Position numbers and translations under genes: made by a program. Below the pieces are notes generated by a model. It had not been told where the DNA came from. It saw only the letters and a list, made by a program, of their open reading frames with translations, and ran no database searches. Positions 1 through 64,000 of a stretch of DNA of 64,000 bases are shown piece by piece. The DNA is taken from the NCBI RefSeq assembly GCF_900106785.1, contig NZ_LT629845.1:125535-189534 (forward strand), written 5' to 3'. This stretch comes from Prevotellamassilia timonensis (GTDB lineage Bacteria; Bacteroidota; Bacteroidia; Bacteroidales; Bacteroidaceae). Each line of letters opens with the position of its first letter. Positions within the stretch are counted from its first letter, which is position 1.

Positions 1-23
1 TATGGTGGTTGTAGCTTTTCCAC

Positions 24-63
24 AAAAAAAGTAGTAGCTTTCATAGGAAAGCTACTACTTTTT
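24..63 (-). terminator. Intrinsic terminator after the disrupted AraC-type regulator
   Basis: A 17-bp perfect stem (26-42 pairing with 47-63) closes on a 4-base loop and has A/T runs on both outer sides, so it can act in both directions. It lies about 40 bp past the stop codon of the minus-strand regulator fragment. Confidence 0.8.
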
Positions 64-99
64 AGATGTTGTTTAATGAGAAATTACAAAAATATACAT

Positions 100-625
100 T
101 TAGGCGGAGGCAAACTGTTTGCGCCATTGGCTGGGTGACATGCCCGTTTTTTGTTTGAATATGCGATAAATCCATGTGTGGGATGAGAAACCACACTCTG
201 TGGAAATAGCGTCAATGCTATATTCGGGGTAGGCTTTCATCATGCGTACTGCCTCATTAAAACGAATGTCGCTAAGCCAGGTTCTAAAATTGGTGTATTC
301 TGACTGATTGAAGTATTCTGTCAGTTCGTTTTTCTTGTATCCCAACTTAGTAGCTAACGAATAGATATTAACTTCATAGTCCTTGTATAATCCCTCTTCA
401 CACCATTTTTTGAGGGCTAATTCTATTTCTGTCTTTCTATTAGCTGTCAAGATATTTGTGTCAAGAGTGTTCTTGTCGTCTTTTGTGTCTTCTGTGTATT
501 CTGCTTCCGTGTCTGTTGCTTCTGCATCATTATCCTCAGGAATGACTTCTTTGGGGGTGATGTAATAGCCCATAGCGATGAAAGTGTGGACGAAAAAGAT
601 TATAGAGAGTAGCATCAAGGGACCT
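100..625 (-). pseudogene. Membrane-anchored AraC-type regulator, C-terminal part (IS-interrupted)
   Basis: This is the 3' half of a regulator gene split by the insertion sequence at 633-2905. It encodes the last transmembrane helix (FFVHTFIAMGYYI), an acidic linker rich in Asp, Glu and Thr, and a complete AraC/XylS-type helix-turn-helix domain at the C-terminus. The second recognition helix is canonical (GFSSHTWIYRIFKQKTGMSP). The Met at 618 is internal and not a real start. Removing the insertion and one 7-bp target duplication joins it in frame with 2906-3516, giving an ancestral protein of about 380 residues. It could be translated alone only by chance. DNA-binding function is inferred from the family; the regulon is unknown. 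Confidence 0.85.
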
Positions 626-632
626 ATTATAT
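626..632. repeat. Target-site duplication, left copy (ATTATAT)
   Basis: The 7 bases ATTATAT directly precede the left inverted repeat of the insertion sequence and recur at 2906-2912 directly after the right inverted repeat. A 7-bp duplication fits the range known for IS982-family elements. Confidence 0.85.
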
Positions 633-665
633 ACCCGTTGGCGGAATTAATTTAAGTTGATAAAT

Positions 666-1646
666 ATGAGTAAAAAGTTGCACATATCGCTGATTTTTAG
701 TAACTTAGTGGTGTTCAAAACATTAAGTCCAAACCATCGTATGTACAACCTTTATACAAAATTCGTCAAAATACTCGAGATATGCAAGCAATTCTCTGAA
801 AATCTCGTCAATGAATCGGGTAATGTTCCACGTCGTGGTCCTGTTCCCAAGTTTTCGGATTTGGAAGTGGTGGCGCTATCCTTGACGGCAGAGACCGAGA
901 GCATTGATAGTGAGAAGTGGTTGTTCGACTATAAATTGCAAGAGTACAAGGACAACATTCCTAATCTCATATCAAGGAGACAGTTCAATGACCGCAGGAA
1001 GAAAACGGCAGGCCTGTGTGAGGAACTGCGCAAGCGGATTGCCATGGAAATGGATGGCGGAGAGGAACAATTCTTTGTTGACTCCAAGCCGATAGAGGTC
1101 TGTAGGGTTGCAAGAGGAAAACGTTGCAAGATGGGACGTACCGGCAATTTCTCGCAAGCTCCCGACTTCGGCTTCTGTGCTTCGCAGAACACGTATTATT
1201 TTGGTTATAAGTTACACGCTCTCTGTGGGTTAAGTGGAGTTATCCATTCCTATGATCTGTCAAAGGCAAGTGTGGCGGACCTCCATTATATGAAGGATGT
1301 AAAACATACTTATCACGACTGTAGCATCTATGGTGACAAAGGGTATATTGGAGCTGACGTACAGCTTGACTTGTTCGAAACCGCACACATAAGACTGGAG
1401 TGTCCGTATCGGCTCAACCAAAAGGATTGGAAACCGACATTCATTCCGTTTGCAAAGGCAAGAAAGAGGATTGAGACAATATTCTCACAACTTACAGACC
1501 AGTTCTTGGTCATCAGGAACTATGCGAAAATAACGAATGGTTTGTTTGCCAGGATCATTGGCAAAATTAGTGCACTTACCATTCTGCAATACGTAAACTT
1601 CATTAACGACAAGCCCATTGGCAGAATTAAGTATGCACTAAATTAA
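666..1646 (+). CDS. IS982-family transposase
   Basis: The product catalyses cut-and-paste or copy-type movement of the element through a DDE active site. The acidic triad is visible as Asp139 (FFVDSKP), Asp224 (IYGDKGYIG) and Glu270 (KRIETIFSQL), counting from the ATG at 666. The order and the motif around the glutamate match the IS982 family. An in-frame TTG at 657 and an ATG at 741 are alternative starts; 666 is the first ATG after the left inverted repeat. The reading frame is intact at 326 residues, so the element may still be active. The stop lies 14 bp inside the first right inverted repeat. Confidence 0.93.
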   Translation: MSKKLHISLIFSNLVVFKTLSPNHRMYNLYTKFVKILEICKQFSENLVNESGNVPRRGPVPKFSDLEVVALSLTAETESIDSEKWLFDYKLQEYKDNIPNLISRRQFNDRRKKTAGLCEELRKRIAMEMDGGEEQFFVDSKPIEVCRVARGKRCKMGRTGNFSQAPDFGFCASQNTYYFGYKLHALCGLSGVIHSYDLSKASVADLHYMKDVKHTYHDCSIYGDKGYIGADVQLDLFETAHIRLECPYRLNQKDWKPTFIPFAKARKRIETIFSQLTDQFLVIRNYAKITNGLFARIIGKISALTILQYVNFINDKPIGRIKYALN

Positions 1647-1686
1647 TTCCGCCAACAGGTATTCCTATGATCTGTCAAAGGCAAGT

Positions 1687-2061
1687 GTGGCGGACCTCCA
1701 TTATATGAAGGATGTAAAACATACTTATCACGACTGTAGCATCTATGGTGACAAAGGGTATATTGGAGCTGACGTGCAGCTTGACTTGTTCGAAACCGCA
1801 CACATAAGACTGGAGTGTCCGTATCGGCTCAACCAAAAGGATTGGAAACCGACATTCATTCCGTTTGCAAAGGCAAGAAAGAGGATTGAGACAATATTCT
1901 CACAACTTACAGACCAGTTCTTGGTCATCAGGAACTATGCGAAAATAACGAATGGTTTGTTTGCCAGGATCATTGGCAAAATTAGTGCACTTACCATTCT
2001 GCAATACGTAAACTTCATTAACGACAAGCCCATTGGCAGAATTAAGTATGCACTAAATTAA
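1687..2061 (+). pseudogene. Truncated IS982 transposase, second 415-bp unit
   Basis: This open frame repeats the last 124 residues of the transposase, keeping the second Asp and the Glu of the triad but lacking the first Asp. It cannot be catalytic alone. It is a by-product of the tandem amplification. Confidence 0.9.
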
Positions 2062-2101
2062 TTCCGCCAACAGGTATTCCTATGATCTGTCAAAGGCAAG
2101 T

Positions 2102-2476
2102 GTGGCGGACCTCCATTATATGAAGGATGTAAAACATACTTATCACGACTGTAGCATCTATGGTGACAAAGGGTATATTGGAGCTGACGTACAGCTTGAC
2201 TTGTTCGAAACCGCACACATAAGACTGGAGTGTCCGTATCGGCTCAACCAAAAGGATTGGAAACCGACATTCATTCCGTTTGCAAAGGCAAGAAAGAGGA
2301 TTGAGACAATATTCTCACAACTTACAGACCAGTTCTTGGTCATCAGGAACTATGCGAAAATAACGAATGGTTTGTTTGCCAGGATCATTGGCAAAATTAG
2401 TGCACTTACCATTCTGCAATACGTAAACTTCATTAACGACAAGCCCATTGGCAGAATTAAGTATGCACTAAATTAA
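2102..2476 (+). pseudogene. Truncated IS982 transposase, third 415-bp unit
   Basis: Same C-terminal 124-residue transposase fragment as at 1687-2061, with the first catalytic Asp missing. Confidence 0.9.
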
Positions 2477-2516
2477 TTCCGCCAACAGGTATTCCTATGA
2501 TCTGTCAAAGGCAAGT

Positions 2517-2891
2517 GTGGCGGACCTCCATTATATGAAGGATGTAAAACATACTTATCACGACTGTAGCATCTATGGTGACAAAGGGTATATTGGAGCT
2601 GACGTACAGCTTGACTTGTTCGAAACCGCACACATAAGACTGGAGTGTCCGTATCGGCTCAACCAAAAGGATTGGAAACCGACATTCATTCCGTTTGCAA
2701 AGGCAAGAAAGAGGATTGAGACAATATTCTCACAACTTACAGACCAGTTCTTGGTCATCAGGAACTATGCGAAAATAACGAATGGTTTGTTTGCCAGGAT
2801 CATTGGCAAAATTAGTGCACTTACCATTCTGCAATACGTAAACTTCATTAACGACAAGCCCATTGGCAGAATTAAGTATGCACTAAATTAA
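2517..2891 (+). pseudogene. Truncated IS982 transposase, fourth 415-bp unit
   Basis: Same C-terminal 124-residue transposase fragment, followed by the right inverted repeat that borders the right target duplication. Confidence 0.9.
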
Positions 2892-2905
2892 TTCCGCCAA
2901 CAGGT

Positions 2906-2912
2906 ATTATAT
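2906..2912. repeat. Target-site duplication, right copy (ATTATAT)
   Basis: Identical to 626-632 and directly adjacent to the outermost right inverted repeat of the IS982-family element. Confidence 0.85.
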
Positions 2913-3516
2913 ATAATAAGGTATTGAAGAGGATTGCTACAGGCAGGAGTCCAGCAGTAAGGTTTAGCAAAATGAGGCTGGCTTGCGAATAGCGCACGTA
3001 TGAAATCAAGTCGCTTCCGAAATTTTCCATGAGCTTCTGCCTTCGGGTATTTGCTTCTTTGCGAATGATAAAAATAAAATATGCCATGCTTGCCACAAAA
3101 AGCCCGAGCATCACATAGAGCATATTGCCAATGTGCAAACTATTATTTTTGAACATGCCAATGCCGAAAGCTATGGCGATGAGTATGTATGCCATCATAC
3201 TACGTAAACAATAACGGCGCACGTTGTTGCCTGTGCTATCTATGTTGATGATGGAGAGAGTGATGGCAAATGCCACTGGGGTATAGAACAGTATGTTGAA
3301 TGCTGCGCCCACATCGGTACCTTGTGCACGAAGCCCATGAATCATCTGTAAGAGGTAGTGGACAGAGAATAATAGCATGGATGCAACGAGAATCCATCTT
3401 GATATTTCGTAGCGCCACACCTTCCATCTCACCTGCAAACTTGCCATGGCTAATTGCAATGCTAACATGGCTGTAATGACGCAACATACAAGTTGTAATA
3501 TGAATAGCGATTTCAT
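2906..3516 (-). pseudogene. Membrane-anchored AraC-type regulator, N-terminal part (IS-interrupted)
   Basis: This is the 5' part of the regulator whose 3' part lies at 100-625. It starts at ATG 3516 (MKSLFILQLVCC) and encodes about six hydrophobic segments, a typical integral-membrane sensor half. The reading frame enters the insertion sequence after LLYII and adds a few spurious residues before a stop. The layout (about seven membrane helices, then an AraC helix-turn-helix) matches the intact gene at 10589-11716, although the two differ clearly in sequence. A truncated membrane protein may still be made. The signal sensed is unknown. Confidence 0.85.
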
Positions 3517-3654
3517 GATCTTGTTCTTATCTTAATTCAGCAACACTATTGTAATTTAATCCTTTTAAGTATCTGAGCAACAAAAAGTTCTTGTACAAGC
3601 CAAGCGGCAAAGCCGAGCGGCCCAGAATTTTGCCATGTCTAAGAATTCACTTAT
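3517..3654. other. Short upstream region of the interrupted regulator
   Basis: No coding frame or clear promoter could be recognised in this AT-rich stretch. It presumably holds the promoter of the minus-strand regulator. Confidence 0.4.
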
Positions 3655-3897
3655 TCAACTTTCGGATTTAGCAAGTGCGGGCTGCTAAAGGCCCAAGTAT
3701 TTTATTTAGCCCGGGGCAACGCTCTGGGTAAAATTGAGCATAGTTGTGACGCCCTGTAAGGGCAGAAGTAGAAATACTTTATCATACTTCTGCCCTTGCA
3801 GGGCATCACTTTTCCTCTTGATGATATCCCAAGGCGCTGCCTTGGAATATGGAATTCATTGGGCCTTCAACCCGTTCAGGTTAAAACCGGAACTTGA
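3655..3897. repeat. Palindromic dispersed repeat, family 1, copy A
   Basis: This imperfect palindrome of about 240 bp has outer arms reading CTTTCGGATTTAGCAAGTGC and, inverted, a degenerate counterpart near 3880-3897. Inner arms carry CGCCCTGTAAGGGCAGAAG and its inverse. The same arms occur at 17923-18178 and 21594-21941. An open frame across it (3734-3946) is a by-product of the palindrome. It is the most diverged copy. Confidence 0.8.
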
Positions 3898-4170
3898 GCT
3901 CATTTACTTTAGTGTAGCAAAAATAAACAAGAGAATCCGTCGATAGGCATGGCAAAGGAACAAATTAAATCTGAGAAACTCACTTCTTTTGAAGGAATAT
4001 TTTCGGTCATGCAGTGATTTAACTCCACATAGTCATCAGTAAGCGATTCAACCCTCAGTTTAAGATGTAGATTGTTCGGTTATCAGTACAGTTAAATAAT
4101 CCGTTCTCTCATGAGTATCTTCCAGATTTCGTCAGCCCACTTGTAAACGAGTGTGTGTGCTTTTACTGCC

Positions 4171-4522
4171 ATCTTACACTTTTTGTGCGTAACAAGTTGA
4201 TATACAGATGTTTCAAGAGTGTAAGATGATTCCAAAGTATCTTACACTCCCCTGCATACATCTTACACGCTCCACCCCCGTTGCCTCGCAGTCGATTTGG
4301 ACGTATGCGGTGGGTTTTACGCCATAGGGACGTAGAACAATCTTTCGGAGCGACAGACTTTTCTGCTCCCCTATGCTGTGATATCGCCCTCCCGTGCTTG
4401 TGCCGTGTGGCAGTATGTGCGGGCGTGTAGGTTGCGTGTAGGTGGAATTTGTAGTATCTTACACTAAGCAAAGCGTTGATAACCAATGAGCTGCAGCGTA
4501 TTAGTGTAAGATGTAAGATACT
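4171..4522. repeat. Inverted-repeat element, family 2 (GTCTGCACTCTGCAC type), copy E
   Basis: This gene-free element of about 350 bp is bounded by inverted copies of ATCTTACACT. Each end folds back: the motif, a loop with a GTTGATA sequence, then the motif inverted (AGTGTAAGAT). In this copy the iterated word is TCTTACAC/GTGTAAGA throughout; in the other copies (21032-21553, 43865-44180, 63423-63868) it is CTACACT or TGCACT. The centre holds a further hairpin-rich part (TTTCGGAGCGACAGACTTTT). No credible protein. Confidence 0.7.
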
Positions 4523-4607
4523 CGGTGTATAAGTTATTGTAGTATGGTAAAAGGCCTCAAGTGCAACTTTTTCGTCTTGATGCTTTTAACGTAACCATGC
4601 GAACGGT

Positions 4608-4904
4608 CTCAAGCATTAAACGCTATCACTAAATGCTATCACTAAACGCTACTACTAAACGCTACTATTAAACACTTCCACAAAACGCAAGCTCTAATGG
4701 GGGCGACTCGTCCCGCGGGCATTAAGGCATAGGTTCATACACAAAACAAAGGCTCACAGACAGCACTAATTACATGCCTGTTTGTGAGCCTTTGCTTTAG
4801 TTCCCGACGCGGGACGCGTCGCCCCCATTAGAGCTTGCGTTTTGTGGAAGTGTTTAGTGATGGCGTTTAGTAATAACGTTTAGTGATAGCGTTTGGGGCT
4901 TGAG
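4608..4904. repeat. Iteron-armed palindrome, family 3 (GACGCG type), complete copy
   Basis: The left arm has five or six 13-bp direct repeats (TAAACGCTATCAC and variants), the right arm about four inverted ones (GCGTTTAGTGATA). Between them are inverted blocks CTAATGGGGGCGACTCGTCC and its near-inverse around a short spacer. The extreme ends CTCAAGC and GCTTGAG are inverted repeats. Related copies: 48962-49103, half copy 41629-41675, and one cut by the window end at 63925. Confidence 0.8.
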
Positions 4905-5046
4905 TTGGTGTTGAGTCCGCTCGCACATTTACGTTTTACCTGGCAGCAATATAACGAAACAATAAAAAGAGTGCAGTGCTTTTCGGTGCCAGCCCTATGT
5001 CTCTTACAAGCAGGGCGGATTATGCACGTATGCGCAATGCCACCTT

Positions 5047-6210
5047 CTATACCCTGCTGCCAAGTCTGCATACCCAATATGCCAAGCCTGTCAGACCAAG
5101 CAAGGCTCCCGCATAACCGATGTAGGCTATTGACGCCTGAGAGCAGATGATGCCGCCAAAAAAGGCGCCGCTGCCAATGCCAAGATTGAATATGCCCGAA
5201 AATATAGACATTGCCACCGAGGTGCTCTCGGGGGTGGTGATGAGAATGATGTTTGACTGCATGGCCACATTGTAGGCTGTGGCAGCCAGTCCCCATAAGG
5301 CACATACTGCAATCAGCGTGACCCAACTGCCCGAAATGGGTGTCAACAGCAGCAGACAAACCGACATGATGGCCACAATTACTGAGATAAACCGCTTACG
5401 GTTGCGGTTGTAGTAGCGAGAGAATGCGATGCTGCCAAGGAAACCTGCTCCGCCGTATATCATGAGTGTGGTGGTGACAAGTGAGTCGCGCATGCCCGCC
5501 ACTTGTTTCATAAACGGCTCGATGTAGCTATAACCTATATAGTACGAAGTGGAAATGAGCAAGGTGAAAATGTATAGTCCTACAACGCCCTTCTGACGCA
5601 ATAATGCGGGGAGCTTGCGGGGCGAAAAGCCGCCACGACTTGGCACACGTGGCAAACGGAATGCCATATATACCAGCGTTAATGCGGCAAAAATGCCGAT
5701 GCTCAAAAAGGTGATGCGCCAACCTACATGCAGACCAATGATGCGGCCAAGGGGCATGCCCAATATCATGGCTACTGAAGAGCCTGTAACAACCATGCTT
5801 AAGGCTACGGAACGATATTTGTCGGGTACGATGCGCACGGCAATGGGCGAAATGACAGACCAGAATACGGCGTGTGTGCATGCCACACCTATGCGCGAGA
5901 GCATGAGCATGGCGTAGCTGTTTGACAGGAAGGACATGAACTGAAAGACGGCAAACAGTCCTACGAGCCAAAGCATGAGACGTTTCATTTCCATTTTCGA
6001 CACCAGCAGCATTAGCGGCAACGAAAGTATCATGACAGCCCAGGCATATACCGAAATGAGCATGCCTACGGTGGCTTCGGTCAGATGGAAATCGGTCTTT
6101 ATGTCGGTGAGCAAACCGATGGGCACGAACTCTGAAGTGTTGAAAATAAAGGTGGCAAAAGTTAGGCCAAGCAGCGAAAGCCAGTTAGCCAGCGACATTT
6201 TGTCTTGCAT
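5047..6210 (-). CDS. MFS transporter, SotB/DHA1-like exporter
   Basis: A 387-residue integral membrane protein with about 12 hydrophobic helices and no signal peptide. The start (SLLGLTFATFIFNTSEFVPIG) and the region VSKMEMKRLMLW after helix 2 are typical of drug:H+ antiporter-1 proteins of the sugar-efflux/arabinose-efflux type (SotB, YdhP). It would export small sugars or drugs by proton antiport; the substrate cannot be read from the sequence. The start at ATG 6210 precedes the first helix directly. It lies downstream of pyrH on the same strand with a repeat-rich gap of 150 bp, so coupling to pyrH is uncertain. Confidence 0.85.
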   Translation of the reverse strand: MQDKMSLANWLSLLGLTFATFIFNTSEFVPIGLLTDIKTDFHLTEATVGMLISVYAWAVMILSLPLMLLVSKMEMKRLMLWLVGLFAVFQFMSFLSNSYAMLMLSRIGVACTHAVFWSVISPIAVRIVPDKYRSVALSMVVTGSSVAMILGMPLGRIIGLHVGWRITFLSIGIFAALTLVYMAFRLPRVPSRGGFSPRKLPALLRQKGVVGLYIFTLLISTSYYIGYSYIEPFMKQVAGMRDSLVTTTLMIYGGAGFLGSIAFSRYYNRNRKRFISVIVAIMSVCLLLLTPISGSWVTLIAVCALWGLAATAYNVAMQSNIILITTPESTSVAMSIFSGIFNLGIGSGAFFGGIICSQASIAYIGYAGALLGLTGLAYWVCRLGSRV

Positions 6211-6257
6211 TTAGTTTAGTGTAGTTTTTGTGTAAAAATAGCTGATGAGCGAGCTAA

Positions 6258-6360
6258 TACGCTAATGTGACAATGAGTTGTGAAGTGTCAGACAGTGTGT
6301 GTTAGTTCCGTCCTCATTACCACATTAACCCATTGTCACATTAATCCATTGTCACATTGA
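6258..6360 (-). terminator. Candidate terminator-like inverted repeat between pyrH and the MFS gene
   Basis: The word GCTAATGTGACAATG near 6261 is inverted twice downstream (CATTGTCACATTAA, then CATTGTCACATTGA), giving alternative stems just after the pyrH stop. No clear T-run follows, so a terminator role is tentative. Confidence 0.4.
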
Positions 6361-7071
6361 TTATGCGTGTACATAGGTGCCAATGTTCTCGCCAGAGAGC
6401 ACCTTCTTCAGATTGCCATAAACGTCCATGTTAAACACATAGATAGGCAACTTGTTTTCGCGGCACATGGCGGTGGCAGTCACGTCCATTACCTTGAGTC
6501 CGCGTGACAACACCTCGTCGTAGGTGATTTCGTCAAACTTGGTGGCAGTGGGGTCCTTTTCGGGGTCGGCGGTGTAGACACCATCAACGCGTGTACCCTT
6601 GAGCATAACGTCGGCTTCGGTTTCAATGCCGCGCAGTGATGAGCCCGTGTCGGTGGTAAAATAGGGGCTGCCTGTGCCACAGCTGATGATGGCCACCTCG
6701 CCGCGTTCCATGGCTTCGATAGCTTTCCATTTACTGTAAAATTCGCCAATAGGCTCCATGCGGATAGCTGTGAGTACGTGACTCTTTACGCCAATAGCGC
6801 CAAGGGCCGAACTCAAGGCCAAAGAGTTAATTACAGTGGCACACATGCCCATTTGGTCGCCTTTTACGCGGTCAAAACCCTTGCCTGCACCGCTGAGGCC
6901 ACGGAAAATGTTGCCGCCACCAATGACAATGCTTATTTGCACACCCATTTCGAGTGCCTCCTTTATTTGTGCTGCATATTCGTTAAGTCGTTTGACATCA
7001 ATGCCATAACCTTGTTCGCCCATGAGACTCTCGCCGCTGAGCTTGAGCAGAATGCGTTTGAATTTAGCCAT
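6361..7071 (-). CDS. pyrH: UMP kinase (uridylate kinase)
   Basis: Phosphorylates UMP to UDP with ATP in the cytoplasm, a committed step of pyrimidine nucleotide supply. The 236-residue protein has the bacterial UMPK marks of the amino-acid-kinase fold: ILLKLSGESLMG at the N-terminus, GGGNIFRG in the middle, GTGSPYFTTDTGSSLR for phosphate and nucleotide binding, and DGVYTADPEKDP near the C-terminus. Length is normal for the family, which in bacteria is hexameric and allosterically controlled. The start is ATG 7071, with a TAACTTTG promoter motif about 75 bp upstream. The convergent or adjacent genes are unrelated transporters. Confidence 0.97.
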   Translation of the reverse strand: MAKFKRILLKLSGESLMGEQGYGIDVKRLNEYAAQIKEALEMGVQISIVIGGGNIFRGLSGAGKGFDRVKGDQMGMCATVINSLALSSALGAIGVKSHVLTAIRMEPIGEFYSKWKAIEAMERGEVAIISCGTGSPYFTTDTGSSLRGIETEADVMLKGTRVDGVYTADPEKDPTATKFDEITYDEVLSRGLKVMDVTATAMCRENKLPIYVFNMDVYGNLKKVLSGENIGTYVHA

Positions 7072-7145
7072 AATGTAGATACGTTGTTATGTAAGTATAT
7101 ATTAGTGTGATGGCACGTATGTTTGGTATGCGTGCCAACTCCGTG

Positions 7146-7153
7146 CAAAGTTA
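7146..7153 (-). promoter_or_regulatory. Candidate -7 promoter motif for pyrH
   Basis: Read on the minus strand this is TAACTTTG, a perfect match to the Bacteroidota -7 consensus TAnnTTTG, 75 bp upstream of the pyrH start. No convincing -33 TTTG was found at the usual distance. Confidence 0.5.
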
Positions 7154-7209
7154 TAATAATTTTGTGGTAAATGATATGGGGCGCAAACTTATGTTGCGCT
7201 AAACAGCTG

Positions 7210-8508
7210 TCAGAGCAGTCTCATTTTCTTGACAATTCGTTGGTAAAGCCATGCTTGCATCAGGCCGCGGCACCCCAAATAGCTGAGAAAGGCGCACCAC
7301 AATGACACATTGCCATCGGGGCATAGCGTGATGACGGCAAAAAAGCACATGGAGGCTGCCAGCATACTGGCAAGCATCAGTTTGGTGGAAGTGGTGCCAA
7401 TAAATAGCCCGTCGTAGATGAAGGCGGCAAACGACACCATCGGAATGGCACAGGCGTAGGGCATAAAGTTGATGGCTTGTGCCACCACTTGGGCGTTGTT
7501 GGTCAGTAGTTCTAATAAACACTGCCCCGCAACGGCGTATGCCAGAGTGAATGCTGCCGACAGGGCCATGCCCCATGCAAAAAGCCGCCGTGTGAGCAGG
7601 CTGAAGCTGCTCAAATTGCGTGCACCATAATAGTGTCCGCCGATAGACTCGCCAGCGTAGGCAAATCCGTCCATGATGTAGGAAAAGATGATGAAAAATT
7701 GCATGAGCAGTGTGTTGGCGGCCAACACCATGTTGCCCTGTGCCGAACCAGCGGCGGTAAAGTAGGTGGTGACGGCGATGAGGCAGAGTGTACGCAGAAA
7801 TATGTCGCCGTTGATGGCAAAGAAGCGTTTGAATTGCGTCACATTACACACCTCACGCCATTTAATAGCTGATGCTTGATGCTTGCCATATTGTTTCTGC
7901 CAAATGATGATAGCTGCAAACAATCCAGCGTACTGTGCCAACAATGTGCCGGTAGCCACGCCGGCCATACCTTGTGCAAAACCAAACACCAGCACTGTGC
8001 TCGCAACGATGTTTATGATGTTTTGTCCAATGGCTATGACCATTGGCGCTTTGGCGTTTTGCATGCCTAAAAACCAGCCGGCAAAACTATATAACCCCAA
8101 TACGGCCGGGGCACCCCAAATAAGAATGTGATAGTATGTGGCCGTAAGTTGTTCCACTTCGTGTGTGGCTGTTACAAAGTTAAAAGCGGCATCGAATATG
8201 GGGCGTTGTGCTGCAATGAGCAGCAGGGCCACTCCCCATGCCACAATGAGTGACCGATACAGCACATGCAATGCCTGTGTACGATTGCCTGTGCCGTGGG
8301 CCTGAGCCGTCAGTCCACTGGTGCCCATGCGCAGAAAGCCAAACAGCCAGTAGGCCATGTTGAATACCATGCCTCCCAAGGCAATGGCGCCAATGCAGGC
8401 AGCCGAACCAAGATGTCCCGTAATGGTGGTGTCGGCCAATGCCAGTAGCGGCACGGTAATGTTTGAGATGATGCTTGGTATGGCTATGTGTAATATCTGT
8501 TTGTTCAA
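7210..8508 (-). CDS. MATE-family multidrug efflux transporter (DinF-like)
   Basis: A 432-residue protein with about 12 membrane helices in two pseudo-symmetric halves. The first helix region (ILHIAIPSIISNITVPLLALADTTITGHLG, positions 4-33) shows the conserved MATE pattern, and LGMQNAKAPMVIAIGQNIINI at the end of the first half supports the DinF branch. It would export cationic drugs or metabolites using a Na+ or H+ gradient. The start ATG 8508 is immediately before the first helix. The stop lies within the pyrH upstream region, and the S9 peptidase gene lies upstream on the same strand with a 96-bp gap. Substrate unknown. Confidence 0.9.
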   Translation of the reverse strand: MNKQILHIAIPSIISNITVPLLALADTTITGHLGSAACIGAIALGGMVFNMAYWLFGFLRMGTSGLTAQAHGTGNRTQALHVLYRSLIVAWGVALLLIAAQRPIFDAAFNFVTATHEVEQLTATYYHILIWGAPAVLGLYSFAGWFLGMQNAKAPMVIAIGQNIINIVASTVLVFGFAQGMAGVATGTLLAQYAGLFAAIIIWQKQYGKHQASAIKWREVCNVTQFKRFFAINGDIFLRTLCLIAVTTYFTAAGSAQGNMVLAANTLLMQFFIIFSYIMDGFAYAGESIGGHYYGARNLSSFSLLTRRLFAWGMALSAAFTLAYAVAGQCLLELLTNNAQVVAQAINFMPYACAIPMVSFAAFIYDGLFIGTTSTKLMLASMLAASMCFFAVITLCPDGNVSLWCAFLSYLGCRGLMQAWLYQRIVKKMRLL

Positions 8509-8566
8509 TGGAGTGGGGGAGTAAGAGGTAAGTCGTTAGTTGGGTGCGGTAGATGCTTTGGTTCAA

Positions 8567-8602
8567 AGAGGGGGTGAAAACAGATTTTTTAGCCCCCTCC
8601 TC
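8567..8602 (-). terminator. Possible terminator after the S9 peptidase
   Basis: An 8-9 bp G/C-rich stem (8568-8576 with 8591-8599) follows the minus-strand stop codon at 8605 within a few bases. The loop is AT-rich and the following T-run is weak. Confidence 0.4.
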
Positions 8603-8604
8603 TC

Positions 8605-10434
8605 TTACAAATGCGCTTTAAGGAAACGTTCCATGGCGCGGTAAAAGTCAAAGCGGTTCTCTTGGTTGTGAAAACCATGTCCTTCGTTGTCTTTTACCAT
8701 ATATTCTACCACCACACCCCGCTGTCGCAGTGCCTCAACCATTTGGTCGCTTTCAGCCTTGTTTACACGTGGGTCATTAGCTCCTTGAGCCACAAACAAG
8801 GGCACTTTAATTTTGTCGGCATGCAAAGCCGGCGATGTGGCGGCCAACTGGTCGGCATCGTGCTCGGGGTGTCCCACCTGTTCGTACATCATTTCGAGCA
8901 TGGGGCGCCAATAGGGCGGTATTGTCTGCATGAAGGTGAACAAATTGCTCACACCCACATAGTCAATGCCGCAAGCATAAAGGTCGGGGGTAAAGGTCAA
9001 TCCGGCCAGAGTGGCGTAACCACCATAACTGCCGCCATAGATGGCAATGCGATTGGGATTGGCTATGCCCTGTTCAATGAGCCATTTCACGCCATCAGTA
9101 ATATCGTCCTGCATTTTAAGTCCCCATTGTTTGTAACTGGCTTCAAGAAAATGGCGCCCATAGCCAGTGGAACCTCTGAAATTCATTTGGAACACGGCAT
9201 AGCCTCGGTTGCTCAAAAATTGCACTTCCGACGAATACCCCCAGCAGTCGCGTGCCCATGGTCCGCCGTGTGGGTTCACCACTACGGGCAGTTGCTTGGC
9301 CGTGTCGGGTGTAAGGCCGTCGGGCAGGGTGAGATAAGCCTCAATCTGCAGTCCGTCACGTGTGGTGTAGCACACAGGGTGCATGGCATTCATCTCGTCA
9401 GACTTTATCCATGGTGCGAGGTCGGCAATCTTTTTAGCCTTGTCTGTCAAGGCATTGTAGTGCCAGTAGCTGCCCCTTGTGCGGTCGCCACCCACATATA
9501 TCAAGTAGTTCTCTTCAGCCTTGTCGGTATCAGCTATGCCATAGCGCTGGTTGGGGAAGTGTGCCTTGATGCGCTGACGCAGCTGCTCCTCTTCTGCGTC
9601 AAAATAGTGGCGTACAGGCTCTTTGTGACCGGTGCAGTAAACACTGAGCAACTTTTTGCGCTTGCGCGAATAGCTGATACTTGCTATGTCGTAGCGCTCG
9701 TTTTCATAAAGCACCTCAAGTTCCTCACAGGTGGCAGGATTCATGCGCACCAATATCGTTTTGTCGCGATGCAGGTTGGTGGCTGCGTACACCTCCTTGT
9801 TGTCGGGTGTAAATTCCATAAAGCTCACTACATCGCGAAAGTTTGTGGTCAGCACAGGTTTGAAAGGCTCGTCCTCCGTGTCACGATATAGAATTTGCGT
9901 GTTCACACCGTCCACAATGGCTGTGGCCACGCGCAGACGGCCGTCGTGGTCGGTCATCCAGCCCTGAATGTTGCCCGGATTTTCGGCCAAAAGTGTCAGT
10001 TCGCCCGTTTCAATGTTCAGACGGTAGGGGTCGAACACCTCGGGGTTGCGTTTGTTCATGCCAATCATCACAACCCCCTGTTGCTCCTCAAGGTCGTCAA
10101 TCAAACTGGTGCGTACACCGTCAAAGGCGGTGTAGGCCCGGTCGTCGCTACCATCGCGGTGCACACCATAGAGCTGGTAGTTTTCATCACCCGCAGTGTC
10201 TTTCATATACAGCAGGCGCTGGTTGTCTGCCCACATGTAGCCTGCCACACTGCGTTCTGTTTCGTTGGTTATTCGTATTGCATGCTCGTCGGATTCGTCC
10301 ACCCGCCGCACAAACACGTTGAGGCGGTCTTTGTAGGGAGCCATGTATGATATGTAGCTGCCATCGGGCGAAAGCTGATAGCCGGTGCGTTCTGAGTTTC
10401 TGAAAAAATCCTCTAATGGTATTTGTCGTGTCAT
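8605..10434 (-). CDS. S9-family serine peptidase (prolyl oligopeptidase / acylaminoacyl-peptidase type)
   Basis: Hydrolyses short peptides, probably with dipeptidyl- or acylaminoacyl-peptidase specificity. The start is taken at ATG 10434 (MTRQIPLEDFF), where the homologous part begins; an upstream in-frame Met would add 28 non-conserved residues crossing the promoter. The 609-residue protein has an N-terminal beta-propeller (QLSPDGSYISYM blade-like repeats, about 1-350) and a C-terminal alpha/beta-hydrolase domain. The triad is Ser469 (GGSYGGYA), Asp554 (GANDPRV) and His586 (NEGHGF). There is no signal peptide, so it is probably cytoplasmic. It is divergent from a membrane regulator gene at 10589, which might control it. 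Confidence 0.93.
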   Translation of the reverse strand: MTRQIPLEDFFRNSERTGYQLSPDGSYISYMAPYKDRLNVFVRRVDESDEHAIRITNETERSVAGYMWADNQRLLYMKDTAGDENYQLYGVHRDGSDDRAYTAFDGVRTSLIDDLEEQQGVVMIGMNKRNPEVFDPYRLNIETGELTLLAENPGNIQGWMTDHDGRLRVATAIVDGVNTQILYRDTEDEPFKPVLTTNFRDVVSFMEFTPDNKEVYAATNLHRDKTILVRMNPATCEELEVLYENERYDIASISYSRKRKKLLSVYCTGHKEPVRHYFDAEEEQLRQRIKAHFPNQRYGIADTDKAEENYLIYVGGDRTRGSYWHYNALTDKAKKIADLAPWIKSDEMNAMHPVCYTTRDGLQIEAYLTLPDGLTPDTAKQLPVVVNPHGGPWARDCWGYSSEVQFLSNRGYAVFQMNFRGSTGYGRHFLEASYKQWGLKMQDDITDGVKWLIEQGIANPNRIAIYGGSYGGYATLAGLTFTPDLYACGIDYVGVSNLFTFMQTIPPYWRPMLEMMYEQVGHPEHDADQLAATSPALHADKIKVPLFVAQGANDPRVNKAESDQMVEALRQRGVVVEYMVKDNEGHGFHNQENRFDFYRAMERFLKAHL

Positions 10435-10463
10435 GTGAATAAGAAGTCGTATATTTTTGCACG

Positions 10464-10495
10464 CAAAATTAACCATAATGCCACACTTTAACAAG
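10464..10495 (-). promoter_or_regulatory. Candidate promoter of the S9 peptidase
   Basis: On the minus strand TAATTTTG (10464-10471) fits the Bacteroidota -7 motif, with a TTG 20 bp upstream (10492-10494) as a -33 element. The transcript would start about 20-30 bp before ATG 10434, supporting that start codon. Confidence 0.55.
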
Positions 10496-10588
10496 GTGTG
10501 GCGTCGAAGTTGCCACAAATATCGCCATAATCAGTGCTTAATGGAAGCTATTTTGTAACTTTACACCCTATTTACAATTATAATTTCT

Positions 10589-11716
10589 ATGCGTACACTT
10601 GTATTGGTGACCGTTGAGTTTGCCGCCGCCACACATTTTATGATGAGTCTGGTCATGTTTTACCTGGCCCGTCGTAGCGTGCAATTCTTGTCGCAGGCCT
10701 GGATTATGCTGTTGATTTGTTTGATGTATTGTGCCGGCTTGTTTTTCGTGGCGACCAACGACGTCATACCCCAACCGGGCATCATGCACCCCGTGTTGCT
10801 CATCTATTTATTAGCTTGTTCGTATCTGTTGAGCATCTATCCGCTCGGCTTGTGCATGCCGGGCTATTTGCAGTGGGGGCGTATGTGGGGATATGCGGCA
10901 CCTGCCTTGGTGCTGATATTCATTTACAGTATTGGGGCGGCGGTAGGCAGCAACTTGGCCAATGTCTACACCTTCAACGACATATTCAATTCATTCTTGT
11001 CGGGCGATGTTGTGTTACGCATCATAGCACTGCTGTTATCGGGTTACTACATTGTCAACATATTTCGGTTGCCACACACATTGGTCAAGAATATGCAACT
11101 GCCCAACGACTTGATAGCCTATGGTTCGGCTCTCGGCTTGGTAAGCTTGCTGTTTGTTGTGCTCACAATCCGTTTCGACCTTGTGCTGCTCACTATTTAT
11201 ATGTTGCTGTTCACTGCCGTCAACATGTTCTTGTTCTTCCGCATATTGCGCCCAACTGTTGAGGCTATTTCGTACCCCGACTTTCGTCAGGTAGAAACGC
11301 CTCCCACGCGTGAGGAAATTACGCAATCTGAGGTTGACGACTTTAACGAGGCCAATTTGCATCGCTTCGAGGTGATGGAGTACGTCATGCAGCACGACAA
11401 GCCGTTCCTCGATTGTGGCTTCAACCGTGAGCGCTTGTGCCGGTTGGCTGGCTTCAATCGCCACATGGTGTTGCAGAGCTTGCGCTCGCAGGGCTACAAC
11501 GACATTCACGAGTACATCATGCGCTATCGTGTGGCAGCAATGAAAAGTGCTATTGAGGGGGGCGAGATGACGGACATAAAGCAAGTAGTGGACTATGGCT
11601 TCCGCTCGTCAAAAACGGCATCTACCAGTTTCGAACGTTATGAAGGTGGCGACTTAATGGTGTTTATGGACAAGCACAAGAAACCTGAAACACCTGCCGA
11701 CGACATTTCTGAATAA
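10589..11716 (+). CDS. Membrane-anchored AraC-like transcriptional regulator
   Basis: A 375-residue protein with about seven hydrophobic helices in the first 225 residues (for example LVMFYLARRSVQF, IMLLICLMYCAGLFFVATND, LLIYLLACSYLLSIYPLG) and a cytoplasmic C-terminal helix-turn-helix region (about 275-365). The first helix-turn-helix is recognisable (ERLCRLAGFNRHMVLQSLRSQ); the second is degenerate, with SFERYEGG in place of the usual Phe-x-Arg-x-Phe-Lys-x-x-x-Gly pattern. The architecture matches the IS-disrupted gene at 100-3516. It would pass a membrane signal directly to DNA; target genes are unknown, but the divergent S9 peptidase is a candidate. It ends at a bidirectional terminator facing ndh. 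Confidence 0.75.
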   Translation: MRTLVLVTVEFAAATHFMMSLVMFYLARRSVQFLSQAWIMLLICLMYCAGLFFVATNDVIPQPGIMHPVLLIYLLACSYLLSIYPLGLCMPGYLQWGRMWGYAAPALVLIFIYSIGAAVGSNLANVYTFNDIFNSFLSGDVVLRIIALLLSGYYIVNIFRLPHTLVKNMQLPNDLIAYGSALGLVSLLFVVLTIRFDLVLLTIYMLLFTAVNMFLFFRILRPTVEAISYPDFRQVETPPTREEITQSEVDDFNEANLHRFEVMEYVMQHDKPFLDCGFNRERLCRLAGFNRHMVLQSLRSQGYNDIHEYIMRYRVAAMKSAIEGGEMTDIKQVVDYGFRSSKTASTSFERYEGGDLMVFMDKHKKPETPADDISE

Positions 11717-11738
11717 GACATATATTCTCCACATATAG

Positions 11739-11778
11739 CTAAAAAAGGAGGGCGCACAACGGCGTCCTCCTTTTTTAG
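11739..11778. terminator. Bidirectional intrinsic terminator between regulator and ndh
   Basis: A 17-bp stem with one mismatch (CTAAAAAAGGAGGGCGC and its inverse) around a 5-base loop, with A-run on one side and T-run on the other. It separates two convergent genes. Confidence 0.9.
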
Positions 11779-11824
11779 GCTATGTATGTAAAGCTCTTCG
11801 GCCAACCCCACGAGGGTAGCTGCT

Positions 11825-13204
11825 TTATTCTTCAGTCTTGTTGTTAGGGTCCTCAGAACCCTCGCTCAACAGGTCGTGTCCCCAGTGCGTTGAGGCCAGT
11901 CGCTTTTCGCGTTCAACCACTTCTTTGGCCTTTTTGGCATAGATAATCATGCGCAGTGACTGTGAGTAAGACACATAGTTCCACAGCCAGTTGAACAAAA
12001 CAATCATTTTGTTGCGCACGCCAAGAATAGAGCGCAAGTGTACTACCAGCCAGAGCACCCAGGCAAAGAATCCGCCAAACTTCATGTGGCTGAATTCGGC
12101 CACAGCGCGGTTGCGGCCAACGGTGGCCATCGTACCGAGGTTGGTGTAGTGGAAAGGCTTCATCTCCTTGCCCGCTTCAAGGCGTTTAAGGTTCTTGGCC
12201 AAATTGTTGCCTTGTTGAATGGCCACTTGTGCCAGCTGCGGGTGACCGCCCGGCCATTTGTCGTCGCCTTCGGGCATGATGCACTGGTCGCCAATGCAGA
12301 ATACATCGTCAAGTCCTTCCACCTGGTTAAAGGCGTTAACCACAACACGGCGTCCGCGTCCCAAGTGCGAGGGGTCGAGGTTGCCCACAGGTTGTGCAGC
12401 CACACCACTCACCCATATAAAGGTACGTGTAGCAATGCTGCTGCCGTCCTTGAGCATCACGTTGTGGTCCTTCCAGTCGGTCACCATCTTGTTGAGCAGT
12501 ACGTTCACGCCCATCGTGCGCAGGTATTTTTCAACCTTTTGGCTCGATTCGGGGCTCATGGCGGGCAACAAGCGTGGGCCGGCTTCAATCAAGTAAATAT
12601 TCATGAGCGATGTGGGCAGGTCGGGGTAGTCCTTTGGCAACACAAAGTTCTTCATTTCGCTCAGTGCACCGGCTATTTCAACACCCGTAGCACCACCGCC
12701 CACAATCACAACGTTGAGCAATTCCTGGCGCTCCTTGTCGGTAGCACAAGTCAAGGCACGTTCAAAGTTGTCAAGCAGTGCGTTGCGCAAACCCATGGCT
12801 TCGCTCACATTCTTCATAGGCATGGCCTCTTCTGCCACGTTCTTATTGCCAAAGAAGTTTGTTGTAGCACCGGCGGCAAGTACCAGATAGTCATACTTTA
12901 CTTTGCCGATCGAGGTCTGGATAATTTTGTGCTCAGGAAAGATGGAGCGCACCTCGGCCATGCGGTAAAAGAAGTTCTTGCGCTTTTGAAATATCTTGCG
13001 GAAGGGGAAAGATATAGAGCTTGGTTCGATACCTGCCGAAGCTATCTGGTAGATAAGTGGTGGAAATTGGTGGTAGTTGTTACGGTCAACCAACACAACT
13101 TGAAAGTTGCTGTTGTGCAGCTTGTTGGCCAATTTCAAACCGCCAAAGCCACCGCCTACAATTACCACTCTTTTTTTGTCCGTTTTTGGAAGGTTAAAGC
13201 TCAT
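11825..13204 (-). CDS. ndh: Type II NADH dehydrogenase (NDH-2)
   Basis: Transfers electrons from NADH to quinone without proton pumping, at the inner face of the cytoplasmic membrane. The 459-residue flavoprotein has two Rossmann nucleotide sites: VGGGFGG at 16-22 for FAD and VGGGATG at 168-174 for NADH. A further FAD-contact region is CIGDQC, and the stretch GHPQLAQVAIQQG is typical of the NDH-2 branch. Hydrophobic residues FGGFFAWVLWLVVHLRSI near the C-terminus form the membrane-binding part. The start ATG 13204 directly precedes the first beta strand, with a promoter-like motif 42 bp upstream. Confidence 0.93.
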   Translation of the reverse strand: MSFNLPKTDKKRVVIVGGGFGGLKLANKLHNSNFQVVLVDRNNYHQFPPLIYQIASAGIEPSSISFPFRKIFQKRKNFFYRMAEVRSIFPEHKIIQTSIGKVKYDYLVLAAGATTNFFGNKNVAEEAMPMKNVSEAMGLRNALLDNFERALTCATDKERQELLNVVIVGGGATGVEIAGALSEMKNFVLPKDYPDLPTSLMNIYLIEAGPRLLPAMSPESSQKVEKYLRTMGVNVLLNKMVTDWKDHNVMLKDGSSIATRTFIWVSGVAAQPVGNLDPSHLGRGRRVVVNAFNQVEGLDDVFCIGDQCIMPEGDDKWPGGHPQLAQVAIQQGNNLAKNLKRLEAGKEMKPFHYTNLGTMATVGRNRAVAEFSHMKFGGFFAWVLWLVVHLRSILGVRNKMIVLFNWLWNYVSYSQSLRMIIYAKKAKEVVEREKRLASTHWGHDLLSEGSEDPNNKTEE

Positions 13205-13245
13205 AAATCTTCAGTTTGTTTTTCGGGTTTTAAGTTACTCTAATG

Positions 13246-13279
13246 CAAAGTTACGTTCATTATTCCTTAATTCGCCAAA
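13246..13279 (-). promoter_or_regulatory. Candidate promoter of ndh
   Basis: On the minus strand TAACTTTG (13246-13253) matches the -7 consensus, with TTTG (13276-13279) 22 bp upstream as the -33 element. Confidence 0.6.
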
Positions 13280-13321
13280 ATTGTTCAAGAAAGATACACG
13301 CACTTGCATTTTTTGAATGAA

Positions 13322-13362
13322 AAATGCGCATACTGTTACATTGATGTGACAATATGCGCATT
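13322..13362 (-). terminator. Intrinsic terminator after the chromate-transporter pair
   Basis: A stem formed by AATGCGCATACTGTTACA and its near-inverse (13323-13340 with 13345-13362) is followed on the minus strand by TTTTTCATT. It lies about 95 bp beyond the stop at 13458. Confidence 0.7.
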
Positions 13363-13457
13363 GCTGTAAATGTAGGTGGCTGCTCGAAATTCGTTGATGT
13401 GAATTGGGCGGTGTTTGCTTCATGAGGTCAAGTTGGCGAGCGAGCGTGGCGGGCTGC

Positions 13458-14030
13458 TTAATAAAGCACGCAGCCGGCCAGTCCGCAAAGTACGACCATG
13501 AACAGGGCGTTGAACTTGTACACGCCAATGCCAATCAGTGTGGCCAGAAAGAGGAATATGCTCACCATAAAATCCCAGGGCGTAGTGCTGGGTGTGCCAA
13601 ATGTGTCGGGGCGCATCATCAGTATGGCGGCCGCGGCTATAAGTCCTGGCACGAGCGGGCGCAATACCACCATGGCACATTCGTAAAACGACTTATACTT
13701 GTCTTGTTCCTGTATTTTGCTGTAAAAGGCCGTCCAAAAGGCCGATGGCACGATGAGGGCCCCAATGGTGCAGCAGCTTGCTGCCACACAACCCCACATG
13801 CCATATTGGCCCGACACAGTCAGTGCGCCGGCCAGGGTGGCGCTGTTAAGGCCAGTGCCGCCTGGCAGAGCACGGCAAAAGGTCATAAGGTCTGCCATTT
13901 GTGCGGGGGTCAGCCAATGGTGCAAGGTGATGACTTCGTGTTCAATCAGTGCCTGTGTGCTGGCATAGCCGCCAATGCCTAAAAAGCCTATCTGAAAGAA
14001 ACTCAGAAACAGTAGTATGAATATGAGCAT
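13458..14030 (-). CDS. Chromate transporter family protein, single-CHR-domain subunit
   Basis: A 190-residue membrane protein with about five to six helices. The N-terminus (FFQIGFLGIGGYASTQALIEHEV) is the CHR-domain signature with its Phe-Gly/Gly-Gly pattern, and PGGTGLNSATLAGAL corresponds to the conserved PGP(F/T) region. Half-size CHR proteins are known to occur as adjacent gene pairs whose products act together to export chromate or related oxyanions; the partner here is 14293-14844. The two genes are separated by a large palindrome that begins next to this gene's start codon. Actual substrate is uncertain. Confidence 0.85.
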   Translation of the reverse strand: MLIFILLFLSFFQIGFLGIGGYASTQALIEHEVITLHHWLTPAQMADLMTFCRALPGGTGLNSATLAGALTVSGQYGMWGCVAASCCTIGALIVPSAFWTAFYSKIQEQDKYKSFYECAMVVLRPLVPGLIAAAAILMMRPDTFGTPSTTPWDFMVSIFLFLATLIGIGVYKFNALFMVVLCGLAGCVLY

Positions 14031-14219
14031 ATAAGTAGGTGTTCAAAATTATTTTATACAATCAGTAGGTGTCATTTTCACATTGAAAGCACATTCTCGA
14101 GGCGCATCTGTTCCCTTCGGCCTCGGTCACATAGCCCGCTATGCTCCCTCACCCGAAGGAAACATCTGCGCCCCGATAATGCACTTTTAATGTAAAAATA
14201 ATTTTGAACACCTACTTAT
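14031..14219. repeat. Palindromic element, family 4 (ATAAGTAGGTGTTCAAAAT ends), inside the chr pair
   Basis: This 189-bp imperfect palindrome has ends ATAAGTAGGTGTTCAAAAT and its exact inverse. The loop region 14124-14152 is almost identical (one difference in 29 bases) to 48132-48160 in another palindrome with unlike arms. Because it starts at the base before the ATG of 13458-14030, it contains that gene's whole upstream region. Confidence 0.8.
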
Positions 14220-14292
14220 TGTATGTGTATGAATAATACTTGCTTACTAACAACCGCCAAGAGTGTGGCGTGTATCGTGCAGTGGCAGTTGC

Positions 14293-14844
14293 TTATTTGT
14301 CGTCAGACGAAAGTACAAACACTGCATATAGCGCCGCCAGCAGTATCAAACCTAAAATGATATAGGTGGGCGAAATGCCCAACAGACCGATGGCTATGGC
14401 TGCACCTACGGGTATCCAAACGGTGCTGAGCGAAATGCCCGACTTGTTCCACATTTGCAGACAGGGCAACGCTATCAGGGCCACAATGGCCGGACGTGCA
14501 CCGCGAAGAAATGCCTTGATGGCTGGCTGGTTGCACAGGTCGTTGTAGAAAATAGAAAATATAAGGAATATGAGCAGTGGTGGCAGTATCATGCCCAACA
14601 AGCAAGCCGCACTCCCTTTCCACCCATAGAGCTTTCGGCCTATGTAAGTGGCCAGGTTGATATTGAACACGCCGGGCATGGCTTGCACCACAGCCAAATG
14701 TTGTGCAAATTCGTCGTCGCTCAGCCAACAATTTCGCTTGACGAGTGCGCGTCTCAGAGGGGCTATCACGGCGTAGCCATCGCCTATGGTCAAACCACCG
14801 GCTTGCAGAAATGTGGTGAATAATGTGATAAAGTTGAGTGCCAA
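14293..14844 (-). CDS. Chromate transporter family protein, single-CHR-domain subunit
   Basis: The 183-residue partner of 13458-14030. Its N-terminus shows the CHR signature (FLQAGGLTIGDGYAVIAPLRRALV), then VQAMPGVFNINLATYIG in place of the Pro-Gly-Pro motif, and further helices to the C-terminus. It is the promoter-proximal gene of the pair. Small palindromic elements with similar ends lie on both sides (14031-14219 and 14901-15019). Function as chromate or sulfate-like anion export is by family only. Confidence 0.85.
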   Translation of the reverse strand: MALNFITLFTTFLQAGGLTIGDGYAVIAPLRRALVKRNCWLSDDEFAQHLAVVQAMPGVFNINLATYIGRKLYGWKGSAACLLGMILPPLLIFLIFSIFYNDLCNQPAIKAFLRGARPAIVALIALPCLQMWNKSGISLSTVWIPVGAAIAIGLLGISPTYIILGLILLAALYAVFVLSSDDK

Positions 14845-14900
14845 GTTAGTCTCGTGTTTTTTAATAAAAGTAGTGATGCTTGTGTTAGGTGGAGGTGGGG

Positions 14901-15019
14901 CATAAGTAGGTTTGAGTGCCTAATTATAAGCCAATACTCTGCTTTATAAATGCACCGAAGTGCTCCCCGCAGAAAGGGAGTACTTCGGACATATTAAGCT
15001 TGTTTTGAACACCTGTTTA
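14901..15019. repeat. Short palindromic element related to family 4
   Basis: Ends ATAAGTAGGTTT and AACACCTGTTTAT are inverted relatives of the ends at 14031-14219. A central hairpin is formed by GAAGTGCTCCC and GGGAGTACTTC. It lies between the chr pair and the DUF4301 gene, so it may also serve as a terminator of the latter. Confidence 0.6.
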
Positions 15020-15025
15020 TAGGCA

Positions 15026-16549
15026 TTACTGGTGTTGTTCGCGATAAAGGTCGTTCACAGTTTTGACAGGATTGAATGTGGAGAGCGGCACTTCAACAAA
15101 CACCGTGCTCCAATCGCTCATCGCACCGTTCCACAATCCGGGCAACTCGAGTGCTTTCAACTCTTTGCCGTCTTTACTCTTGTGCGAAATGAAACCTGTC
15201 TGGGGGTCAACGTATTGGGGCAAATTAAAGGCGTTACCCTGGTAGTCTTTAACGGCGCAAACAAGGTCAACGGGGTTAAAGTGCGTACCCTTCTCAAACA
15301 TGGCCTTCTTTTCGGCGTCATTCATGTCAATTTGCGAACTTTCAAGTATTTGCAGCGAAATGGTGCCGTCGGCATTGTAGGCCAGGAACGGACCACCGCC
15401 GGGTTCGCCCACGTTGCGCACCATGCCACACACACGCATGGGGCGGTTGAGCTTTTTGCGCAGATAAATGGCGAGTTCAGTGTCCTCGAGCATCTTCGTC
15501 TCGGGATTTTTTGTAAAGAGTTTCTTCTGTACAAATTGCAGCATCTCGCGCAACTCGTCCATGGTGTATTTGCCGCTATCGAGCTTGCGCAGATAGGCAA
15601 ACACCTGTTGTTGCAAACTTACAAGCACGCCTGCCAGCAGCTTTTTGTAGCGCACCGTGTCAGCCTTCAGTCTGTCGGGCACCACATTGTCTATGTTCTT
15701 GATAAACACCACGTCGGCATCAATGTCGTTCAGATTTTCAATCAAAGCGCCATGTCCGCCCGGGCGGAACAACAAGTCGCCGTCTTTGGTGCGGAAGGGC
15801 GTGTTGTCGGGATTGGCAGCCACCGTGTCGGTGCTTGGCTTTTGCTCTGAAAAGCTAACGTTGTATTTTATCCCAAACTCCTTTTCGTATGCGGGCACAA
15901 CCTTGTTGACCAATGCTTCGAACAGAGCACGATGTTCGGTTGACACAGTAAAGTGAATGTTAACCGTGCCGTCCTTCTCGCGTGCATAGAGTGCGCCCTC
16001 AACCAGATGCTCCTCAAGCGGTGTGCGCGAGCCATTGGCATATTTGTGAAATTTGAGAAGGCCCTTGGGCAGCGCACCATAGTTGAGGCCTTCTTTGTCA
16101 AGCATGGCTTTAACTACCTCTTTATACTGGTTGGCTGATAACAGTTCGTCAATATTTTTGCCATAAATACGCTGGCAAGCGCTGTCCAAATCCCCGTAGA
16201 ATGCGGCCTTGTGTATATTATTGAAGAAAGATTTTTCAAAATCTGTGGTCGGTGTGGTGTAGTCAGCATCAACGAACGCGAACATATTCTTGAACATGCG
16301 ACTGGCAGCGCCCGATGCAGGCACGAATTTCACAATGCGGTGAGCAGTATTGTTGGTGTAGGCCTCCCATGCCTCAAGATATTTGTCTACCTCCTCGTGG
16401 CTGGGCGCAAGTATACCTTTTTCGGTACTTGCTGCAGCCGCCAGACGCAGATACGGAAAACCTTTGGCAAAACAGGCTAATTGTGTATTGAGCTTATCCT
16501 CACTGATGCCTTTCTTGGCCAGCAGCACCTTGTCTCTTTCAGTAATCAT
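15026..16549 (-). CDS. DUF4301 family protein
   Basis: A 507-residue cytoplasmic protein resembling the DUF4301 family, which is common in Bacteroidota and has no assigned reaction. The N-terminal region contains PASGAASRM at 77-85, a Gly-rich loop followed by Arg that recalls nucleotidyl- or sugar-1-phosphate transferases (GxGxR type), and FRPGGHGALIENLNDIDADVVFIKNIDN in the middle, which recalls the substrate loop of UTP-sugar pyrophosphorylases. A sugar-nucleotide transferase activity is therefore possible but unproven. The start ATG 16549 follows a strong leader hairpin. No operon partner is evident. Confidence 0.8.
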   Translation of the reverse strand: MITERDKVLLAKKGISEDKLNTQLACFAKGFPYLRLAAAASTEKGILAPSHEEVDKYLEAWEAYTNNTAHRIVKFVPASGAASRMFKNMFAFVDADYTTPTTDFEKSFFNNIHKAAFYGDLDSACQRIYGKNIDELLSANQYKEVVKAMLDKEGLNYGALPKGLLKFHKYANGSRTPLEEHLVEGALYAREKDGTVNIHFTVSTEHRALFEALVNKVVPAYEKEFGIKYNVSFSEQKPSTDTVAANPDNTPFRTKDGDLLFRPGGHGALIENLNDIDADVVFIKNIDNVVPDRLKADTVRYKKLLAGVLVSLQQQVFAYLRKLDSGKYTMDELREMLQFVQKKLFTKNPETKMLEDTELAIYLRKKLNRPMRVCGMVRNVGEPGGGPFLAYNADGTISLQILESSQIDMNDAEKKAMFEKGTHFNPVDLVCAVKDYQGNAFNLPQYVDPQTGFISHKSKDGKELKALELPGLWNGAMSDWSTVFVEVPLSTFNPVKTVNDLYREQHQ

Positions 16550-16585
16550 GATTGTAGATGTTAGGTGGTTTTACAACATTGGTAA

Positions 16586-16638
16586 GACGCACAACCGTCG
16601 CTTGCCATGCAGCGGCGTGTTGTGCGTCCACAAATGTA
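16586..16638 (-). promoter_or_regulatory. Promoter motif and strong 5'-leader hairpin of the DUF4301 gene
   Basis: On the minus strand TACATTTG (16631-16638) fits the -7 consensus. Directly downstream the transcript would begin with a 10-bp perfect stem (16586-16595 with 16619-16628) enclosing a second smaller stem, then about 35 nt to the start codon. The hairpin may stabilise the mRNA or regulate it. Confidence 0.55.
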
Positions 16639-16728
16639 CAAATAAATATTGGAAAGTGCTACCCGTTGTCTGAATTCTTGGTTAACCTGTCAACCAATCA
16701 ACCTATCAACGTGCTAATCAACGTGTCA

Positions 16729-17757
16729 TTACAACTTTTCGCTATAAGCCTCAATCGCCCGTTCGGCCGTTTTGACAGCCTCTTCAAGCGGGAAGGGCAG
16801 CTCGCCACCCGATGCGTTGAGGTGGCCGCCGCCATTAAAGAACTCTTCGGCCATCTTGTTACACGGAAAGTCGTCAACAGAGCGCAGCGACACACGCACC
16901 ACATCGCGTTCAGTGTCCTCGCGCAGCGATATGCTCAATCGCATGCCTTTAACCTGTAGCGGCATGTTGACAAGTCCTTCGGCGTCACCGCGGATAAAGT
17001 TGAAGCGTTTCATCTCCTCGCGTGTGAGGGTAAAGATAGATGCACGGTTTCGGGCATAGAAGTGCAGCTTTTCGTACAGCACGTAGCCCGTCAGTCGCAT
17101 GCGGTCAGCCGAGTATACATTGAACACATTGCGGTATATCTTGTCCTTGTCAATCTCCTTGGTCAGCAGCAATGAGATGATTTCGTATATCTCGGGGTTG
17201 TTAGAGTTGTAGGTAAAGCCCCCCGTGTCTGTCATCATGCCCGTGTAGATGCACGCGGCTCCGTTGCGTGTCATGCTGTCAAATCCGCCTAATTGGTGGA
17301 TAAGACGGAACACAAGTTCGCTTGTCGACGATGCCGACGGAAATGAAATGACTTGTTTGGCGCAGGTGCGGTCGGGGTCGAGGTGGTGGTCGATAATCAC
17401 CTTGTCGGCTTTGGCCCTGGCCACAGCTGTCTGCATCTCTTGCAGACGCGACAGGCTGTTAAAGTCGAGGCAGAATATCAGGTCCGCTTGATTGATAATT
17501 TGTGTGGCTGCGGCCTCATGTTTTACGTAGAAATGTATGAGGTGTGAGTTGGGCAACCATCGCAAAAAGTCGGGGAAGGGATTGGGCAGCACGATGTTCA
17601 CCTGCTTGCCGAGTGACGTCAAATAATCGGCCCAACCGAGCGAGGAACCCACGGCGTCGCCATCAGGGCCGCGGTGGGCGCATATTACGATATGTTTGCT
17701 CTGCTGTATGGTTTGCAGCAGGGCAAATAGTTCGGTGTTTGATAGTAATTGTTTCAT
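16729..17757 (-). CDS. DHH-family phosphoesterase (NrnA-like oligoribonuclease / pAp phosphatase)
   Basis: Expected to degrade nano-RNA, pAp or linear cyclic-dinucleotide products in the cytoplasm. The 342-residue protein has the DHH domain with its metal ligands visible: HRGPDGDAVGSSLG near residue 29, CLDFNSL near 95, and IIDHHLDPD near 122. The C-terminal DHHA1 domain ends in FNGGGHLNASGG, the usual substrate-binding Gly-Gly-Gly-His. Length matches NrnA. Bacteroidota lack the Orn exonuclease in general, so this is likely the nano-RNase. It is transcribed on the same strand as DUF4301 but from its own region. Confidence 0.9.
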   Translation of the reverse strand: MKQLLSNTELFALLQTIQQSKHIVICAHRGPDGDAVGSSLGWADYLTSLGKQVNIVLPNPFPDFLRWLPNSHLIHFYVKHEAAATQIINQADLIFCLDFNSLSRLQEMQTAVARAKADKVIIDHHLDPDRTCAKQVISFPSASSTSELVFRLIHQLGGFDSMTRNGAACIYTGMMTDTGGFTYNSNNPEIYEIISLLLTKEIDKDKIYRNVFNVYSADRMRLTGYVLYEKLHFYARNRASIFTLTREEMKRFNFIRGDAEGLVNMPLQVKGMRLSISLREDTERDVVRVSLRSVDDFPCNKMAEEFFNGGGHLNASGGELPFPLEEAVKTAERAIEAYSEKL

Positions 17758-17922
17758 TGGTGTCTTGGGCTGTTGGGGTAGGGGGCTGTAACGCGATGGC
17801 GTTAGCCAATCATTTTGCCAACGGAAAGCGCGTCGGCGGAATTAGTAAACAGGTTGACACGTTGACGGGTAAGTTTGCCAAGCCTTTTTTAAGCTTCCTG
17901 GCATTCTGACTTCGAGATATAA
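17758..17922. other. Upstream region of the DHH gene
   Basis: No gene is visible. It holds a run of direct and inverted GTTGAC/GTTAAC-like words (17836-17878) that pair with similar words at 18188-18226 on the other side of the family 1 palindrome. Confidence 0.4.
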
Positions 17923-18178
17923 CTCAAGTTTCGGATTTCGCAAGCGCGGGCTGAAGGCCCAATGTCCTTCATAGCCCAGGGCAAGCGAAGCGGCACCCTG
18001 GGTATCGCGTGTTGAAGCAGTCGCGCCCTGTAAGGGCAAAAGTAAAAAAGCTCTGTTACTTCTGCCCTTACAGGGCGTAACTTTTACTTTCATATCAACC
18101 CAGGGTGCCGCTTCGCTTGCCCTGGGCTATGAAGAACATTGGGCCTTCAGCCCGCACTTGCGAAATCCGAAATTAGAG
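17923..18178. repeat. Palindromic dispersed repeat, family 1, copy B
   Basis: A near-perfect palindrome of 256 bp. Outer arms: AAGTTTCGGATTTCGCAAGC with inverse at 18155-18175. Middle arms: CCCAGGGCAAGCGAAGCGGC and inverse. Inner arms: CGCCCTGTAAGGGCAAAAGT and inverse. It is the tidiest member and lies between rpe and the DHH gene, both on the minus strand. Open frames across it are palindrome artefacts. Confidence 0.9.
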
Positions 18179-18253
18179 TATATAATCATATTTACTTGTT
18201 AACTTGTCAACTTGTTACCTCGTTAACCAGGAATCTCGCCAGCGGATAGCGTG

Positions 18254-18901
18254 TTACAAGTGTTTCAGTATATGCACTTCTTCAACAGGGTCATCTGCTT
18301 TGAACACGGCCGAACCAGCCACCAGCACGTCAGCACCAGCCTCTACCAGTTGCTTGCCGGTTTGGCGGTTGACGCCACCGTCAATTTCAATCAGCGCATG
18401 CGAGTTGGTGCGGTCAATCAGTTCACGCAACCGGCGGGTCTTGTCGAGTGAATGCTCAATAAACTTCTGTCCGCCGAAACCCGGATTTACCGACATGAGC
18501 ATCACGAGGTCGAGGTCGCCAATAATCTCTTCGAGCAGGCTCACCGGGGTGTGCGGGTTGAGCGTGACACCGGCCATCATGCCCTCATTCTTAATTTGTT
18601 GCACCACGCGGTGCAGGTGTGTGCAAGCCTCGTAGTGCACGTTCATCACTTTGGCACCGAGTGCTTTCACCTCGTTAATAAACTTTTCGGGGCGTTCAAT
18701 CATCAGATGCACGTCGAGTGGCTTTTTGGCGTGTTTGGCCATGGCTTGCATCACCGGAAATCCAAATGAAATGTTGGGTACAAACACACCGTCCATCACG
18801 TCAAGGTGGTACCAGTCGCATTCGCTGTTGTTAAGCATCTCAAGGTCGCGTTGCAGATTGCCAAAGTCGGCCGAGAGCAGGGAGGGAGATATAAGAGGCA
18901 T
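18254..18901 (-). CDS. rpe: Ribulose-phosphate 3-epimerase
   Basis: Interconverts ribulose 5-phosphate and xylulose 5-phosphate in the pentose phosphate pathway. The 215-residue TIM-barrel protein shows all family marks: ISPSLLSADFGN at the N-terminus, HLDVMDGVFVPN and DVHLMIERPE with the metal-binding His and Asp, MSVNPGFGGQKFI for phosphate binding, and IEIDGGVN. Length is normal. The start ATG 18901 lies 16 bp after the stop of the upstream TPR gene on the same strand, so the two are probably co-transcribed. Confidence 0.96.
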   Translation of the reverse strand: MPLISPSLLSADFGNLQRDLEMLNNSECDWYHLDVMDGVFVPNISFGFPVMQAMAKHAKKPLDVHLMIERPEKFINEVKALGAKVMNVHYEACTHLHRVVQQIKNEGMMAGVTLNPHTPVSLLEEIIGDLDLVMLMSVNPGFGGQKFIEHSLDKTRRLRELIDRTNSHALIEIDGGVNRQTGKQLVEAGADVLVAGSAVFKADDPVEEVHILKHL

Positions 18902-18917
18902 AATTTAATGTATTGTT

Positions 18918-20747
18918 TTAATCTTCTTGTGTGTCTGAAGAGGTTGGTTGCGATTCAGTAGGCAGTGCCTTGCCTTCATTGCGCAAACTCTGTATTTTAG
19001 CCAAGCTGTCGAGTGCAAAATCCTTTTCGTCACTATTTTTGAGCATCTCTTTGCAAGACTTTTCAGCTTCGTCGTAATGTGCGTTTTCAATATTGAAAGT
19101 AACGCTGTTGCACTTTATGAAATGATAGAGGTCGAGCAGATAAGGGGGCACTTCTTGTTCAGTCTGTGTAAGCTCCTTTATACGCTCCTCTATTTGTGTC
19201 TGGCAATTTTCGATAGCTTGCTGTGCACGGTAGTCTTTTGCGCCCATCATGCAAGCAATGGTGGTGCGCACATATTGCGGGTGGCTGCTGCCCTCAAGGT
19301 TTTGCAGGTAGTAAAACGCCTTATAATATTGTCCTATGTTGAGGTAACATGTGCCCAGCATGAGGCATGTGTCGTAGAACTTTTGCCATTTGGCATGGCT
19401 CTTCTCGCCGTTGCGCTTAATGTGTTCATTGTTTTGCCTCCATACGTATTCAAAGTGCTGCGATGCCTCGTAAAAGCGCTTTTGAAGCATGAGTTTGTAG
19501 CCCCAATACATATTGTAGGCCAAGGTGGGGTCTGTCAAATCGTGTATAAGCTTTTGCTCGGCTGTCCACTCGTCACGATGCCCGTCGCGTTCTTTGTCGC
19601 GTGCATCGGCCCACATATAGTCAAATTCTGCCTGTTTGTTTTTGCCGGTAGTCCAATCAAAGCCAATCGTCATGCTTCCGGCTTTGGGGGTGACGGCAAC
19701 TTCGGCCGGTATGCGTGTAGCCGTTGATGTGGCAGCACGATTAGAAGTGACATAGTTGATGCGAATGTATGTAACCTTGTCCTTGTCAATGGTGGCAGCC
19801 TTTTCAAGTGCCACAATGATGGTGTGCTTGTTGCTGTCAGCTTCATCACCAATGGTGAATATGATTTTGATAGATGCTGTTTCGGCTGTAGGGGCATTAC
19901 CTGCGCCTAATTGGTGGACGATGGGTTCTGTCAGGCGATAGCTCGTAATGGTGTCGATGTCTTTGCTCGTAAAGTGATAACCGTCGTCACCTTCGCACAC
20001 AAGTTGCTGTATCTGAGCCCCTTGTGGCAGTATGTCGCAATTTGCAAGCCATTCGCCCAATGTCGTGATACCATCAGCTGCCACAGTTGCATCGTGGGGT
20101 TTAGCCTCGCATGTCATAGCTTCGGTGCTTGCCATGATTTGCTTCATGCGTTCGTTGCTGGCCATCTCGTATTCGATGTCGTCAGCCTGCTCCCTGTTTG
20201 ATGCTTCTATAATGTCTTTAAGGTGGCTGCAAAACATGCTGCGCAGATGAAAGCAGTCTTTCAGCGTATAGCGTAGTGTGTGGACCATTTCTTTGAGGTC
20301 ACTCAGTCTGGGTAATCCCGCAATGATGTGTATGTTTATTTTATAGGTGTCACCTTCGACGTCCACTTTGTATACAGCAGAGGTCATGGGGGCCACGCCG
20401 TTTACATCGTTACACGCAGTTCGCACCAAATCGATTTTATCGACCTCGGCATCTGTAATGTAGGGAAATGTCAATTGCATTGAGGTCGCTGCTTCGTTGT
20501 ATCTCATATAGAATTCCCCCGCTTGGTATTTGAACATATAGAGGACGTTGCCTTCGTCGTCAAGATCTTTTTTGTACTCGATGTTCAGCTCGTCAAATGC
20601 GTTTTCGAGTGCACAGGGTTCTTGGAAAATTCCTTCTCTATCGTCGTTGTTCATGAGCCGATCGAGATATCTATGTATCTGTTTGCGGTAATTATATAGT
20701 AGAAGTATGGCTCCTAATACTATTATCTGTATAATGAGATTGTTCAT
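18918..20747 (-). CDS. Membrane-anchored TPR-like protein of unknown function
   Basis: I do not recognise a named family. From ATG 20747 the protein has 609 residues: one N-terminal transmembrane helix (IIQIIVLGAILLLY), a mixed alpha/beta region to about 400, and a helical C-terminal part with TPR-like repeats (YWGYKLMLQKRFYEASQHFEYVW, LGTCYLNIGQYYKAFYYLQNLEG, HYDEAEKSCKEML). The tail is acidic and Ser/Thr-rich. The in-frame Met at 20828 would add 27 polar residues before the helix and is less likely. It precedes rpe by 16 bp. A scaffold role is inferred only from the repeats. Confidence 0.7.
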   Translation of the reverse strand: MNNLIIQIIVLGAILLLYNYRKQIHRYLDRLMNNDDREGIFQEPCALENAFDELNIEYKKDLDDEGNVLYMFKYQAGEFYMRYNEAATSMQLTFPYITDAEVDKIDLVRTACNDVNGVAPMTSAVYKVDVEGDTYKINIHIIAGLPRLSDLKEMVHTLRYTLKDCFHLRSMFCSHLKDIIEASNREQADDIEYEMASNERMKQIMASTEAMTCEAKPHDATVAADGITTLGEWLANCDILPQGAQIQQLVCEGDDGYHFTSKDIDTITSYRLTEPIVHQLGAGNAPTAETASIKIIFTIGDEADSNKHTIIVALEKAATIDKDKVTYIRINYVTSNRAATSTATRIPAEVAVTPKAGSMTIGFDWTTGKNKQAEFDYMWADARDKERDGHRDEWTAEQKLIHDLTDPTLAYNMYWGYKLMLQKRFYEASQHFEYVWRQNNEHIKRNGEKSHAKWQKFYDTCLMLGTCYLNIGQYYKAFYYLQNLEGSSHPQYVRTTIACMMGAKDYRAQQAIENCQTQIEERIKELTQTEQEVPPYLLDLYHFIKCNSVTFNIENAHYDEAEKSCKEMLKNSDEKDFALDSLAKIQSLRNEGKALPTESQPTSSDTQED

Positions 20748-21031
20748 AGGGGGGTGGGTTTTGATTCGGTTATGTTGATAGCAATGGTTGGTCCTATTGC
20801 AAAACTTGTGCCAATGATGTGCTGGCAAATGTCATTTTTTAGTGTTTATGAGAATCGCATCAAAAATTGCATCAAGAGCCTCCGTCAACATATATTGATG
20901 CAAATTTAGTGAAATCATATTGAACTTGACGAATGCTGTTGAAAATATAATGCGTGTTGGGGTGGGTGAATAGCATAAAAGGTGGCTGGAAAATGCTACG
21001 CTGCACTCACACTATGTTTTTTTCTCTTTTT
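20748..21031. other. Gene-free stretch upstream of the TPR gene
   Basis: No gene, RNA or firm promoter was recognised. It leads into the repeat cluster at 21032. Confidence 0.5.
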
Positions 21032-21553
21032 GTCTACACTCTGCACTTTTTGTATGCACTGCGCTGATTATCAATGATTTTAAGAGTGTATATAACTACA
21101 CTTTGCCTACACTTTACCTACACTCCGTCTACACTCTGCCTGCACTCTACCTACACTCTGTCTGCACTCTACCTACACTCCGTCTACACTCTGCCTACAC
21201 TCTGCCTGCACTCCGTCTACACTCTGCCTGCACTCTGCCTGTTCTTAGTGCATGATCAACCTTTTGTTTTCAGGCGTGGCGTATGCTGTGGCAGACAAAG
21301 GCGCATAGCTGTAACCGGGGACAGATTTTTCGGTAGTGCCAGACAGAAATTTCTGTCCATCTAACAGCTCTGCCGCTCTCGCATAGCCGTTTTATGGCTC
21401 TGCCGTGGCAGATGCCTCTTGTTGGCACGTTGTGTAAGTAATGGGCATGAGTGTATGAGTGTATGTGACAGTGCAAGCAAAGTGCAAGCGTGTATACACT
21501 CGTGAAACGATTGATATTCAATACATTATGCCTCAAAAGTGTAGAGTGTAGAC
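21032..21553. repeat. Inverted-repeat element, family 2, copy F (expanded)
   Basis: Ends are GTCTACACTCTGCACTTTTT and, inverted, AAAAGTGTAGAGTGTAGAC. Each end folds as a hairpin with a TTGAT-ATCAA type loop (GCTGATTATCAATG at the left, GATTGATATTCAATAC at the right). The left half contains an 11-bp minisatellite (21097-21239). The centre has further hairpins around GACAGAAATTTCTGTC. It is the longest family 2 copy at 522 bp. Confidence 0.75.
21097..21239. repeat. 11-bp minisatellite, 13 units
   Basis: Thirteen uninterrupted 11-bp units of the form TRCACTYYRYC (for example TACACTCTGCC, TGCACTCTACC, TACACTCCGTC). The unit equals the terminal motif of the surrounding element. It is not a CRISPR array: there are no spacers. 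The reading frame through it codes a Leu/Tyr/His/Thr/Cys periodic peptide that is not a credible gene. Confidence 0.9.
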
Positions 21554-21593
21554 AAAATTGCAATTTAAGTAAATAGGGGGTAGATATATACGG

Positions 21594-21941
21594 TACTTAA
21601 CTTTCGGATTTAATAAGTGCGGGCTGAAAGCCCAATGGAGCACTCAGCCCAGGGCAAGCGAAGCGACACCCTGGGTATCGCGTGTTAGAACAGTCGCGCC
21701 CTGTAAGGGCAAAAGCTTTAAGCCTTTATTTTGTTATTCTTACTTGATAGCTGAATTAGCGGTCTTAAAGTGGAACATCGTATGTATATCTTTCAATACC
21801 TGCGCCATGTCTTAAAGCTTTTGCCCTTTCAGGGCGCGACTGCTCCAACACGCGATACCCAGGGTGTCGCTTCGCTTGCCCTGGGCTGGGTGCTCCATTG
21901 GGCTTTCAGCCCGCACTTTCTAAATCCGAAAGTTGAGTAAG
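21594..21941. repeat. Palindromic dispersed repeat, family 1, copy C
   Basis: Outer arms TACTTAACTTTCGGATTTA and inverse (to 21941), middle arms CCCAGGGCAAGCGAAGCGAC and inverse, inner arms CGCCCTGTAAGGGCAAAAGC and inverse. Unlike copy B it has an unpaired centre of about 90 bp (21725-21810) of unknown nature. Arms are almost identical to copy B. Confidence 0.9.
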
Positions 21942-22296
21942 GTGCGTGATTGTCTGCACTGGTCGATGTGCGCATTTTAATGCGTGCGCAAATAGTCGAA
22001 AATATCTTCTTCAAGACTTGGCGGTATCTCCCCGCTTCAAAAGTGTGTGATTTTGTGACGCGCAATGTGTATGGGCATTTACGCCGTTGCTGTTAAAAAA
22101 TAGTGAGAATGATAACACTCGTTAGGCTATTTGGTATAGTTTTTTGACGTTCTGTGTGGTTATTTGTAATGCTGGGTTCTATTTTGCAAAATCAAAAGCC
22201 CGTGCCCTTTAACACTTGTGACAAAACGTATTACTAATAAATCTTAATTTCTAAAATAATGTTGCTCGGTGCTTGTGTGACCCATAGAAAAACTAT

Positions 22297-22304
22297 TAAA
22301 TTTG
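22297..22304 (+). promoter_or_regulatory. Candidate -7 promoter motif of the FAS1/SusCD locus
   Basis: TAAATTTG fits the -7 consensus TAnnTTTG, with CTTG 21 bp upstream (22272-22275) as a weak -33 element. It would give a leader of more than 200 nt before ATG 22525. The stretch 21942-22296 shows nothing else recognisable. Confidence 0.45.
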
Positions 22305-22524
22305 CAGTCAATTCACTAAGTGAGCATTGTCGAAAACAGCGTGCCTAATCTTTGAGCTTGTAAGGCAGTGTGAGCAAAATGCTGAGTTGTAACATGTCGA
22401 ATAGTTAATAAGTCGGTGTGTATCAACTTGATGGCATTCAGAAAACAGTTATCCAGGGGCCATCTTCCCTGACCATTATATCAGAAAACAAACAAAATAA
22501 AATAATTAATCCAATTCAAAGCGT

Positions 22525-25500
22525 ATGAAAAACCGTTTTTGCAGAATGGGTAAGCAGTTGCTTGGCGTAGCTTGCTTGCTTTCTACCTGCGGTGTGACGT
22601 ACTCGTGCTCCGACGATTATGATCTGGACGAAACAAAGCCCAGCTTCTTAGGTCAGAGTATATATGACGAGTTGAACGCCCGCGGTAACTTCAAAACTGT
22701 AATTAGGTTGATTGATGATCTGGGTTATAAGGACGTGATGCAAAAAACAGGTAGTAAAACCCTGTTTGTGGCAAACGATGAGTCTTATAATCAGTTCTTC
22801 TCAAGTAACAGTTGGGGCGTAAATAGCTACGACCAATTGTCTACTAACCAAAAGCGTTTGCTCCTGAATGGTTCAATGCTTAACAATGCTTATGTTGTCG
22901 AGATGTTGAGCACTATTCAGGGACCAGTTAAAAACCTTTGTCTCCGTCAGCTCTCTGCGTTGTCGGCTACTGACTCTGTGCCCTTCTTCAAGGCTGAGGA
23001 CTTACCTCACAACTTGAACAAGCCGACGAGTGAAACACCCGACAAGCGTTTTTGGGACCGTTACACCAATCCGGGCTATCCTGGCAAGGGTATTTATATG
23101 GCATTGGACAAAACCACGCCTATGATGACTCACTTCCTCCAGGCTCAGATGAATGAAAAGAATATCACACCAAGCGATATCTCTTTCATTCTTAACTTGG
23201 ATGGTACTGACAAGGCATGGAATGATAGCAAGAACCGCAGCTTCGTTTACGATGCCGAAATTACTACACCTGACGTAACTTGCTTGAACGGTTATTTTCA
23301 TGTGCTCGACAAGGTGCTTGTAACTCCGGGCAACATGGCTGAGGAAATTCGTAAAAATCCTGACACGAAGCTCTTCAGCGCCATGCTCGACCGCTTTAGC
23401 GCACCTTATTATGATGCTACTTTGACTGAGGAGTACAAAGCGCTGCACAGCATTCAGGCAGACTCTGTATTCCAAAAGTTGTATATAGCTCAGCGTGGCC
23501 AGCAGGGTTCTTTGGCTAAGGATCCCGATGGCGAAGATTTGGGTAGCTCAGTGTCTCGTCTTTCATACGATCCGGGATGGAATGCCTATTCTGTAGACAA
23601 CTCTACCAAGGAGCAGGATATGGCTGCCATGTTCGTGCCTAGCGATGAGGCTATGCGCAAGTACTTCCTCGAAGGTACTGGCCGCTCTTTGATTGAAAAC
23701 TACGCACCCAATAGCGATCACTCAAACTTGCTCGAGGACCTTTATCAGATTCCGCAAAACATTATGGTCAAGTTGATCAACAACTTGATGAAGGAATCTT
23801 TCAACTCTACAGTGCCCAGCAAGTATCTTTCTGTAATGAATACTGCACAGGACCAAATGTTCTCGCAGTATCCTGATGTGAAGGACTATAAGGCTGCTAT
23901 CGAAAAGGTGCTCGTGGCTAACAACGGTGTGGTTTATGTAATGAAGGACATGATTACACCGCCTGACTTTGCATCTGTTTCAGGTCCGGTGCTCTTTGAC
24001 CAGGGTACCCGCGTAATGAATACAGCCATTCACGCTGACGACGGACATATTACGTCTGATTATGCTAACGCTCCGCTGCGTAAGTTCTACAGCACTTATT
24101 TGCTCGCCATGCAGTCTAACTTCTCATTGTTTGTGCCGGTTGACGAAGGATTGGCCAACACTGGTTATGCTGACCCCGTGAGCTTTGCTGCTGGCAATGT
24201 GACGTCGTACAGATATTGGTCGTTGACACCATCTAATGTGACGGCCAAGGGCAAGGTTGTACCTGTCGTAGCAAAGGGTTATCGTTATGAGCGCGATGCG
24301 CAGATGAGTGCAAAGACTGACAGACCGCTCGGTACTTCAACTTCAAGTGCTGCAAATGATAATGTAGGCTCTGGCTTTGGTGCTACCAAGGCGCAGATTC
24401 TTTGTGACATGGTGGACCAGCACATTGTTGTACATGGTTCGGGCAATGGTGCTGAAAGCATCGAACCTAACCAAAGCTATTACTTGTCACGTAGTGGCGC
24501 TCCCGTTGTGGTAGTAACACACTCCAACAAGTCTGATGGCACAGGCATGGTAGTTGAAGGTGGTTTCCAACGTGATGTGAACAACGATAGATACCCCAAC
24601 AACAACTTCTCATGCAGTGTAATAAAGGGATTTGATCAGTCACGCGCTTCTATTGGTTATGGTAACGGTCACACTTACTTCCTCGACCGTCCTATGCAGC
24701 CTACTATCAACAATGTATTCACAGTGTTGAAGGATTTGGCTGAAAAGGACGCTGAGTATAGCAAGTTCTTCGAACTTTGCTCTTCGTTTGAATATGGTAT
24801 GAACGAAGATGAGTTGAAGGCCGCTTTCTTTGAGAATGCTGGTTTGACTGACAACCAGTGGACTACAGAGAAGCAGAAGTATGCCATCTTTGCCATGAAT
24901 GGTAGCGGTGTGGGAGCACGTCTGACTGCTGTCAACACCAGTTTGGTACGTTTCTTCAACAACTATCGTTATACTATCTTCGTGCCGACAAACGATGCTA
25001 TTACTCAAGCTGAAAGTCTTGGCTTGCCTACCCTTGAATCTATCAAGGCGTATGTAAAGGATAACTACACCGATAATAATAAGACTTGGAAGGAAGGCAC
25101 TCAGGATAAGGCAAAGGCAATGATTACTTGCTTGGTTGACTTCTTGAAGTATCACTTCTGCGACCAATCTTATTTTGTTGATGGTTACAGCGACAATGGT
25201 TACAACTTCAGCCAGTCTGCATGTAGCGATAGCAAGACTAATACATTTATTCCTGTTGCAGTACGTCATAAAGTTGGCGGACTCCAAGTATTTGATGCCC
25301 GCTCAATGACTAATAATGCTGGCGTGAATACTGGTGCTGTAATTGAAGGCAACGCTCAGGCAATTAATGTATCAACCGAGGAGGGCGCACACAACTTGTT
25401 CGCTCGCGACTATGAATTGAATGACGAAGCTACCAAAGCACGTAGCATTAAATCGTCTTCTTATGCTGTTTTGCATGGTTTGAAAGGTCAAGATTTCTTA

Positions 25501-25596
25501 CTTTTTAAGACGCTGACAGGTGGTCGCTTTGACAAGGATTGGGCTACTCCTGCTGCGGCAAGAGCATTTGTTAAGAAGTTCGGACTCAAGAAATAA
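22525..25596 (+). CDS. Surface lipoprotein with four FAS1 (fasciclin) domains
   Basis: The first gene of a seven-gene surface locus. The 1023-residue product has a lipoprotein signal (STCGVTYSC, lipidated Cys28) followed by SDD, acidic residues of the type that mark surface export of Bacteroidota lipoproteins. Four FAS1-like domains are visible by their H1 strand: KTLFVANDESY near 78, AAMFVPSDEAM near 367, FSLFVPVDEGL near 530 and YTIFVPTNDAI near 816. H2-like ends are NGYFHVLDKVL near 255 and NGVVYVMKDMI near 465. FAS1 domains mediate adhesion or ligand binding in other systems. The gene lies 11 bp before a susC-type gene. Ligand unknown. Confidence 0.88.
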   Translation: MKNRFCRMGKQLLGVACLLSTCGVTYSCSDDYDLDETKPSFLGQSIYDELNARGNFKTVIRLIDDLGYKDVMQKTGSKTLFVANDESYNQFFSSNSWGVNSYDQLSTNQKRLLLNGSMLNNAYVVEMLSTIQGPVKNLCLRQLSALSATDSVPFFKAEDLPHNLNKPTSETPDKRFWDRYTNPGYPGKGIYMALDKTTPMMTHFLQAQMNEKNITPSDISFILNLDGTDKAWNDSKNRSFVYDAEITTPDVTCLNGYFHVLDKVLVTPGNMAEEIRKNPDTKLFSAMLDRFSAPYYDATLTEEYKALHSIQADSVFQKLYIAQRGQQGSLAKDPDGEDLGSSVSRLSYDPGWNAYSVDNSTKEQDMAAMFVPSDEAMRKYFLEGTGRSLIENYAPNSDHSNLLEDLYQIPQNIMVKLINNLMKESFNSTVPSKYLSVMNTAQDQMFSQYPDVKDYKAAIEKVLVANNGVVYVMKDMITPPDFASVSGPVLFDQGTRVMNTAIHADDGHITSDYANAPLRKFYSTYLLAMQSNFSLFVPVDEGLANTGYADPVSFAAGNVTSYRYWSLTPSNVTAKGKVVPVVAKGYRYERDAQMSAKTDRPLGTSTSSAANDNVGSGFGATKAQILCDMVDQHIVVHGSGNGAESIEPNQSYYLSRSGAPVVVVTHSNKSDGTGMVVEGGFQRDVNNDRYPNNNFSCSVIKGFDQSRASIGYGNGHTYFLDRPMQPTINNVFTVLKDLAEKDAEYSKFFELCSSFEYGMNEDELKAAFFENAGLTDNQWTTEKQKYAIFAMNGSGVGARLTAVNTSLVRFFNNYRYTIFVPTNDAITQAESLGLPTLESIKAYVKDNYTDNNKTWKEGTQDKAKAMITCLVDFLKYHFCDQSYFVDGYSDNGYNFSQSACSDSKTNTFIPVAVRHKVGGLQVFDARSMTNNAGVNTGAVIEGNAQAINVSTEEGAHNLFARDYELNDEATKARSIKSSSYAVLHGLKGQDFLLFKTLTGGRFDKDWATPAAARAFVKKFGLKK

Positions 25597-25607
25597 ATAC
25601 CAATATT

Positions 25608-28600
25608 ATGAATAACATAAAGTTCCTATTAACGCTGGTCTTGTGCTTCTTTTGTGCTTTAGCCGCTAACGCACAGAAGCGCATCTCGGGTCGTGTGTGG
25701 AGTAAAGCCGACGGCCCCATTGTAATGGCGTACGTAGTTGAGCAGGACAAAAATAACCGTAACGTTACCGCAGCGCAAACTGATGCCAATGGTAACTTCT
25801 CTATGGTTGTAAAGAATCCGGCCAACCGTCTGCGCGTTTCTTACATTGGCTACCAGACGAAGATTCTTCCTATTGGTGCCAATGCGCGATTTAACATCGA
25901 ACTCATTGATAAGAATACGTTCAAATCTGCCGAGGTTACCACAACGCGTAAAACACGCTCTAATGGTCTCGTCATTCCTGAACGCGAAATTTCTACCGCT
26001 CAGCAAACGCTTGATATGGACCAGATGGCTGGCCTCTCGTTCGAGACAGCTGCCGACGCCCTTCAAGGTGAGATTGCCGGTCTTGACATTGTGTCAAACT
26101 CTGGTAACCTCGGTTCGGGTTCAAGCATGCGTCTGCGTGGTGTAACTTCTATCAATGGTAACCAAAACCCCTTGATTGTTGTCGATGGCTATATCCTTGA
26201 GGATTATGACAACAGTTCTCTCGAACTCGACAATATGGACAACCAAGAGCAGTTTGCCACACTCTTGCAGGTGGCTCCTGAGGATATTGCAAGCATCAAG
26301 GTGCTGAAAGATGCCTCGGCTACTGCTATTTGGGGTGCTCGTGGTTCGAATGGTGTAATCGAAATCACCACACGTCGTGGTGCTCGTGGTAAAACCAAAG
26401 TAAACTTCAACTATCGTTTCTCTGGTTCATGGCAGCCTTCAGGCATGAAAATGCTCAATGGTGACGGCTATACCATGATGTTGAAGGAGGCTTACCACAA
26501 CCCCCGTATGCTTACCGAGGAGCAGTCAAGTATTGCCGAAATCATGTACTTGACAAGCCACCCGTCTTATTATGGTAACTATAATAAGAACACCGATTGG
26601 GTTAAGGAGGTTACACAGTTTGGTCAGACTCATCAATATGGTGTGTCTGTATCAGGTGGTGGTGAAAAGGCCGTATTCCGTGTGTCTGGTACTTACGACC
26701 ACGAAACGGGTACCATCATCAAGCAGTCTCTTAACCGTTTGACTACGTTGATGAACTTGGACTACTGGGTTTCTGACCGTATCAAGTTCTCTTCAACTTT
26801 CTCTTTGACTTATACAAAGAATAATAAGAACTATGATAGCGGCATCTTGGGACGTGCATATAAGGCCATGCCTAATATGTCTATCAACCGCTACGAATAT
26901 CGCGAAACTGCTGATGGCGTGGGTGAATACTTCGACACTGGCGAATATTTCATCATGCCGCCGCGTGCCTCTTCTTCTGGCTTGGTAGGTGCTAATAGCG
27001 GTCGTACTTCTTATTATCTTAACGACATGATCACCAATGGTAACCCCGTGGCCATTGCCAATTTGGCTTGGCAGCACGAGTCTACCTATACCATCAAACC
27101 GCAGTTCAACATCGAGTACAAGTTGTTGGGCAAGAGCGATGATGAAACGGAACTCAACTACCGTGGTGATGTTTACATGAACGCTTACACTTATTCTTCT
27201 CAGTCTTACTATCCTGGTTCGCTCACTTCTGATACTTGGAGCGATGGTATTTACAAGACAAGTAATGGTGAGAACAAGAACCTTGAGTTCACAACCCGTC
27301 ACCAGTTGACTTTCCACCCGCACTTTGCAAATACTGACCACCAGTTGCAGGTTCTCGGCCGTTTCGAAATTACTTCGACTAACAGCACTTCGCAGAGCCA
27401 CTCAACTACTGGTGTGACTGGTGGTATCACCGACCCGACCGTAAATGGTTACCTCACTGGTTCAAGCTCGGGCACTGGCAAGAGCCACCGTGCAGCCGGT
27501 ACTGGTTCTATCCACTACGCTTTCGGTTCTAAGTACATCTTCGACTTCACGCTTCGTGCCGATGGTAGCACACGCTTTGGTTCGGGCAACAAGTGGGGCT
27601 TCTTCCCTGGTGTGTCTGGTCGTTGGAACATTTCTGACGAAAAGTTCTTCAAGCCTCTGCGCGGTGTCATCAGCATGTTGGCATTCTCTCCAGGTTGGGG
27701 TATGACTGGTCTTGCTCCAGGTAGCGAGGGCTTGATGTACAACAAGTACAACCGTAGCGGTGTATCATACAATGGTACGCAGGTAATGTATCCTGAAAAC
27801 TTGAAGCTTACCGAAATCCGTTGGGAGAAGACTAAGTCGTGGAACATTGGTGTGGACTTGAACCTCTTTGAGGACCTTATCAGGTTCAACTTGAATGTGT
27901 ACAACAAAAAGACTTCTGACTTGTTGAACTCTAACGTGCGTATCCCTTCTACTACCGGTTTCGCAAGATTGGCTTGGGCCAACGTCGGCGATATGGAGAA
28001 CAAGGGTTGGGAACTTTATGTTTCAACGCGCGACCTCTTCAAGGTGGGTAAGTTCAGCATGAACTTCCGTGCCAATATCTCTCAGAACTTGAACACTATC
28101 ACCAATATGGACGCTTCGGTGTTGGCTTCGTACAACACTGATATCCAATACTATAATGGTGAGGTGCTCAGCCGTGTGCAGATTGGTAATGCTTTGGGTG
28201 GTATCTATGGTTTCAAGTTCAAGGGCGTTTATGCTTACGACTACGACCACAATGGTTACTTCCAGCCCATCAATGGCCAGGAGAACCCGAAGAACAACTG
28301 GACTGACGAATATGGTAACCCGAACACGGCTGCCGGCAACATTCGTCCCGACTTGTGGGTAAGCGACAAGAGCTCTGCACGTCCTGAATTGGCCAAGTCT
28401 ACACCTATCGTGTTCGACGCCAATGGCAATGTAGTTTACGACAAGAACGGTAACCCGCTCCCCATGTACTTTAACTATGGTGGCAAGAACTACCAGTTTG
28501 ATGGTGGTGATGCTATCTACGAGGATATCAACCATGATGGTAATATCGACGAACTCGATATTGTATACTTGGGTACTTCTAATCCTAAGCTCAATGGTGG

Positions 28601-29081
28601 TTTCGGTGTGAACTTTAAGTATGGACGTTGGGAATTGAAGACTTCTTTCAACTTCCGTATGGGTAACAAGATCATCAACCTTGCTCGCTTGAATGCCGAA
28701 AGCATGACAAGCAACATGAACCAGTGTGCTTCGGTTAACCACCGCTGGCGCAAGAATGGTCAGTACACCACAATTCCTCACGCCATGAGTGCGAATGTTA
28801 AGACCACTTACAACTCATTGGTGAGCGACCGTTATGTAGAACCCGGCGACTTCCTCCGCTTCCAGTACTTCCAGCTTTCTTATAGCGTGGCTCCTGAAAA
28901 GTTGAAGAAGATCGGTTTGAACACATTGCGTATCAGTGCTTCAGGTAATAACTTGATTTTCTGGACTAAGTATTCAGGCGTTGACCCTGAACACTCTGCA
29001 GGCGGTTATTCTCCTTGTACTGACTCTTCGCAGACTCCGCGTTCTCGTTCATTCACATTTAGTTTGAACTTTGGTTTCTAA
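25608..29081 (+). CDS. SusC/RagA-family TonB-dependent outer membrane transporter (first)
   Basis: Energy-dependent importer of large ligands across the outer membrane, working with the SusD-type lid encoded next. The 1157-residue protein has a signal peptide (cleavage after ANA, about residue 22), a carboxypeptidase-like regulatory domain (about 24-105), a plug domain with the SusC hallmark RLRGVTSINGNQNPLIVVDG and the segment IKVLKDASATAIWGARGSNG, then a 22-strand barrel ending in the aromatic-terminated FTFSLNFGF. It begins 11 bp after the FAS1 gene, so translation is probably coupled. The ligand cannot be inferred. Confidence 0.96.
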   Translation: MNNIKFLLTLVLCFFCALAANAQKRISGRVWSKADGPIVMAYVVEQDKNNRNVTAAQTDANGNFSMVVKNPANRLRVSYIGYQTKILPIGANARFNIELIDKNTFKSAEVTTTRKTRSNGLVIPEREISTAQQTLDMDQMAGLSFETAADALQGEIAGLDIVSNSGNLGSGSSMRLRGVTSINGNQNPLIVVDGYILEDYDNSSLELDNMDNQEQFATLLQVAPEDIASIKVLKDASATAIWGARGSNGVIEITTRRGARGKTKVNFNYRFSGSWQPSGMKMLNGDGYTMMLKEAYHNPRMLTEEQSSIAEIMYLTSHPSYYGNYNKNTDWVKEVTQFGQTHQYGVSVSGGGEKAVFRVSGTYDHETGTIIKQSLNRLTTLMNLDYWVSDRIKFSSTFSLTYTKNNKNYDSGILGRAYKAMPNMSINRYEYRETADGVGEYFDTGEYFIMPPRASSSGLVGANSGRTSYYLNDMITNGNPVAIANLAWQHESTYTIKPQFNIEYKLLGKSDDETELNYRGDVYMNAYTYSSQSYYPGSLTSDTWSDGIYKTSNGENKNLEFTTRHQLTFHPHFANTDHQLQVLGRFEITSTNSTSQSHSTTGVTGGITDPTVNGYLTGSSSGTGKSHRAAGTGSIHYAFGSKYIFDFTLRADGSTRFGSGNKWGFFPGVSGRWNISDEKFFKPLRGVISMLAFSPGWGMTGLAPGSEGLMYNKYNRSGVSYNGTQVMYPENLKLTEIRWEKTKSWNIGVDLNLFEDLIRFNLNVYNKKTSDLLNSNVRIPSTTGFARLAWANVGDMENKGWELYVSTRDLFKVGKFSMNFRANISQNLNTITNMDASVLASYNTDIQYYNGEVLSRVQIGNALGGIYGFKFKGVYAYDYDHNGYFQPINGQENPKNNWTDEYGNPNTAAGNIRPDLWVSDKSSARPELAKSTPIVFDANGNVVYDKNGNPLPMYFNYGGKNYQFDGGDAIYEDINHDGNIDELDIVYLGTSNPKLNGGFGVNFKYGRWELKTSFNFRMGNKIINLARLNAESMTSNMNQCASVNHRWRKNGQYTTIPHAMSANVKTTYNSLVSDRYVEPGDFLRFQYFQLSYSVAPEKLKKIGLNTLRISASGNNLIFWTKYSGVDPEHSAGGYSPCTDSSQTPRSRSFTFSLNFGF

Positions 29082-29089
29082 AAAGTGTA

Positions 29090-29150
29090 TGGATAGTGAA
29101 GGCTTCTTGCCATAATGCCTCAGGCATGGCAGGCAGTGCTTCACTATCCA
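29090..29150 (+). promoter_or_regulatory. Intergenic hairpin between first susC and susD
   Basis: An 11-bp stem (29091-29101 with 29139-29149, GGATAGTGAAG and inverse) encloses a second stem built on GCCAT/ATGGC. There is no T-run, so an RNA-processing or stability element is more likely than a terminator. Confidence 0.65.
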
Positions 29151-29172
29151 CCACCGAAACAAATTCATTATC

Positions 29173-31131
29173 ATGAATAGTAAGAAAATATATACAAAAC
29201 TCCTGCTTGCTGGCAGCTTGATCCTCATGGGCGGCGCAATGACTTCGTGCGACGACTATCTGACATTGCTCCCAACTGACCAGTTGCCTGAAGAGAACTT
29301 CTGGCAGGATAAGTCTGACCTTGATGGTGTGCGTGCTGGTGCATACAGTCAGTTGGCTAAGGCATCTCAGACTGAGAAAATATTGCAATGGGGTGAGTTG
29401 CGTTCAGACAATTTGTCTTTGAACAATGTGTCGAACACAGCTGTCGACAACTTGCAGAATGCTGTGTTGCAGCCGAGTGAGGGCATGTTCGATTGGTCTG
29501 GCTTCTACACAGGCATTAACTATTGCAACCTCGTATTGGAAAAGGGTTTGGACATGACCGTTCCTGGCAAGGAGGTTGACCCCAGCTTTACGCGTGCCGA
29601 CTACCGCTCATACCGTGCTGAAATGTTGGCTTTGCGTTCACTCTATTACTTCTACTTGGTAAGGTCGTTCCGCGATGTGCCTTATGTCACGAAGTCTGTA
29701 CGTACCGATGCCGAGGCAAGAGCAAGCAAGTCTGCTGCCGTGCCTGGTGTGGCTATCTTGGGTGAGTGCATCGACTCGCTCGAGGCTAACGTTAATTATG
29801 CAGCAAAGAACCTCGGTTCGGACGCTGACAACTGTGGCCGCTTTACAAAGAAGGGTATCAAGGCGCTGCTTGCTGATATGTGTCTGTGGCGTGCTTGCAT
29901 GCTCAAGGATTATGTGAGCAAGGAAAACACAGCACAAATCAATATGGACGACATTGCCGTTAAAGATGAGAATGGCAATGTAACTGGTTATACCACAAAG
30001 GATGGCAAGACTATAAATAACGCTTTGTGTAATGACTTGGCCAAGGCTTACTTGGAAAAGGCTAAAAACTATTCACAAGAAGTTATCGACCTCTTGTATG
30101 AAAAGTATTGGGAAGAGTTGCAGAAGAATTTGACTTCGGCCACTGCCGAGCAGAAGACGCAACCTTATCCCTTGTACTTGAACGAGCGCAAGATTACCAA
30201 TGGTATAATAGATAATTCTTACTCGAACAATTTCGGCTCGCAAAATTCGCTCGAAAGTGTTTTCGAACTGCAGTATGATGGTACTACCATGACCAATGGT
30301 ACTGTCAATAACTATTTGTCTACCTATTCAAACAACACCTTTACCCCGGGTACTATGGTGTTGTCTAACAACTTGCTCTCTTCTGTTACATCGGTTGATC
30401 CCGAAATTGGTTTTGGTAAGTCAGACCTCCGTTTGTTGGAGACTTGCTATTATCCTTACACAGGAACAGAAAAGCCTGTTTCAAAGTTCGTAACCCAGAA
30501 CTTCTCGATAACAAGCACTGAGGATATGTCGCAGCTCAACTCATTCTCGAATATCTCTGGTCGTACAACTTCTTCTAACAATGCACACTGGCCTGTTTAT
30601 CGCCTTACAGATGTGATGCTGATTAAGGCAGAGGCTATTGCACGTTTGGGCTTGATGTCTGGTTCTATCAGTGAGGCAGACTTGAAGGAGGGTTACAAGT
30701 TGATTAATGAGATATTCAAGCGTAACAACCCTGCTTTGGTTACACCTGCTGAAGCGCAGGCTGATGCCAACAAGCTGTCAAACAATTTGTACAGCGATCG
30801 TTTGAATGAGAACTACAATGTGACTGGCAAATCTGCTACCACGCTTCTGTCTAATGTATACCGTGAGCGCCAGCGTGAATTCGTTGCTGAAGGCAAGCGT
30901 TGGTACGACATCGTGCGTCAGGCTGAATTCTCGTATGTAGCCAACCAAAAGAGCACTTCTTCGGCTCTGGCGTTCGGTAGCTTCAAGCAGCAGGTTACTA
31001 ACCGTTTGTCAAAACTCTACAGCCTCTACAATCCGATTTACAGTGAGGAACTCAAGGTGAACGGTAAGGGACAGGCTGATGGTGGCAAGCTTGTGCAGAA
31101 CCCGATTTGGGATCGTTACACTAAAAAATAA
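29173..31131 (+). CDS. SusD/RagB-family nutrient-binding lipoprotein (first)
   Basis: The surface lid of the preceding SusC-type transporter. The 652-residue protein has a lipoprotein signal ending MTSC (Cys26) followed by DDYL, the usual SusD start. The TPR-rich N-terminal part includes ELRSDNLSL, and the C-terminal part has the conserved VYRERQREFVAEGKRWYDIVR and a final PIWDRYTK. An internal segment of about 260-330 (YTTKDGKTINNALCN and neighbours) is longer than in many SusD proteins. Located 91 bp after susC with a hairpin between. Confidence 0.95.
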   Translation: MNSKKIYTKLLLAGSLILMGGAMTSCDDYLTLLPTDQLPEENFWQDKSDLDGVRAGAYSQLAKASQTEKILQWGELRSDNLSLNNVSNTAVDNLQNAVLQPSEGMFDWSGFYTGINYCNLVLEKGLDMTVPGKEVDPSFTRADYRSYRAEMLALRSLYYFYLVRSFRDVPYVTKSVRTDAEARASKSAAVPGVAILGECIDSLEANVNYAAKNLGSDADNCGRFTKKGIKALLADMCLWRACMLKDYVSKENTAQINMDDIAVKDENGNVTGYTTKDGKTINNALCNDLAKAYLEKAKNYSQEVIDLLYEKYWEELQKNLTSATAEQKTQPYPLYLNERKITNGIIDNSYSNNFGSQNSLESVFELQYDGTTMTNGTVNNYLSTYSNNTFTPGTMVLSNNLLSSVTSVDPEIGFGKSDLRLLETCYYPYTGTEKPVSKFVTQNFSITSTEDMSQLNSFSNISGRTTSSNNAHWPVYRLTDVMLIKAEAIARLGLMSGSISEADLKEGYKLINEIFKRNNPALVTPAEAQADANKLSNNLYSDRLNENYNVTGKSATTLLSNVYRERQREFVAEGKRWYDIVRQAEFSYVANQKSTSSALAFGSFKQQVTNRLSKLYSLYNPIYSEELKVNGKGQADGGKLVQNPIWDRYTKK

Positions 31132-31139
31132 GTACTACT

Positions 31140-33356
31140 ATGAATACTTATATGTTTAATAGTCGTCGTTTGGTGGCTTGCATCTCGTTGCTGGCGCTCC
31201 TTGTCGCTCCCTTCACTTTTGTAGGGTGTAAGGAGGAGATCAGTGCTGATGCCTATGCCATCAAAACGAAGAAGACACTGGACGATTATTTGTCTGAACG
31301 TCCTGACCTGTCGAGCATTCGCGCCATATTTGCTGATGCAAAGTTGGGCGTTTCTGACAATGCGTCTTCTATAGAAAGTGTACTGTCTGCACGTGGTAAC
31401 TACACCGTGTTTGCGCCCAATAATGATGCCGTAGCAAAGTATGTGTCTTTGCTTACTAATGGTGAGAGCAGCGATTACAATGTGCTGACTCATGAGCAAA
31501 AGACAGCTGTCGCTTTGAACTGTATCATCGATAATGGTTCAAACTCGGCATACGAGTTGGCAGACTTTCCAAGCGATGGTATGTTTGCCACGACTAACTT
31601 GCGTGAGCGTCGTATCTCTTGCAAGCAGTTGACCTCAGGCGAATATCAGCTTAATGATACCGCAACGGTTATTGAGTCAAACTTGGAGGCTTCAAATGGT
31701 ATGCTTCACTTGATTAACAATGTGATCGTGCCTTCTGACAAGTCTGTAGTCAATCTGATCTCTGCCGCTCCCAATATGCGTATTATCAGCAAGTTGCTCG
31801 AAGTTACTGGCTATGCCGACCAACTCGGACTGCAAACCAAAGAGGAAGAGGCTTATGAAAAGGAGCACCTCTCTCATGCTGGTGAAAAGCGCACACTCGA
31901 AAATGCGGGTAGCGACTATACTTACCAAAGCAAGAGATTGATTGGTTATACCGCTTTTGTCGAAACCGACGACGTGTTTGCTTCAGATTGGGGCATAACA
32001 AAGCCCGATAACAACAATCCCGAACAGGTTGACGAGAACGGCTGTATTACCGATGCTTTCTGGAACAGCACAATACTTCCGCAGCTCAAGGCTAAGTGTG
32101 AGGCCATTTATGGCACGGCTGATGCTGATGATCTCAAGAAGGAGGGCAATGCCTTGAACAAGTTCATGGCTTATCACCTGCTTGATGGTAAAATTGTGCT
32201 TGAGGACCGTTCTGCCGTACACCATTGGAACGAGTACGACTACGAGTGTGGTGAGAGCTACACTGTAAAGTCTTCGACAAAATATATGGTTGATGTGTGG
32301 GATTACTATACCACAAAATCTGGCGCATTGCTCAAAATTACCCAAACTCCGGGTAAGGGCAAGGGCGACAATATTGGCGAGCCCAAGTATTATATCAACC
32401 GTGTGTGCAAGTACAACACGTTGTGGGACGGTTCACCTATCCTTGGCGACTATCAGGAAATCGATGGTAGCGTGCGTACAGGTGAGGGCTTGAACGTGGC
32501 ACCCAGCAACAAGAACCGTGTCGAAAGCAACGGAAAGGAAACCATTTATGAAAACGATGGTGCCAATGGCTATTATTTCCCCATCGACCACGTGCTTGTA
32601 AATGGCAATGCAACGAAGGACGCTCTGAGCTCAGAGCGTATGCGTATCGACTTCACCACATTCTTCCCCGAGATTCTTTCAAATGACATCAGAGGTTCAA
32701 AGCCTGCTTTCTTCCCGAGAGGATATTTCTCAGGCATTACAAACGAAAGCGTTGGTACCGAACTCTTCTATTTGCAAGAAGGCTTCTGCGGTAAGGGTAT
32801 GGACTGGAGAGACTATCAAGGCGATGAGTTCATTGCAACGGGCTTGTACGACTTGACAATTAAGTTGCCCCGTGTGCCTAAAGATGGTATGTACGAATTG
32901 CGTTTGGCAAGTTCAAACAACAACCTCCGTGGTATGGTGCAAATCTATTTGGGTGAATCGCCTAACATCATGAATCCTGTTGGCCTTCCAATCGACCAGC
33001 GTGAAACGGTTGACATGATTCCCGGTAAACCATGGGTTGATGACAAAGAGTCAGACTACGACGAGCAAACTTGTCGCGAGAATGACCGCAACTTGCGTAA
33101 CCAAGGTTACATGAAGGCACCGCAGTACTTCCACGCAGGTGGTAAGAGCAAAGCAACGCCGGCACGTAATATCGGTGGTTCGAGCTGCGCTTTGCGCCGT
33201 ATTTTGACCACGGACTATTTCAAGGCCAACCAAACTTACTATCTGCGTTTCAAGTCAGCCATACCTGACTATTCAAAGTCGCAGTTGTTCCTCGATTACA
33301 TAGAGTTCGTACCTTCAAGCGTATACAATGGCTCTGAGCCTGAGGACGTTTGGTAA
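31140..33356 (+). CDS. FAS1-domain surface lipoprotein
   Basis: The 738-residue protein carries a lipoprotein signal (FTFVGC, Cys30) followed by KEE. The first FAS1 domain spans about 45-200 (YTVFAPNNDAVAKYV near 86; SNGMLHLINNVIVPSD near 185). A second, more diverged one spans about 205-485 (IGYTAFVETDDVF near 266; KFMAYHLLDGKIVL near 341; FPIDHVLVNG near 477). The last 230 residues are beta-rich, with YDLTIKLPRVPKDGMYELRLASS and LFLDYIEFVP, resembling a carbohydrate-binding-type jelly roll; that is inference. It follows susD by 8 bp. Confidence 0.87.
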   Translation: MNTYMFNSRRLVACISLLALLVAPFTFVGCKEEISADAYAIKTKKTLDDYLSERPDLSSIRAIFADAKLGVSDNASSIESVLSARGNYTVFAPNNDAVAKYVSLLTNGESSDYNVLTHEQKTAVALNCIIDNGSNSAYELADFPSDGMFATTNLRERRISCKQLTSGEYQLNDTATVIESNLEASNGMLHLINNVIVPSDKSVVNLISAAPNMRIISKLLEVTGYADQLGLQTKEEEAYEKEHLSHAGEKRTLENAGSDYTYQSKRLIGYTAFVETDDVFASDWGITKPDNNNPEQVDENGCITDAFWNSTILPQLKAKCEAIYGTADADDLKKEGNALNKFMAYHLLDGKIVLEDRSAVHHWNEYDYECGESYTVKSSTKYMVDVWDYYTTKSGALLKITQTPGKGKGDNIGEPKYYINRVCKYNTLWDGSPILGDYQEIDGSVRTGEGLNVAPSNKNRVESNGKETIYENDGANGYYFPIDHVLVNGNATKDALSSERMRIDFTTFFPEILSNDIRGSKPAFFPRGYFSGITNESVGTELFYLQEGFCGKGMDWRDYQGDEFIATGLYDLTIKLPRVPKDGMYELRLASSNNNLRGMVQIYLGESPNIMNPVGLPIDQRETVDMIPGKPWVDDKESDYDEQTCRENDRNLRNQGYMKAPQYFHAGGKSKATPARNIGGSSCALRRILTTDYFKANQTYYLRFKSAIPDYSKSQLFLDYIEFVPSSVYNGSEPEDVW

Positions 33357-33382
33357 CGCATAACACCACAACAATTCCTATC

Positions 33383-35275
33383 ATGAAACTAAATAAAGTA
33401 AAAAAGGTCATGGGCGGCACGTTGGGAGCAGCATTGCTCCTGGCTTTCCCCGCATGTTCAGATGACCATTACGATATCTTGACGGGTGCCGAAGGTTCAA
33501 ACAAAACTATTTGGCAGAACATCGAGAGTCACCCTGAGGAGTTAGACTCACTTGGTATGATCCTTAAGCAGGTCAGAGTCTACACCAAGGAGGAAGACAC
33601 CAAGCGTACAATGACCTATGCCGAATTGCTCAATCAGGCACAGTCGTTCACGTTCTGGGCTCCCCGCAACGGTACATACAATGCCAAGCAGTATCTTGAC
33701 CAGATTGAAGAGATCAAAGCATTGCGTGAGGCTGGTCAGACAGAAAAGGCCGACCGTATGGAGTATAACATCGGTTTGCAGTTCGCACAAAACCACATGG
33801 CCCGCTTCAACTATGAGGCTGAACAGTCACAGCAGAACGTGCGCCTTTTCAATGGCAAGTTGTGCTCATACAATGCAGGCGAGGGCGTATTCAATGCTGT
33901 AAAGCTTGATGCCACTATGCCTACTATCCCGTCGTCAAATGGTATGTTGCATGTACTCGACGGCAAGGCAGCCTTCGCTTACAACATCTATGACTACATG
34001 GGTGACAACGAGGACATCTTTCAGAATGTATATGGCACACTGACAGATCCTGAAATCAACAAACGCACATTCAACGAAGGTGCCAGCACTCCTGGTGGCA
34101 TGGGCGAGGACGGCAAGATGATCTATGTAGACTCGGTGTTCTATTACAACAACGAGTTGCTCAACTCTTGCGGTGCGCAGATCAAGAATGAGGATAGCTT
34201 GTATGTAGCGGTTATTCCTACCGATGCAGCTTGGACTGTGGCAGAAGAGAAAACGAAAAAGCTTTTCAACTACAGCACTTACTACAAGTACAACTACAAT
34301 CCTGTAAACGATGATGTGGACAAGGCATTTACTGCCGAAAAAACATTCTCAAAGGAAGATCGTGACTCATTGGTTGATTATAACACCAAGCGCACGATTA
34401 TTACGAGCATGTACTTCTCACCCTCAATCTTTGCACAGTCATTTGTAGAACAGTACAAGAAAAAGGACCGCGAAGAGGCCAAGGAAATGATTGCCAATTA
34501 TGCCATGTACGCCGACTCGTTGATTTCGACAAACAACAGTACGTTCTACAACCCCGTCAAGGGCCAGTTGAACCCGCTCTTCGGCGATGGTCACTATGTT
34601 AAGGCATCAAATGGTGTTATATTCCCCATCACTGAGTATAAGGCCGATCCTGCCAACACCATCATGCAGAAAAGCTCTATCGACATGCTTTACGACTCAA
34701 ATGTCGGTTTCTATTCAGTATCAGGTAGCATGGGTAAGGGCACTTACACCTACTTGGTAGAGGGTGATAACTGGAATAAGGATATTGACATCTCATCACT
34801 TGAAACAAAGGGCTATCGCTACTTCTCTGTACCTTCCCGTCAGACAAGTGCAATGAAGGTGTTCATCCCGCTTCAATCGCTCATGAGTGGCAAGTACCGC
34901 ATTCGCATCTTGCTCCTACCAAACCGCGTGGACCTCAACCACCGTTACTTGGTAGAAGACAAGGAAACTGGTGAGCAAAAGGAAATCATGCAAAATACCA
35001 AGTTCTTTGCTGCCGTTTACGATGACGAAGGTAATCAAATCGGTGAGCAAAGCCCTGATATAACTGTCGATGATAATGAGGTTAAGACATACACTTTGTT
35101 CGAGTCAATCGAAATACCCAAGTGCTATTACAACTTGCCTTCAGGTGTCAACAAGTGCTACCCGCTGTTGAAGCTCGAAATTCCTGGCAAGTTAAAGCCT
35201 TATCGTCCTTATCTTAAAACGCAGCCTTCAGGTTTGAGCGTCGTCAAAATATTTGTTGAACCCGTTGGTGAATAA
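33383..35275 (+). CDS. FAS1-like surface lipoprotein
   Basis: The start is taken at ATG 33383 (MKLNKVKKV), directly before the signal peptide; an earlier in-frame start would overlap the preceding gene. The 630-residue protein has a lipobox ending FPAC (Cys25) and SDD after it. Two degenerate FAS1-like segments are visible: SFTFWAPRNGTYN near 87 to SNGMLHVLDGKA near 183, and LYVAVIPTDAAW near 271 to SNGVIFPITEY near 408. The C-terminal 200 residues are beta-rich like those of the previous gene. The two probably arose by duplication and divergence. Confidence 0.82.
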   Translation: MKLNKVKKVMGGTLGAALLLAFPACSDDHYDILTGAEGSNKTIWQNIESHPEELDSLGMILKQVRVYTKEEDTKRTMTYAELLNQAQSFTFWAPRNGTYNAKQYLDQIEEIKALREAGQTEKADRMEYNIGLQFAQNHMARFNYEAEQSQQNVRLFNGKLCSYNAGEGVFNAVKLDATMPTIPSSNGMLHVLDGKAAFAYNIYDYMGDNEDIFQNVYGTLTDPEINKRTFNEGASTPGGMGEDGKMIYVDSVFYYNNELLNSCGAQIKNEDSLYVAVIPTDAAWTVAEEKTKKLFNYSTYYKYNYNPVNDDVDKAFTAEKTFSKEDRDSLVDYNTKRTIITSMYFSPSIFAQSFVEQYKKKDREEAKEMIANYAMYADSLISTNNSTFYNPVKGQLNPLFGDGHYVKASNGVIFPITEYKADPANTIMQKSSIDMLYDSNVGFYSVSGSMGKGTYTYLVEGDNWNKDIDISSLETKGYRYFSVPSRQTSAMKVFIPLQSLMSGKYRIRILLLPNRVDLNHRYLVEDKETGEQKEIMQNTKFFAAVYDDEGNQIGEQSPDITVDDNEVKTYTLFESIEIPKCYYNLPSGVNKCYPLLKLEIPGKLKPYRPYLKTQPSGLSVVKIFVEPVGE

Positions 35276-35279
35276 GCAT

Positions 35280-35333
35280 CAAGTTTTAAGCATTTGTTTC
35301 GCCTGCCATTGTGCAGTGCGAACAATGCTTGAG
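35280..35333 (+). promoter_or_regulatory. Intergenic hairpin before second susC
   Basis: A long imperfect stem (AAGCATTTGTTTCGC, 35288-35302, with GCGAACAATGCTT, 35318-35330) lies between the FAS1-like gene and the second susC. No T-run follows. Confidence 0.6.
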
Positions 35334-35361
35334 CCTTATTTCAACCTTAATATTGCAAATA

Positions 35362-38300
35362 ATGAACAACAATAAGAAAATACACTTGATGCAGGGTACC
35401 CTGAGAGCAGGAGTATGTATGTTCATGCTTTCAGGTGCATGCGTGCTTTCAGCCCAGACCCCTCAAGATGGTGACAACGTTGCAGCCCATTCTGCCCCAA
35501 CGGCACCGGCTGCAAAGAAAAAGGCACCCAAATATCAGATGAAGGAGGTTACCGGATACGTGTTTGATGGTGCCACCCGCAAGCCTGTTGTAGGTGCAAG
35601 TGTTCAGTCGTTGAGCAACAGCTACTACAGCGCCATGACCGATGAGAATGGTAAGTACACCATTCGTGTGCCGGAGTTTGTAGACGTGTTGTATGTCTCT
35701 GCCAAGGACACCAACTACAATCCTGCCCAGTTGGCCATCAAGGGTGCCACAGGTCAGGACGTGTTCCTCACCAGCGGCATGAACGCAGACTTCTTTGCCA
35801 ATGGCACCAAGCTGAACAATAATCAGAAGATGATGGTTGACGAGCCCAACTCACTTACCATCGAGAACGAGATGGAGAAGGGGCTGGCTGGTAGCTTGCG
35901 TGTCATCAATCGTGGTGGTATGCCCGCTCAGGGTGCAGCCATGTTTATCAATGGTTTGAACTCACTCAACAGCAATGCACAGCCTCTTGTCATTGTTGAT
36001 GGTGTAATGCTCGATATGCAGTACGACCGCAGCTCTTTGCACCAGGGCTTTGTCAACAACGTGTTCAACATCATCGACCCCGATGACATTGAAAGCGTAG
36101 AAGTTGTCAAGAACGGTACTGCCCGTTATGGTGCAAAAGGCGCCAATGGCGTATTGCTCATCAACACCCGTCGTGGCAAGAGCATGGTAACACGCATCAA
36201 CTTCCGTGCCTATGCAGGTTTTGAAACTTCGCCTGAGCAGATGAAGGTGATGAATGCCAGCCAGTATCGCAACTACATCAGCGAATTGATTGGTACACAG
36301 CCCAACAACGACGTTGTCAGCAGCACCAAGACTACACCGTTCCTCAACGAGGATCCCAACTACTTCTACTACAAGCTCTATCACAACGAGACAGACTGGC
36401 AGAAGGACCTCTATCACAACACATTCACGCAGAACTACAAGGTGAGCGTTGATGGTGGTGATGATGTGGCATTGTATCACCTCTCTTTGGGTTATGCCCA
36501 GAGCGATGCCACAGCCAAGAAAAACGACTTCAACCGCTTGAGCATTCGTTTCAACACCGACGTAAACATGTTCAAGGACTTTGTTACAGGTTTGGACTTC
36601 GCTTATTCGCGTAATGCCTATAACCTTCGCGACAATGGTTGGGCCGAGAGCTATGCCACACGCAACATCACTTCGCCCAATGTGTTGGGCATGATACAGA
36701 CACCGTTCATCAGTCCGTATGCCTACTATGTACACTCTACGGGCAACAATCTCGAACTGGTACACTCTAACACCGTATATTCAGGCAAGATCTATAGCGA
36801 CAACAACAACCCCTATATGTTTGGCAGCAGCTACGGCTATACGGGCTTGATCAACCCCTATTGGATTTTGCAGAATGGTGATGGTGACAACAAGAACTTC
36901 CAGGAACAGACACAGTTCAATCTCAATGTATCTCCGAGCTACAAGATTAACCGTTTCCTCACCATCAAGGACCGTTTCAGCTATATCCTCAATCGCAGCA
37001 ACGAAAAGTACTACTTGCCTAAGTATGGTACACCTCCCAAGAACGTTGAAGGACTTGGCGATGTAACAAGTATCGTAAGTACACAGTTTGCCAAGGAAAC
37101 CACCCTTTACAACGACTTCTGTGTTGATTGGCACCGTGCCTTTGGCGCACACGACGTACAGTTGTATGGCGGTTTCCGCATGAACTCTTACTCATACAAT
37201 GCGAGCAACATCACTGGTTACAACAACGACCAGGATAAGATGCCTAACATGGCCTACTCATTGCAGTACAAGAGCTATGGTGGTGCAAACGACAAGTGGA
37301 CCAACTTGGCATATTACCTCAACGTAGGCTACAACTACAAGAACAAGTACTTCCTTACAGGTACCATGTCAATGGAAGCCTCTTCGCGTTTTGGTAAGAA
37401 GGCCGAACAAGGCATCAAGCTCTGTGGTGTTACTTGGGGTCTCTTCCCCTCATTGCAGGCTGCATGGGTTATGTCGTCTGAAAAGTGGTTCAATGTCAAG
37501 GGCATCGATTATTTGAAGCTCACCGGTGGTTATGAAATCAGCGGTAATGACAACATCGACTACTATGCCACACGTACATACTTTGCCAACACCCAGTTCC
37601 TTGACAAAGCAACGGCACTTGTACTCGAAAACATTCAGAACCCCAAGTTGCAGTGGGAAACAACCAAGCGTTATAACATCGGTTTGCAGGCAAGTGCCCT
37701 CAACAACCGCTTGAACTTCGCCATCGAATACTTCCACAGCAACACCGACCACTTGCTCACCCGCAAGGCAGTGAGCGACATCACAGGCTTGGCCACCATG
37801 TGGTCTAACGACGGTTCATTGCGCAACAGTGGTGTCGACTTCAACGTCAATGCCATGCTCGTGCAGCGCAAGGATTGGCGTTGGCAGGCAGGCTTCTCAA
37901 TCGGCCATTACAAGAATGAGATCACGGCTCTGCCTTCAACCTCGCTCAACACCATTCGCACATACGCCCTTGACGATAACGGCAACCGTATAGCTGATAC
38001 TGAAAAGCAGATACATGGTTACACCTCGTCAGTGTATGGCACCAACAACATACTTACCGCTGTAGGTCATGCTGCAGGTGTATTCTATGGTTACAAAACA
38101 GCAGGTGTGTTCTCATCAGACGCCGAGGCACGTGCAGCTGGCAAGGACGGCAATTACCTCCGCTATCCGACAGGTTTGGCCGAACAGCCCTCGCGCGACT
38201 TCAAGGCAGGTGATGTACACTTTGTAGACCAAAACGGTGATGGTTGGATCAACGAAGCTGATATGGTAGTCATCGGCGACCCCAATCCCGATATCTATGG

Positions 38301-38784
38301 TAACATCTACACCTCGCTCAGCTGGAAGGGCCTGAAACTCGACGTCAACTTCAAGTATTCTTTGGGCAACGACGTGTTCAACTACCAGCGTTCGCAGTTG
38401 GAGGCACTCAACAACAACTGGAATCAAACAACTGCTGCTGTCAACCGTTGGCGCTACGAGGGACAAAAGACCGACATACCCCGTGCAATGGATCCTACCA
38501 GCACACAGTGGGTAAACAACGAGCGTTTCTCAGACCGTTGGATTGAAGATGGTTCATACCTCAAGCTTAAGAATATCCGCCTTACTTACAATGTGCCTGT
38601 AAACCTCAGTTGGCTGCTTGGCCTCTCAGTATGGGGCGAGTGCAACAATGTGTTTACCATTTCCAAGTACACAGGCAACGACCCCGAGTTCTCGGCAGGC
38701 AACGGCGTGCTCTATCAGGGCATCGATGCAGGCTACCTCACCCAGGGCCGCAACTTCAATCTTGGTGTAACCATCAACCTCTAA
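35362..38784 (+). CDS. SusC/RagA-family TonB-dependent outer membrane transporter (second)
   Basis: From ATG 35362 (MNNNKKIHLM) the protein has 1140 residues; an earlier in-frame Met would add 17 residues before the signal peptide. A signal peptide (cleavage after VLSA, about residue 31) is followed by an Ala/Pro/Lys-rich linker (PTAPAAKKKAPKY), a carboxypeptidase-like regulatory domain with VTGYVFDGATRKPVVGASV, a plug with PLVIVDGVMLD and VEVVKNGTARYGAKGANGVL, then the barrel. The linker and the diverged plug (NGTARYGAKG in place of DASATAIYGSRG) set it apart from the first SusC. Partner is the SusD at 38869. Confidence 0.95.
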   Translation: MNNNKKIHLMQGTLRAGVCMFMLSGACVLSAQTPQDGDNVAAHSAPTAPAAKKKAPKYQMKEVTGYVFDGATRKPVVGASVQSLSNSYYSAMTDENGKYTIRVPEFVDVLYVSAKDTNYNPAQLAIKGATGQDVFLTSGMNADFFANGTKLNNNQKMMVDEPNSLTIENEMEKGLAGSLRVINRGGMPAQGAAMFINGLNSLNSNAQPLVIVDGVMLDMQYDRSSLHQGFVNNVFNIIDPDDIESVEVVKNGTARYGAKGANGVLLINTRRGKSMVTRINFRAYAGFETSPEQMKVMNASQYRNYISELIGTQPNNDVVSSTKTTPFLNEDPNYFYYKLYHNETDWQKDLYHNTFTQNYKVSVDGGDDVALYHLSLGYAQSDATAKKNDFNRLSIRFNTDVNMFKDFVTGLDFAYSRNAYNLRDNGWAESYATRNITSPNVLGMIQTPFISPYAYYVHSTGNNLELVHSNTVYSGKIYSDNNNPYMFGSSYGYTGLINPYWILQNGDGDNKNFQEQTQFNLNVSPSYKINRFLTIKDRFSYILNRSNEKYYLPKYGTPPKNVEGLGDVTSIVSTQFAKETTLYNDFCVDWHRAFGAHDVQLYGGFRMNSYSYNASNITGYNNDQDKMPNMAYSLQYKSYGGANDKWTNLAYYLNVGYNYKNKYFLTGTMSMEASSRFGKKAEQGIKLCGVTWGLFPSLQAAWVMSSEKWFNVKGIDYLKLTGGYEISGNDNIDYYATRTYFANTQFLDKATALVLENIQNPKLQWETTKRYNIGLQASALNNRLNFAIEYFHSNTDHLLTRKAVSDITGLATMWSNDGSLRNSGVDFNVNAMLVQRKDWRWQAGFSIGHYKNEITALPSTSLNTIRTYALDDNGNRIADTEKQIHGYTSSVYGTNNILTAVGHAAGVFYGYKTAGVFSSDAEARAAGKDGNYLRYPTGLAEQPSRDFKAGDVHFVDQNGDGWINEADMVVIGDPNPDIYGNIYTSLSWKGLKLDVNFKYSLGNDVFNYQRSQLEALNNNWNQTTAAVNRWRYEGQKTDIPRAMDPTSTQWVNNERFSDRWIEDGSYLKLKNIRLTYNVPVNLSWLLGLSVWGECNNVFTISKYTGNDPEFSAGNGVLYQGIDAGYLTQGRNFNLGVTINL

Positions 38785-38805
38785 CAGAAAAGGGTAGGGA
38801 GTGGG

Positions 38806-38838
38806 GAGTTCAGAAGTTGGTTTCTGACTTCTCAACTC
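38806..38838 (+). promoter_or_regulatory. Intergenic hairpin between second susC and susD
   Basis: A 12-bp stem with one mismatch (GAGTTCAGAAGT, 38806-38817, with ACTTCTCAACTC, 38827-38838). As at the other gaps of the locus it lacks a T-run. Confidence 0.6.
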
Positions 38839-38868
38839 TCACCTCTCAACTCTCAATACAATACAGCA

Positions 38869-41103
38869 ATGAAACACAAATCGATTTTAAGTCTTCTCAT
38901 CTTCCTCATGGGATTTGGTGCTGTCACCACATCTTGCGAAGATATGTTGACCCCCGATATGAATCGTTACGCTGAAAACTTTAGTGGAAAGGATACCATC
39001 TACTTCTACACAGGTATTTTGCGTAACGTTCAGGACATGGTTGAGCAGAACCAACTCTTGGGTGACCTGCGCAGTGATTTGGTAGCCCCAACAGCTTATG
39101 TGAGCGACTCCGTTTCGGGCATAATCAATTACGACCGCACCAATGCCAATGCCAATCGTGACGGCGACAATGGCTTGCTCAATCGTTCTGCCTACTACAA
39201 GGTAATCAACCAGTGCAACTTCTACCTTGCCAAGGTTGACACCAGTGCAGTAAAGAACAACATTTACTACATGAAGCGTGAGTATGCACAGGTTGTTGAC
39301 ATTCGTGCTTGGGCTTACATTCAGTTAGTACAGACTTACGGCCGTGTACCTTTCATCACCAAGCCTGTTGACAATGCCGACACCGGTTGGGAAACCAAGC
39401 CCGAGGGCGACATCTGGGCAACAGCCGACAACTTGGTCGACCTGTTGAAGGGCGACCTCGAGCGTGCCAATGCCATAGAGCACACTTTAGGCTATCCGCA
39501 GTATGGTGAGTTTGCCACAGGTAATGACAACTTCAAGGTAAACAGTTCATATTTGCGCTTCTATTCCGACATACTCCTTGGCGACCTCTACCTTTACCGT
39601 GGTGCCTCAAAGCAAGATTATGTTGAAGCAGCTAAGAATTACTACTACTTCCTGAAGGAGCAGTCACGCAAGGGCGTAGGTGTATCAGGCTCTTATGCCA
39701 CATTCGGCAAGAACATCAACACCAATGGCTCATATAGTTATTCGCCCAACATCAACTCATGGGTGTCACGCGGCCTTGCAGCCACATCGCTCAATGCCGA
39801 GAATGTCACTTTGTTGCCTTCAGCTGCCAACAGCACCTTTGGTCGCGTTTTGACCAAGGTGGCACAAATCTATGGCTTCGATTCTAACTCAACCAACAGC
39901 ACCTCGTCAAGTGGTTCTACATCAGGTAGTGTTTCACTCAGCGTAAACTATAAGTCACGTCAGGTAGAGCCCTCAAATGCGTATCTCAATCTCTGTAAGG
40001 CTCAGAACTACTCTGTTACAACTTCAGATAACACCACAGGTGCTCCTACCAGCGTAGAGTATTACACTGGCGCAGGTGATGCACGTTTGGCTGCTACAGC
40101 TCCTATCTTCGAAACCAAGGAGGGAGGCCGCAACCGTTACATTGTAAAGGAGGCTCCTGTAACCTATGTCAATGCCAGCAGCACAGCAGGTGGTTACGAC
40201 TTCAGACACTACAAGTCAATCTATCGTCTGAAGCAAATTTACTTGCGTTACGCCGAGGCAATCAACCGTGCCGGCTACCCGCGTTTGGCTTACGCCGTGC
40301 TCAACACAGGTTTGACTAAAAACACCGTTCCCGAATTGGGCGACTCTATCGCTTACGACGACGCTGCACATACAAAGCAACTCGTTTATTACTTGGATAG
40401 TACCAAGACCACGACTCCCTATCATGCCGCATTCTTCGTCGGTGTTGATGAGTTGCGCCGTGCACAGGCTGAGCCCGAGTACGCCAAGTTCCTCGACTTC
40501 ACCTCAAACAACTGGTCAAACGTAGGTATTCATGAGATGGGTACAGGCGTAACCTCGTCAATGGACAGCCTCAATAGCTTTGCATTGGCTGTACATGGCA
40601 ATATTGCCAAAGGCGGAAAGATCAAGGGTCGTATATTGCAGGAAAAAGAGCGTTGTGCAGCACTTGCCGAGACCAATGTGCAGAGCATCAAGCGCCGTGT
40701 ACGTTTGCCTTGGAACGATGTTGTAACACCTGAAGAAGGTGGTACTACCACACCAAGCCTCGAGGAGCAGCGCAAGGACTATGAAACGCTTGATCCGGTT
40801 GAGCCGCTTGCCGCAGATCCTGCCGAAATCAATGCTGTTGAAACGTTGATTGCTGACGAATATGCACTCGAAACGGCTTATGAGGGTACACGTATGTTTG
40901 ACCTCATTCGTATTGCCCGTCACATGAACCTTGACAGCAACACTGCTGCCGATTATGGTACAAAGTGGTTGGCATGGAAGATTGCCCGTCGTAACTTTGA
41001 TGGTGCACCTTACGAGACACCTGCCACTTACGATGGCTTACTCTTCGGCAAATTGCTCGTTGAGGATAACTGGTATATCATCAGTCCTGTTTATAACAAG
41101 TAA
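38869..41103 (+). CDS. SusD/RagB-family lipoprotein (second, with Ser/Thr-rich insert)
   Basis: A 744-residue SusD-type protein with lipidated Cys23 (VTTSC) and EDML after it. Family marks are GDLRSDLVAPTA, the TPR part around IRAWAYIQLVQTYGRVPFIT, YLRYAEAINRAGYPR, and the C-terminal EYALETAYEGTRMFDLIRIARH. It is longer than usual because of a Ser/Thr/Gly-rich low-complexity segment at about 338-362 (SNSTNSTSSSGSTSGS) and an acidic Pro-rich loop near 630-650. The gene closes the seven-gene locus and is followed by a terminator. Confidence 0.93.
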   Translation: MKHKSILSLLIFLMGFGAVTTSCEDMLTPDMNRYAENFSGKDTIYFYTGILRNVQDMVEQNQLLGDLRSDLVAPTAYVSDSVSGIINYDRTNANANRDGDNGLLNRSAYYKVINQCNFYLAKVDTSAVKNNIYYMKREYAQVVDIRAWAYIQLVQTYGRVPFITKPVDNADTGWETKPEGDIWATADNLVDLLKGDLERANAIEHTLGYPQYGEFATGNDNFKVNSSYLRFYSDILLGDLYLYRGASKQDYVEAAKNYYYFLKEQSRKGVGVSGSYATFGKNINTNGSYSYSPNINSWVSRGLAATSLNAENVTLLPSAANSTFGRVLTKVAQIYGFDSNSTNSTSSSGSTSGSVSLSVNYKSRQVEPSNAYLNLCKAQNYSVTTSDNTTGAPTSVEYYTGAGDARLAATAPIFETKEGGRNRYIVKEAPVTYVNASSTAGGYDFRHYKSIYRLKQIYLRYAEAINRAGYPRLAYAVLNTGLTKNTVPELGDSIAYDDAAHTKQLVYYLDSTKTTTPYHAAFFVGVDELRRAQAEPEYAKFLDFTSNNWSNVGIHEMGTGVTSSMDSLNSFALAVHGNIAKGGKIKGRILQEKERCAALAETNVQSIKRRVRLPWNDVVTPEEGGTTTPSLEEQRKDYETLDPVEPLAADPAEINAVETLIADEYALETAYEGTRMFDLIRIARHMNLDSNTAADYGTKWLAWKIARRNFDGAPYETPATYDGLLFGKLLVEDNWYIISPVYNK

Positions 41104-41151
41104 TTACGTGGGCGTGGCAGATAATCCCGCCCATACGGAATACATCTAATT

Positions 41152-41192
41152 AAGGATTCGAAGTTTAGTCAAACAAACTTCGAATCCTTTTT
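41152..41192 (+). terminator. Intrinsic terminator of the FAS1/SusCD locus
   Basis: A 15-bp perfect stem (AAGGATTCGAAGTTT, 41152-41166, with 41175-41189) and an 8-base loop followed by a T-run, 48 bp after the last stop codon. Confidence 0.92.
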
Positions 41193-41233
41193 GTGTAATA
41201 CGTATAACCCTCCAATGCTTCTCAGTATAGTAT

Positions 41234-41604
41234 ATTATTGCTGTCCAGTGAAACCATTCTGATATTAAAGCTCACGGATCGCACCGATAGCACGGATTTT
41301 TTTGCTTATGCAATGTGCTTTAGCACCACGGAGATGACGGATTTTACGGATGTTGTGAGCATTGCATGCTCACTTCGCTATTAGCTCGTTGCTGCGACCA
41401 GGTCCCTTACTACATAATCTGTGCTAACGTATTTCGTCACAGGTACGTTACGGGCCAATAGCGAAGTGAGCATGCAATGCTCACAAAATCCGTCAAATCC
41501 GTCATCTCCGTGGTGCTAAAGCACGTTGCACAAGCAAAAAAATCCGTGCAATCGGTGCGATCCGTGAGCTTTAATATCAGAATGCTTTTACTGGACAGCA
41601 ATAA
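41234..41604. repeat. Large palindrome of 371 bp
   Basis: Two inverted arms of about 155 bp begin with TTATTGCTGTCCAGT and end with its inverse, around a spacer of about 50 bp. The arms contain GCTCACGGATCGCACCGA, CTTTAGCACCACGGAGATGA and AGCATTGCATGCTCACTTCG, all with inverses on the other side. The arms differ at several bases, so it is not a sequencing fold-back. No gene is encoded. The repeated ATCCGT/ACGGAT words could be iterated short units. Confidence 0.85.
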
Positions 41605-41628
41605 TTTAGTGTATGAAAATTGCACTTT

Positions 41629-41675
41629 CCCGCGAGACGCGTCGCCCCCATTAGAGGTAGCGTTTGGAGCTTGAG
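41629..41675. repeat. Iteron-armed palindrome, family 3, half copy
   Basis: Only the right arm of the element is present (CGCGAGACGCGTCGCCCCC, then TAGAGGTAGCGTTTGGAGC and the end TTGAG). The left arm is missing, possibly lost when the adjacent large palindrome arose. Confidence 0.75.
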
Positions 41676-41804
41676 TCTGTTTGCGAGCTTTCGTTTTACC
41701 GAACAGTTCCCTTTGCCAGAATGGCAAACAAGTTGAGATAATAACAAAGATGATATTTGAACTTTGTTATATAGAAGTAATAATAGTTGCAAATAGTAAC
41801 CCGG

Positions 41805-42033
41805 TTGCCACGCTACGGCGTCAGCCCTTATGTCTCTTGAGGCCACCCGGACGATAGTCCGTGGCCGTCCGCCGCGCAGCGGCCTTTTGTGTTTCTTATG
41901 TAGCTTATGTTCTTATGTTCCCGCGGTAAGCGGCTAACACAAACGTATATCTTCTGTCCTTCTGTTCTTATGTCCTTATGTTTACCGCGTTAGCGGCTGC
42001 CAAGCCACACTACGGCGTCAGTCCATTAGCACA
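41805..42033. repeat. Repeat block left of the VapE gene
   Basis: Contains CTACGGCGTCAG twice (near 41813 and 42010), palindromic GGCCGCTGCGCGGC-like words, and repeated TTCTTATGT words. Closely related words in inverted and direct order occur at 43556-43830 on the other side of the VapE gene. Confidence 0.65.
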
Positions 42034-43437
42034 TTAACTTTCTCGTGCTTTCACCCAATACATCACCCCGCGGTTGCACCTCTTGCGCGGCACGTCGAGC
42101 TGCATCAGTTCACGTCCCAAAGTGTTAGGCGTGGCATTGCGCACCATGCCACGCAAGTCACGCTTGAGCGTGCGGAATATGGCCGTGGCCGTCTGCCACT
42201 TGCCACCATCAACCAGCTTGCCCTCATCAGCCACCTCGAAACGGCGCACAAAACACTCGCGCAGGGGCGACGACTGGTAAAACAATCGGTTGTGATGCTG
42301 AATGGCAGCCTCCTCGGTGTGCGTGAAATAAGTCAGTTCACCCGACAACACCTCGTGCAACAGTTGCGCATAAAGCTGCGCATAGTCAAGCGGCGTGTCA
42401 CAGTCTATCACCCCGTGCACCTCCTGACAAAAGAAACGGCGGCTGCCCGTGGGGTCGTTCAACAAATCGTAGCGGTTGCTCGTACCAATAAACGAGGCCA
42501 CGCGCGGCATCTCGGAAAAACCGCTCGCATACGGACGACGCGACTGCATGGTGCCGAGCTGCACCAAATTCTTGAGTTTGGCCGCATGGTGCTGGCTGTA
42601 ACGGTCAAACTCATCAAGGTTGACAAGTGCAAAGCGCGACAACGCCAATTCGAGCCGCTCCGTGCCCGAGAGTTCAAACTTTTCGGAGTAGTAGTTGCGC
42701 AGTTCGGGCGGCAGCAACATGCGGCAGAAGGTGCTCTTGCGCAGACCCTGCTCCTCGCTCACCAACAAGGGTATCATGGCATTGCCACCCGTCTGCGAGG
42801 CGGCACCACCCTCAGCACCATGCCACCCGGCCACCATGGCGCGCAGCCAGCGGTGGAACACGGTGGTCCACAGCGGATCGCGGCTCACACGGGCGGCGAG
42901 GGGTGTCACGCGGTCGGTACCGTCCCATGCGGGCAACGATTTCAAATAACTTGTAAAGGGGTGGTATTGCGGCATATAGTCCGACTCCAAAATGCGGTCC
43001 ACATCGTTGTTCCACACCATGCACCCGCGTTTGTGCAAGTCGATAACAATGGTGTTGCGCACCAGTTTGTTCACCGGCACAAACTGGGCAGAGACCTCAT
43101 TGTGTCGGCGTATTTCGGCCACGCGGTCAAGCACGTTATAGCGCGTGTCGTACATCTCGTCAACCATTTGCATGGCTTGTTCCGTAAGGGAGGGCGTGTC
43201 GGGTTGCTCATGGTATGCTTTTACTGGTTGCGGCTCGGTAACATTATTCGGTTGTGGCTTGACAAATTCTTTCGGCTGTGGTAGTTCGTCGTCATACTCC
43301 GCCGCCGTTTGTGGCATGGACATTCGGGCTTCGTCAAGTTTTTCAATCACGCGGTTGGCGATACGGTCAATCAGTGCATCGATGCCCTCGTGCATAATTT
43401 GCTGCACAAATTGCAGCAAGGCTTGTTTGGTATTCAT
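42034..43437 (-). CDS. VapE/VirE-domain ATPase
   Basis: From ATG 43437 (MNTKQALLQF) the product has 467 residues. The central region resembles the virulence-associated E / superfamily 3 helicase-like ATPase: a P-loop-like LLVSEEQGLRKSTF, a Walker B-type LVNLDEFDRYS, and the sensor-like FIGTSNRYDLLNDPTGSRRF. The C-terminal 80 residues resemble the DUF3874 domain that follows VirE in Bacteroides proteins. Such proteins are typical of phage satellites, genomic islands and conjugative elements, where they may act in replication. No integrase, primase or other mobile gene lies next to it. An N-terminal 100-residue region is Gln/Pro-rich. Confidence 0.85.
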   Translation of the reverse strand: MNTKQALLQFVQQIMHEGIDALIDRIANRVIEKLDEARMSMPQTAAEYDDELPQPKEFVKPQPNNVTEPQPVKAYHEQPDTPSLTEQAMQMVDEMYDTRYNVLDRVAEIRRHNEVSAQFVPVNKLVRNTIVIDLHKRGCMVWNNDVDRILESDYMPQYHPFTSYLKSLPAWDGTDRVTPLAARVSRDPLWTTVFHRWLRAMVAGWHGAEGGAASQTGGNAMIPLLVSEEQGLRKSTFCRMLLPPELRNYYSEKFELSGTERLELALSRFALVNLDEFDRYSQHHAAKLKNLVQLGTMQSRRPYASGFSEMPRVASFIGTSNRYDLLNDPTGSRRFFCQEVHGVIDCDTPLDYAQLYAQLLHEVLSGELTYFTHTEEAAIQHHNRLFYQSSPLRECFVRRFEVADEGKLVDGGKWQTATAIFRTLKRDLRGMVRNATPNTLGRELMQLDVPRKRCNRGVMYWVKARES

Positions 43438-43467
43438 GATAATATACAATTTAGTTAGTAGTGGGTG

Positions 43468-43500
43468 CAAAGATAGGGTGCATTATGGCTTGCAAACAAA
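43468..43500 (-). promoter_or_regulatory. Candidate promoter of the VapE gene
   Basis: On the minus strand TATCTTTG (43468-43475) fits the -7 consensus with TTTG at 43497-43500, 21 bp upstream. Transcription would start about 20 bp before ATG 43437. Confidence 0.6.
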
Positions 43501-43555
43501 AAAAGTGTACAAGTTGTACACAAATAATGTTTCCCGTGCTAAGCAACCAACAAGC

Positions 43556-43830
43556 AACACTACGGCGTAGCCCTTATGTTCTTGAGGCCACGGACTAACG
43601 TCTGCGTGACCTCAAGAACATAAGGGCTGACGCCTTAGTGCTTTGGCCGCTAACGCGGTAACCATAAGAACAAAAGAACATAAGTACATAAGGCCGCTGC
43701 GCGGCTTTAGGCCACGGACTAACGTCCGCGTGGCCTAAAGAACATAAGGGCTGACGCCTTAGTGTTACAAGTGGTAATGCTACGGCGTCAGTTCATTAGC
43801 ATATTACCACATTAACATATTAGCATATTC
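43556..43830. repeat. Repeat block right of the VapE gene
   Basis: Built from two hairpins: one on GTTCTTGAGGCCACGGACTA (43579 on) with its inverse, the other on CTTTAGGCCACGGACTAACG with its inverse. ACACTACGGCGTAGCCCTTA at the left and ATGCTACGGCGTCAG at the right echo the block at 41805-42033. Confidence 0.7.
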
Positions 43831-43864
43831 CCGCATTAGCATATTAGTCCGCGCACACAAACTC

Positions 43865-44180
43865 GCTACACTCTACACTTTTACAATGTAAGCAGTTGAT
43901 AATCAGTAAATAAAAGCGTGTAGACACCATCATTATTTGTCTGCACTGCCGTCTGCACGCATCAGATTTGCCACAGCGTAAAAACAGTTATGGGGGCAAG
44001 ACTTTTCTGTCGGAGCAACAGAAAAGTCTTGCCCCCATAACAAAACCCTCAGAGTGCGATGTCTGATACAGCAGCCTGTGCAGACAAATTAAGCGGTGTG
44101 TATACAAATTTTGGCGTTATCTACACGCTGTAAAGTGTTCTGTATCAATGCTATTATAAGGAAAAGTGCAGAGTGCAGAC
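43865..44180. repeat. Inverted-repeat element, family 2, copy G
   Basis: Left end GCTACACTCTACACTTTT; right end, inverted, AAAAGTGCAGAGTGCAGAC. Left subterminal hairpin has GTTGATAATCAG in its loop, the right CTGTATCAATGC. A perfect central hairpin (43991-44039) has arms GGGGGCAAGACTTTTCTGT and inverse, with loop CGGAGCA. It is 316 bp long and the shortest family 2 copy. Confidence 0.75.
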
Positions 44181-44652
44181 AGTTTTACAAGATATTGTAT
44201 GTAAGGGTAGGTGAGTGTTCTGCTTATTGCCATGTAAATCTGTCATTGAGATAGCGTCATCCTCAAGCAGACAGCCCTGATAGGCTATAGTTTAGGAATG
44301 GGAAATAGTACAAACCCCTACAAACCTGTACAAAACTGCGCATTCGTGTAAAAAACCATAGGTGTAGGGGCTTATATCGAATATTTTTGCGATATTTGCA
44401 TAAACCTATGTCTTTGATAATACGGGTAAATATAGTCTATAAGTCGTATGTTTGAAGTAAATGTGCTGAAAACCAACGTATTACGATTTGTAAACTGTTG
44501 CAAACGATGTTGTTGTCAAATAATTGACGCACAAAGACATACCAAGGCCAAAGCCTTTAGACAACGAAAATAAAAAGATATTGCGCGTCGTCCACCTGCT
44601 AATGAGGTGGGTGGAGACCACTCTTTACAAACAAGAAAAGCAATCACTATAC
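44181..44652. other. Gene-free stretch upstream of lpxD
   Basis: No gene is visible. TATTTTTG at 44382-44389 could be a -7 promoter motif for the lpx genes, but no clear -33 element was found. An open frame continuing upstream of lpxD to TTG 44524 adds residues unlike LpxD and was not used. Confidence 0.4.
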
Positions 44653-45687
44653 ATGGAATTTTCTGCAAAGCAAATAGCCGAGTATCTTGGCGGTACAGTT
44701 GAAGGTGATGAAAATGCCTCTGTAAAAACCTTTGCCAAAATAGAGGAAGGCGTGAAAGGTGCCATATCTTTCCTTGCTAACCCGCATTATGCACACTACC
44801 TTTACGACACCCAGTCGAGTATTGTGCTCGTAAATAAGGATTTTAAGCCAGAACACGAGGTGCACACCACACTGATACGTGTGGAGAATGCCTATGAGGC
44901 CATAGCCCGTTTGCTTACGCTCTATCAGTCGACCATGCAGAAGCGCACAGGCATTCACCCCTTGGCCTGTGTGGCTGAAACGGCTACGGTGGGCGAGGGC
45001 AGCTATGTGGGCCCGTTTGCTTATGTAGGTGAACACGCCGTTGTGGGCAAGGGCTGTCAAATATATGCCGGCGTGGTGATAGAGGAACGTGCCACCGTGG
45101 GCGACGATTGCTTGTTCTATCCCAACGTGTCGGTATATCACGATTGTAAAATTGGCAACCGTGTGACGCTGCATTCAGGTTGTGTGATAGGTGCCGATGG
45201 TTTTGGTTTTGCTCCTGCTGCCGATGGCTATGAAAAAATTCCTCAAATAGGTATTGTTACCATTGAGGACGATGTAGAAATAGGTGCCAACACTTGTGTT
45301 GACCGTTCAACCATGGGCTCGACCATTGTGCGCAAGGGCGTTAAGCTTGACAACCTCGTGCAGGTGGCACACAACTGCGAGGTAGGCGCCAATACAGTGA
45401 TGTCGGCCCAGGTGGGTGTGGCAGGTTCTACCAAGATTGGTGAATGGTGTATGTTTGGCGGACAGGTAGGCATAGCGGGCCACGCTGTGATAGGCGACCG
45501 TGTGCTTTGTGGCGCCCAGGCAGGCATAGCAGGCAGCATACGCAAGGGCCATGTGACAATACAGGGCAGTCCGGCAATCGATGCCAAGAACTTTATGCGC
45601 TCGAGCGTGGTGTTCAAGTATCTGCCCGAAATGCGTCAGGAAATAGAGGCGCTCAAAAAGGAAATACAGGCGCTGAAGGCAAAATAG
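44653..45687 (+). CDS. lpxD: UDP-3-O-acylglucosamine N-acyltransferase
   Basis: Adds the second (N-linked) acyl chain to UDP-3-O-acyl-glucosamine in lipid A synthesis, using acyl-ACP. From ATG 44653 ([14 protein letters not shown]) it has 344 residues: an N-terminal uridine-binding domain (about 1-100), then a left-handed beta-helix of hexapeptide repeats (for example [27 protein letters not shown]). The catalytic His lies in [10 protein letters not shown] near residue 240, and a C-terminal helical segment ([19 protein letters not shown]) completes the trimer. It is first in the order lpxD, lpxC-fabZ, lpxA. Confidence 0.96.
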
Positions 45688-45853
45688 CGTGCGTAAAACG
45701 CACTTGGCGGTGCAGAGGCAAAGTAAGTTGAATCTCGGCCCTGGGGCGCTTTGGCATTTGCACGGTATGTGCTGCTCAATTTCGAAAATCAAATCATATT
45801 ATCCATACAAAACAGAGGACAGTTGCTTGTAATTGTCCACATCATATAACATT

Positions 45854-47239
45854 ATGTTAAAACAGCAAACATTGGCCGGCAGTTTCTCGCTCTATGGCAA
45901 GGGGCTGCACACCGGACTCAGTTTGACGGTGACATTTAATCCCGCCCCTGAGAATCATGGCTATAAAATACAACGCATAGACCTTGAGGGCGAACCCATA
46001 ATTGAAGCTATAGCCGAGAATGTGGTAGACACCTCGCGCGGCACAGTGGTGGCAAAGGGTGAAGCCCGATGCAGCACCATTGAGCATGCCATGGCTGCAC
46101 TTTATGCCATGGGTATTGACAACTGCTTGATACAGGTGAATGGTCCGGAGTTCCCTATCCTTGATGGTAGTTCTATACTTTACGTTGAAAACATCAAGCG
46201 CGTGGGCGTGGTGGAGCAGAATGCCCCCAAAGACTTTTATGTGATAAAGAAGAAGATCGAGTTCCGCGATGAGGAGACCGGTTCGTCTATTATCATACTG
46301 CCCGACGACCAGTTCTCGATCACTACCATGATATCGTTCGAGTCGCAGTTTATCAACAGTCAGTTTGCGACCCTTGACGACATGGCCAATTTTGAAACAG
46401 AAATAGCCTCGGCACGTACATTCGTGTTTGTACGCGAAATTGAACCTCTGCTCAAGGCCGGTCTTATCAAGGGCGGCGACTTGGACAATGCCATCGTTAT
46501 ATACGAGAAGCAAATATCGCAAGAGGCGCTCGACCGCTTGGCCGACCACCTGCACGTGGAGCATCGCGACGCTACAAAGCTTGGCTATGTGCAGGATCGT
46601 GCCTTGGTATGGCAGAACGAACCGGCACGCCACAAGTTGCTCGACATCATAGGCGACATGGCCCTTATAGGCCGTCCGATAAAGGGTAGAATTATTGCCA
46701 CACGTCCGGGACACACTATCAACAATAAATTTGCGCGCCAAATGCGTCGCGAAATCCGTCAGCACGAAATACAGGCGCCAAACTACGACCCCAATGAAGA
46801 GCCGCTGATGGACGTTAACCGTATACGCGAGTTGTTGCCGCACCGCTACCCCATGCAGTTGGTGGACAAGGTGGTAGAGACTGGCTCAAACTTTATTGTG
46901 GCTGTAAAGAATGTGACGTCGAACGAAGCCTTCTTCCAAGGTCACTTCCCGCAGGAGCCTGTCATGCCCGGCGTGTTGCAAATTGAGGCCATGGCCCAGG
47001 CAGGTGGTTTGCTCGTGCTCAACTCTATTGAGGAACCCGAGCGATGGAGCACTTACTTCCTGCGCATAGACGATGTAAAATTCCGCAAGAAGGTGGTGCC
47101 GGGCGATACGCTCCTGTTCAGGGTTGAGCTGATGGCGCCAATACGCCACGGCATTTCTACAATGCATGGTTTTGCCTTTGTGGGCGAAACAGTGGTGATG
47201 GAGGCCACCTTTACGGCTCAGATAGTTAAGAATAAGTAA
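45854..47239 (+). CDS. lpxC/fabZ: Bifunctional LpxC deacetylase / FabZ dehydratase fusion
   Basis: A natural fusion known from Bacteroidota and Chlorobi. From ATG 45854 (MLKQQTLAGSF) it has 461 residues. LpxC (about 1-310) deacetylates UDP-3-O-acyl-GlcNAc, the committed step of lipid A synthesis, with zinc ligands His78 (STIEHAMAAL) and a His/Asp in RHKLLDIIGD near 260, and the GRIIATRPGHTIN segment. FabZ (about 318-461) dehydrates 3-hydroxyacyl-ACP, with LLPHRYPMQLVDKV and GHFPQEPVMPGVLQIEAMAQ carrying the catalytic His and Glu. The fusion puts hydroxyacyl-ACP consumption by the two pathways under one gene. Confidence 0.96.
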   Translation: MLKQQTLAGSFSLYGKGLHTGLSLTVTFNPAPENHGYKIQRIDLEGEPIIEAIAENVVDTSRGTVVAKGEARCSTIEHAMAALYAMGIDNCLIQVNGPEFPILDGSSILYVENIKRVGVVEQNAPKDFYVIKKKIEFRDEETGSSIIILPDDQFSITTMISFESQFINSQFATLDDMANFETEIASARTFVFVREIEPLLKAGLIKGGDLDNAIVIYEKQISQEALDRLADHLHVEHRDATKLGYVQDRALVWQNEPARHKLLDIIGDMALIGRPIKGRIIATRPGHTINNKFARQMRREIRQHEIQAPNYDPNEEPLMDVNRIRELLPHRYPMQLVDKVVETGSNFIVAVKNVTSNEAFFQGHFPQEPVMPGVLQIEAMAQAGGLLVLNSIEEPERWSTYFLRIDDVKFRKKVVPGDTLLFRVELMAPIRHGISTMHGFAFVGETVVMEATFTAQIVKNK

Positions 47240-47275
47240 GAGCTTGTAAGGCTCTCATGCATATAAAGATTAAAT

Positions 47276-48043
47276 ATGATAAGTCCGTTAGCATACATAC
47301 ACCCCGAAGCTGTGATAGGCGAGGGTTGTGAGATTGGTCCGTTTTGTTACATCGACAAAAATGTGGTAATAGGCAAAAATAACCATCTGATGAACAGTGT
47401 TACGCTGCTGTCGGGTGCGCGCATTGGCGATGGTAACCGCATTTTTCCGGGTGCTGTGATAGGTGCCATTCCACAAGACCTCAAGTTTAAGGGTGAGGAA
47501 ACTACCGCCGAGGTGGGCGACAACAACACCATTCGCGAGAATGTGACTATTAACCGTGGTACTGCCGCAAAAGGCAAGACTGTGGTAGGCTCCAACAACT
47601 TGCTGATGGAGGGTATGCATGTGGCACACGATGCTGTGGTGGGTAATGGTTGCATCATTGGCAATACTACCAAAATAGCCGGTGAGGTGGTGATAGACGA
47701 CTTTGCCATCATTTCGGCCTGTGTGCTGATACACCAGTTCTGCCATGTGGGCAGTTATGTGATGGTGGGTGGTGGTACACGCACCAGCCAGGACATACCG
47801 CCTTACTGCATGGCAGCCCGTGAGCCGGTGGCTTACTGTGGCTTGAACTTGGTGGGCTTGCGCCGTCGTGGTTTCAGCCGTGAGCTGATTGAAAACATAC
47901 ACAACACTTACCGCTTGCTTTATCAGCGCGGCAAACTGCGTGAAGAGTGCTTGCAGGAAATACGCGAAACGGTGCCAATGAGTCCGGAAATTGAGTATAT
48001 CCTCGACTTTATAACGTCGTCAAAGCGTGGTATTATCAAATAA
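47276..48043 (+). CDS. lpxA: UDP-N-acetylglucosamine O-acyltransferase
   Basis: Catalyses the first step of lipid A synthesis, transfer of a 3-hydroxyacyl chain to UDP-GlcNAc. The 255-residue protein is a hexapeptide-repeat beta-helix (ISPLAYIHPEAVIGEGCEIG, then VVIGKNNHLMNSV) with the catalytic His in MHVAHDAVVGN near residue 118 and a C-terminal helical part including GLNLVGLRRRGFS. Length is normal. It starts 36 bp after lpxC-fabZ and is surely in the same operon. A palindrome begins at the base after its stop codon. Confidence 0.97.
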   Translation: MISPLAYIHPEAVIGEGCEIGPFCYIDKNVVIGKNNHLMNSVTLLSGARIGDGNRIFPGAVIGAIPQDLKFKGEETTAEVGDNNTIRENVTINRGTAAKGKTVVGSNNLLMEGMHVAHDAVVGNGCIIGNTTKIAGEVVIDDFAIISACVLIHQFCHVGSYVMVGGGTRTSQDIPPYCMAAREPVAYCGLNLVGLRRRGFSRELIENIHNTYRLLYQRGKLREECLQEIRETVPMSPEIEYILDFITSSKRGIIK

Positions 48044-48224
48044 GGGTGGTTCTAAAAATTCTGTTTTTAGAGTTCTGCTATTCTGAAATGTGATTTGCAC
48101 GCTCTCGAAAGTGTCTTTTTGAAGTTTTGTTCGGTCACATAGCCTGCTATGCTCCCTCACAAACTTTCAAAAATACACTTCCGATAACGTACAAATCCCT
48201 ATTTCAGAATTATTAGAACCACCC
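48044..48224. repeat. Palindromic element, family 4 relative, after lpxA
   Basis: Ends GGGTGGTTCTAAAAATTCTG and a near-inverse to 48224. Middle parts GCTCTCGAAAGTG and CACTTCCGATAACGT pair. The loop 48132-48160 matches 14124-14152 at 28 of 29 bases, while the outer arms are unrelated to that element. It may serve as terminator of the lpx operon. Confidence 0.75.
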
Positions 48225-48254
48225 AGCCTAACTTACAAACACCGACTTAATAAT

Positions 48255-48830
48255 ATGGTATACAGAATAAAATTTATATGCGAGGAGGTGGACGGCTTTG
48301 TTCGCGAGGTGAAAATCGACAGCGAGGCAAGCTTCCTTGACTTGAATAAAATAATACTCGAATCGTGTGGCTACCCCGATGACCAAATGACTTCGTTCTA
48401 TTTGTGCAACGACGAATGGGAACGCGGCGAGCAGGTAACACGTGAGGATATGGGCCTTGGCGACTCAGATGAGGATATCTATGTGATGGACAGCACACGT
48501 CTGTCGGAGTTGATAGAGGACGAGGAACAACGCCTGGAGTTTGTGTTCGACCCATTCAACAACCGCAGTTTCTACCTCGATGTGAAGGAGCTCATACCTG
48601 GTGAACATCTTGACAAGGCTGAGATTGTACGCTCGAAGGGCGATGCCCCCCAGCAGATTGAGGGTATGGACGATGACCCCGTGACGGCTATAACTGCCAA
48701 AAAGAATAAAGGGGGGTCGGCCGCTGACGATGATTATGCAGATGATGCCATATTTGGTGGCGCTTCGTTCAATGATGATGAAATAGATTTGGACGGCTTC
48801 GAAATATCTGAAGGCGCCCCGTACGCGTAA
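48255..48830 (+). CDS. PRiA4b ORF-3-like protein
   Basis: A 191-residue acidic cytoplasmic protein. The start (VYRIKFICEEVDGFVREVKI) and SFLDLNKIILESCGY followed by FYLCNDEWERG match the plasmid pRiA4b ORF-3 family, a ferredoxin-like or ubiquitin-like fold common in Bacteroidota and sometimes called an IS1096 passenger TnpR family. The function is not known. The C-terminal 60 residues are low-complexity and Asp-rich (DDDYADDAIFGGASFNDDEID). It lies between lpxA and miaA on the same strand; the palindrome upstream makes co-transcription uncertain. Confidence 0.78.
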   Translation: MVYRIKFICEEVDGFVREVKIDSEASFLDLNKIILESCGYPDDQMTSFYLCNDEWERGEQVTREDMGLGDSDEDIYVMDSTRLSELIEDEEQRLEFVFDPFNNRSFYLDVKELIPGEHLDKAEIVRSKGDAPQQIEGMDDDPVTAITAKKNKGGSAADDDYADDAIFGGASFNDDEIDLDGFEISEGAPYA

Positions 48831-48841
48831 TTGCTGGCTAA

Positions 48842-49147
48842 GTTGTTGAATTTTTGAATTCAGCAAGAGTGGGCTGAAAGCTCGGGCGTTCAAAATCGGC
48901 TTCAAAAGCGACGCCGAATTTGGGCATTTTGAGTTGCCAGAAACGCGCTGCAAAAAAACGTGAGCACCAAACGCTACCTCTAATGGGGGCGACGCGTCCC
49001 GCGTCGGGATAATGAAAAGGAAAGATACAAACTCTACTAAATAATAGCTGCATTTTTTTCCGACGCGAGACGCGTCGCCCCCATTAGAGGTAGCGTTTTG
49101 AGCACCCAGGTTTTCAGCCCGCCTTCCTAAATCCGAAACTTCAATTA
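48842..49147. repeat. Nested palindrome: family 1 ends around a family 3 element
   Basis: Outer arms AATTCAGCAAGAGTGGGCTG and, inverted, AGCCCGCCTTCCTAAATCCG with AAACTTCAATT resemble the ends of family 1. Between them, 48962-49103 is a complete family 3 element with near-identical arms (ACCAAACGCTACCTCTAATG, then GGGGGCGACGCGTC and inverses) and a spacer of about 45 bp. Other family 1 inner arms are absent. Confidence 0.75.
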
Positions 49148-49167
49148 AGTTATAAAGGAATACGATA

Positions 49168-49228
49168 GAACTGATGTCCGTCAAAGGGGAATGACCAGAT
49201 GCGTCATGCCGGTGAAGGACATCAGTTG
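49168..49228 (+). promoter_or_regulatory. Hairpin upstream of miaA
   Basis: AACTGATGTCC (49169-49179) pairs with GGACATCAGTT (49217-49227) around a loop with smaller pairings. It may be a terminator remnant or leader structure; no clear T-run except GTTTGTT. Confidence 0.45.
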
Positions 49229-49265
49229 TTTGTTATTCGGTAACGACATTTAATAACGTGCTATT

Positions 49266-50123
49266 TTGAACAAGACACTAAAGGTAATAATCGGTCCGAC
49301 GGGGGTGGGCAAGACGGCTTATGCCCTGCAACTGGCAGAGCAGTATGGCTGCCCCATACTCAATGCTGACTCGCGGCAGATATATCGCGACATACCCATA
49401 GGCACTGCTGCACCCACAGTTGAGGAACAATCCCGTGTTAAGCATTACTTTGTGGGCACACTCGGGCTTGAGGACTATTATAGTGCAGCGCAGTATGAGC
49501 AAGATGCCATGGCGTTGCTCACCAAATTGTTTGCAGAGCATGACACGTTGGTGATGGCCGGAGGGTCGATGATGTACATCGATGCGGTGTGTAATGGCAT
49601 AGACGACATACCCACGGTGGACGATGAGACACGCGCCTTGCTCAAGACACGCTATGAGCAGGAGGGGCTTGAGCCTTTGGTGGCCGAACTGCGCTTGCTC
49701 GACCCCGAATATTATGACATTTGTGACAAGCGCAACCCCAAACGCGTGGTGCATGCGCTCGAAATATGCTATATGACGGGACGCACTTTCACCTCGTTCC
49801 GGGTGCGCAAACAGGTGCAGCGCCCATTTAATATAGAGAAAATAGCTTTGAACAGGCCGCGCCCCGAATTGTTTGACCGTATCAACCGACGTGTGGACTT
49901 GATGATGGAGGAGGGGCTGCTTGACGAGGTGCGCCGCGTGTTGCCCTACCGGCAGTGTAACTCGCTCAACACGGTGGGCTATAAGGAGTTGTTCAAATAT
50001 CTTGATGGCGAATGGACACTCGACTTTGCACTCGACAAAATTCGTCGCAACTCGCGTGTCTATGCCAAAAAGCAACTTACTTGGTTTAAGAAGGACGCCG
50101 GTGTGAGGTGGCTCGAGTTGTAA
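49266..50123 (+). CDS. miaA: tRNA dimethylallyltransferase
   Basis: Transfers a dimethylallyl group to A37 of tRNAs that read codons starting with U. The 285-residue protein has the P-loop GPTGVGKT at about 10-17, the substrate motif [19 protein letters not shown] near 36-54, [11 protein letters not shown], and NTVGYKELF near the C-terminus. No ATG lies between the upstream stop and the P-loop, so the TTG at 49266 is the best start (TTGAACAAGACACTAAAGG). It is shorter than the E. coli protein by about 30 residues, lacking part of the C-terminus, which is common for Bacteroidota. Confidence 0.94.
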
Positions 50124-50228
50124 ATGCGCGATGGTTAGCAGGAGGCTGGCAGGCGTGGGGGGTGGCAGGTAGATGGTCGTTATCGTACGCTGCCGGTGTT
50201 GTGCTTAATATTTTTTTATCGCATAATT

Positions 50229-50259
50229 TTTGCCTTCCGTTAGCATTACATTAACTTTG
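50229..50259 (+). promoter_or_regulatory. Promoter of the class A PBP gene
   Basis: TTTG (50229-50232), a 19-bp spacer and TAACTTTG (50252-50259) match the Bacteroidota -33/-7 consensus exactly in sequence and spacing, about 95 bp before ATG 50355. Confidence 0.8.
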
Positions 50260-50354
50260 CAGCATATTAGGCATTGCCGTGATTAGGACTGAAACAAAAT
50301 GTAGCCTTGTCAATACAGTGGCAATGTAAAACAAATACACACAAATTTACTACA

Positions 50355-53012
50355 ATGAGTAGCAATATTATCAGTAAAGTGGCACAGTCCTTGTGCAAGT
50401 TGGGACGAGGTGTGCGCAACGGTTGGAACTGGTATAAAGGACAATATAAAGGTCGCCCCTGGTGGTATAAGACTATTACAGCCATTTGGTCGTTCTTTGC
50501 TTTTGTCATTTTTTATTGTTTCGCCGTATACTTCAATTTGTTCTGGCTGTTTGGCAAGTCGCCTTCGATTGAAGATATTATAAACCCTAAAACGGCAGCA
50601 GCCTCTGAAATATATAGTGCTGATGGCAAGTTGCTCGGCAAATATTTCAATGAAAACCGCTCGCCAGTGCCTTACGACTCAATCAGTCCGGCTTTCTTCG
50701 AAGCTTTGGTGTCGACTGAGGACGAACGATTCTTTCAACATCATGGCATAGACTATCGTGGTATGTTTGCTGCGGCAAAAGATGCTACTCATGGCCATGC
50801 ACGTGGTGCCTCTACCATCACGCAGCAGTTGGTGAAGAATATGTTTCGCGTGCGCACGCAATATTCAACGGGCTTGCTCGGCAAGGTGCCCGGACTGCGC
50901 ATCGTGATAATGAAGAGCAAGGAAATTATCATTGCGCGCTTGATAGAAATGTTCTGCGATAAGAAGCAGATACTCGAGATGTATGCCAATACGGTTGATT
51001 TTGGCTCAAATGCTTTCGGTATCAAAACCGCTGCCAAAACTTACTTCAGTACAACACCGCTCGATTTGAAACCCGAGGAGGCTGCTGTGCTTGTTGGTCT
51101 GCTCAAGGCTACATCGGCATACAATCCGAAAATAAATCCTGAAAACTCAAAGAAGCGTCGTAACACGGTGCTCAGCAACATGTATTCGCATCGTGCCATG
51201 CTGTCGGAACGCTTTGGTGATGTGTATATTGCTGATAAGCAGACGCTCGAAAAATTGCAGAATAAGCCTATCGACTTGAAGTTTAGCGTAGAGAATGCTT
51301 ACGATGGACAGGCTCTCTATTTCCGCGAAGCATTGAAGGATTATATGGAGAAGAATTTTCCCGACCTCGATGTGTACTCTGATGGCTTGAAGATATACAC
51401 AACGCTCGACTCGCGTATGCAACAGTATGCTGAGAAGGCTGTGCACGACCAAATGAAGGTGGTGCAACGCAATTTTGATGCACACTGGCGTGGTGTGGGC
51501 GACCCTTGGTGTGACGAAAAGGGACAAGTGATACCCGGATTTATTGAGGACAAGGTGCGCAAGACTGATACCTATAAAATGTTGCAGGCAAGGTTCCCCA
51601 ACAACCCCGACTCGGTAGATTATTACCTGAACAAGCCCCACGATGTGACTTTGTACAGCTATGACGGACCGGTGCACAAGAACATGTCAACCGTCGACTC
51701 GCTGAAGTATATGGTGAAATTCATGCACACGGGTTTCGTGGCAATGGAACCTGAAACGGGTTATGTGAGAGCTTATGTGGGCGACATCGATTTTAAGACG
51801 TGGAAATACGACAAGGTGCGCTCTATGCGACAGCCTGGTTCAACGTTCAAACTCTTTGTGTATGCTACCGCAATGAAACAGGGCTTGACACCGGCCGATA
51901 CGCGCAAGGACGAATACATACGTATGCGTGTGTATGACAAGTTTAAGCACGATAGCGTTTATTGGCAACCGCATAATGCCAATGGCCGTTTTTCAAACGC
52001 TGAAATGCCCCTGCGCTCGGCTTTTGCGCGCAGTGTTAACACCATAGCAGTAAAACTTGGTCAGGAGGTTGGCATATCTAATGTGATTCAAACAGCACAG
52101 GATATGGGCATCAAGTCACCGCTTGATGACAATCCGTCGTTGGCTTTGGGCTCTAATGACGTGAACCTTTTCGAATTGGTTAATGCTTATGGCACCGTAG
52201 CGGACGATGGTATTCATCAGGAACCGGTGATGGTGACAAAGATTGTTGATGCTGACGGAAACACCATATTCGAGGCTAAGCAAGAGGAGGGCACCCGCGC
52301 CCTGCCGCAAACTGCCGCTTTCTATATGCAGAAACTGTTGGAGGCTGGTGTGCGCGACGCTGGCGGTACATCGCAGACTCTGGGTGCAGGTATGTATCTC
52401 GGCCCATTCTCAAACCAACTGGATATGGGTGGCAAAACCGGTACGTCAAACAATCACTCTGATGCCTGGTTTGTGGGCGTGACACCGAGTCTTGTGGCTG
52501 GCGCTTGGGTTGGTGGCGAATATCGCAGCATACACTTCCGCACGGGCGCTTTGGGACAGGGCAGCCGTACAGCACTGCCTATTGTGGCCCAATTCTTCCG
52601 CAGTGTGATGGACGATGCCTCGCTTCGCGGCAAATATCAGCGTAAGTATGGCATGCCCCCTTCTGATGTGGCACCTTCAACTTATGAGGCTGTTTATAAC
52701 GCTCCGGCTGCAAAGAACGACTCGCTGTCGAACGACTCGCTTTCGGTAAACGAAGAATATGATGATGAAAACTTGTTGGGCGGCGAAGGTCATAGCGAAG
52801 GTCATGAGGCTGGTGCCGATGCAGCAGAGTCGCATAACGAGAATGCAGCAACCCATAAAGAAGGCAATGCGCATAACAACAATGCGCATAACAACAGTGC
52901 AGCATCATCGGTATCTTCCTCACAAAGCAGTGCACAATCTGCTACAAAGAAGGAGAAGAAGGAGAGAAAATCAAAGAAGAACAATAATAACCCTGAAGCT
53001 TTCTTTGATTAG
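50355..53012 (+). CDS. Class A penicillin-binding protein (PBP1A type)
   Basis: A bifunctional peptidoglycan synthase that polymerises glycan strands and cross-links peptides on the periplasmic face of the inner membrane. From ATG 50355 it has 885 residues: a short cytoplasmic part, one membrane helix (FFAFVIFYCFAVYFNLFWLF), a GT51 glycosyltransferase domain with EDERFFQHHGIDYRG and GASTITQQLVKN, and a transpeptidase domain with the nucleophile in PGSTFK (about 495), SVN (ARSVNTIAV) and KTGTSN (about 693). The last 95 residues are a low-complexity tail rich in His, Asn, Ser and Glu ending in Lys-rich KKEKKERKSKKNNNN. The in-frame Met at 50307 is less likely. Confidence 0.95.
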   Translation: MSSNIISKVAQSLCKLGRGVRNGWNWYKGQYKGRPWWYKTITAIWSFFAFVIFYCFAVYFNLFWLFGKSPSIEDIINPKTAAASEIYSADGKLLGKYFNENRSPVPYDSISPAFFEALVSTEDERFFQHHGIDYRGMFAAAKDATHGHARGASTITQQLVKNMFRVRTQYSTGLLGKVPGLRIVIMKSKEIIIARLIEMFCDKKQILEMYANTVDFGSNAFGIKTAAKTYFSTTPLDLKPEEAAVLVGLLKATSAYNPKINPENSKKRRNTVLSNMYSHRAMLSERFGDVYIADKQTLEKLQNKPIDLKFSVENAYDGQALYFREALKDYMEKNFPDLDVYSDGLKIYTTLDSRMQQYAEKAVHDQMKVVQRNFDAHWRGVGDPWCDEKGQVIPGFIEDKVRKTDTYKMLQARFPNNPDSVDYYLNKPHDVTLYSYDGPVHKNMSTVDSLKYMVKFMHTGFVAMEPETGYVRAYVGDIDFKTWKYDKVRSMRQPGSTFKLFVYATAMKQGLTPADTRKDEYIRMRVYDKFKHDSVYWQPHNANGRFSNAEMPLRSAFARSVNTIAVKLGQEVGISNVIQTAQDMGIKSPLDDNPSLALGSNDVNLFELVNAYGTVADDGIHQEPVMVTKIVDADGNTIFEAKQEEGTRALPQTAAFYMQKLLEAGVRDAGGTSQTLGAGMYLGPFSNQLDMGGKTGTSNNHSDAWFVGVTPSLVAGAWVGGEYRSIHFRTGALGQGSRTALPIVAQFFRSVMDDASLRGKYQRKYGMPPSDVAPSTYEAVYNAPAAKNDSLSNDSLSVNEEYDDENLLGGEGHSEGHEAGADAAESHNENAATHKEGNAHNNNAHNNSAASSVSSSQSSAQSATKKEKKERKSKKNNNNPEAFFD

Positions 53013-53037
53013 TGAGTATTGCTTCAAAGTAGAATAA

Positions 53038-53079
53038 TAAAAGGAGGTTGGAACGCAAGTGTGTTCCAACCTCCTTTAT
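53038..53079. terminator. Bidirectional intrinsic terminator
   Basis: A perfect 17-bp stem (TAAAAGGAGGTTGGAAC and, inverted, GTTCCAACCTCCTTTA) between the convergent PBP and DUF262 genes, with A/T runs on both sides. Confidence 0.92.
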
Positions 53080-54912
53080 CTAAATATCGGGGAACTTAAA
53101 CATTATCATTAACTGTTGTATTAAAGCTTCAGACCTGCGTTTAATATCCTCGATTGTCCATGTATCTAACTCGGCTATTTCTTTGTTGATATCGAGTCCA
53201 TTTCGGTAACCGATAAAGCGTTTGCCATCTTTACTCTGTCGATCGCGTTTCTCAAGGAATGATTTGTTGCTCAATGTGCTATTATAGCCAGTGATTGTCA
53301 GATTGCCTATTTTATGCGTGTATTCGTTAAGGTATTTTTTTGCACGTTCTGTATCGCCTCCAGCAATCATGTCAACCCAACTTTGTGGTATATTTTCTCC
53401 TTCGGGAAATATATGCTCAATAGTCCAGATATACACATTCTTTGGAGTACGAGCCCAAAGGTCAGTCCATGTTTCTTGTGTCATGGCAGATTCTGCAAGT
53501 TTGCAAAGCATATATCGCGCAGCACCCACGTTTTCCTTGTAGATATCTCCTTGCAGACTTCTCTCGAACATTTCGTCTGTCGCGCAGTTATTGGCTGTAT
53601 TCAATAACTTTACAATAACCTTAATAACCTCTTTACCCTTAGGCATTTCATTCTCTATGTGAGCAATGATGTCCATAAAAATGCGTGTAAGATCACGCGT
53701 GCTTGGGTAGTCCGTAACATTACGTCTGACAAAATACTTGTTTAGCAATTCTATCAAAGTGTTTATGTCAGTATCTGCCAATTCAAGCTCCGTTTTATAC
53801 TTTAATACATACATTAGAAGAAGATAAGAAGGAGCACCTTGTATGTGTTCAAGGTCTTCAAGATGTTTCTTGTATGGGTTGTCTTCTTGTTCTTGTAGTA
53901 TTAGCCACGAGTAGTATTTTCCGCACTCGATAACGTCTGTAAGAAACAGGTTGAGATCTTTATTTATCAGTTTCTCAAATATCTTTAGCAAGTTCGATTT
54001 CGTTGCTACAACTCCAAGAGGGTCTTTTTTTCTGTCGCTGTCGCTGCGGAAGGGATCGTTTAAGGTACGTTTGAAAGCATTGTAATATTGACGGAAGAAA
54101 CGTTCTTGAGTTCCATAGTCGTCGGAAAGATATGCCAAAAGCTGCTGCCAGCGATTGAAGCAATCATCGGTTGTGAGATGGTTGTTTTCAGCTTTTGCCA
54201 TTATGAGATTCTTCATTAAGTCTATGGCTGTAAGAGGAGTTCCCCTGTTATTAAGTGATTCAAACAGAATGTAAGCGTCCGAATGAGAGGATACCTCCAT
54301 CTTGACAAGCATAGCTTGCTTTAATTTATCAAACTTGCCTAAAAGGAATGCCACTTTATTTTCTGGTTTCATGTTCTCCATCTCTTTATCCATAAGCATC
54401 AGAAAATGTTGATAGCAACGTGAAACTTTTCGTGAGACAAAGTATGGTTTCCTTGTTGAGGCTGATTTTTTCAGTCCAAGTTCGGACATGATGAAGTTGT
54501 AATCTTCCAAATTGTTGTTCTGCACCTGTGGAACCAACTTCATCTCATTTGGTGACAAAGAACTTTTCAATGACTTTCGTAATGCTGGAAGAATATCCTC
54601 GTCATCTTCGTCCATATAATTTTTGAATTCTCTCAAACGAGTGTAGATGGCAGCTAAAAATAAACTGATAGTGGTAAGTCGTTGCTGCCCATCTATCACT
54701 TCCATGTAGGGGCAGATCGAATCCCCTAAAGGTATGCAGATGATGGAACCAATGAAGTATTCAGGATTATTTTCGCTGATATCGTCATAGAGAGCATCCC
54801 ATTCTTTGCAGTTCCATGTGTATTCACGCTGATATTTTGGAATAGAATAGTAAAATTTGCCGTCCGAGGCGAATATCTCGTAGATATGGTATTTGTTTAC
54901 GCTTTGTATCAT
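53080..54912 (-). CDS. GmrSD-like DUF262/DUF1524 protein (putative defence nuclease)
   Basis: A 610-residue fusion. The N-terminal DUF262 domain has YQREYTW (27-33) and DGQQRLTT (74-81), the ParB-like nucleotide-binding motif of GmrS. The C-terminal DUF1524 domain has an HNH-type nuclease site: IEHIFPE with His500, IGNLTITGYNSTLSN with Asn537 and Asn549. Such proteins include GmrSD, a type IV restriction system cutting modified phage DNA with NTP hydrolysis. All key residues are present. No methylase or other restriction gene is nearby. Base composition looks more AT-rich than flanking genes, suggesting acquisition. The target modification is unknown. Confidence 0.88.
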   Translation of the reverse strand: MIQSVNKYHIYEIFASDGKFYYSIPKYQREYTWNCKEWDALYDDISENNPEYFIGSIICIPLGDSICPYMEVIDGQQRLTTISLFLAAIYTRLREFKNYMDEDDEDILPALRKSLKSSLSPNEMKLVPQVQNNNLEDYNFIMSELGLKKSASTRKPYFVSRKVSRCYQHFLMLMDKEMENMKPENKVAFLLGKFDKLKQAMLVKMEVSSHSDAYILFESLNNRGTPLTAIDLMKNLIMAKAENNHLTTDDCFNRWQQLLAYLSDDYGTQERFFRQYYNAFKRTLNDPFRSDSDRKKDPLGVVATKSNLLKIFEKLINKDLNLFLTDVIECGKYYSWLILQEQEDNPYKKHLEDLEHIQGAPSYLLLMYVLKYKTELELADTDINTLIELLNKYFVRRNVTDYPSTRDLTRIFMDIIAHIENEMPKGKEVIKVIVKLLNTANNCATDEMFERSLQGDIYKENVGAARYMLCKLAESAMTQETWTDLWARTPKNVYIWTIEHIFPEGENIPQSWVDMIAGGDTERAKKYLNEYTHKIGNLTITGYNSTLSNKSFLEKRDRQSKDGKRFIGYRNGLDINKEIAELDTWTIEDIKRRSEALIQQLMIMFKFPDI

Positions 54913-55141
54913 GGTTTACTTTGTATGTTTGTTCGCTGTTTAGACAAAATTGAATGATGCTTCATTACGTTTGTTTATGACTTGTATTGTCTTGTAGCGT
55001 ATTTTATATAAGATGCGCTATTATAGCATATTAAGTTATATTAGTGCGAGTAGTGAAAATCTTTTGAAATCAGATGTCGCATCTATAGACGAACAATATG
55101 GGCAACTTAACAGTAAACTGTGTAGTGTGGCAGATTGGGCG
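54913..55141. other. AT-rich upstream region of the DUF262 gene
   Basis: A 229-bp gap between two minus-strand genes. I see no further gene, RNA or clear promoter match. Confidence 0.4.
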
Positions 55142-55957
55142 TCATCGCGCTGTGATGTGAAAGCACGATTGGTTCTTTTCGTATTTTACATAGCATACTC
55201 CCATTTCGCGCATATCATTGAGCACCTCAGCAAGGATAGATTTATAAACCGTCACCCATCGCATTTCGCATTTGCCGTCGGGCTGAATTTCCAAAAAGCG
55301 GTTGTACGACACATCGAATGTCGTGCCAAATTGGTGGCACGAGTTTTCTGATGCGTTTTGATTAAAGTTGCGTAGTTTTTGCACGTCCTCCTTTGTGCGT
55401 AGCACCGACGTGATGAGCAGTTTGTGTGGAGGGTAGCCCTTTGTGGCCAACGAGTCGTTGAAGGCCCTTGCTATGACATTGAGCAGTCGAGCTGCCCGTG
55501 GTACAAGGTAGGGGATAGATTGGTGCAGGCGTTGCACATGGTAAAAAGGATTGTCGGCAATGTAGACCAGCTCCTGCATGTGCTTGTGTGCTTCCTCGCG
55601 GTTTTGGATTTGCGGAATGCCAAGGCGCTTGGCAGTAGCCAGTTGCACATCATTCAGGTCGGGAAAGGAGGTCTCAAATCGTGGCACACTTGTCACGCGG
55701 TTTTTGACACGACTACCGTCTTTGCGTAGCAGAATGGGCTTGTTGCGCACGGTGAGCAACAGTTTGTCAACTTTGGCAGCTTGCACCTCTATGCTGTCGG
55801 GCGTGTGCGATTTGATTTCGCTTTTGTCATTGTCGTTATTGGCCAGTCGTGGCAACCGCCACTCAGGGTGTGTGCATTTAAGTATGCCAAGCGTGATGAA
55901 TATAATGCCGAAACCCACGATGAAATGTATGCGACGCGGTTTGTAAAAGTTCTTCAT
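55142..55957 (-). CDS. DUF5715 family protein (M15 peptidase-like)
   Basis: A 271-residue protein anchored by one N-terminal helix (FIVGFGIIFITLGIL), facing the periplasm. The C-terminal half resembles D-Ala-D-Ala carboxypeptidases of the M15/VanY fold: LITSVLRTKEDVQKL, then CHQFGTTFD with candidate zinc ligands His208 and Asp215, and CFHITAR with His267. These are the spacing and residues expected for a zinc peptidase acting on peptidoglycan stems, but DUF5715 activity is not established. Promoter motif CAAAGTTA (inverse TAACTTTG) lies about 50 bp upstream. It is divergent from phoH. Confidence 0.82.
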   Translation of the reverse strand: MKNFYKPRRIHFIVGFGIIFITLGILKCTHPEWRLPRLANNDNDKSEIKSHTPDSIEVQAAKVDKLLLTVRNKPILLRKDGSRVKNRVTSVPRFETSFPDLNDVQLATAKRLGIPQIQNREEAHKHMQELVYIADNPFYHVQRLHQSIPYLVPRAARLLNVIARAFNDSLATKGYPPHKLLITSVLRTKEDVQKLRNFNQNASENSCHQFGTTFDVSYNRFLEIQPDGKCEMRWVTVYKSILAEVLNDMREMGVCYVKYEKNQSCFHITAR

Positions 55958-56006
55958 AAAGGTGTTACTTGCTTTGAAATGTAAAGTTTGCGCGAAAATG
56001 CGTTCA

Positions 56007-56043
56007 CAAAGTTAGCGCATTTCGGTGGTATTTTTTAATTTTG
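56007..56043. promoter_or_regulatory. Back-to-back -7 promoter motifs, DUF5715 gene and phoH
   Basis: TAACTTTG on the minus strand (56007-56014) faces DUF5715, and TAATTTTG on the plus strand (56036-56043) faces phoH. The two motifs are 21 bp apart, so the two polymerases would compete. -33 elements are not clear. Confidence 0.55.
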
Positions 56044-56104
56044 CAGATAAATAAAACTGAAATAATAAAGGCAGTCCTATAAATGGGCTGGTACAAACTT
56101 TTTC

Positions 56105-57088
56105 ATGATAGAGAAGCATTTCATACTTGAGGAGGCCGACCCCGTCATATTTTATGGGGCAAACAACGTGAACATAAAGATGTTGCGTGCCTTGTGTCCG
56201 AAATTACGTATTATGGCGCGCGACAATGTGGTGCGTGTAATGGGTGGTGAAGAGGATATGGCTGATTTTGAAGATGTGTTTCAAAAGCTTGAAAAGCATT
56301 GTGCCAAATTCAACCGCCTGGCAGAGGAGGATATACTCAATATAGTAAAAGGGCATACAACCAATGCCGAAACGTCGCAAGACGTAATAGTGTACAGCAC
56401 GGGTGGCAAGCCCATCACGCCGCGCTCTGAAAATCAGCGCAAATTGGTTGAAGCCTACGACAAATGTGACATGATTTTTGCCGTTGGGCCGGCAGGTTCG
56501 GGAAAGACCTATACTGCCATAGCCTTGGCTGTGCGCGCTTTGAAAAGCAAGGCGGTAAAGAAAATCATATTAAGTCGTCCCGCTGTTGAGGCTGGTGAGA
56601 AACTTGGTTTCTTGCCGGGTGACATGAAGGACAAGATTGACCCCTACTTGCAGCCCTTGTATGACGCGTTGCAAGAGATGATTCCGGCAGCCAAACTGCA
56701 GGAGTACATGGACACCAATGTCATTCAGATAGCGCCGTTGGCCTTTATGCGTGGCCGCACGCTTAATGATGCAGTGGTGATACTTGACGAAGCGCAAAAC
56801 ACCACCTCGGCACAGATAAAGATGTTCCTGACCCGTATGGGCTGGAATACCAAAATGATTGTGACGGGTGACCGCACGCAGATAGACTTGCCGTTGTCGC
56901 AAAAAAGCGGTCTTGTCGAAGCCCAGCGTATATTGCAGGGAGTTGATGGCATAGCTTTTGTTGAAATGACGCAGAAGGATATCATTCGCCATAAACTTGT
57001 GACACGTATAGTCGAGGCATACAAGCGTGAGGACGATCGTGTAAAGCAACTGCGCGAGCAGCGAGAAAACGAAAGCAAAATATCGTAA
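56105..57088 (+). CDS. phoH: PhoH-family P-loop ATPase
   Basis: A 327-residue cytoplasmic ATPase with an N-terminal KH-like region (LRALCPKLRIMARDNVVRVMG) and a C-terminal PhoH domain: Walker A GPAGSGKT (128-135), the motif SRPAVEAGEKLGFLPGD, Walker B VVILDEAQNTT and a sensor TGDRTQIDLP. PhoH/PhoL-type proteins are linked to ribosome maturation and RNA metabolism; the exact role here is inferred. The start ATG 56105 is about 60 bp from its promoter motif. The gene continues into a long gap before purC. Confidence 0.93.
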   Translation: MIEKHFILEEADPVIFYGANNVNIKMLRALCPKLRIMARDNVVRVMGGEEDMADFEDVFQKLEKHCAKFNRLAEEDILNIVKGHTTNAETSQDVIVYSTGGKPITPRSENQRKLVEAYDKCDMIFAVGPAGSGKTYTAIALAVRALKSKAVKKIILSRPAVEAGEKLGFLPGDMKDKIDPYLQPLYDALQEMIPAAKLQEYMDTNVIQIAPLAFMRGRTLNDAVVILDEAQNTTSAQIKMFLTRMGWNTKMIVTGDRTQIDLPLSQKSGLVEAQRILQGVDGIAFVEMTQKDIIRHKLVTRIVEAYKREDDRVKQLREQRENESKIS

Positions 57089-57432
57089 TGAGACGGGAAG
57101 GTAGTAGTTGGAGCACAATGTGATGGTGATATAAACGCCATGCGGCAAATGGCGCTTCTCCTGTTGCCTTTTTGTATTTTATGCAGGTATTCAAGTTCCG
57201 TCTATACGCTCACGTCCAGCATTAGTCAATATGCCTCGACTTGTTAGCATACGTTCAGATTGAAGAACGTGCGTAACGGGTTGCGTACGTGATGAGGCCA
57301 AAACTACTGAAGCAAACGCTGCGCAATTCATGCCAGCTGATAGTGAACAACGACTCATAAATTCGGATAATTACAAACATTGGCAGGGACAAAGGCCTGT
57401 GCCTGAAGCTTTGCTCAAAATACCAAATAACA
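57089..57432. other. Gap between phoH and purC
   Basis: Contains a small stem at 57136-57154 (CGCCAT/ATGGCG) that could be a weak phoH terminator. The rest shows no gene, purine riboswitch fold or firm promoter; the purC promoter is presumably here. Confidence 0.4.
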
Positions 57433-58374
57433 ATGTCTGCTTTAACAAAAACTGATTTCCATTTTCAAGGACAAAAGAGTGTTTATCATGGCAAGGTGCG
57501 TGATGTTTACAACCTTGGCGACCGTTTAGCCATGGTGGCAACTGACCGTATCTCGGCATTTGATGTAATCTTGCCCAAGGGCATTCCTTTCAAGGGACAA
57601 GTGCTCAACCAAATTGCTGCCAAATTCCTCGATGCCACAACCGACATCTGTCCTAACTGGAAGTTGGCCACCCCCGACCCCATGGTAACGGTTGGTGTGA
57701 TGTGCGAGGGATTTCCCGTTGAGATGATTGTACGTGGCTACCTCTGTGGCAGTGCATGGCGTGCTTACAAAAGCGGTGTGCGCGAAATCTGCGGTGTGAA
57801 ACTGCCTGAGGGCATGAAGGAAAACCAAAAGTTCCCTCAACCCATCATAACGCCTACAACAAAGGCCGAGATTGGTGAACATGACGCCGATATTTCAAAG
57901 GAAGAAATCTTGGCACGTGGCCTTGCCACTCCCGAAGAATATGCTGTGCTCGAAAAGTACACCCTTGCACTCTTTGAGCGTGGTACCGAAATTGCAGCCA
58001 AGCGCGGCCTTATTTTGGTCGACACCAAGTATGAGTTTGGCAAGCATAACGGCACTATCTATTTGATGGACGAAATTCACACGCCCGACTCTTCACGTTA
58101 TTTCTATTCAGAAGGCTATGAGCAGCGTTTTGCCGCAGGTGAGCCTCAAAAGCAGCTCTCAAAGGAGTTTGTACGCGAATGGTTAATGGACAATGGTTTC
58201 CAGGGAAAAGAAGGCCAGCAAGTGCCCGAAATGACAGACGAGATTGTCAACAGCATTTCTGCCCGCTACATCGAACTTTACGAGCACATTACAGGTGAAA
58301 AGTTCGTTCCTGAAGAGACTGGCGACGTACTTGCCCGTATCGAGAAGAACGTGGCTGCCTACCTTGCCGAGTAA
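57433..58374 (+). CDS. purC: Phosphoribosylaminoimidazole-succinocarboxamide synthase
   Basis: Joins aspartate to CAIR in step eight of de novo purine synthesis. The 313-residue protein is of the longer SAICAR synthetase type: [20 protein letters not shown] near 19-38, [34 protein letters not shown], and [19 protein letters not shown] with the catalytic Asp. The start ATG 57433 fits the family length. The gene stands alone; other pur genes are not in the window, but guaB, also of the purine pathway, is nearby. Confidence 0.97.
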
Positions 58375-58418
58375 ATAATATTTGTAGACACAAGTACGCA
58401 CCACACCGTAGGTGCAAT

Positions 58419-58486
58419 AACACTAAATGCCAGTGTATAAGTCGCGATATCAAAGTCGTGTGGCTTATACACTGGCATTTAGTGTT
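58419..58486. terminator. Long perfect hairpin after purC
   Basis: A 23-bp perfect stem (58419-58441 with 58464-58486) around a 22-base loop, 45 bp after the purC stop. It lacks a long T-run but would stop or protect transcripts in both directions. The stem sequence begins AACACTAAATGCCAGTG. Confidence 0.7.
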
Positions 58487-58557
58487 GTATATATTTAAGG
58501 CGTGCCATTTATGTGTTGTAAATAGTAGAATGAGGCGCAGCAAATGCCACGCCGTGT

Positions 58558-58758
58558 TTATTTACGTTGTATGAAAATGTGCCGGGCTATATTGAGTATG
58601 AAGTAAATCAAGAAGCTAATAGGTAGAGTCTGCGCGGGCAAATAGGGAATGTCGAATAGAAAGCGCCCTAAATTGTAGAGTGCATAGAATATCAAGCAGA
58701 ACACGATGCTTTCGATGCAGAGCGTAATAGCGCTAATTATGAGCTGTTTGCGTTTCAT
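58558..58758 (-). CDS. Small membrane protein, unrecognised
   Basis: A 66-residue frame from ATG 58758 with two likely helices: LIISAITLCIESIVFCLIFYAL and ISFLIYFILNIARHIFIQ, and a basic C-terminus. I do not recognise a family. The clean start, hydrophobic pattern and position between two hairpins make it a plausible real gene, but no ribosome-binding or promoter evidence was decisive. Confidence 0.5.
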   Translation of the reverse strand: MKRKQLIISAITLCIESIVFCLIFYALYNLGRFLFDIPYLPAQTLPISFLIYFILNIARHIFIQRK

Positions 58759-58790
58759 ACTAATTTATCGTTCACTTGTTCAATGAGTAT

Positions 58791-58827
58791 AAGAGCCTGC
58801 ATTGTGTGTAGTCAAATGCAGGCTCTC
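58791..58827 (-). terminator. Hairpin after the SurA-like gene
   Basis: GAGCCTGCATT (58793-58803) and its exact inverse (58815-58825) form an 11-bp stem 27 bp after the minus-strand stop at 58854. The following bases on that strand are ACTTATACTC rather than a T-run. Confidence 0.6.
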
Positions 58828-58853
58828 ATTATTTAGGTACGTTGTTCGGTAAA

Positions 58854-60206
58854 TTACTTCACCCAACCTTCATAGTGGAATTTGCAGTTACGCCAGTCGG
58901 GGCTGATGCGCACGTAAGTCGTTTTGATTTTGTCCTTAATCCACTGTTCAATCTTCTCCTCCTTGCGTTTGTTCACAACCACGTCGCGCAGCGTCTGAAA
59001 GTCCTCTGTCATGTTGGCAGGGTGTCCCTCAATGCGGTTTTTGAGCATCACAACAGCGCATACCTCCTGACCCTTGTCATTGGTCATGCGGAAGGCACGC
59101 GAAATCTGTCCCACACTAAGTGTGTCAACCACCTTGGCCACATCGGCGGGCAAGTCTTGCATTTCAAAGCGCGAGCTCACTGTGCCGTTTTGCTGGTCAA
59201 CATTGGCCATGAGGCCATGATTGTTGCGTGTGTCTTTGTCGTCAGACAAAGCTAATGCTGCTGCGTCAAACGTAAACTTGTTGGCACGAATGTCGTTGGC
59301 AATGGAGTCGAGGCGTGCTATGCCCTTTTCAATTTCGCTATCGTCAATGTGAGGCTTGAGCAGAATGTGGCGTACGTTAATCTTGTCGCCTTTCTTATCA
59401 ATCAGCTGAATGATATGGTAGCCATATTCGCTGCGCACTATTTTCGACACCTTTTTGGGGTCGTTAAGTGTAAAAGCCACGTTGGCAAATTCAGGCACGA
59501 GCTGGTTGCGTCCCATATATCCCAATTCGCCGCCATTGCGTGCAGAGCCATCTTCGGAGTAGAATTTGGCAAGGGTCGAAAAGTCCGCCTCGCCGCTGTT
59601 GACGCGGCGTGCATATTCGCGCAGTTTGTTTTCGATGCGTTCCACCTCAGCACGAGGCACTTCGGGCACCGAGGTGATGATTTGCACCTCAACCTGCGTT
59701 GGTATGAAAGGCAGACTGTCGTTGGGCACATTCTTGAAGTATTCGCGCACCTCGGCCGGTGTGGCTTTCACATCGGTAGTGAGTTTTTGGCGCACTTCGT
59801 CAGCCATCATCTGCTCGCGATACTGCTTTTTAAGGTTCTCGCGCATTTGCGACACCGAGCGTCCGTACATCTGTTCCAGAGCCTCGCGTGAGCCAAAGGC
59901 TTGAATGCTCTCGTTGATGCGGTTGTCGACGGCACGTATCACGTCCGATTCGCTCACCGTCACACTGTCCAGTTCGGCTTGGTGTACAAACAGCTTGTTA
60001 ACAGCAATTTGTTCGGGTATGGTGCAATAAGGGTTGTCAACCGGCTGGCCATATGCTTCGGACGAGATGCGAGTCTCCTCCACGTCGGACAACAAGATAG
60101 GTTCATTGCCCACAACCCATATAATTTCGTCTACAATGTTGGTTTGTGCAAAACCAAGCATTGGCGATAGAGCCAGCAAAGCAGCCCCCCAAAATTTTTT
60201 AATCAT
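58854..60206 (-). CDS. SurA-like periplasmic peptidyl-prolyl isomerase/chaperone
   Basis: A 450-residue periplasmic protein (signal peptide ending GFAQ, about residue 21) with an N-terminal SurA chaperone part (VVGNEPILLSDVEE, then KLFVHQAELDSVTVSESDV) and two parvulin-type PPIase regions (VQIITSVPEVPRAEVER with FSTLAKFYSEDGSARNGGELGYM and YGYHIIQL; then INVRHILLKPHI). It would escort outer membrane proteins such as the SusC barrels. It ends the operon whose first gene is 60210-61634, with only 3 bp between them. Confidence 0.9.
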   Translation of the reverse strand: MIKKFWGAALLALSPMLGFAQTNIVDEIIWVVGNEPILLSDVEETRISSEAYGQPVDNPYCTIPEQIAVNKLFVHQAELDSVTVSESDVIRAVDNRINESIQAFGSREALEQMYGRSVSQMRENLKKQYREQMMADEVRQKLTTDVKATPAEVREYFKNVPNDSLPFIPTQVEVQIITSVPEVPRAEVERIENKLREYARRVNSGEADFSTLAKFYSEDGSARNGGELGYMGRNQLVPEFANVAFTLNDPKKVSKIVRSEYGYHIIQLIDKKGDKINVRHILLKPHIDDSEIEKGIARLDSIANDIRANKFTFDAAALALSDDKDTRNNHGLMANVDQQNGTVSSRFEMQDLPADVAKVVDTLSVGQISRAFRMTNDKGQEVCAVVMLKNRIEGHPANMTEDFQTLRDVVVNKRKEEKIEQWIKDKIKTTYVRISPDWRNCKFHYEGWVK

Positions 60207-60209
60207 AGC

Positions 60210-61634
60210 TTATTTTACGGTTTTCAGCACATCTTCGTTAACAGTGAAGGTAAACTGCTTGCGCAACTTTTCCACCCACAGCTTTTCGCATTCGGCCTGG
60301 TAGTCGCTTGTCACCTGAGCCTTCACGTCAATGTACGATTTAGGCTGTTTCATCACCTTGCCGCTCACCCCGGTCATGGTAAATCCCTTGGGCTGTTTCA
60401 CGTTGTTGCCGGTCTTAAAGGCGTAGGCGTCAATTACAGAATTTTCGCCTTGTGAGCAGAGGTAGGGGCCACTCACTGACACGGTGATAGAGTCCTTGTT
60501 AAACTGTTGCTTGAGCTGTTTGCGCCACTCTCCGGCACCATACTTCTTCAGCATTTTGTTCACCGCCTTGGCATCCTTGGCGTTTTTGCAGTGATAGATA
60601 AAACCTTTGAATTTTGGGGCCTTCCATGCGTAGTCAGCTTTGTGCGTTTTATACCACGTTTCGAGTCCCTTGGTGTCGGCAGCAGCTACGTCCCACACTT
60701 GTCGCTTGCTTACTTCGTAAAGCAGCAACCCATCGTGATACTCCTGTATGAGGTAGCGCAGCGCATCGTTTTGGCCGATGTTGGCATTCATCACGCTGTC
60801 GAGCACCTCCTCGCGTGTAAGTTTGCCATTCGATGCCGCAACCAGTTTCTTGATGCGGTATTCAGCCGATGCTTCATCAATGTTCTGCCGTTTGAGCATG
60901 GCCATGATGTCACCCTTCAGCTTTTCGTAGGGGTCAAGCGGCTTGCGTTCGTCCATTTTGATGATGTGGTAGCCAAAGGCCGACAATACGGGCTTCGACA
61001 TTTCGCCTTGTTTCAGAGCATAGGCAGCATCTTCAAATTCCTTTACAAATTGGCCGGGTCCCACCATAGGCAGTTGGCCGCCCTTGGCAGCACTGCCTGG
61101 GTCAGCTGAATACTTTTTAGCCATTTCAGCAAAGTCGGCACCATTGACAATGGCGTTGTAAATAGAGTCCGCCTTCGACTTGGCAGCAGCCTTTTCGGCC
61201 TCGGTAGCCTTTTGGCCCAGACGTATGAGTATGTGCGACGTCTGTATCAAATCCTTGCCACCGAGTTGTTTCTCGGTGTTGGCATAAACCACACGTGCTA
61301 TGGAGTCGGTAAAGAAGCTGTCCACCATGAAGGGCGTGAGCTGCATGTCGCGGTATGTCAGAAACTCTTTTTTGTAGCTCGACAGCGTGTCAAGGTGTGC
61401 AGCCTCGGCAGCAGCCACTTTCAGCTTGTAATTGATAAACATGGGCACATACTCCTGCACCGATTTTTGCTCAACGGCATCTTGCACATTGCCATTCTTG
61501 TGGAAGGAGTATTCAAATTCGCTCTTTGTTACAGGCTTGCCGTTGATAACCATCAGTACGGGGTCTGCAGCCGACTGCGCCCCAGCGGTCAGGGCCAGGG
61601 CGAAGAGGGTAGAAAATAGAACTGTTTTTTTCAT
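60210..61634 (-). CDS. Periplasmic peptidyl-prolyl isomerase, PpiC/parvulin type
   Basis: A 474-residue exported protein (signal peptide ending TAGAQ, about residue 20) with the SurA/PpiD-like N-terminal region (VLMVINGKPVTKSEFEYSFHKN), one clear parvulin domain (LIQTSHILIRLGQ, then FAEMAKKYSADPGSAAKGGQLPM and FGYHIIKMDE), and a long C-terminal region with unusual Lys-rich segments (KTHKADYAWKAPKFKGFIYH). The second isomerase domain seen in its neighbour is absent. It is the first gene of the pair with 58854-60206 and probably helps outer membrane protein folding. Its product is not a simple duplicate of its neighbour. Confidence 0.88.
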   Translation of the reverse strand: MKKTVLFSTLFALALTAGAQSAADPVLMVINGKPVTKSEFEYSFHKNGNVQDAVEQKSVQEYVPMFINYKLKVAAAEAAHLDTLSSYKKEFLTYRDMQLTPFMVDSFFTDSIARVVYANTEKQLGGKDLIQTSHILIRLGQKATEAEKAAAKSKADSIYNAIVNGADFAEMAKKYSADPGSAAKGGQLPMVGPGQFVKEFEDAAYALKQGEMSKPVLSAFGYHIIKMDERKPLDPYEKLKGDIMAMLKRQNIDEASAEYRIKKLVAASNGKLTREEVLDSVMNANIGQNDALRYLIQEYHDGLLLYEVSKRQVWDVAAADTKGLETWYKTHKADYAWKAPKFKGFIYHCKNAKDAKAVNKMLKKYGAGEWRKQLKQQFNKDSITVSVSGPYLCSQGENSVIDAYAFKTGNNVKQPKGFTMTGVSGKVMKQPKSYIDVKAQVTSDYQAECEKLWVEKLRKQFTFTVNEDVLKTVK

Positions 61635-61662
61635 GCAGAAACGTTCGTTATTTAAGCCGAAA

Positions 61663-61734
61663 AGTTTAGAAGTTGAAAAGCCTTTTGCCGTGCTTTGTAG
61701 TAAACGCGTCTGTCAACTTTTTAACTTCTAAACT
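61663..61734. repeat. Inverted repeat between guaB and the PPIase operon
   Basis: AGTTTAGAAGTTGAAAAG (61663-61680) and an inverted near-copy ending at 61734 form a 17-18-bp stem around a loop of about 35 bp. It may end the guaB transcript; guaB stops at 61792 on the same strand. Confidence 0.6.
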
Positions 61735-61791
61735 CTCAGCAGGCCAGGGCCTCATGCCTTTGGCCATTATCATGTGTCAATGAATAAATGC

Positions 61792-63276
61792 TTATTCGCC
61801 AGGACGGCTGTAGTTAGGAGCCTCGCTGGTGATAGTGATGTCGTGTGGATGGCTTTCGAGCACACCGGCACCTGTGATGCGTGTAAACTTGGCATCGTGC
61901 AGCTTTTCGATTGTTGCGGCACCGCAGTAGCCCATGCCCGAGCGCAGACCACCTACCATCTGGTAGATAACCTCCTGCACAGATCCCTTGTAAGGCACAC
62001 GGCCGGCAATACCCTCCGGCACAAGTTTCTTTACTTCCTTCACGTTGCCTTGGAAGTAGCGGTCCTTCGAGCCATTCTCCATAGCCTCGAGCGAGCCCAT
62101 GCCGCGGTAGGTCTTGAACTTACGGCCATTGAAAATGATGGTTTCGCCTGGACTCTCCTCAGTACCAGCCACGAGCGAACCTATCATCACGCAGTAGCCA
62201 CCGGCAGCCAATGCCTTCACTACATCGCCCGAATAACGCAAACCGCCATCGGCAATCAAGGGCACACCTGTACCCTTAAGCGCACAAGCTACATCGTAAA
62301 CGGCAGACAACTGTGGCACACCCACACCAGCTACCACACGGGTGGTGCAGATAGAGCCCGGACCGATACCCACCTTGATGGCGTCGGCACCAGCGTCAAC
62401 CAACATGCGGGCAGCATCGCCAGTGGCCACATTGCCCACAACGATGTCAACACCTGTGAAGCTTGACTTAGCCTCCTTCAGCTTTTCGATAACGAATTTA
62501 GAATGACCATGTGCTGTGTCAATTACGATGGCGTCAGCTCCGGCATGGATAAGGGCTTCCATACGCTCCATAGTGTCGGCAGTAACGCCCACACCAGCTG
62601 CCACGCGCAGGCGGCCTTTGGCGTCCTTGCAAGCCATGGGTTTGTCCTTAGCCTTGGTAATGTCCTTGTAGGTGATAAGTCCTACAAGGTGGCCGTCCTT
62701 GTCCACAACGGGGAGTTTCTCGATTTTATTTTCTTGCAAAATCTGTGCAGCAGAGAGCAAGTCGGTCTGTTGTGTGGTGGTAACGAGGTTTTCTTTGGTC
62801 ATTACCTCGTCAATGCGCTTGTCGAGTTGGCGCTCAAAACGCAAGTCACGGTTTGTAACGATACCCACGAGGTGCATTTCGTCGTCAACGACGGGAATAC
62901 CGCCAATGTGATATTCGCTCATCAAGTCGAGTGCGTCCTTCACTGTTTTGTAGCGCTTGATGGTCACAGGGTCGTAAATCATACCATTTTCGGCACGTTT
63001 TACGATAGCCACCTGGCGTGCTTGATCCTCGATGCTCATGTTTTTATGAATAACACCGATACCACCCTCGCGTGCAATGGCAATGGCCATGGTCGACTCT
63101 GTTACAGTATCCATCGCAGCTGTAACGAAGGGTATCTGCAGGTCGATGTTGCGTGAGAATTTTGTCGCAAGCGACACGGTGCGTGGGAGCACGTCAGAAT
63201 AAGCGGGAACTAAAAGGACGTCGTCAAACGTGAGACCGTCCATCACGATTTTGTCAGCAATAAAATCAGATGTCAT
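61792..63276 (-). CDS. guaB: Inosine-5'-monophosphate dehydrogenase
   Basis: Oxidises IMP to XMP, the rate-limiting step of guanine nucleotide synthesis. From ATG 63276 ([19 protein letters not shown]) it has 494 residues: a TIM barrel interrupted by two CBS domains (about 95-215, for example [20 protein letters not shown] and [16 protein letters not shown]). The catalytic Cys310 is in [10 protein letters not shown], and [20 protein letters not shown] and the flap MGSLEAM follow. An upstream in-frame Met would add only 8 residues. A promoter motif lies 26 bp upstream. Confidence 0.98.
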
Positions 63277-63301
63277 ACTAAGTCGGGATTTTAATTGCAC
63301 G

Positions 63302-63332
63302 CAAATTTACGACTTTCTTTTATTACTTGCAA
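63302..63332 (-). promoter_or_regulatory. Candidate promoter of guaB
   Basis: On the minus strand TAAATTTG (63302-63309) fits the -7 consensus, with TTG (63330-63332) 20 bp upstream. Transcription would start within about 20 bp of ATG 63276, giving a nearly leaderless transcript. Confidence 0.55.
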
Positions 63333-63422
63333 CTGAGGGGGCAAAAAAATCGGATAAAATAATATCGACTCCAGTGCATCATGATGTGGCGTAGTTGCCC
63401 TATAGGGGAATAATGCAAATTT

Positions 63423-63868
63423 GTCTGCACTCTGCACTTTCTGACGTAATGTAATGAAAACCAACGCTTTGGGTAGTGTAGACACGTGTGCACTTTGTCT
63501 ACACTACTGTCTACACTACTGTCTGCACTGCACCATTTTCAACTTTGCGGCGTGTAGTTGCCATTGGCACGTAATACACTGCTTGTCAGGGCTGTGTTGT
63601 AATTGCGGTGATGGCATTTGTTTGCGGTTGTATAGGGAGGGCGACTTTTGAGTAGGAGCAACCGAAAATTCGGCCTCCCGTAACAGGTATGGTTGTCTGC
63701 CGTGACCGTAAAATGGTACTGTTGATGCAAAAGGCATTTCATTCTTTTTGTGGTGTGTATAGAAAGTGCAGACGCGTGTAGAGAAGTGCAGACGCGTGCA
63801 GATGGTGTCTACACTGCTTAAACTGTTGAATATCAGCGCAGTGCATATAAAAAGTGCAGAGTGCAGAC
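63423..63868. repeat. Inverted-repeat element, family 2, copy H
   Basis: Terminal inverted repeats are 18 bp and perfect: GTCTGCACTCTGCACTTT at 63423-63440, its exact inverse at 63851-63868. Inside are 12-bp direct repeats (TGTCTACACTAC type, near 63498-63535), a right subterminal loop with GTTGAATATCAG, and a central hairpin region. No credible gene. Confidence 0.85.
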
Positions 63869-63924
63869 AATACGGCAAAAGTTGTTTTTATGGCTGTCAG
63901 GTGAGATGTAAATATGCGAAGGTA

Positions 63925-64000
63925 CTCAAGCATCAAACGCAAGCACTAAACGCAAGCACCAAACGCAAGCACTAATGGGGGCGACGCGTCTCGCGTCGGG
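63925..64000. repeat. Iteron-armed palindrome, family 3, cut by window end
   Basis: Starts CTCAAGCATCAAACGC, then three 13-bp repeats (TAAACGCAAGCAC type) and the block beginning CTAATGGGGGCGACGCGTCT at the window end. It follows a family 2 element, as does the complete copy at 4608-4904. Confidence 0.8.

Follow-up and report, generated by a model that had tools for sequence, protein, structure and literature searches.

Two SusCD transporters interleaved with three FAS1 lipoproteins: a conserved Bacteroidota cassette with the probable role of a glycan uptake module

What two SusCD transporters and three fasciclin-type (FAS1) lipoproteins do together, with no enzyme or regulator beside them, is the question raised by a locus in a 64,000-nucleotide stretch of Prevotellamassilia timonensis DNA, here called the window. 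Reading of the open frames revealed seven intact co-directional genes at 22525-41103, in the order FA-SusC1-SusD1-FB-FC-SusC2-SusD2, as the initial annotation had described them. All lie on the + strand. FA (22525-25596) encodes a lipoprotein of 1023 aa with three to four FAS1 domains (PF02469, E 9.3e-17). It is followed by SusC1 (25608-29081), a TonB-dependent outer-membrane transporter (TIGR04056, the NCBI SusC model, E 1.1e-191), and by SusD1 (29173-31131), a lid lipoprotein (PF07980, E 2.2e-17; PF14322, E 8.4e-14). FB (31140-33356, 738 aa) is a lipoprotein of the arrangement FAS1-FAS1-jelly roll, assigned by a PF02469 match above the cut-off and a structure model, while FC (33383-35275, 630 aa) was assigned by its structure model as a lipoprotein with a FAS1 domain, a probable second one and a jelly roll. 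SusC2 (35362-38784; TIGR04056, E 1.5e-169), a second TonB-dependent outer-membrane transporter, and SusD2 (38869-41103), a divergent SusD-like lid lipoprotein (PF14322, E 1.1e-7; PF07980, E 1.7e-6, a weak pass), complete the cassette. The lipoprotein signals reported earlier for the five non-SusC proteins could be confirmed: in each the cysteine is followed by acidic residues, a signal of the surface-export type, and the lipobox cysteine is invariant in the alignments of FB (66/66 rows) and FC (54/54 rows). The five proteins are thus presumed to be exposed on the cell surface.

The initial annotation had placed these genes between a single candidate promoter and a strong terminator. The terminator stood, as a hairpin resembling an intrinsic terminator, with a 15-pair stem and a T-rich tail downstream of it (41152-41189, + strand). 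For the candidate promoter (22273-22304, + strand), a motif scan found a TTG at 22273 and a TAnnTTTG box at 22297-22304, ending 221 bases upstream of the FA start, but this motif is not significant by itself. Between SusC1 and SusD1 lies a hairpin of high stability, its outer arms pairing perfectly over 11 bases (29091-29149, + strand); the folding energy of the stretch 29079-29172 is -38.2 kcal/mol (z -6.0). A search of the same genome gave no further copy, and Rfam gave no match above the gathering threshold in the region 20800-42100. Since SusC1 and SusD1 are separated by a median of 20 bases in the 96 exact loci described below, the hairpin seems special to the lineage of the window. Two adjacent susC/susD pairs are present, as in polysaccharide utilization loci (PULs), but no carbohydrate-active enzyme was seen in the locus and no linked sensor-regulator adjacent to it. 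Because of the missing enzyme the locus is termed PUL-like here and not a canonical PUL.

The FAS1 assignment rests on profile or fold matches. FA matches PF02469 in three stretches, with FAS1 profile matches near residues 43-150, 238-266, 369-479 and 744-839, and sequence profiles detected no jelly roll in it. The Pfam FAS1 cut-off is reached by FA and FB but not by FC (E 0.19). The structure models of FB and FC are those of FAS1 proteins with a C-terminal jelly roll resembling carbohydrate-binding modules (CBMs). In structure comparison, the closest solved folds to the FAS1 parts were the FAS1 tandems of periostin and TGFBIp, and a sequence search of solved structures gave no match for FC. 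TGFBIp, periostin and fasciclin I are eukaryotic adhesion proteins and, unlike FB and FC, are not known to have a lipid anchor or a jelly roll. The modelled C-terminal domains share their jelly-roll fold with MiXBM (7ehg), a Paenibacillus xanthan lyase (6f2p), CBM4 and CBM35, at sequence identities of 7-20%, the likeness being one of fold. A SusE/F-like binder had been noted as lacking from the locus. Given the CBM-like jelly rolls at the C-termini of FB and FC, each carried on a multidomain stalk, this binder is probably not missing and is present in another form, namely the heads of FB and FC. Their predicted layout is that of a surface glycan-binding protein (SGBP) in which FAS1 replaces the Ig domains.

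The cassette was found to recur in the genus of the window. FB relatives are present in 45 of 58 genus genomes and FC in 43, including 18 of the 19 high-quality ones. Forty of the 60-odd places with FB matches were fetched, and automatic annotation gave the exact seven-gene order in 25 of these 40 regions. The other 15 comprise five variants or artefacts (FB duplicated, SusC split, an open reading frame miscalled in two, a contig end) and ten regions with FB but no cassette. In ten genus loci the fetched region also contains lpxD, beside the cassette. In the window lpxD is likewise near, separated from the cassette by a VapE-like gene; the locus therefore looks stable. The high-quality genome without FB and FC (G057) is the sole one of the 58 without GH20, also has no GH92, and may be an outlier of the genus.

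Outside the genus, a single-sequence FB query of genome contigs returned no relative, but a query with the FB alignment did, and a scan of the collection with this alignment confirmed at least 576 FB relatives. The exact order was present in the loci of 62 of the best 80, the set analysed in detail. Of the other 18, ten carry a solitary FB, six run into a contig end, and in two a frame on the opposite strand was called where FA should be. Many of these 80 have titles naming ruminant or horse gut, and the named species include Xylanibacter muris and Hallella seregens. Of 20 regions taken around FB matches elsewhere in the order, from other genera and families, 13 were exact, and in other orders of the class all eight loci fetched, from seven genomes, showed the exact order. 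When these eight were joined with 20 regions from an order-wide FC search (L219-L246), 15 of the 28 were exact, and SusC2 directly followed FC in 27, the last being cut by a contig end. PLSDB plasmids yielded one weak partial match. The FC profile matched 84 of 392 genomes of an order-wide sample at E <= 0.001, general FAS1 proteins included, and 36 of 392 at E <= 1e-20; two of the six other genomes of the same family in this sample match. A phylum-wide sample gave 8 of 392 at E <= 1e-20, the own genome among them, so the module appears uncommon outside the order. Removal of duplicates (L118, L136, L059 and L106) from 100 exact loci left 96 non-redundant ones. In these every gene lies on one strand, the median gaps are 8.5-31.5 bases, and the divergence of the cassette genes is correlated (rho 0.81-0.94), a value uncorrected for shared ancestry, which alone contributes to it. 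The association of these FAS1 genes with SusC and SusD, for which a survey across Prevotellaceae had been proposed, is therefore conserved in fixed order well beyond that family.

Whether the units recur without carbohydrate-active enzymes had also been asked. Many cassettes outside the genus adjoin genes of GH30, GH43, GH67, GH115, GH98, GH51-type enzymes, rhamnogalacturonan lyases, esterases or HTCS-type regulators, so that the reported lack of glycoside hydrolases and of a regulator describes the window but not the module. A Pfam scan covered 64 downstream flank proteins from 52 outside loci and 29 upstream ones, leaving aside the duplicated flanks of L080 and L082, proteins below 240 aa and those beyond 600 (downstream) or 500 (upstream) bases. 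Among the families listed, the 64 downstream proteins include ten Reg_prop-type (HTCS-type) regulators, nine SASA esterases, six GH30, four Abhydrolase_2, two sugar transporters and single cases of GH115, GH51-type arabinofuranosidase and GH8. The upstream families listed include three GH43, three esterases, two GH67, two GH98 C-terminal domains and several housekeeping genes. Further cassettes adjoin a family 11 rhamnogalacturonan lyase, GDSL/SASA esterases, GH2 or GH44; many flanks gave no informative match. These neighbours indicate that outside the genus the module goes with plant glycans of several kinds, and the xylan and pectin enzymes together with the HTCS-type regulators point to glycan uptake. 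Close downstream of outside-genus cassettes, a family of secreted-looking proteins of up to about 1,150 aa was also observed (L141:18524-21964 and 12 distinct relatives). The L141 protein has no Pfam match at E <= 0.001, and the family is possibly an uncharacterised glycan-active or glycan-binding protein.

The cassette is accordingly best read as an outer-membrane nutrient uptake module, most likely for a glycan, in which three FAS1 surface lipoproteins supply two SusCD transporters; we give this reading a probability of about two in three. FB and FC would stand in for SusE/F-type surface glycan-binding proteins, with the FAS1 part as a stalk or dock near the SusC rim and the jelly roll facing outward. 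FA, with FAS1 domains only, could serve as a scaffold of the presumed complex. The SusD lids would hand captured oligosaccharides to SusC for TonB-driven import, the two transporters presumably cooperating. Enzymes and a regulator would be supplied from next door in many relatives, and from elsewhere in the genome in the genus of the window.

In that genus the cassette stands alone, with no adjoining glycan enzymes, and the ligand was approached through gene content. GH20 is present in 57 of the 58 genomes, with eight matches in the own genome, and GH92 in 51 (15 of the 19 high-quality ones), with one partial match in the own genome. Xylan was considered as the genus ligand through a search for GH10 and GH43 and was dropped: GH10 occurs in 2 of 58 genomes and in none of the 19 high-quality ones, and GH43, found in 27 of 58, is absent from the own genome. 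The near-absence of GH10 and the frequency of GH20 and GH92 make a host-type glycan likelier than xylan. From the usual activities of GH20 and GH92 families, the ligand is probably a GlcNAc- or mannose-containing glycan of host type, a proposal made with low confidence.

The same two families would also suit a glycoprotein ligand, and a protein or glycoprotein had been suggested earlier. The cassette would then be a peptide or glycoprotein importer in the genus, RagAB-like in function, and the ligands held by its FAS1 proteins would be proteins. In its favour, the window has no glycan enzyme next to the cassette, and periostin and TGFBIp, whose FAS1 tandems are the nearest solved structures, bind proteins through these tandems. 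The glycan enzymes and HTCS-type regulators beside many relatives elsewhere, the CBM-like heads of FB and FC, and the lack of any peptidase family among the flank families listed (25 of 38 and 25 of 36 families) speak against such an importer, which we consider unlikely. Of the earlier suggestion, nothing found points to a protein as such, whereas the glycan of a host glycoprotein is the best guess for the genus.

FAS1 is classically an adhesion domain, and the lipoproteins had been described as ligand-capture or adhesin subunits. An adhesion device, attaching cells to plant or host matrix with the SusCD pairs secondary, would agree with the adhesive role given in one paper to a FAS1 gene with high transcript levels in a mussel symbiont (PMC10199937). 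The constant interleaving of these genes with both SusCD pairs, in different families and orders, is, however, hard to explain without joint work, and enzymes and regulators adjoin relatives; a mainly adhesive function is therefore improbable, while the capture reading agrees with the fixed order, the lipoproteins looking like capture subunits. That the locus is a degenerate PUL, decaying in the genus after loss of the enzymes and regulator that stand beside many relatives and are absent here, is very improbable given seven intact frames, the retention of FC, used as marker, in nearly all high-quality genus genomes and the recurrent proximity of lpxD.

Within the preferred reading of a glycan uptake module, the two heads differ in conservation. 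Between genus and outside rows, the jelly roll is the best conserved domain of FB (identity 0.34 against 0.29 and 0.24) and the least conserved of FC (0.16 against 0.28 and 0.27), although the cross-clade alignment of the FC head is uncertain. Inside the genus the values are 0.52 against 0.49 and 0.43 for FB and 0.31 against 0.43 and 0.41 for FC, and among the outside rows themselves the contrast is nearly gone (FB 0.37 against 0.38 and 0.36; FC 0.31 against 0.33 and 0.34). With reserve, this could indicate that the FC head tracks the ligand and the FB head does not. The FC head would then read the ligand, while the FB head, better kept between clades, may play a more general part, for instance in docking or bridging.

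The place of FB also varies. It is cleanly absent from the cassettes of six genus genomes (FA-C1-D1-FC-C2-D2, L204-L209; none by tblastn), all six of which carry FB elsewhere. Where FB is next to FC (37 genomes), an extra FB was found in 11, against these 6 of 6 (Fisher 0.002, uncorrected for phylogeny). FB therefore seems to be required and yet able to be encoded away from the cassette. In other families it precedes FA in L230, L232 and L234 and is absent in L235 and L237. Eleven solitary-FB loci were fetched in the genus (L007, L069, L073, L075, L076, L103, L107, L114-L117). In the own genome a solitary FB neighbours a GH20 that carries a ricin-type lectin domain, and in a second genus genome one precedes a ricin-type lectin protein, GH92 and GH20. 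GH20 or GH92 lay near FB in two of the three loci that were Pfam-scanned (L007, L075, L076), and with neighbours scanned in three of 11 loci a genus-wide link is not claimed. One solitary FB outside the genus is near a rhamnosidase, an apiosidase and GH127. A wider proposal, that the cassette is a class-wide "double utilisome" of two different SusCDs joined by FAS1 scaffold lipoproteins, with the FC head swapped or diversified for the glycan and FB also working from elsewhere, is put forward tentatively, as the less probable extension of the main reading.

The closest known systems are the levan and dextran SusCD utilisomes of Bacteroides thetaiotaomicron, in which further lipoproteins at the surface join the SusCD core (PMC7618045). 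In the levan system the SGBP carries Ig-like domains at its N-terminus and, facing outward at its C-terminus, a domain that binds glycan (PMC7618045), the layout proposed here for FB and FC. The utilisomes place surface lipoproteins on a SusC platform, and the cassette is predicted to be built likewise. The utilisomes, as far as the text of PMC7618045 covers them, have one SusCD type, one SGBP and one GH, with no mention of FAS1, whereas the cassette combines two SusCD pairs with three FAS1 lipoproteins and lacks an enzyme. PUL-XylL of Bacteroides ovatus, which targets complex xylans, likewise has two SusC/D pairs, the loci being compared by description (available text of PMC4491172). The xylan PUL families of B. 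ovatus given there are GH30, GH43, GH67, GH98 and GH115; examples of the PUL-XylL families GH30, GH43, GH98 and GH115 also adjoin outside-genus cassettes. PUL-XylL differs in an inactive GH10 and the protein of PDB 3N91, and the word "fasciclin" does not occur in the text available (PMC4491172). Open-access literature on fasciclin or FAS1 in Bacteroidota, judged mostly by titles and abstract openings, gave no paper that appears to treat SusCD loci as including FAS1 genes. The cassette itself thus looks undescribed, whereas the SusCD utilisome and PUL architecture that it resembles is already known.

The model for glycan uptake in Bacteroidota is a single SusCD accompanied by surface binders of the Ig type, and the cassette suggests another standard architecture. 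FAS1, usually read as adhesion, gains a concrete and testable role, and annotation would be aided for the hundreds of FB-type genes. Mix-and-match assemblies in complex PULs are an open question to the utilisome authors (available text of PMC7618045), and the cassette makes this question of multi-transporter assemblies directly testable.

Some further loci were observed. On contig C14 of the own genome (L008:5448-10170), an FB-like gene (572 aa, without the N-terminal FAS1) is paired with an FA-like one (1006 aa); both have signal peptides without a lipobox, there is no SusCD, and by eye a tyrosine recombinase-like gene is near. A genome of another family carries two tandem FB genes with no cassette, a few kb from lpxD, which in the genus of the window comes after the cassette (L093:3047-11199). 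In two genus genomes (L073, L076) the solitary FB lies within a few kb of genes that by eye are tuf-like and rpoB-like, perhaps a second conserved home of FB. Genes of the VapE/DUF3874 type are frequent on mobile elements, and the one in the window lies at 42037-43437 (- strand), between the cassette and lpxD. A gene for a GmrSD-type restriction endonuclease is located at 53083-54912 (- strand) of the window.
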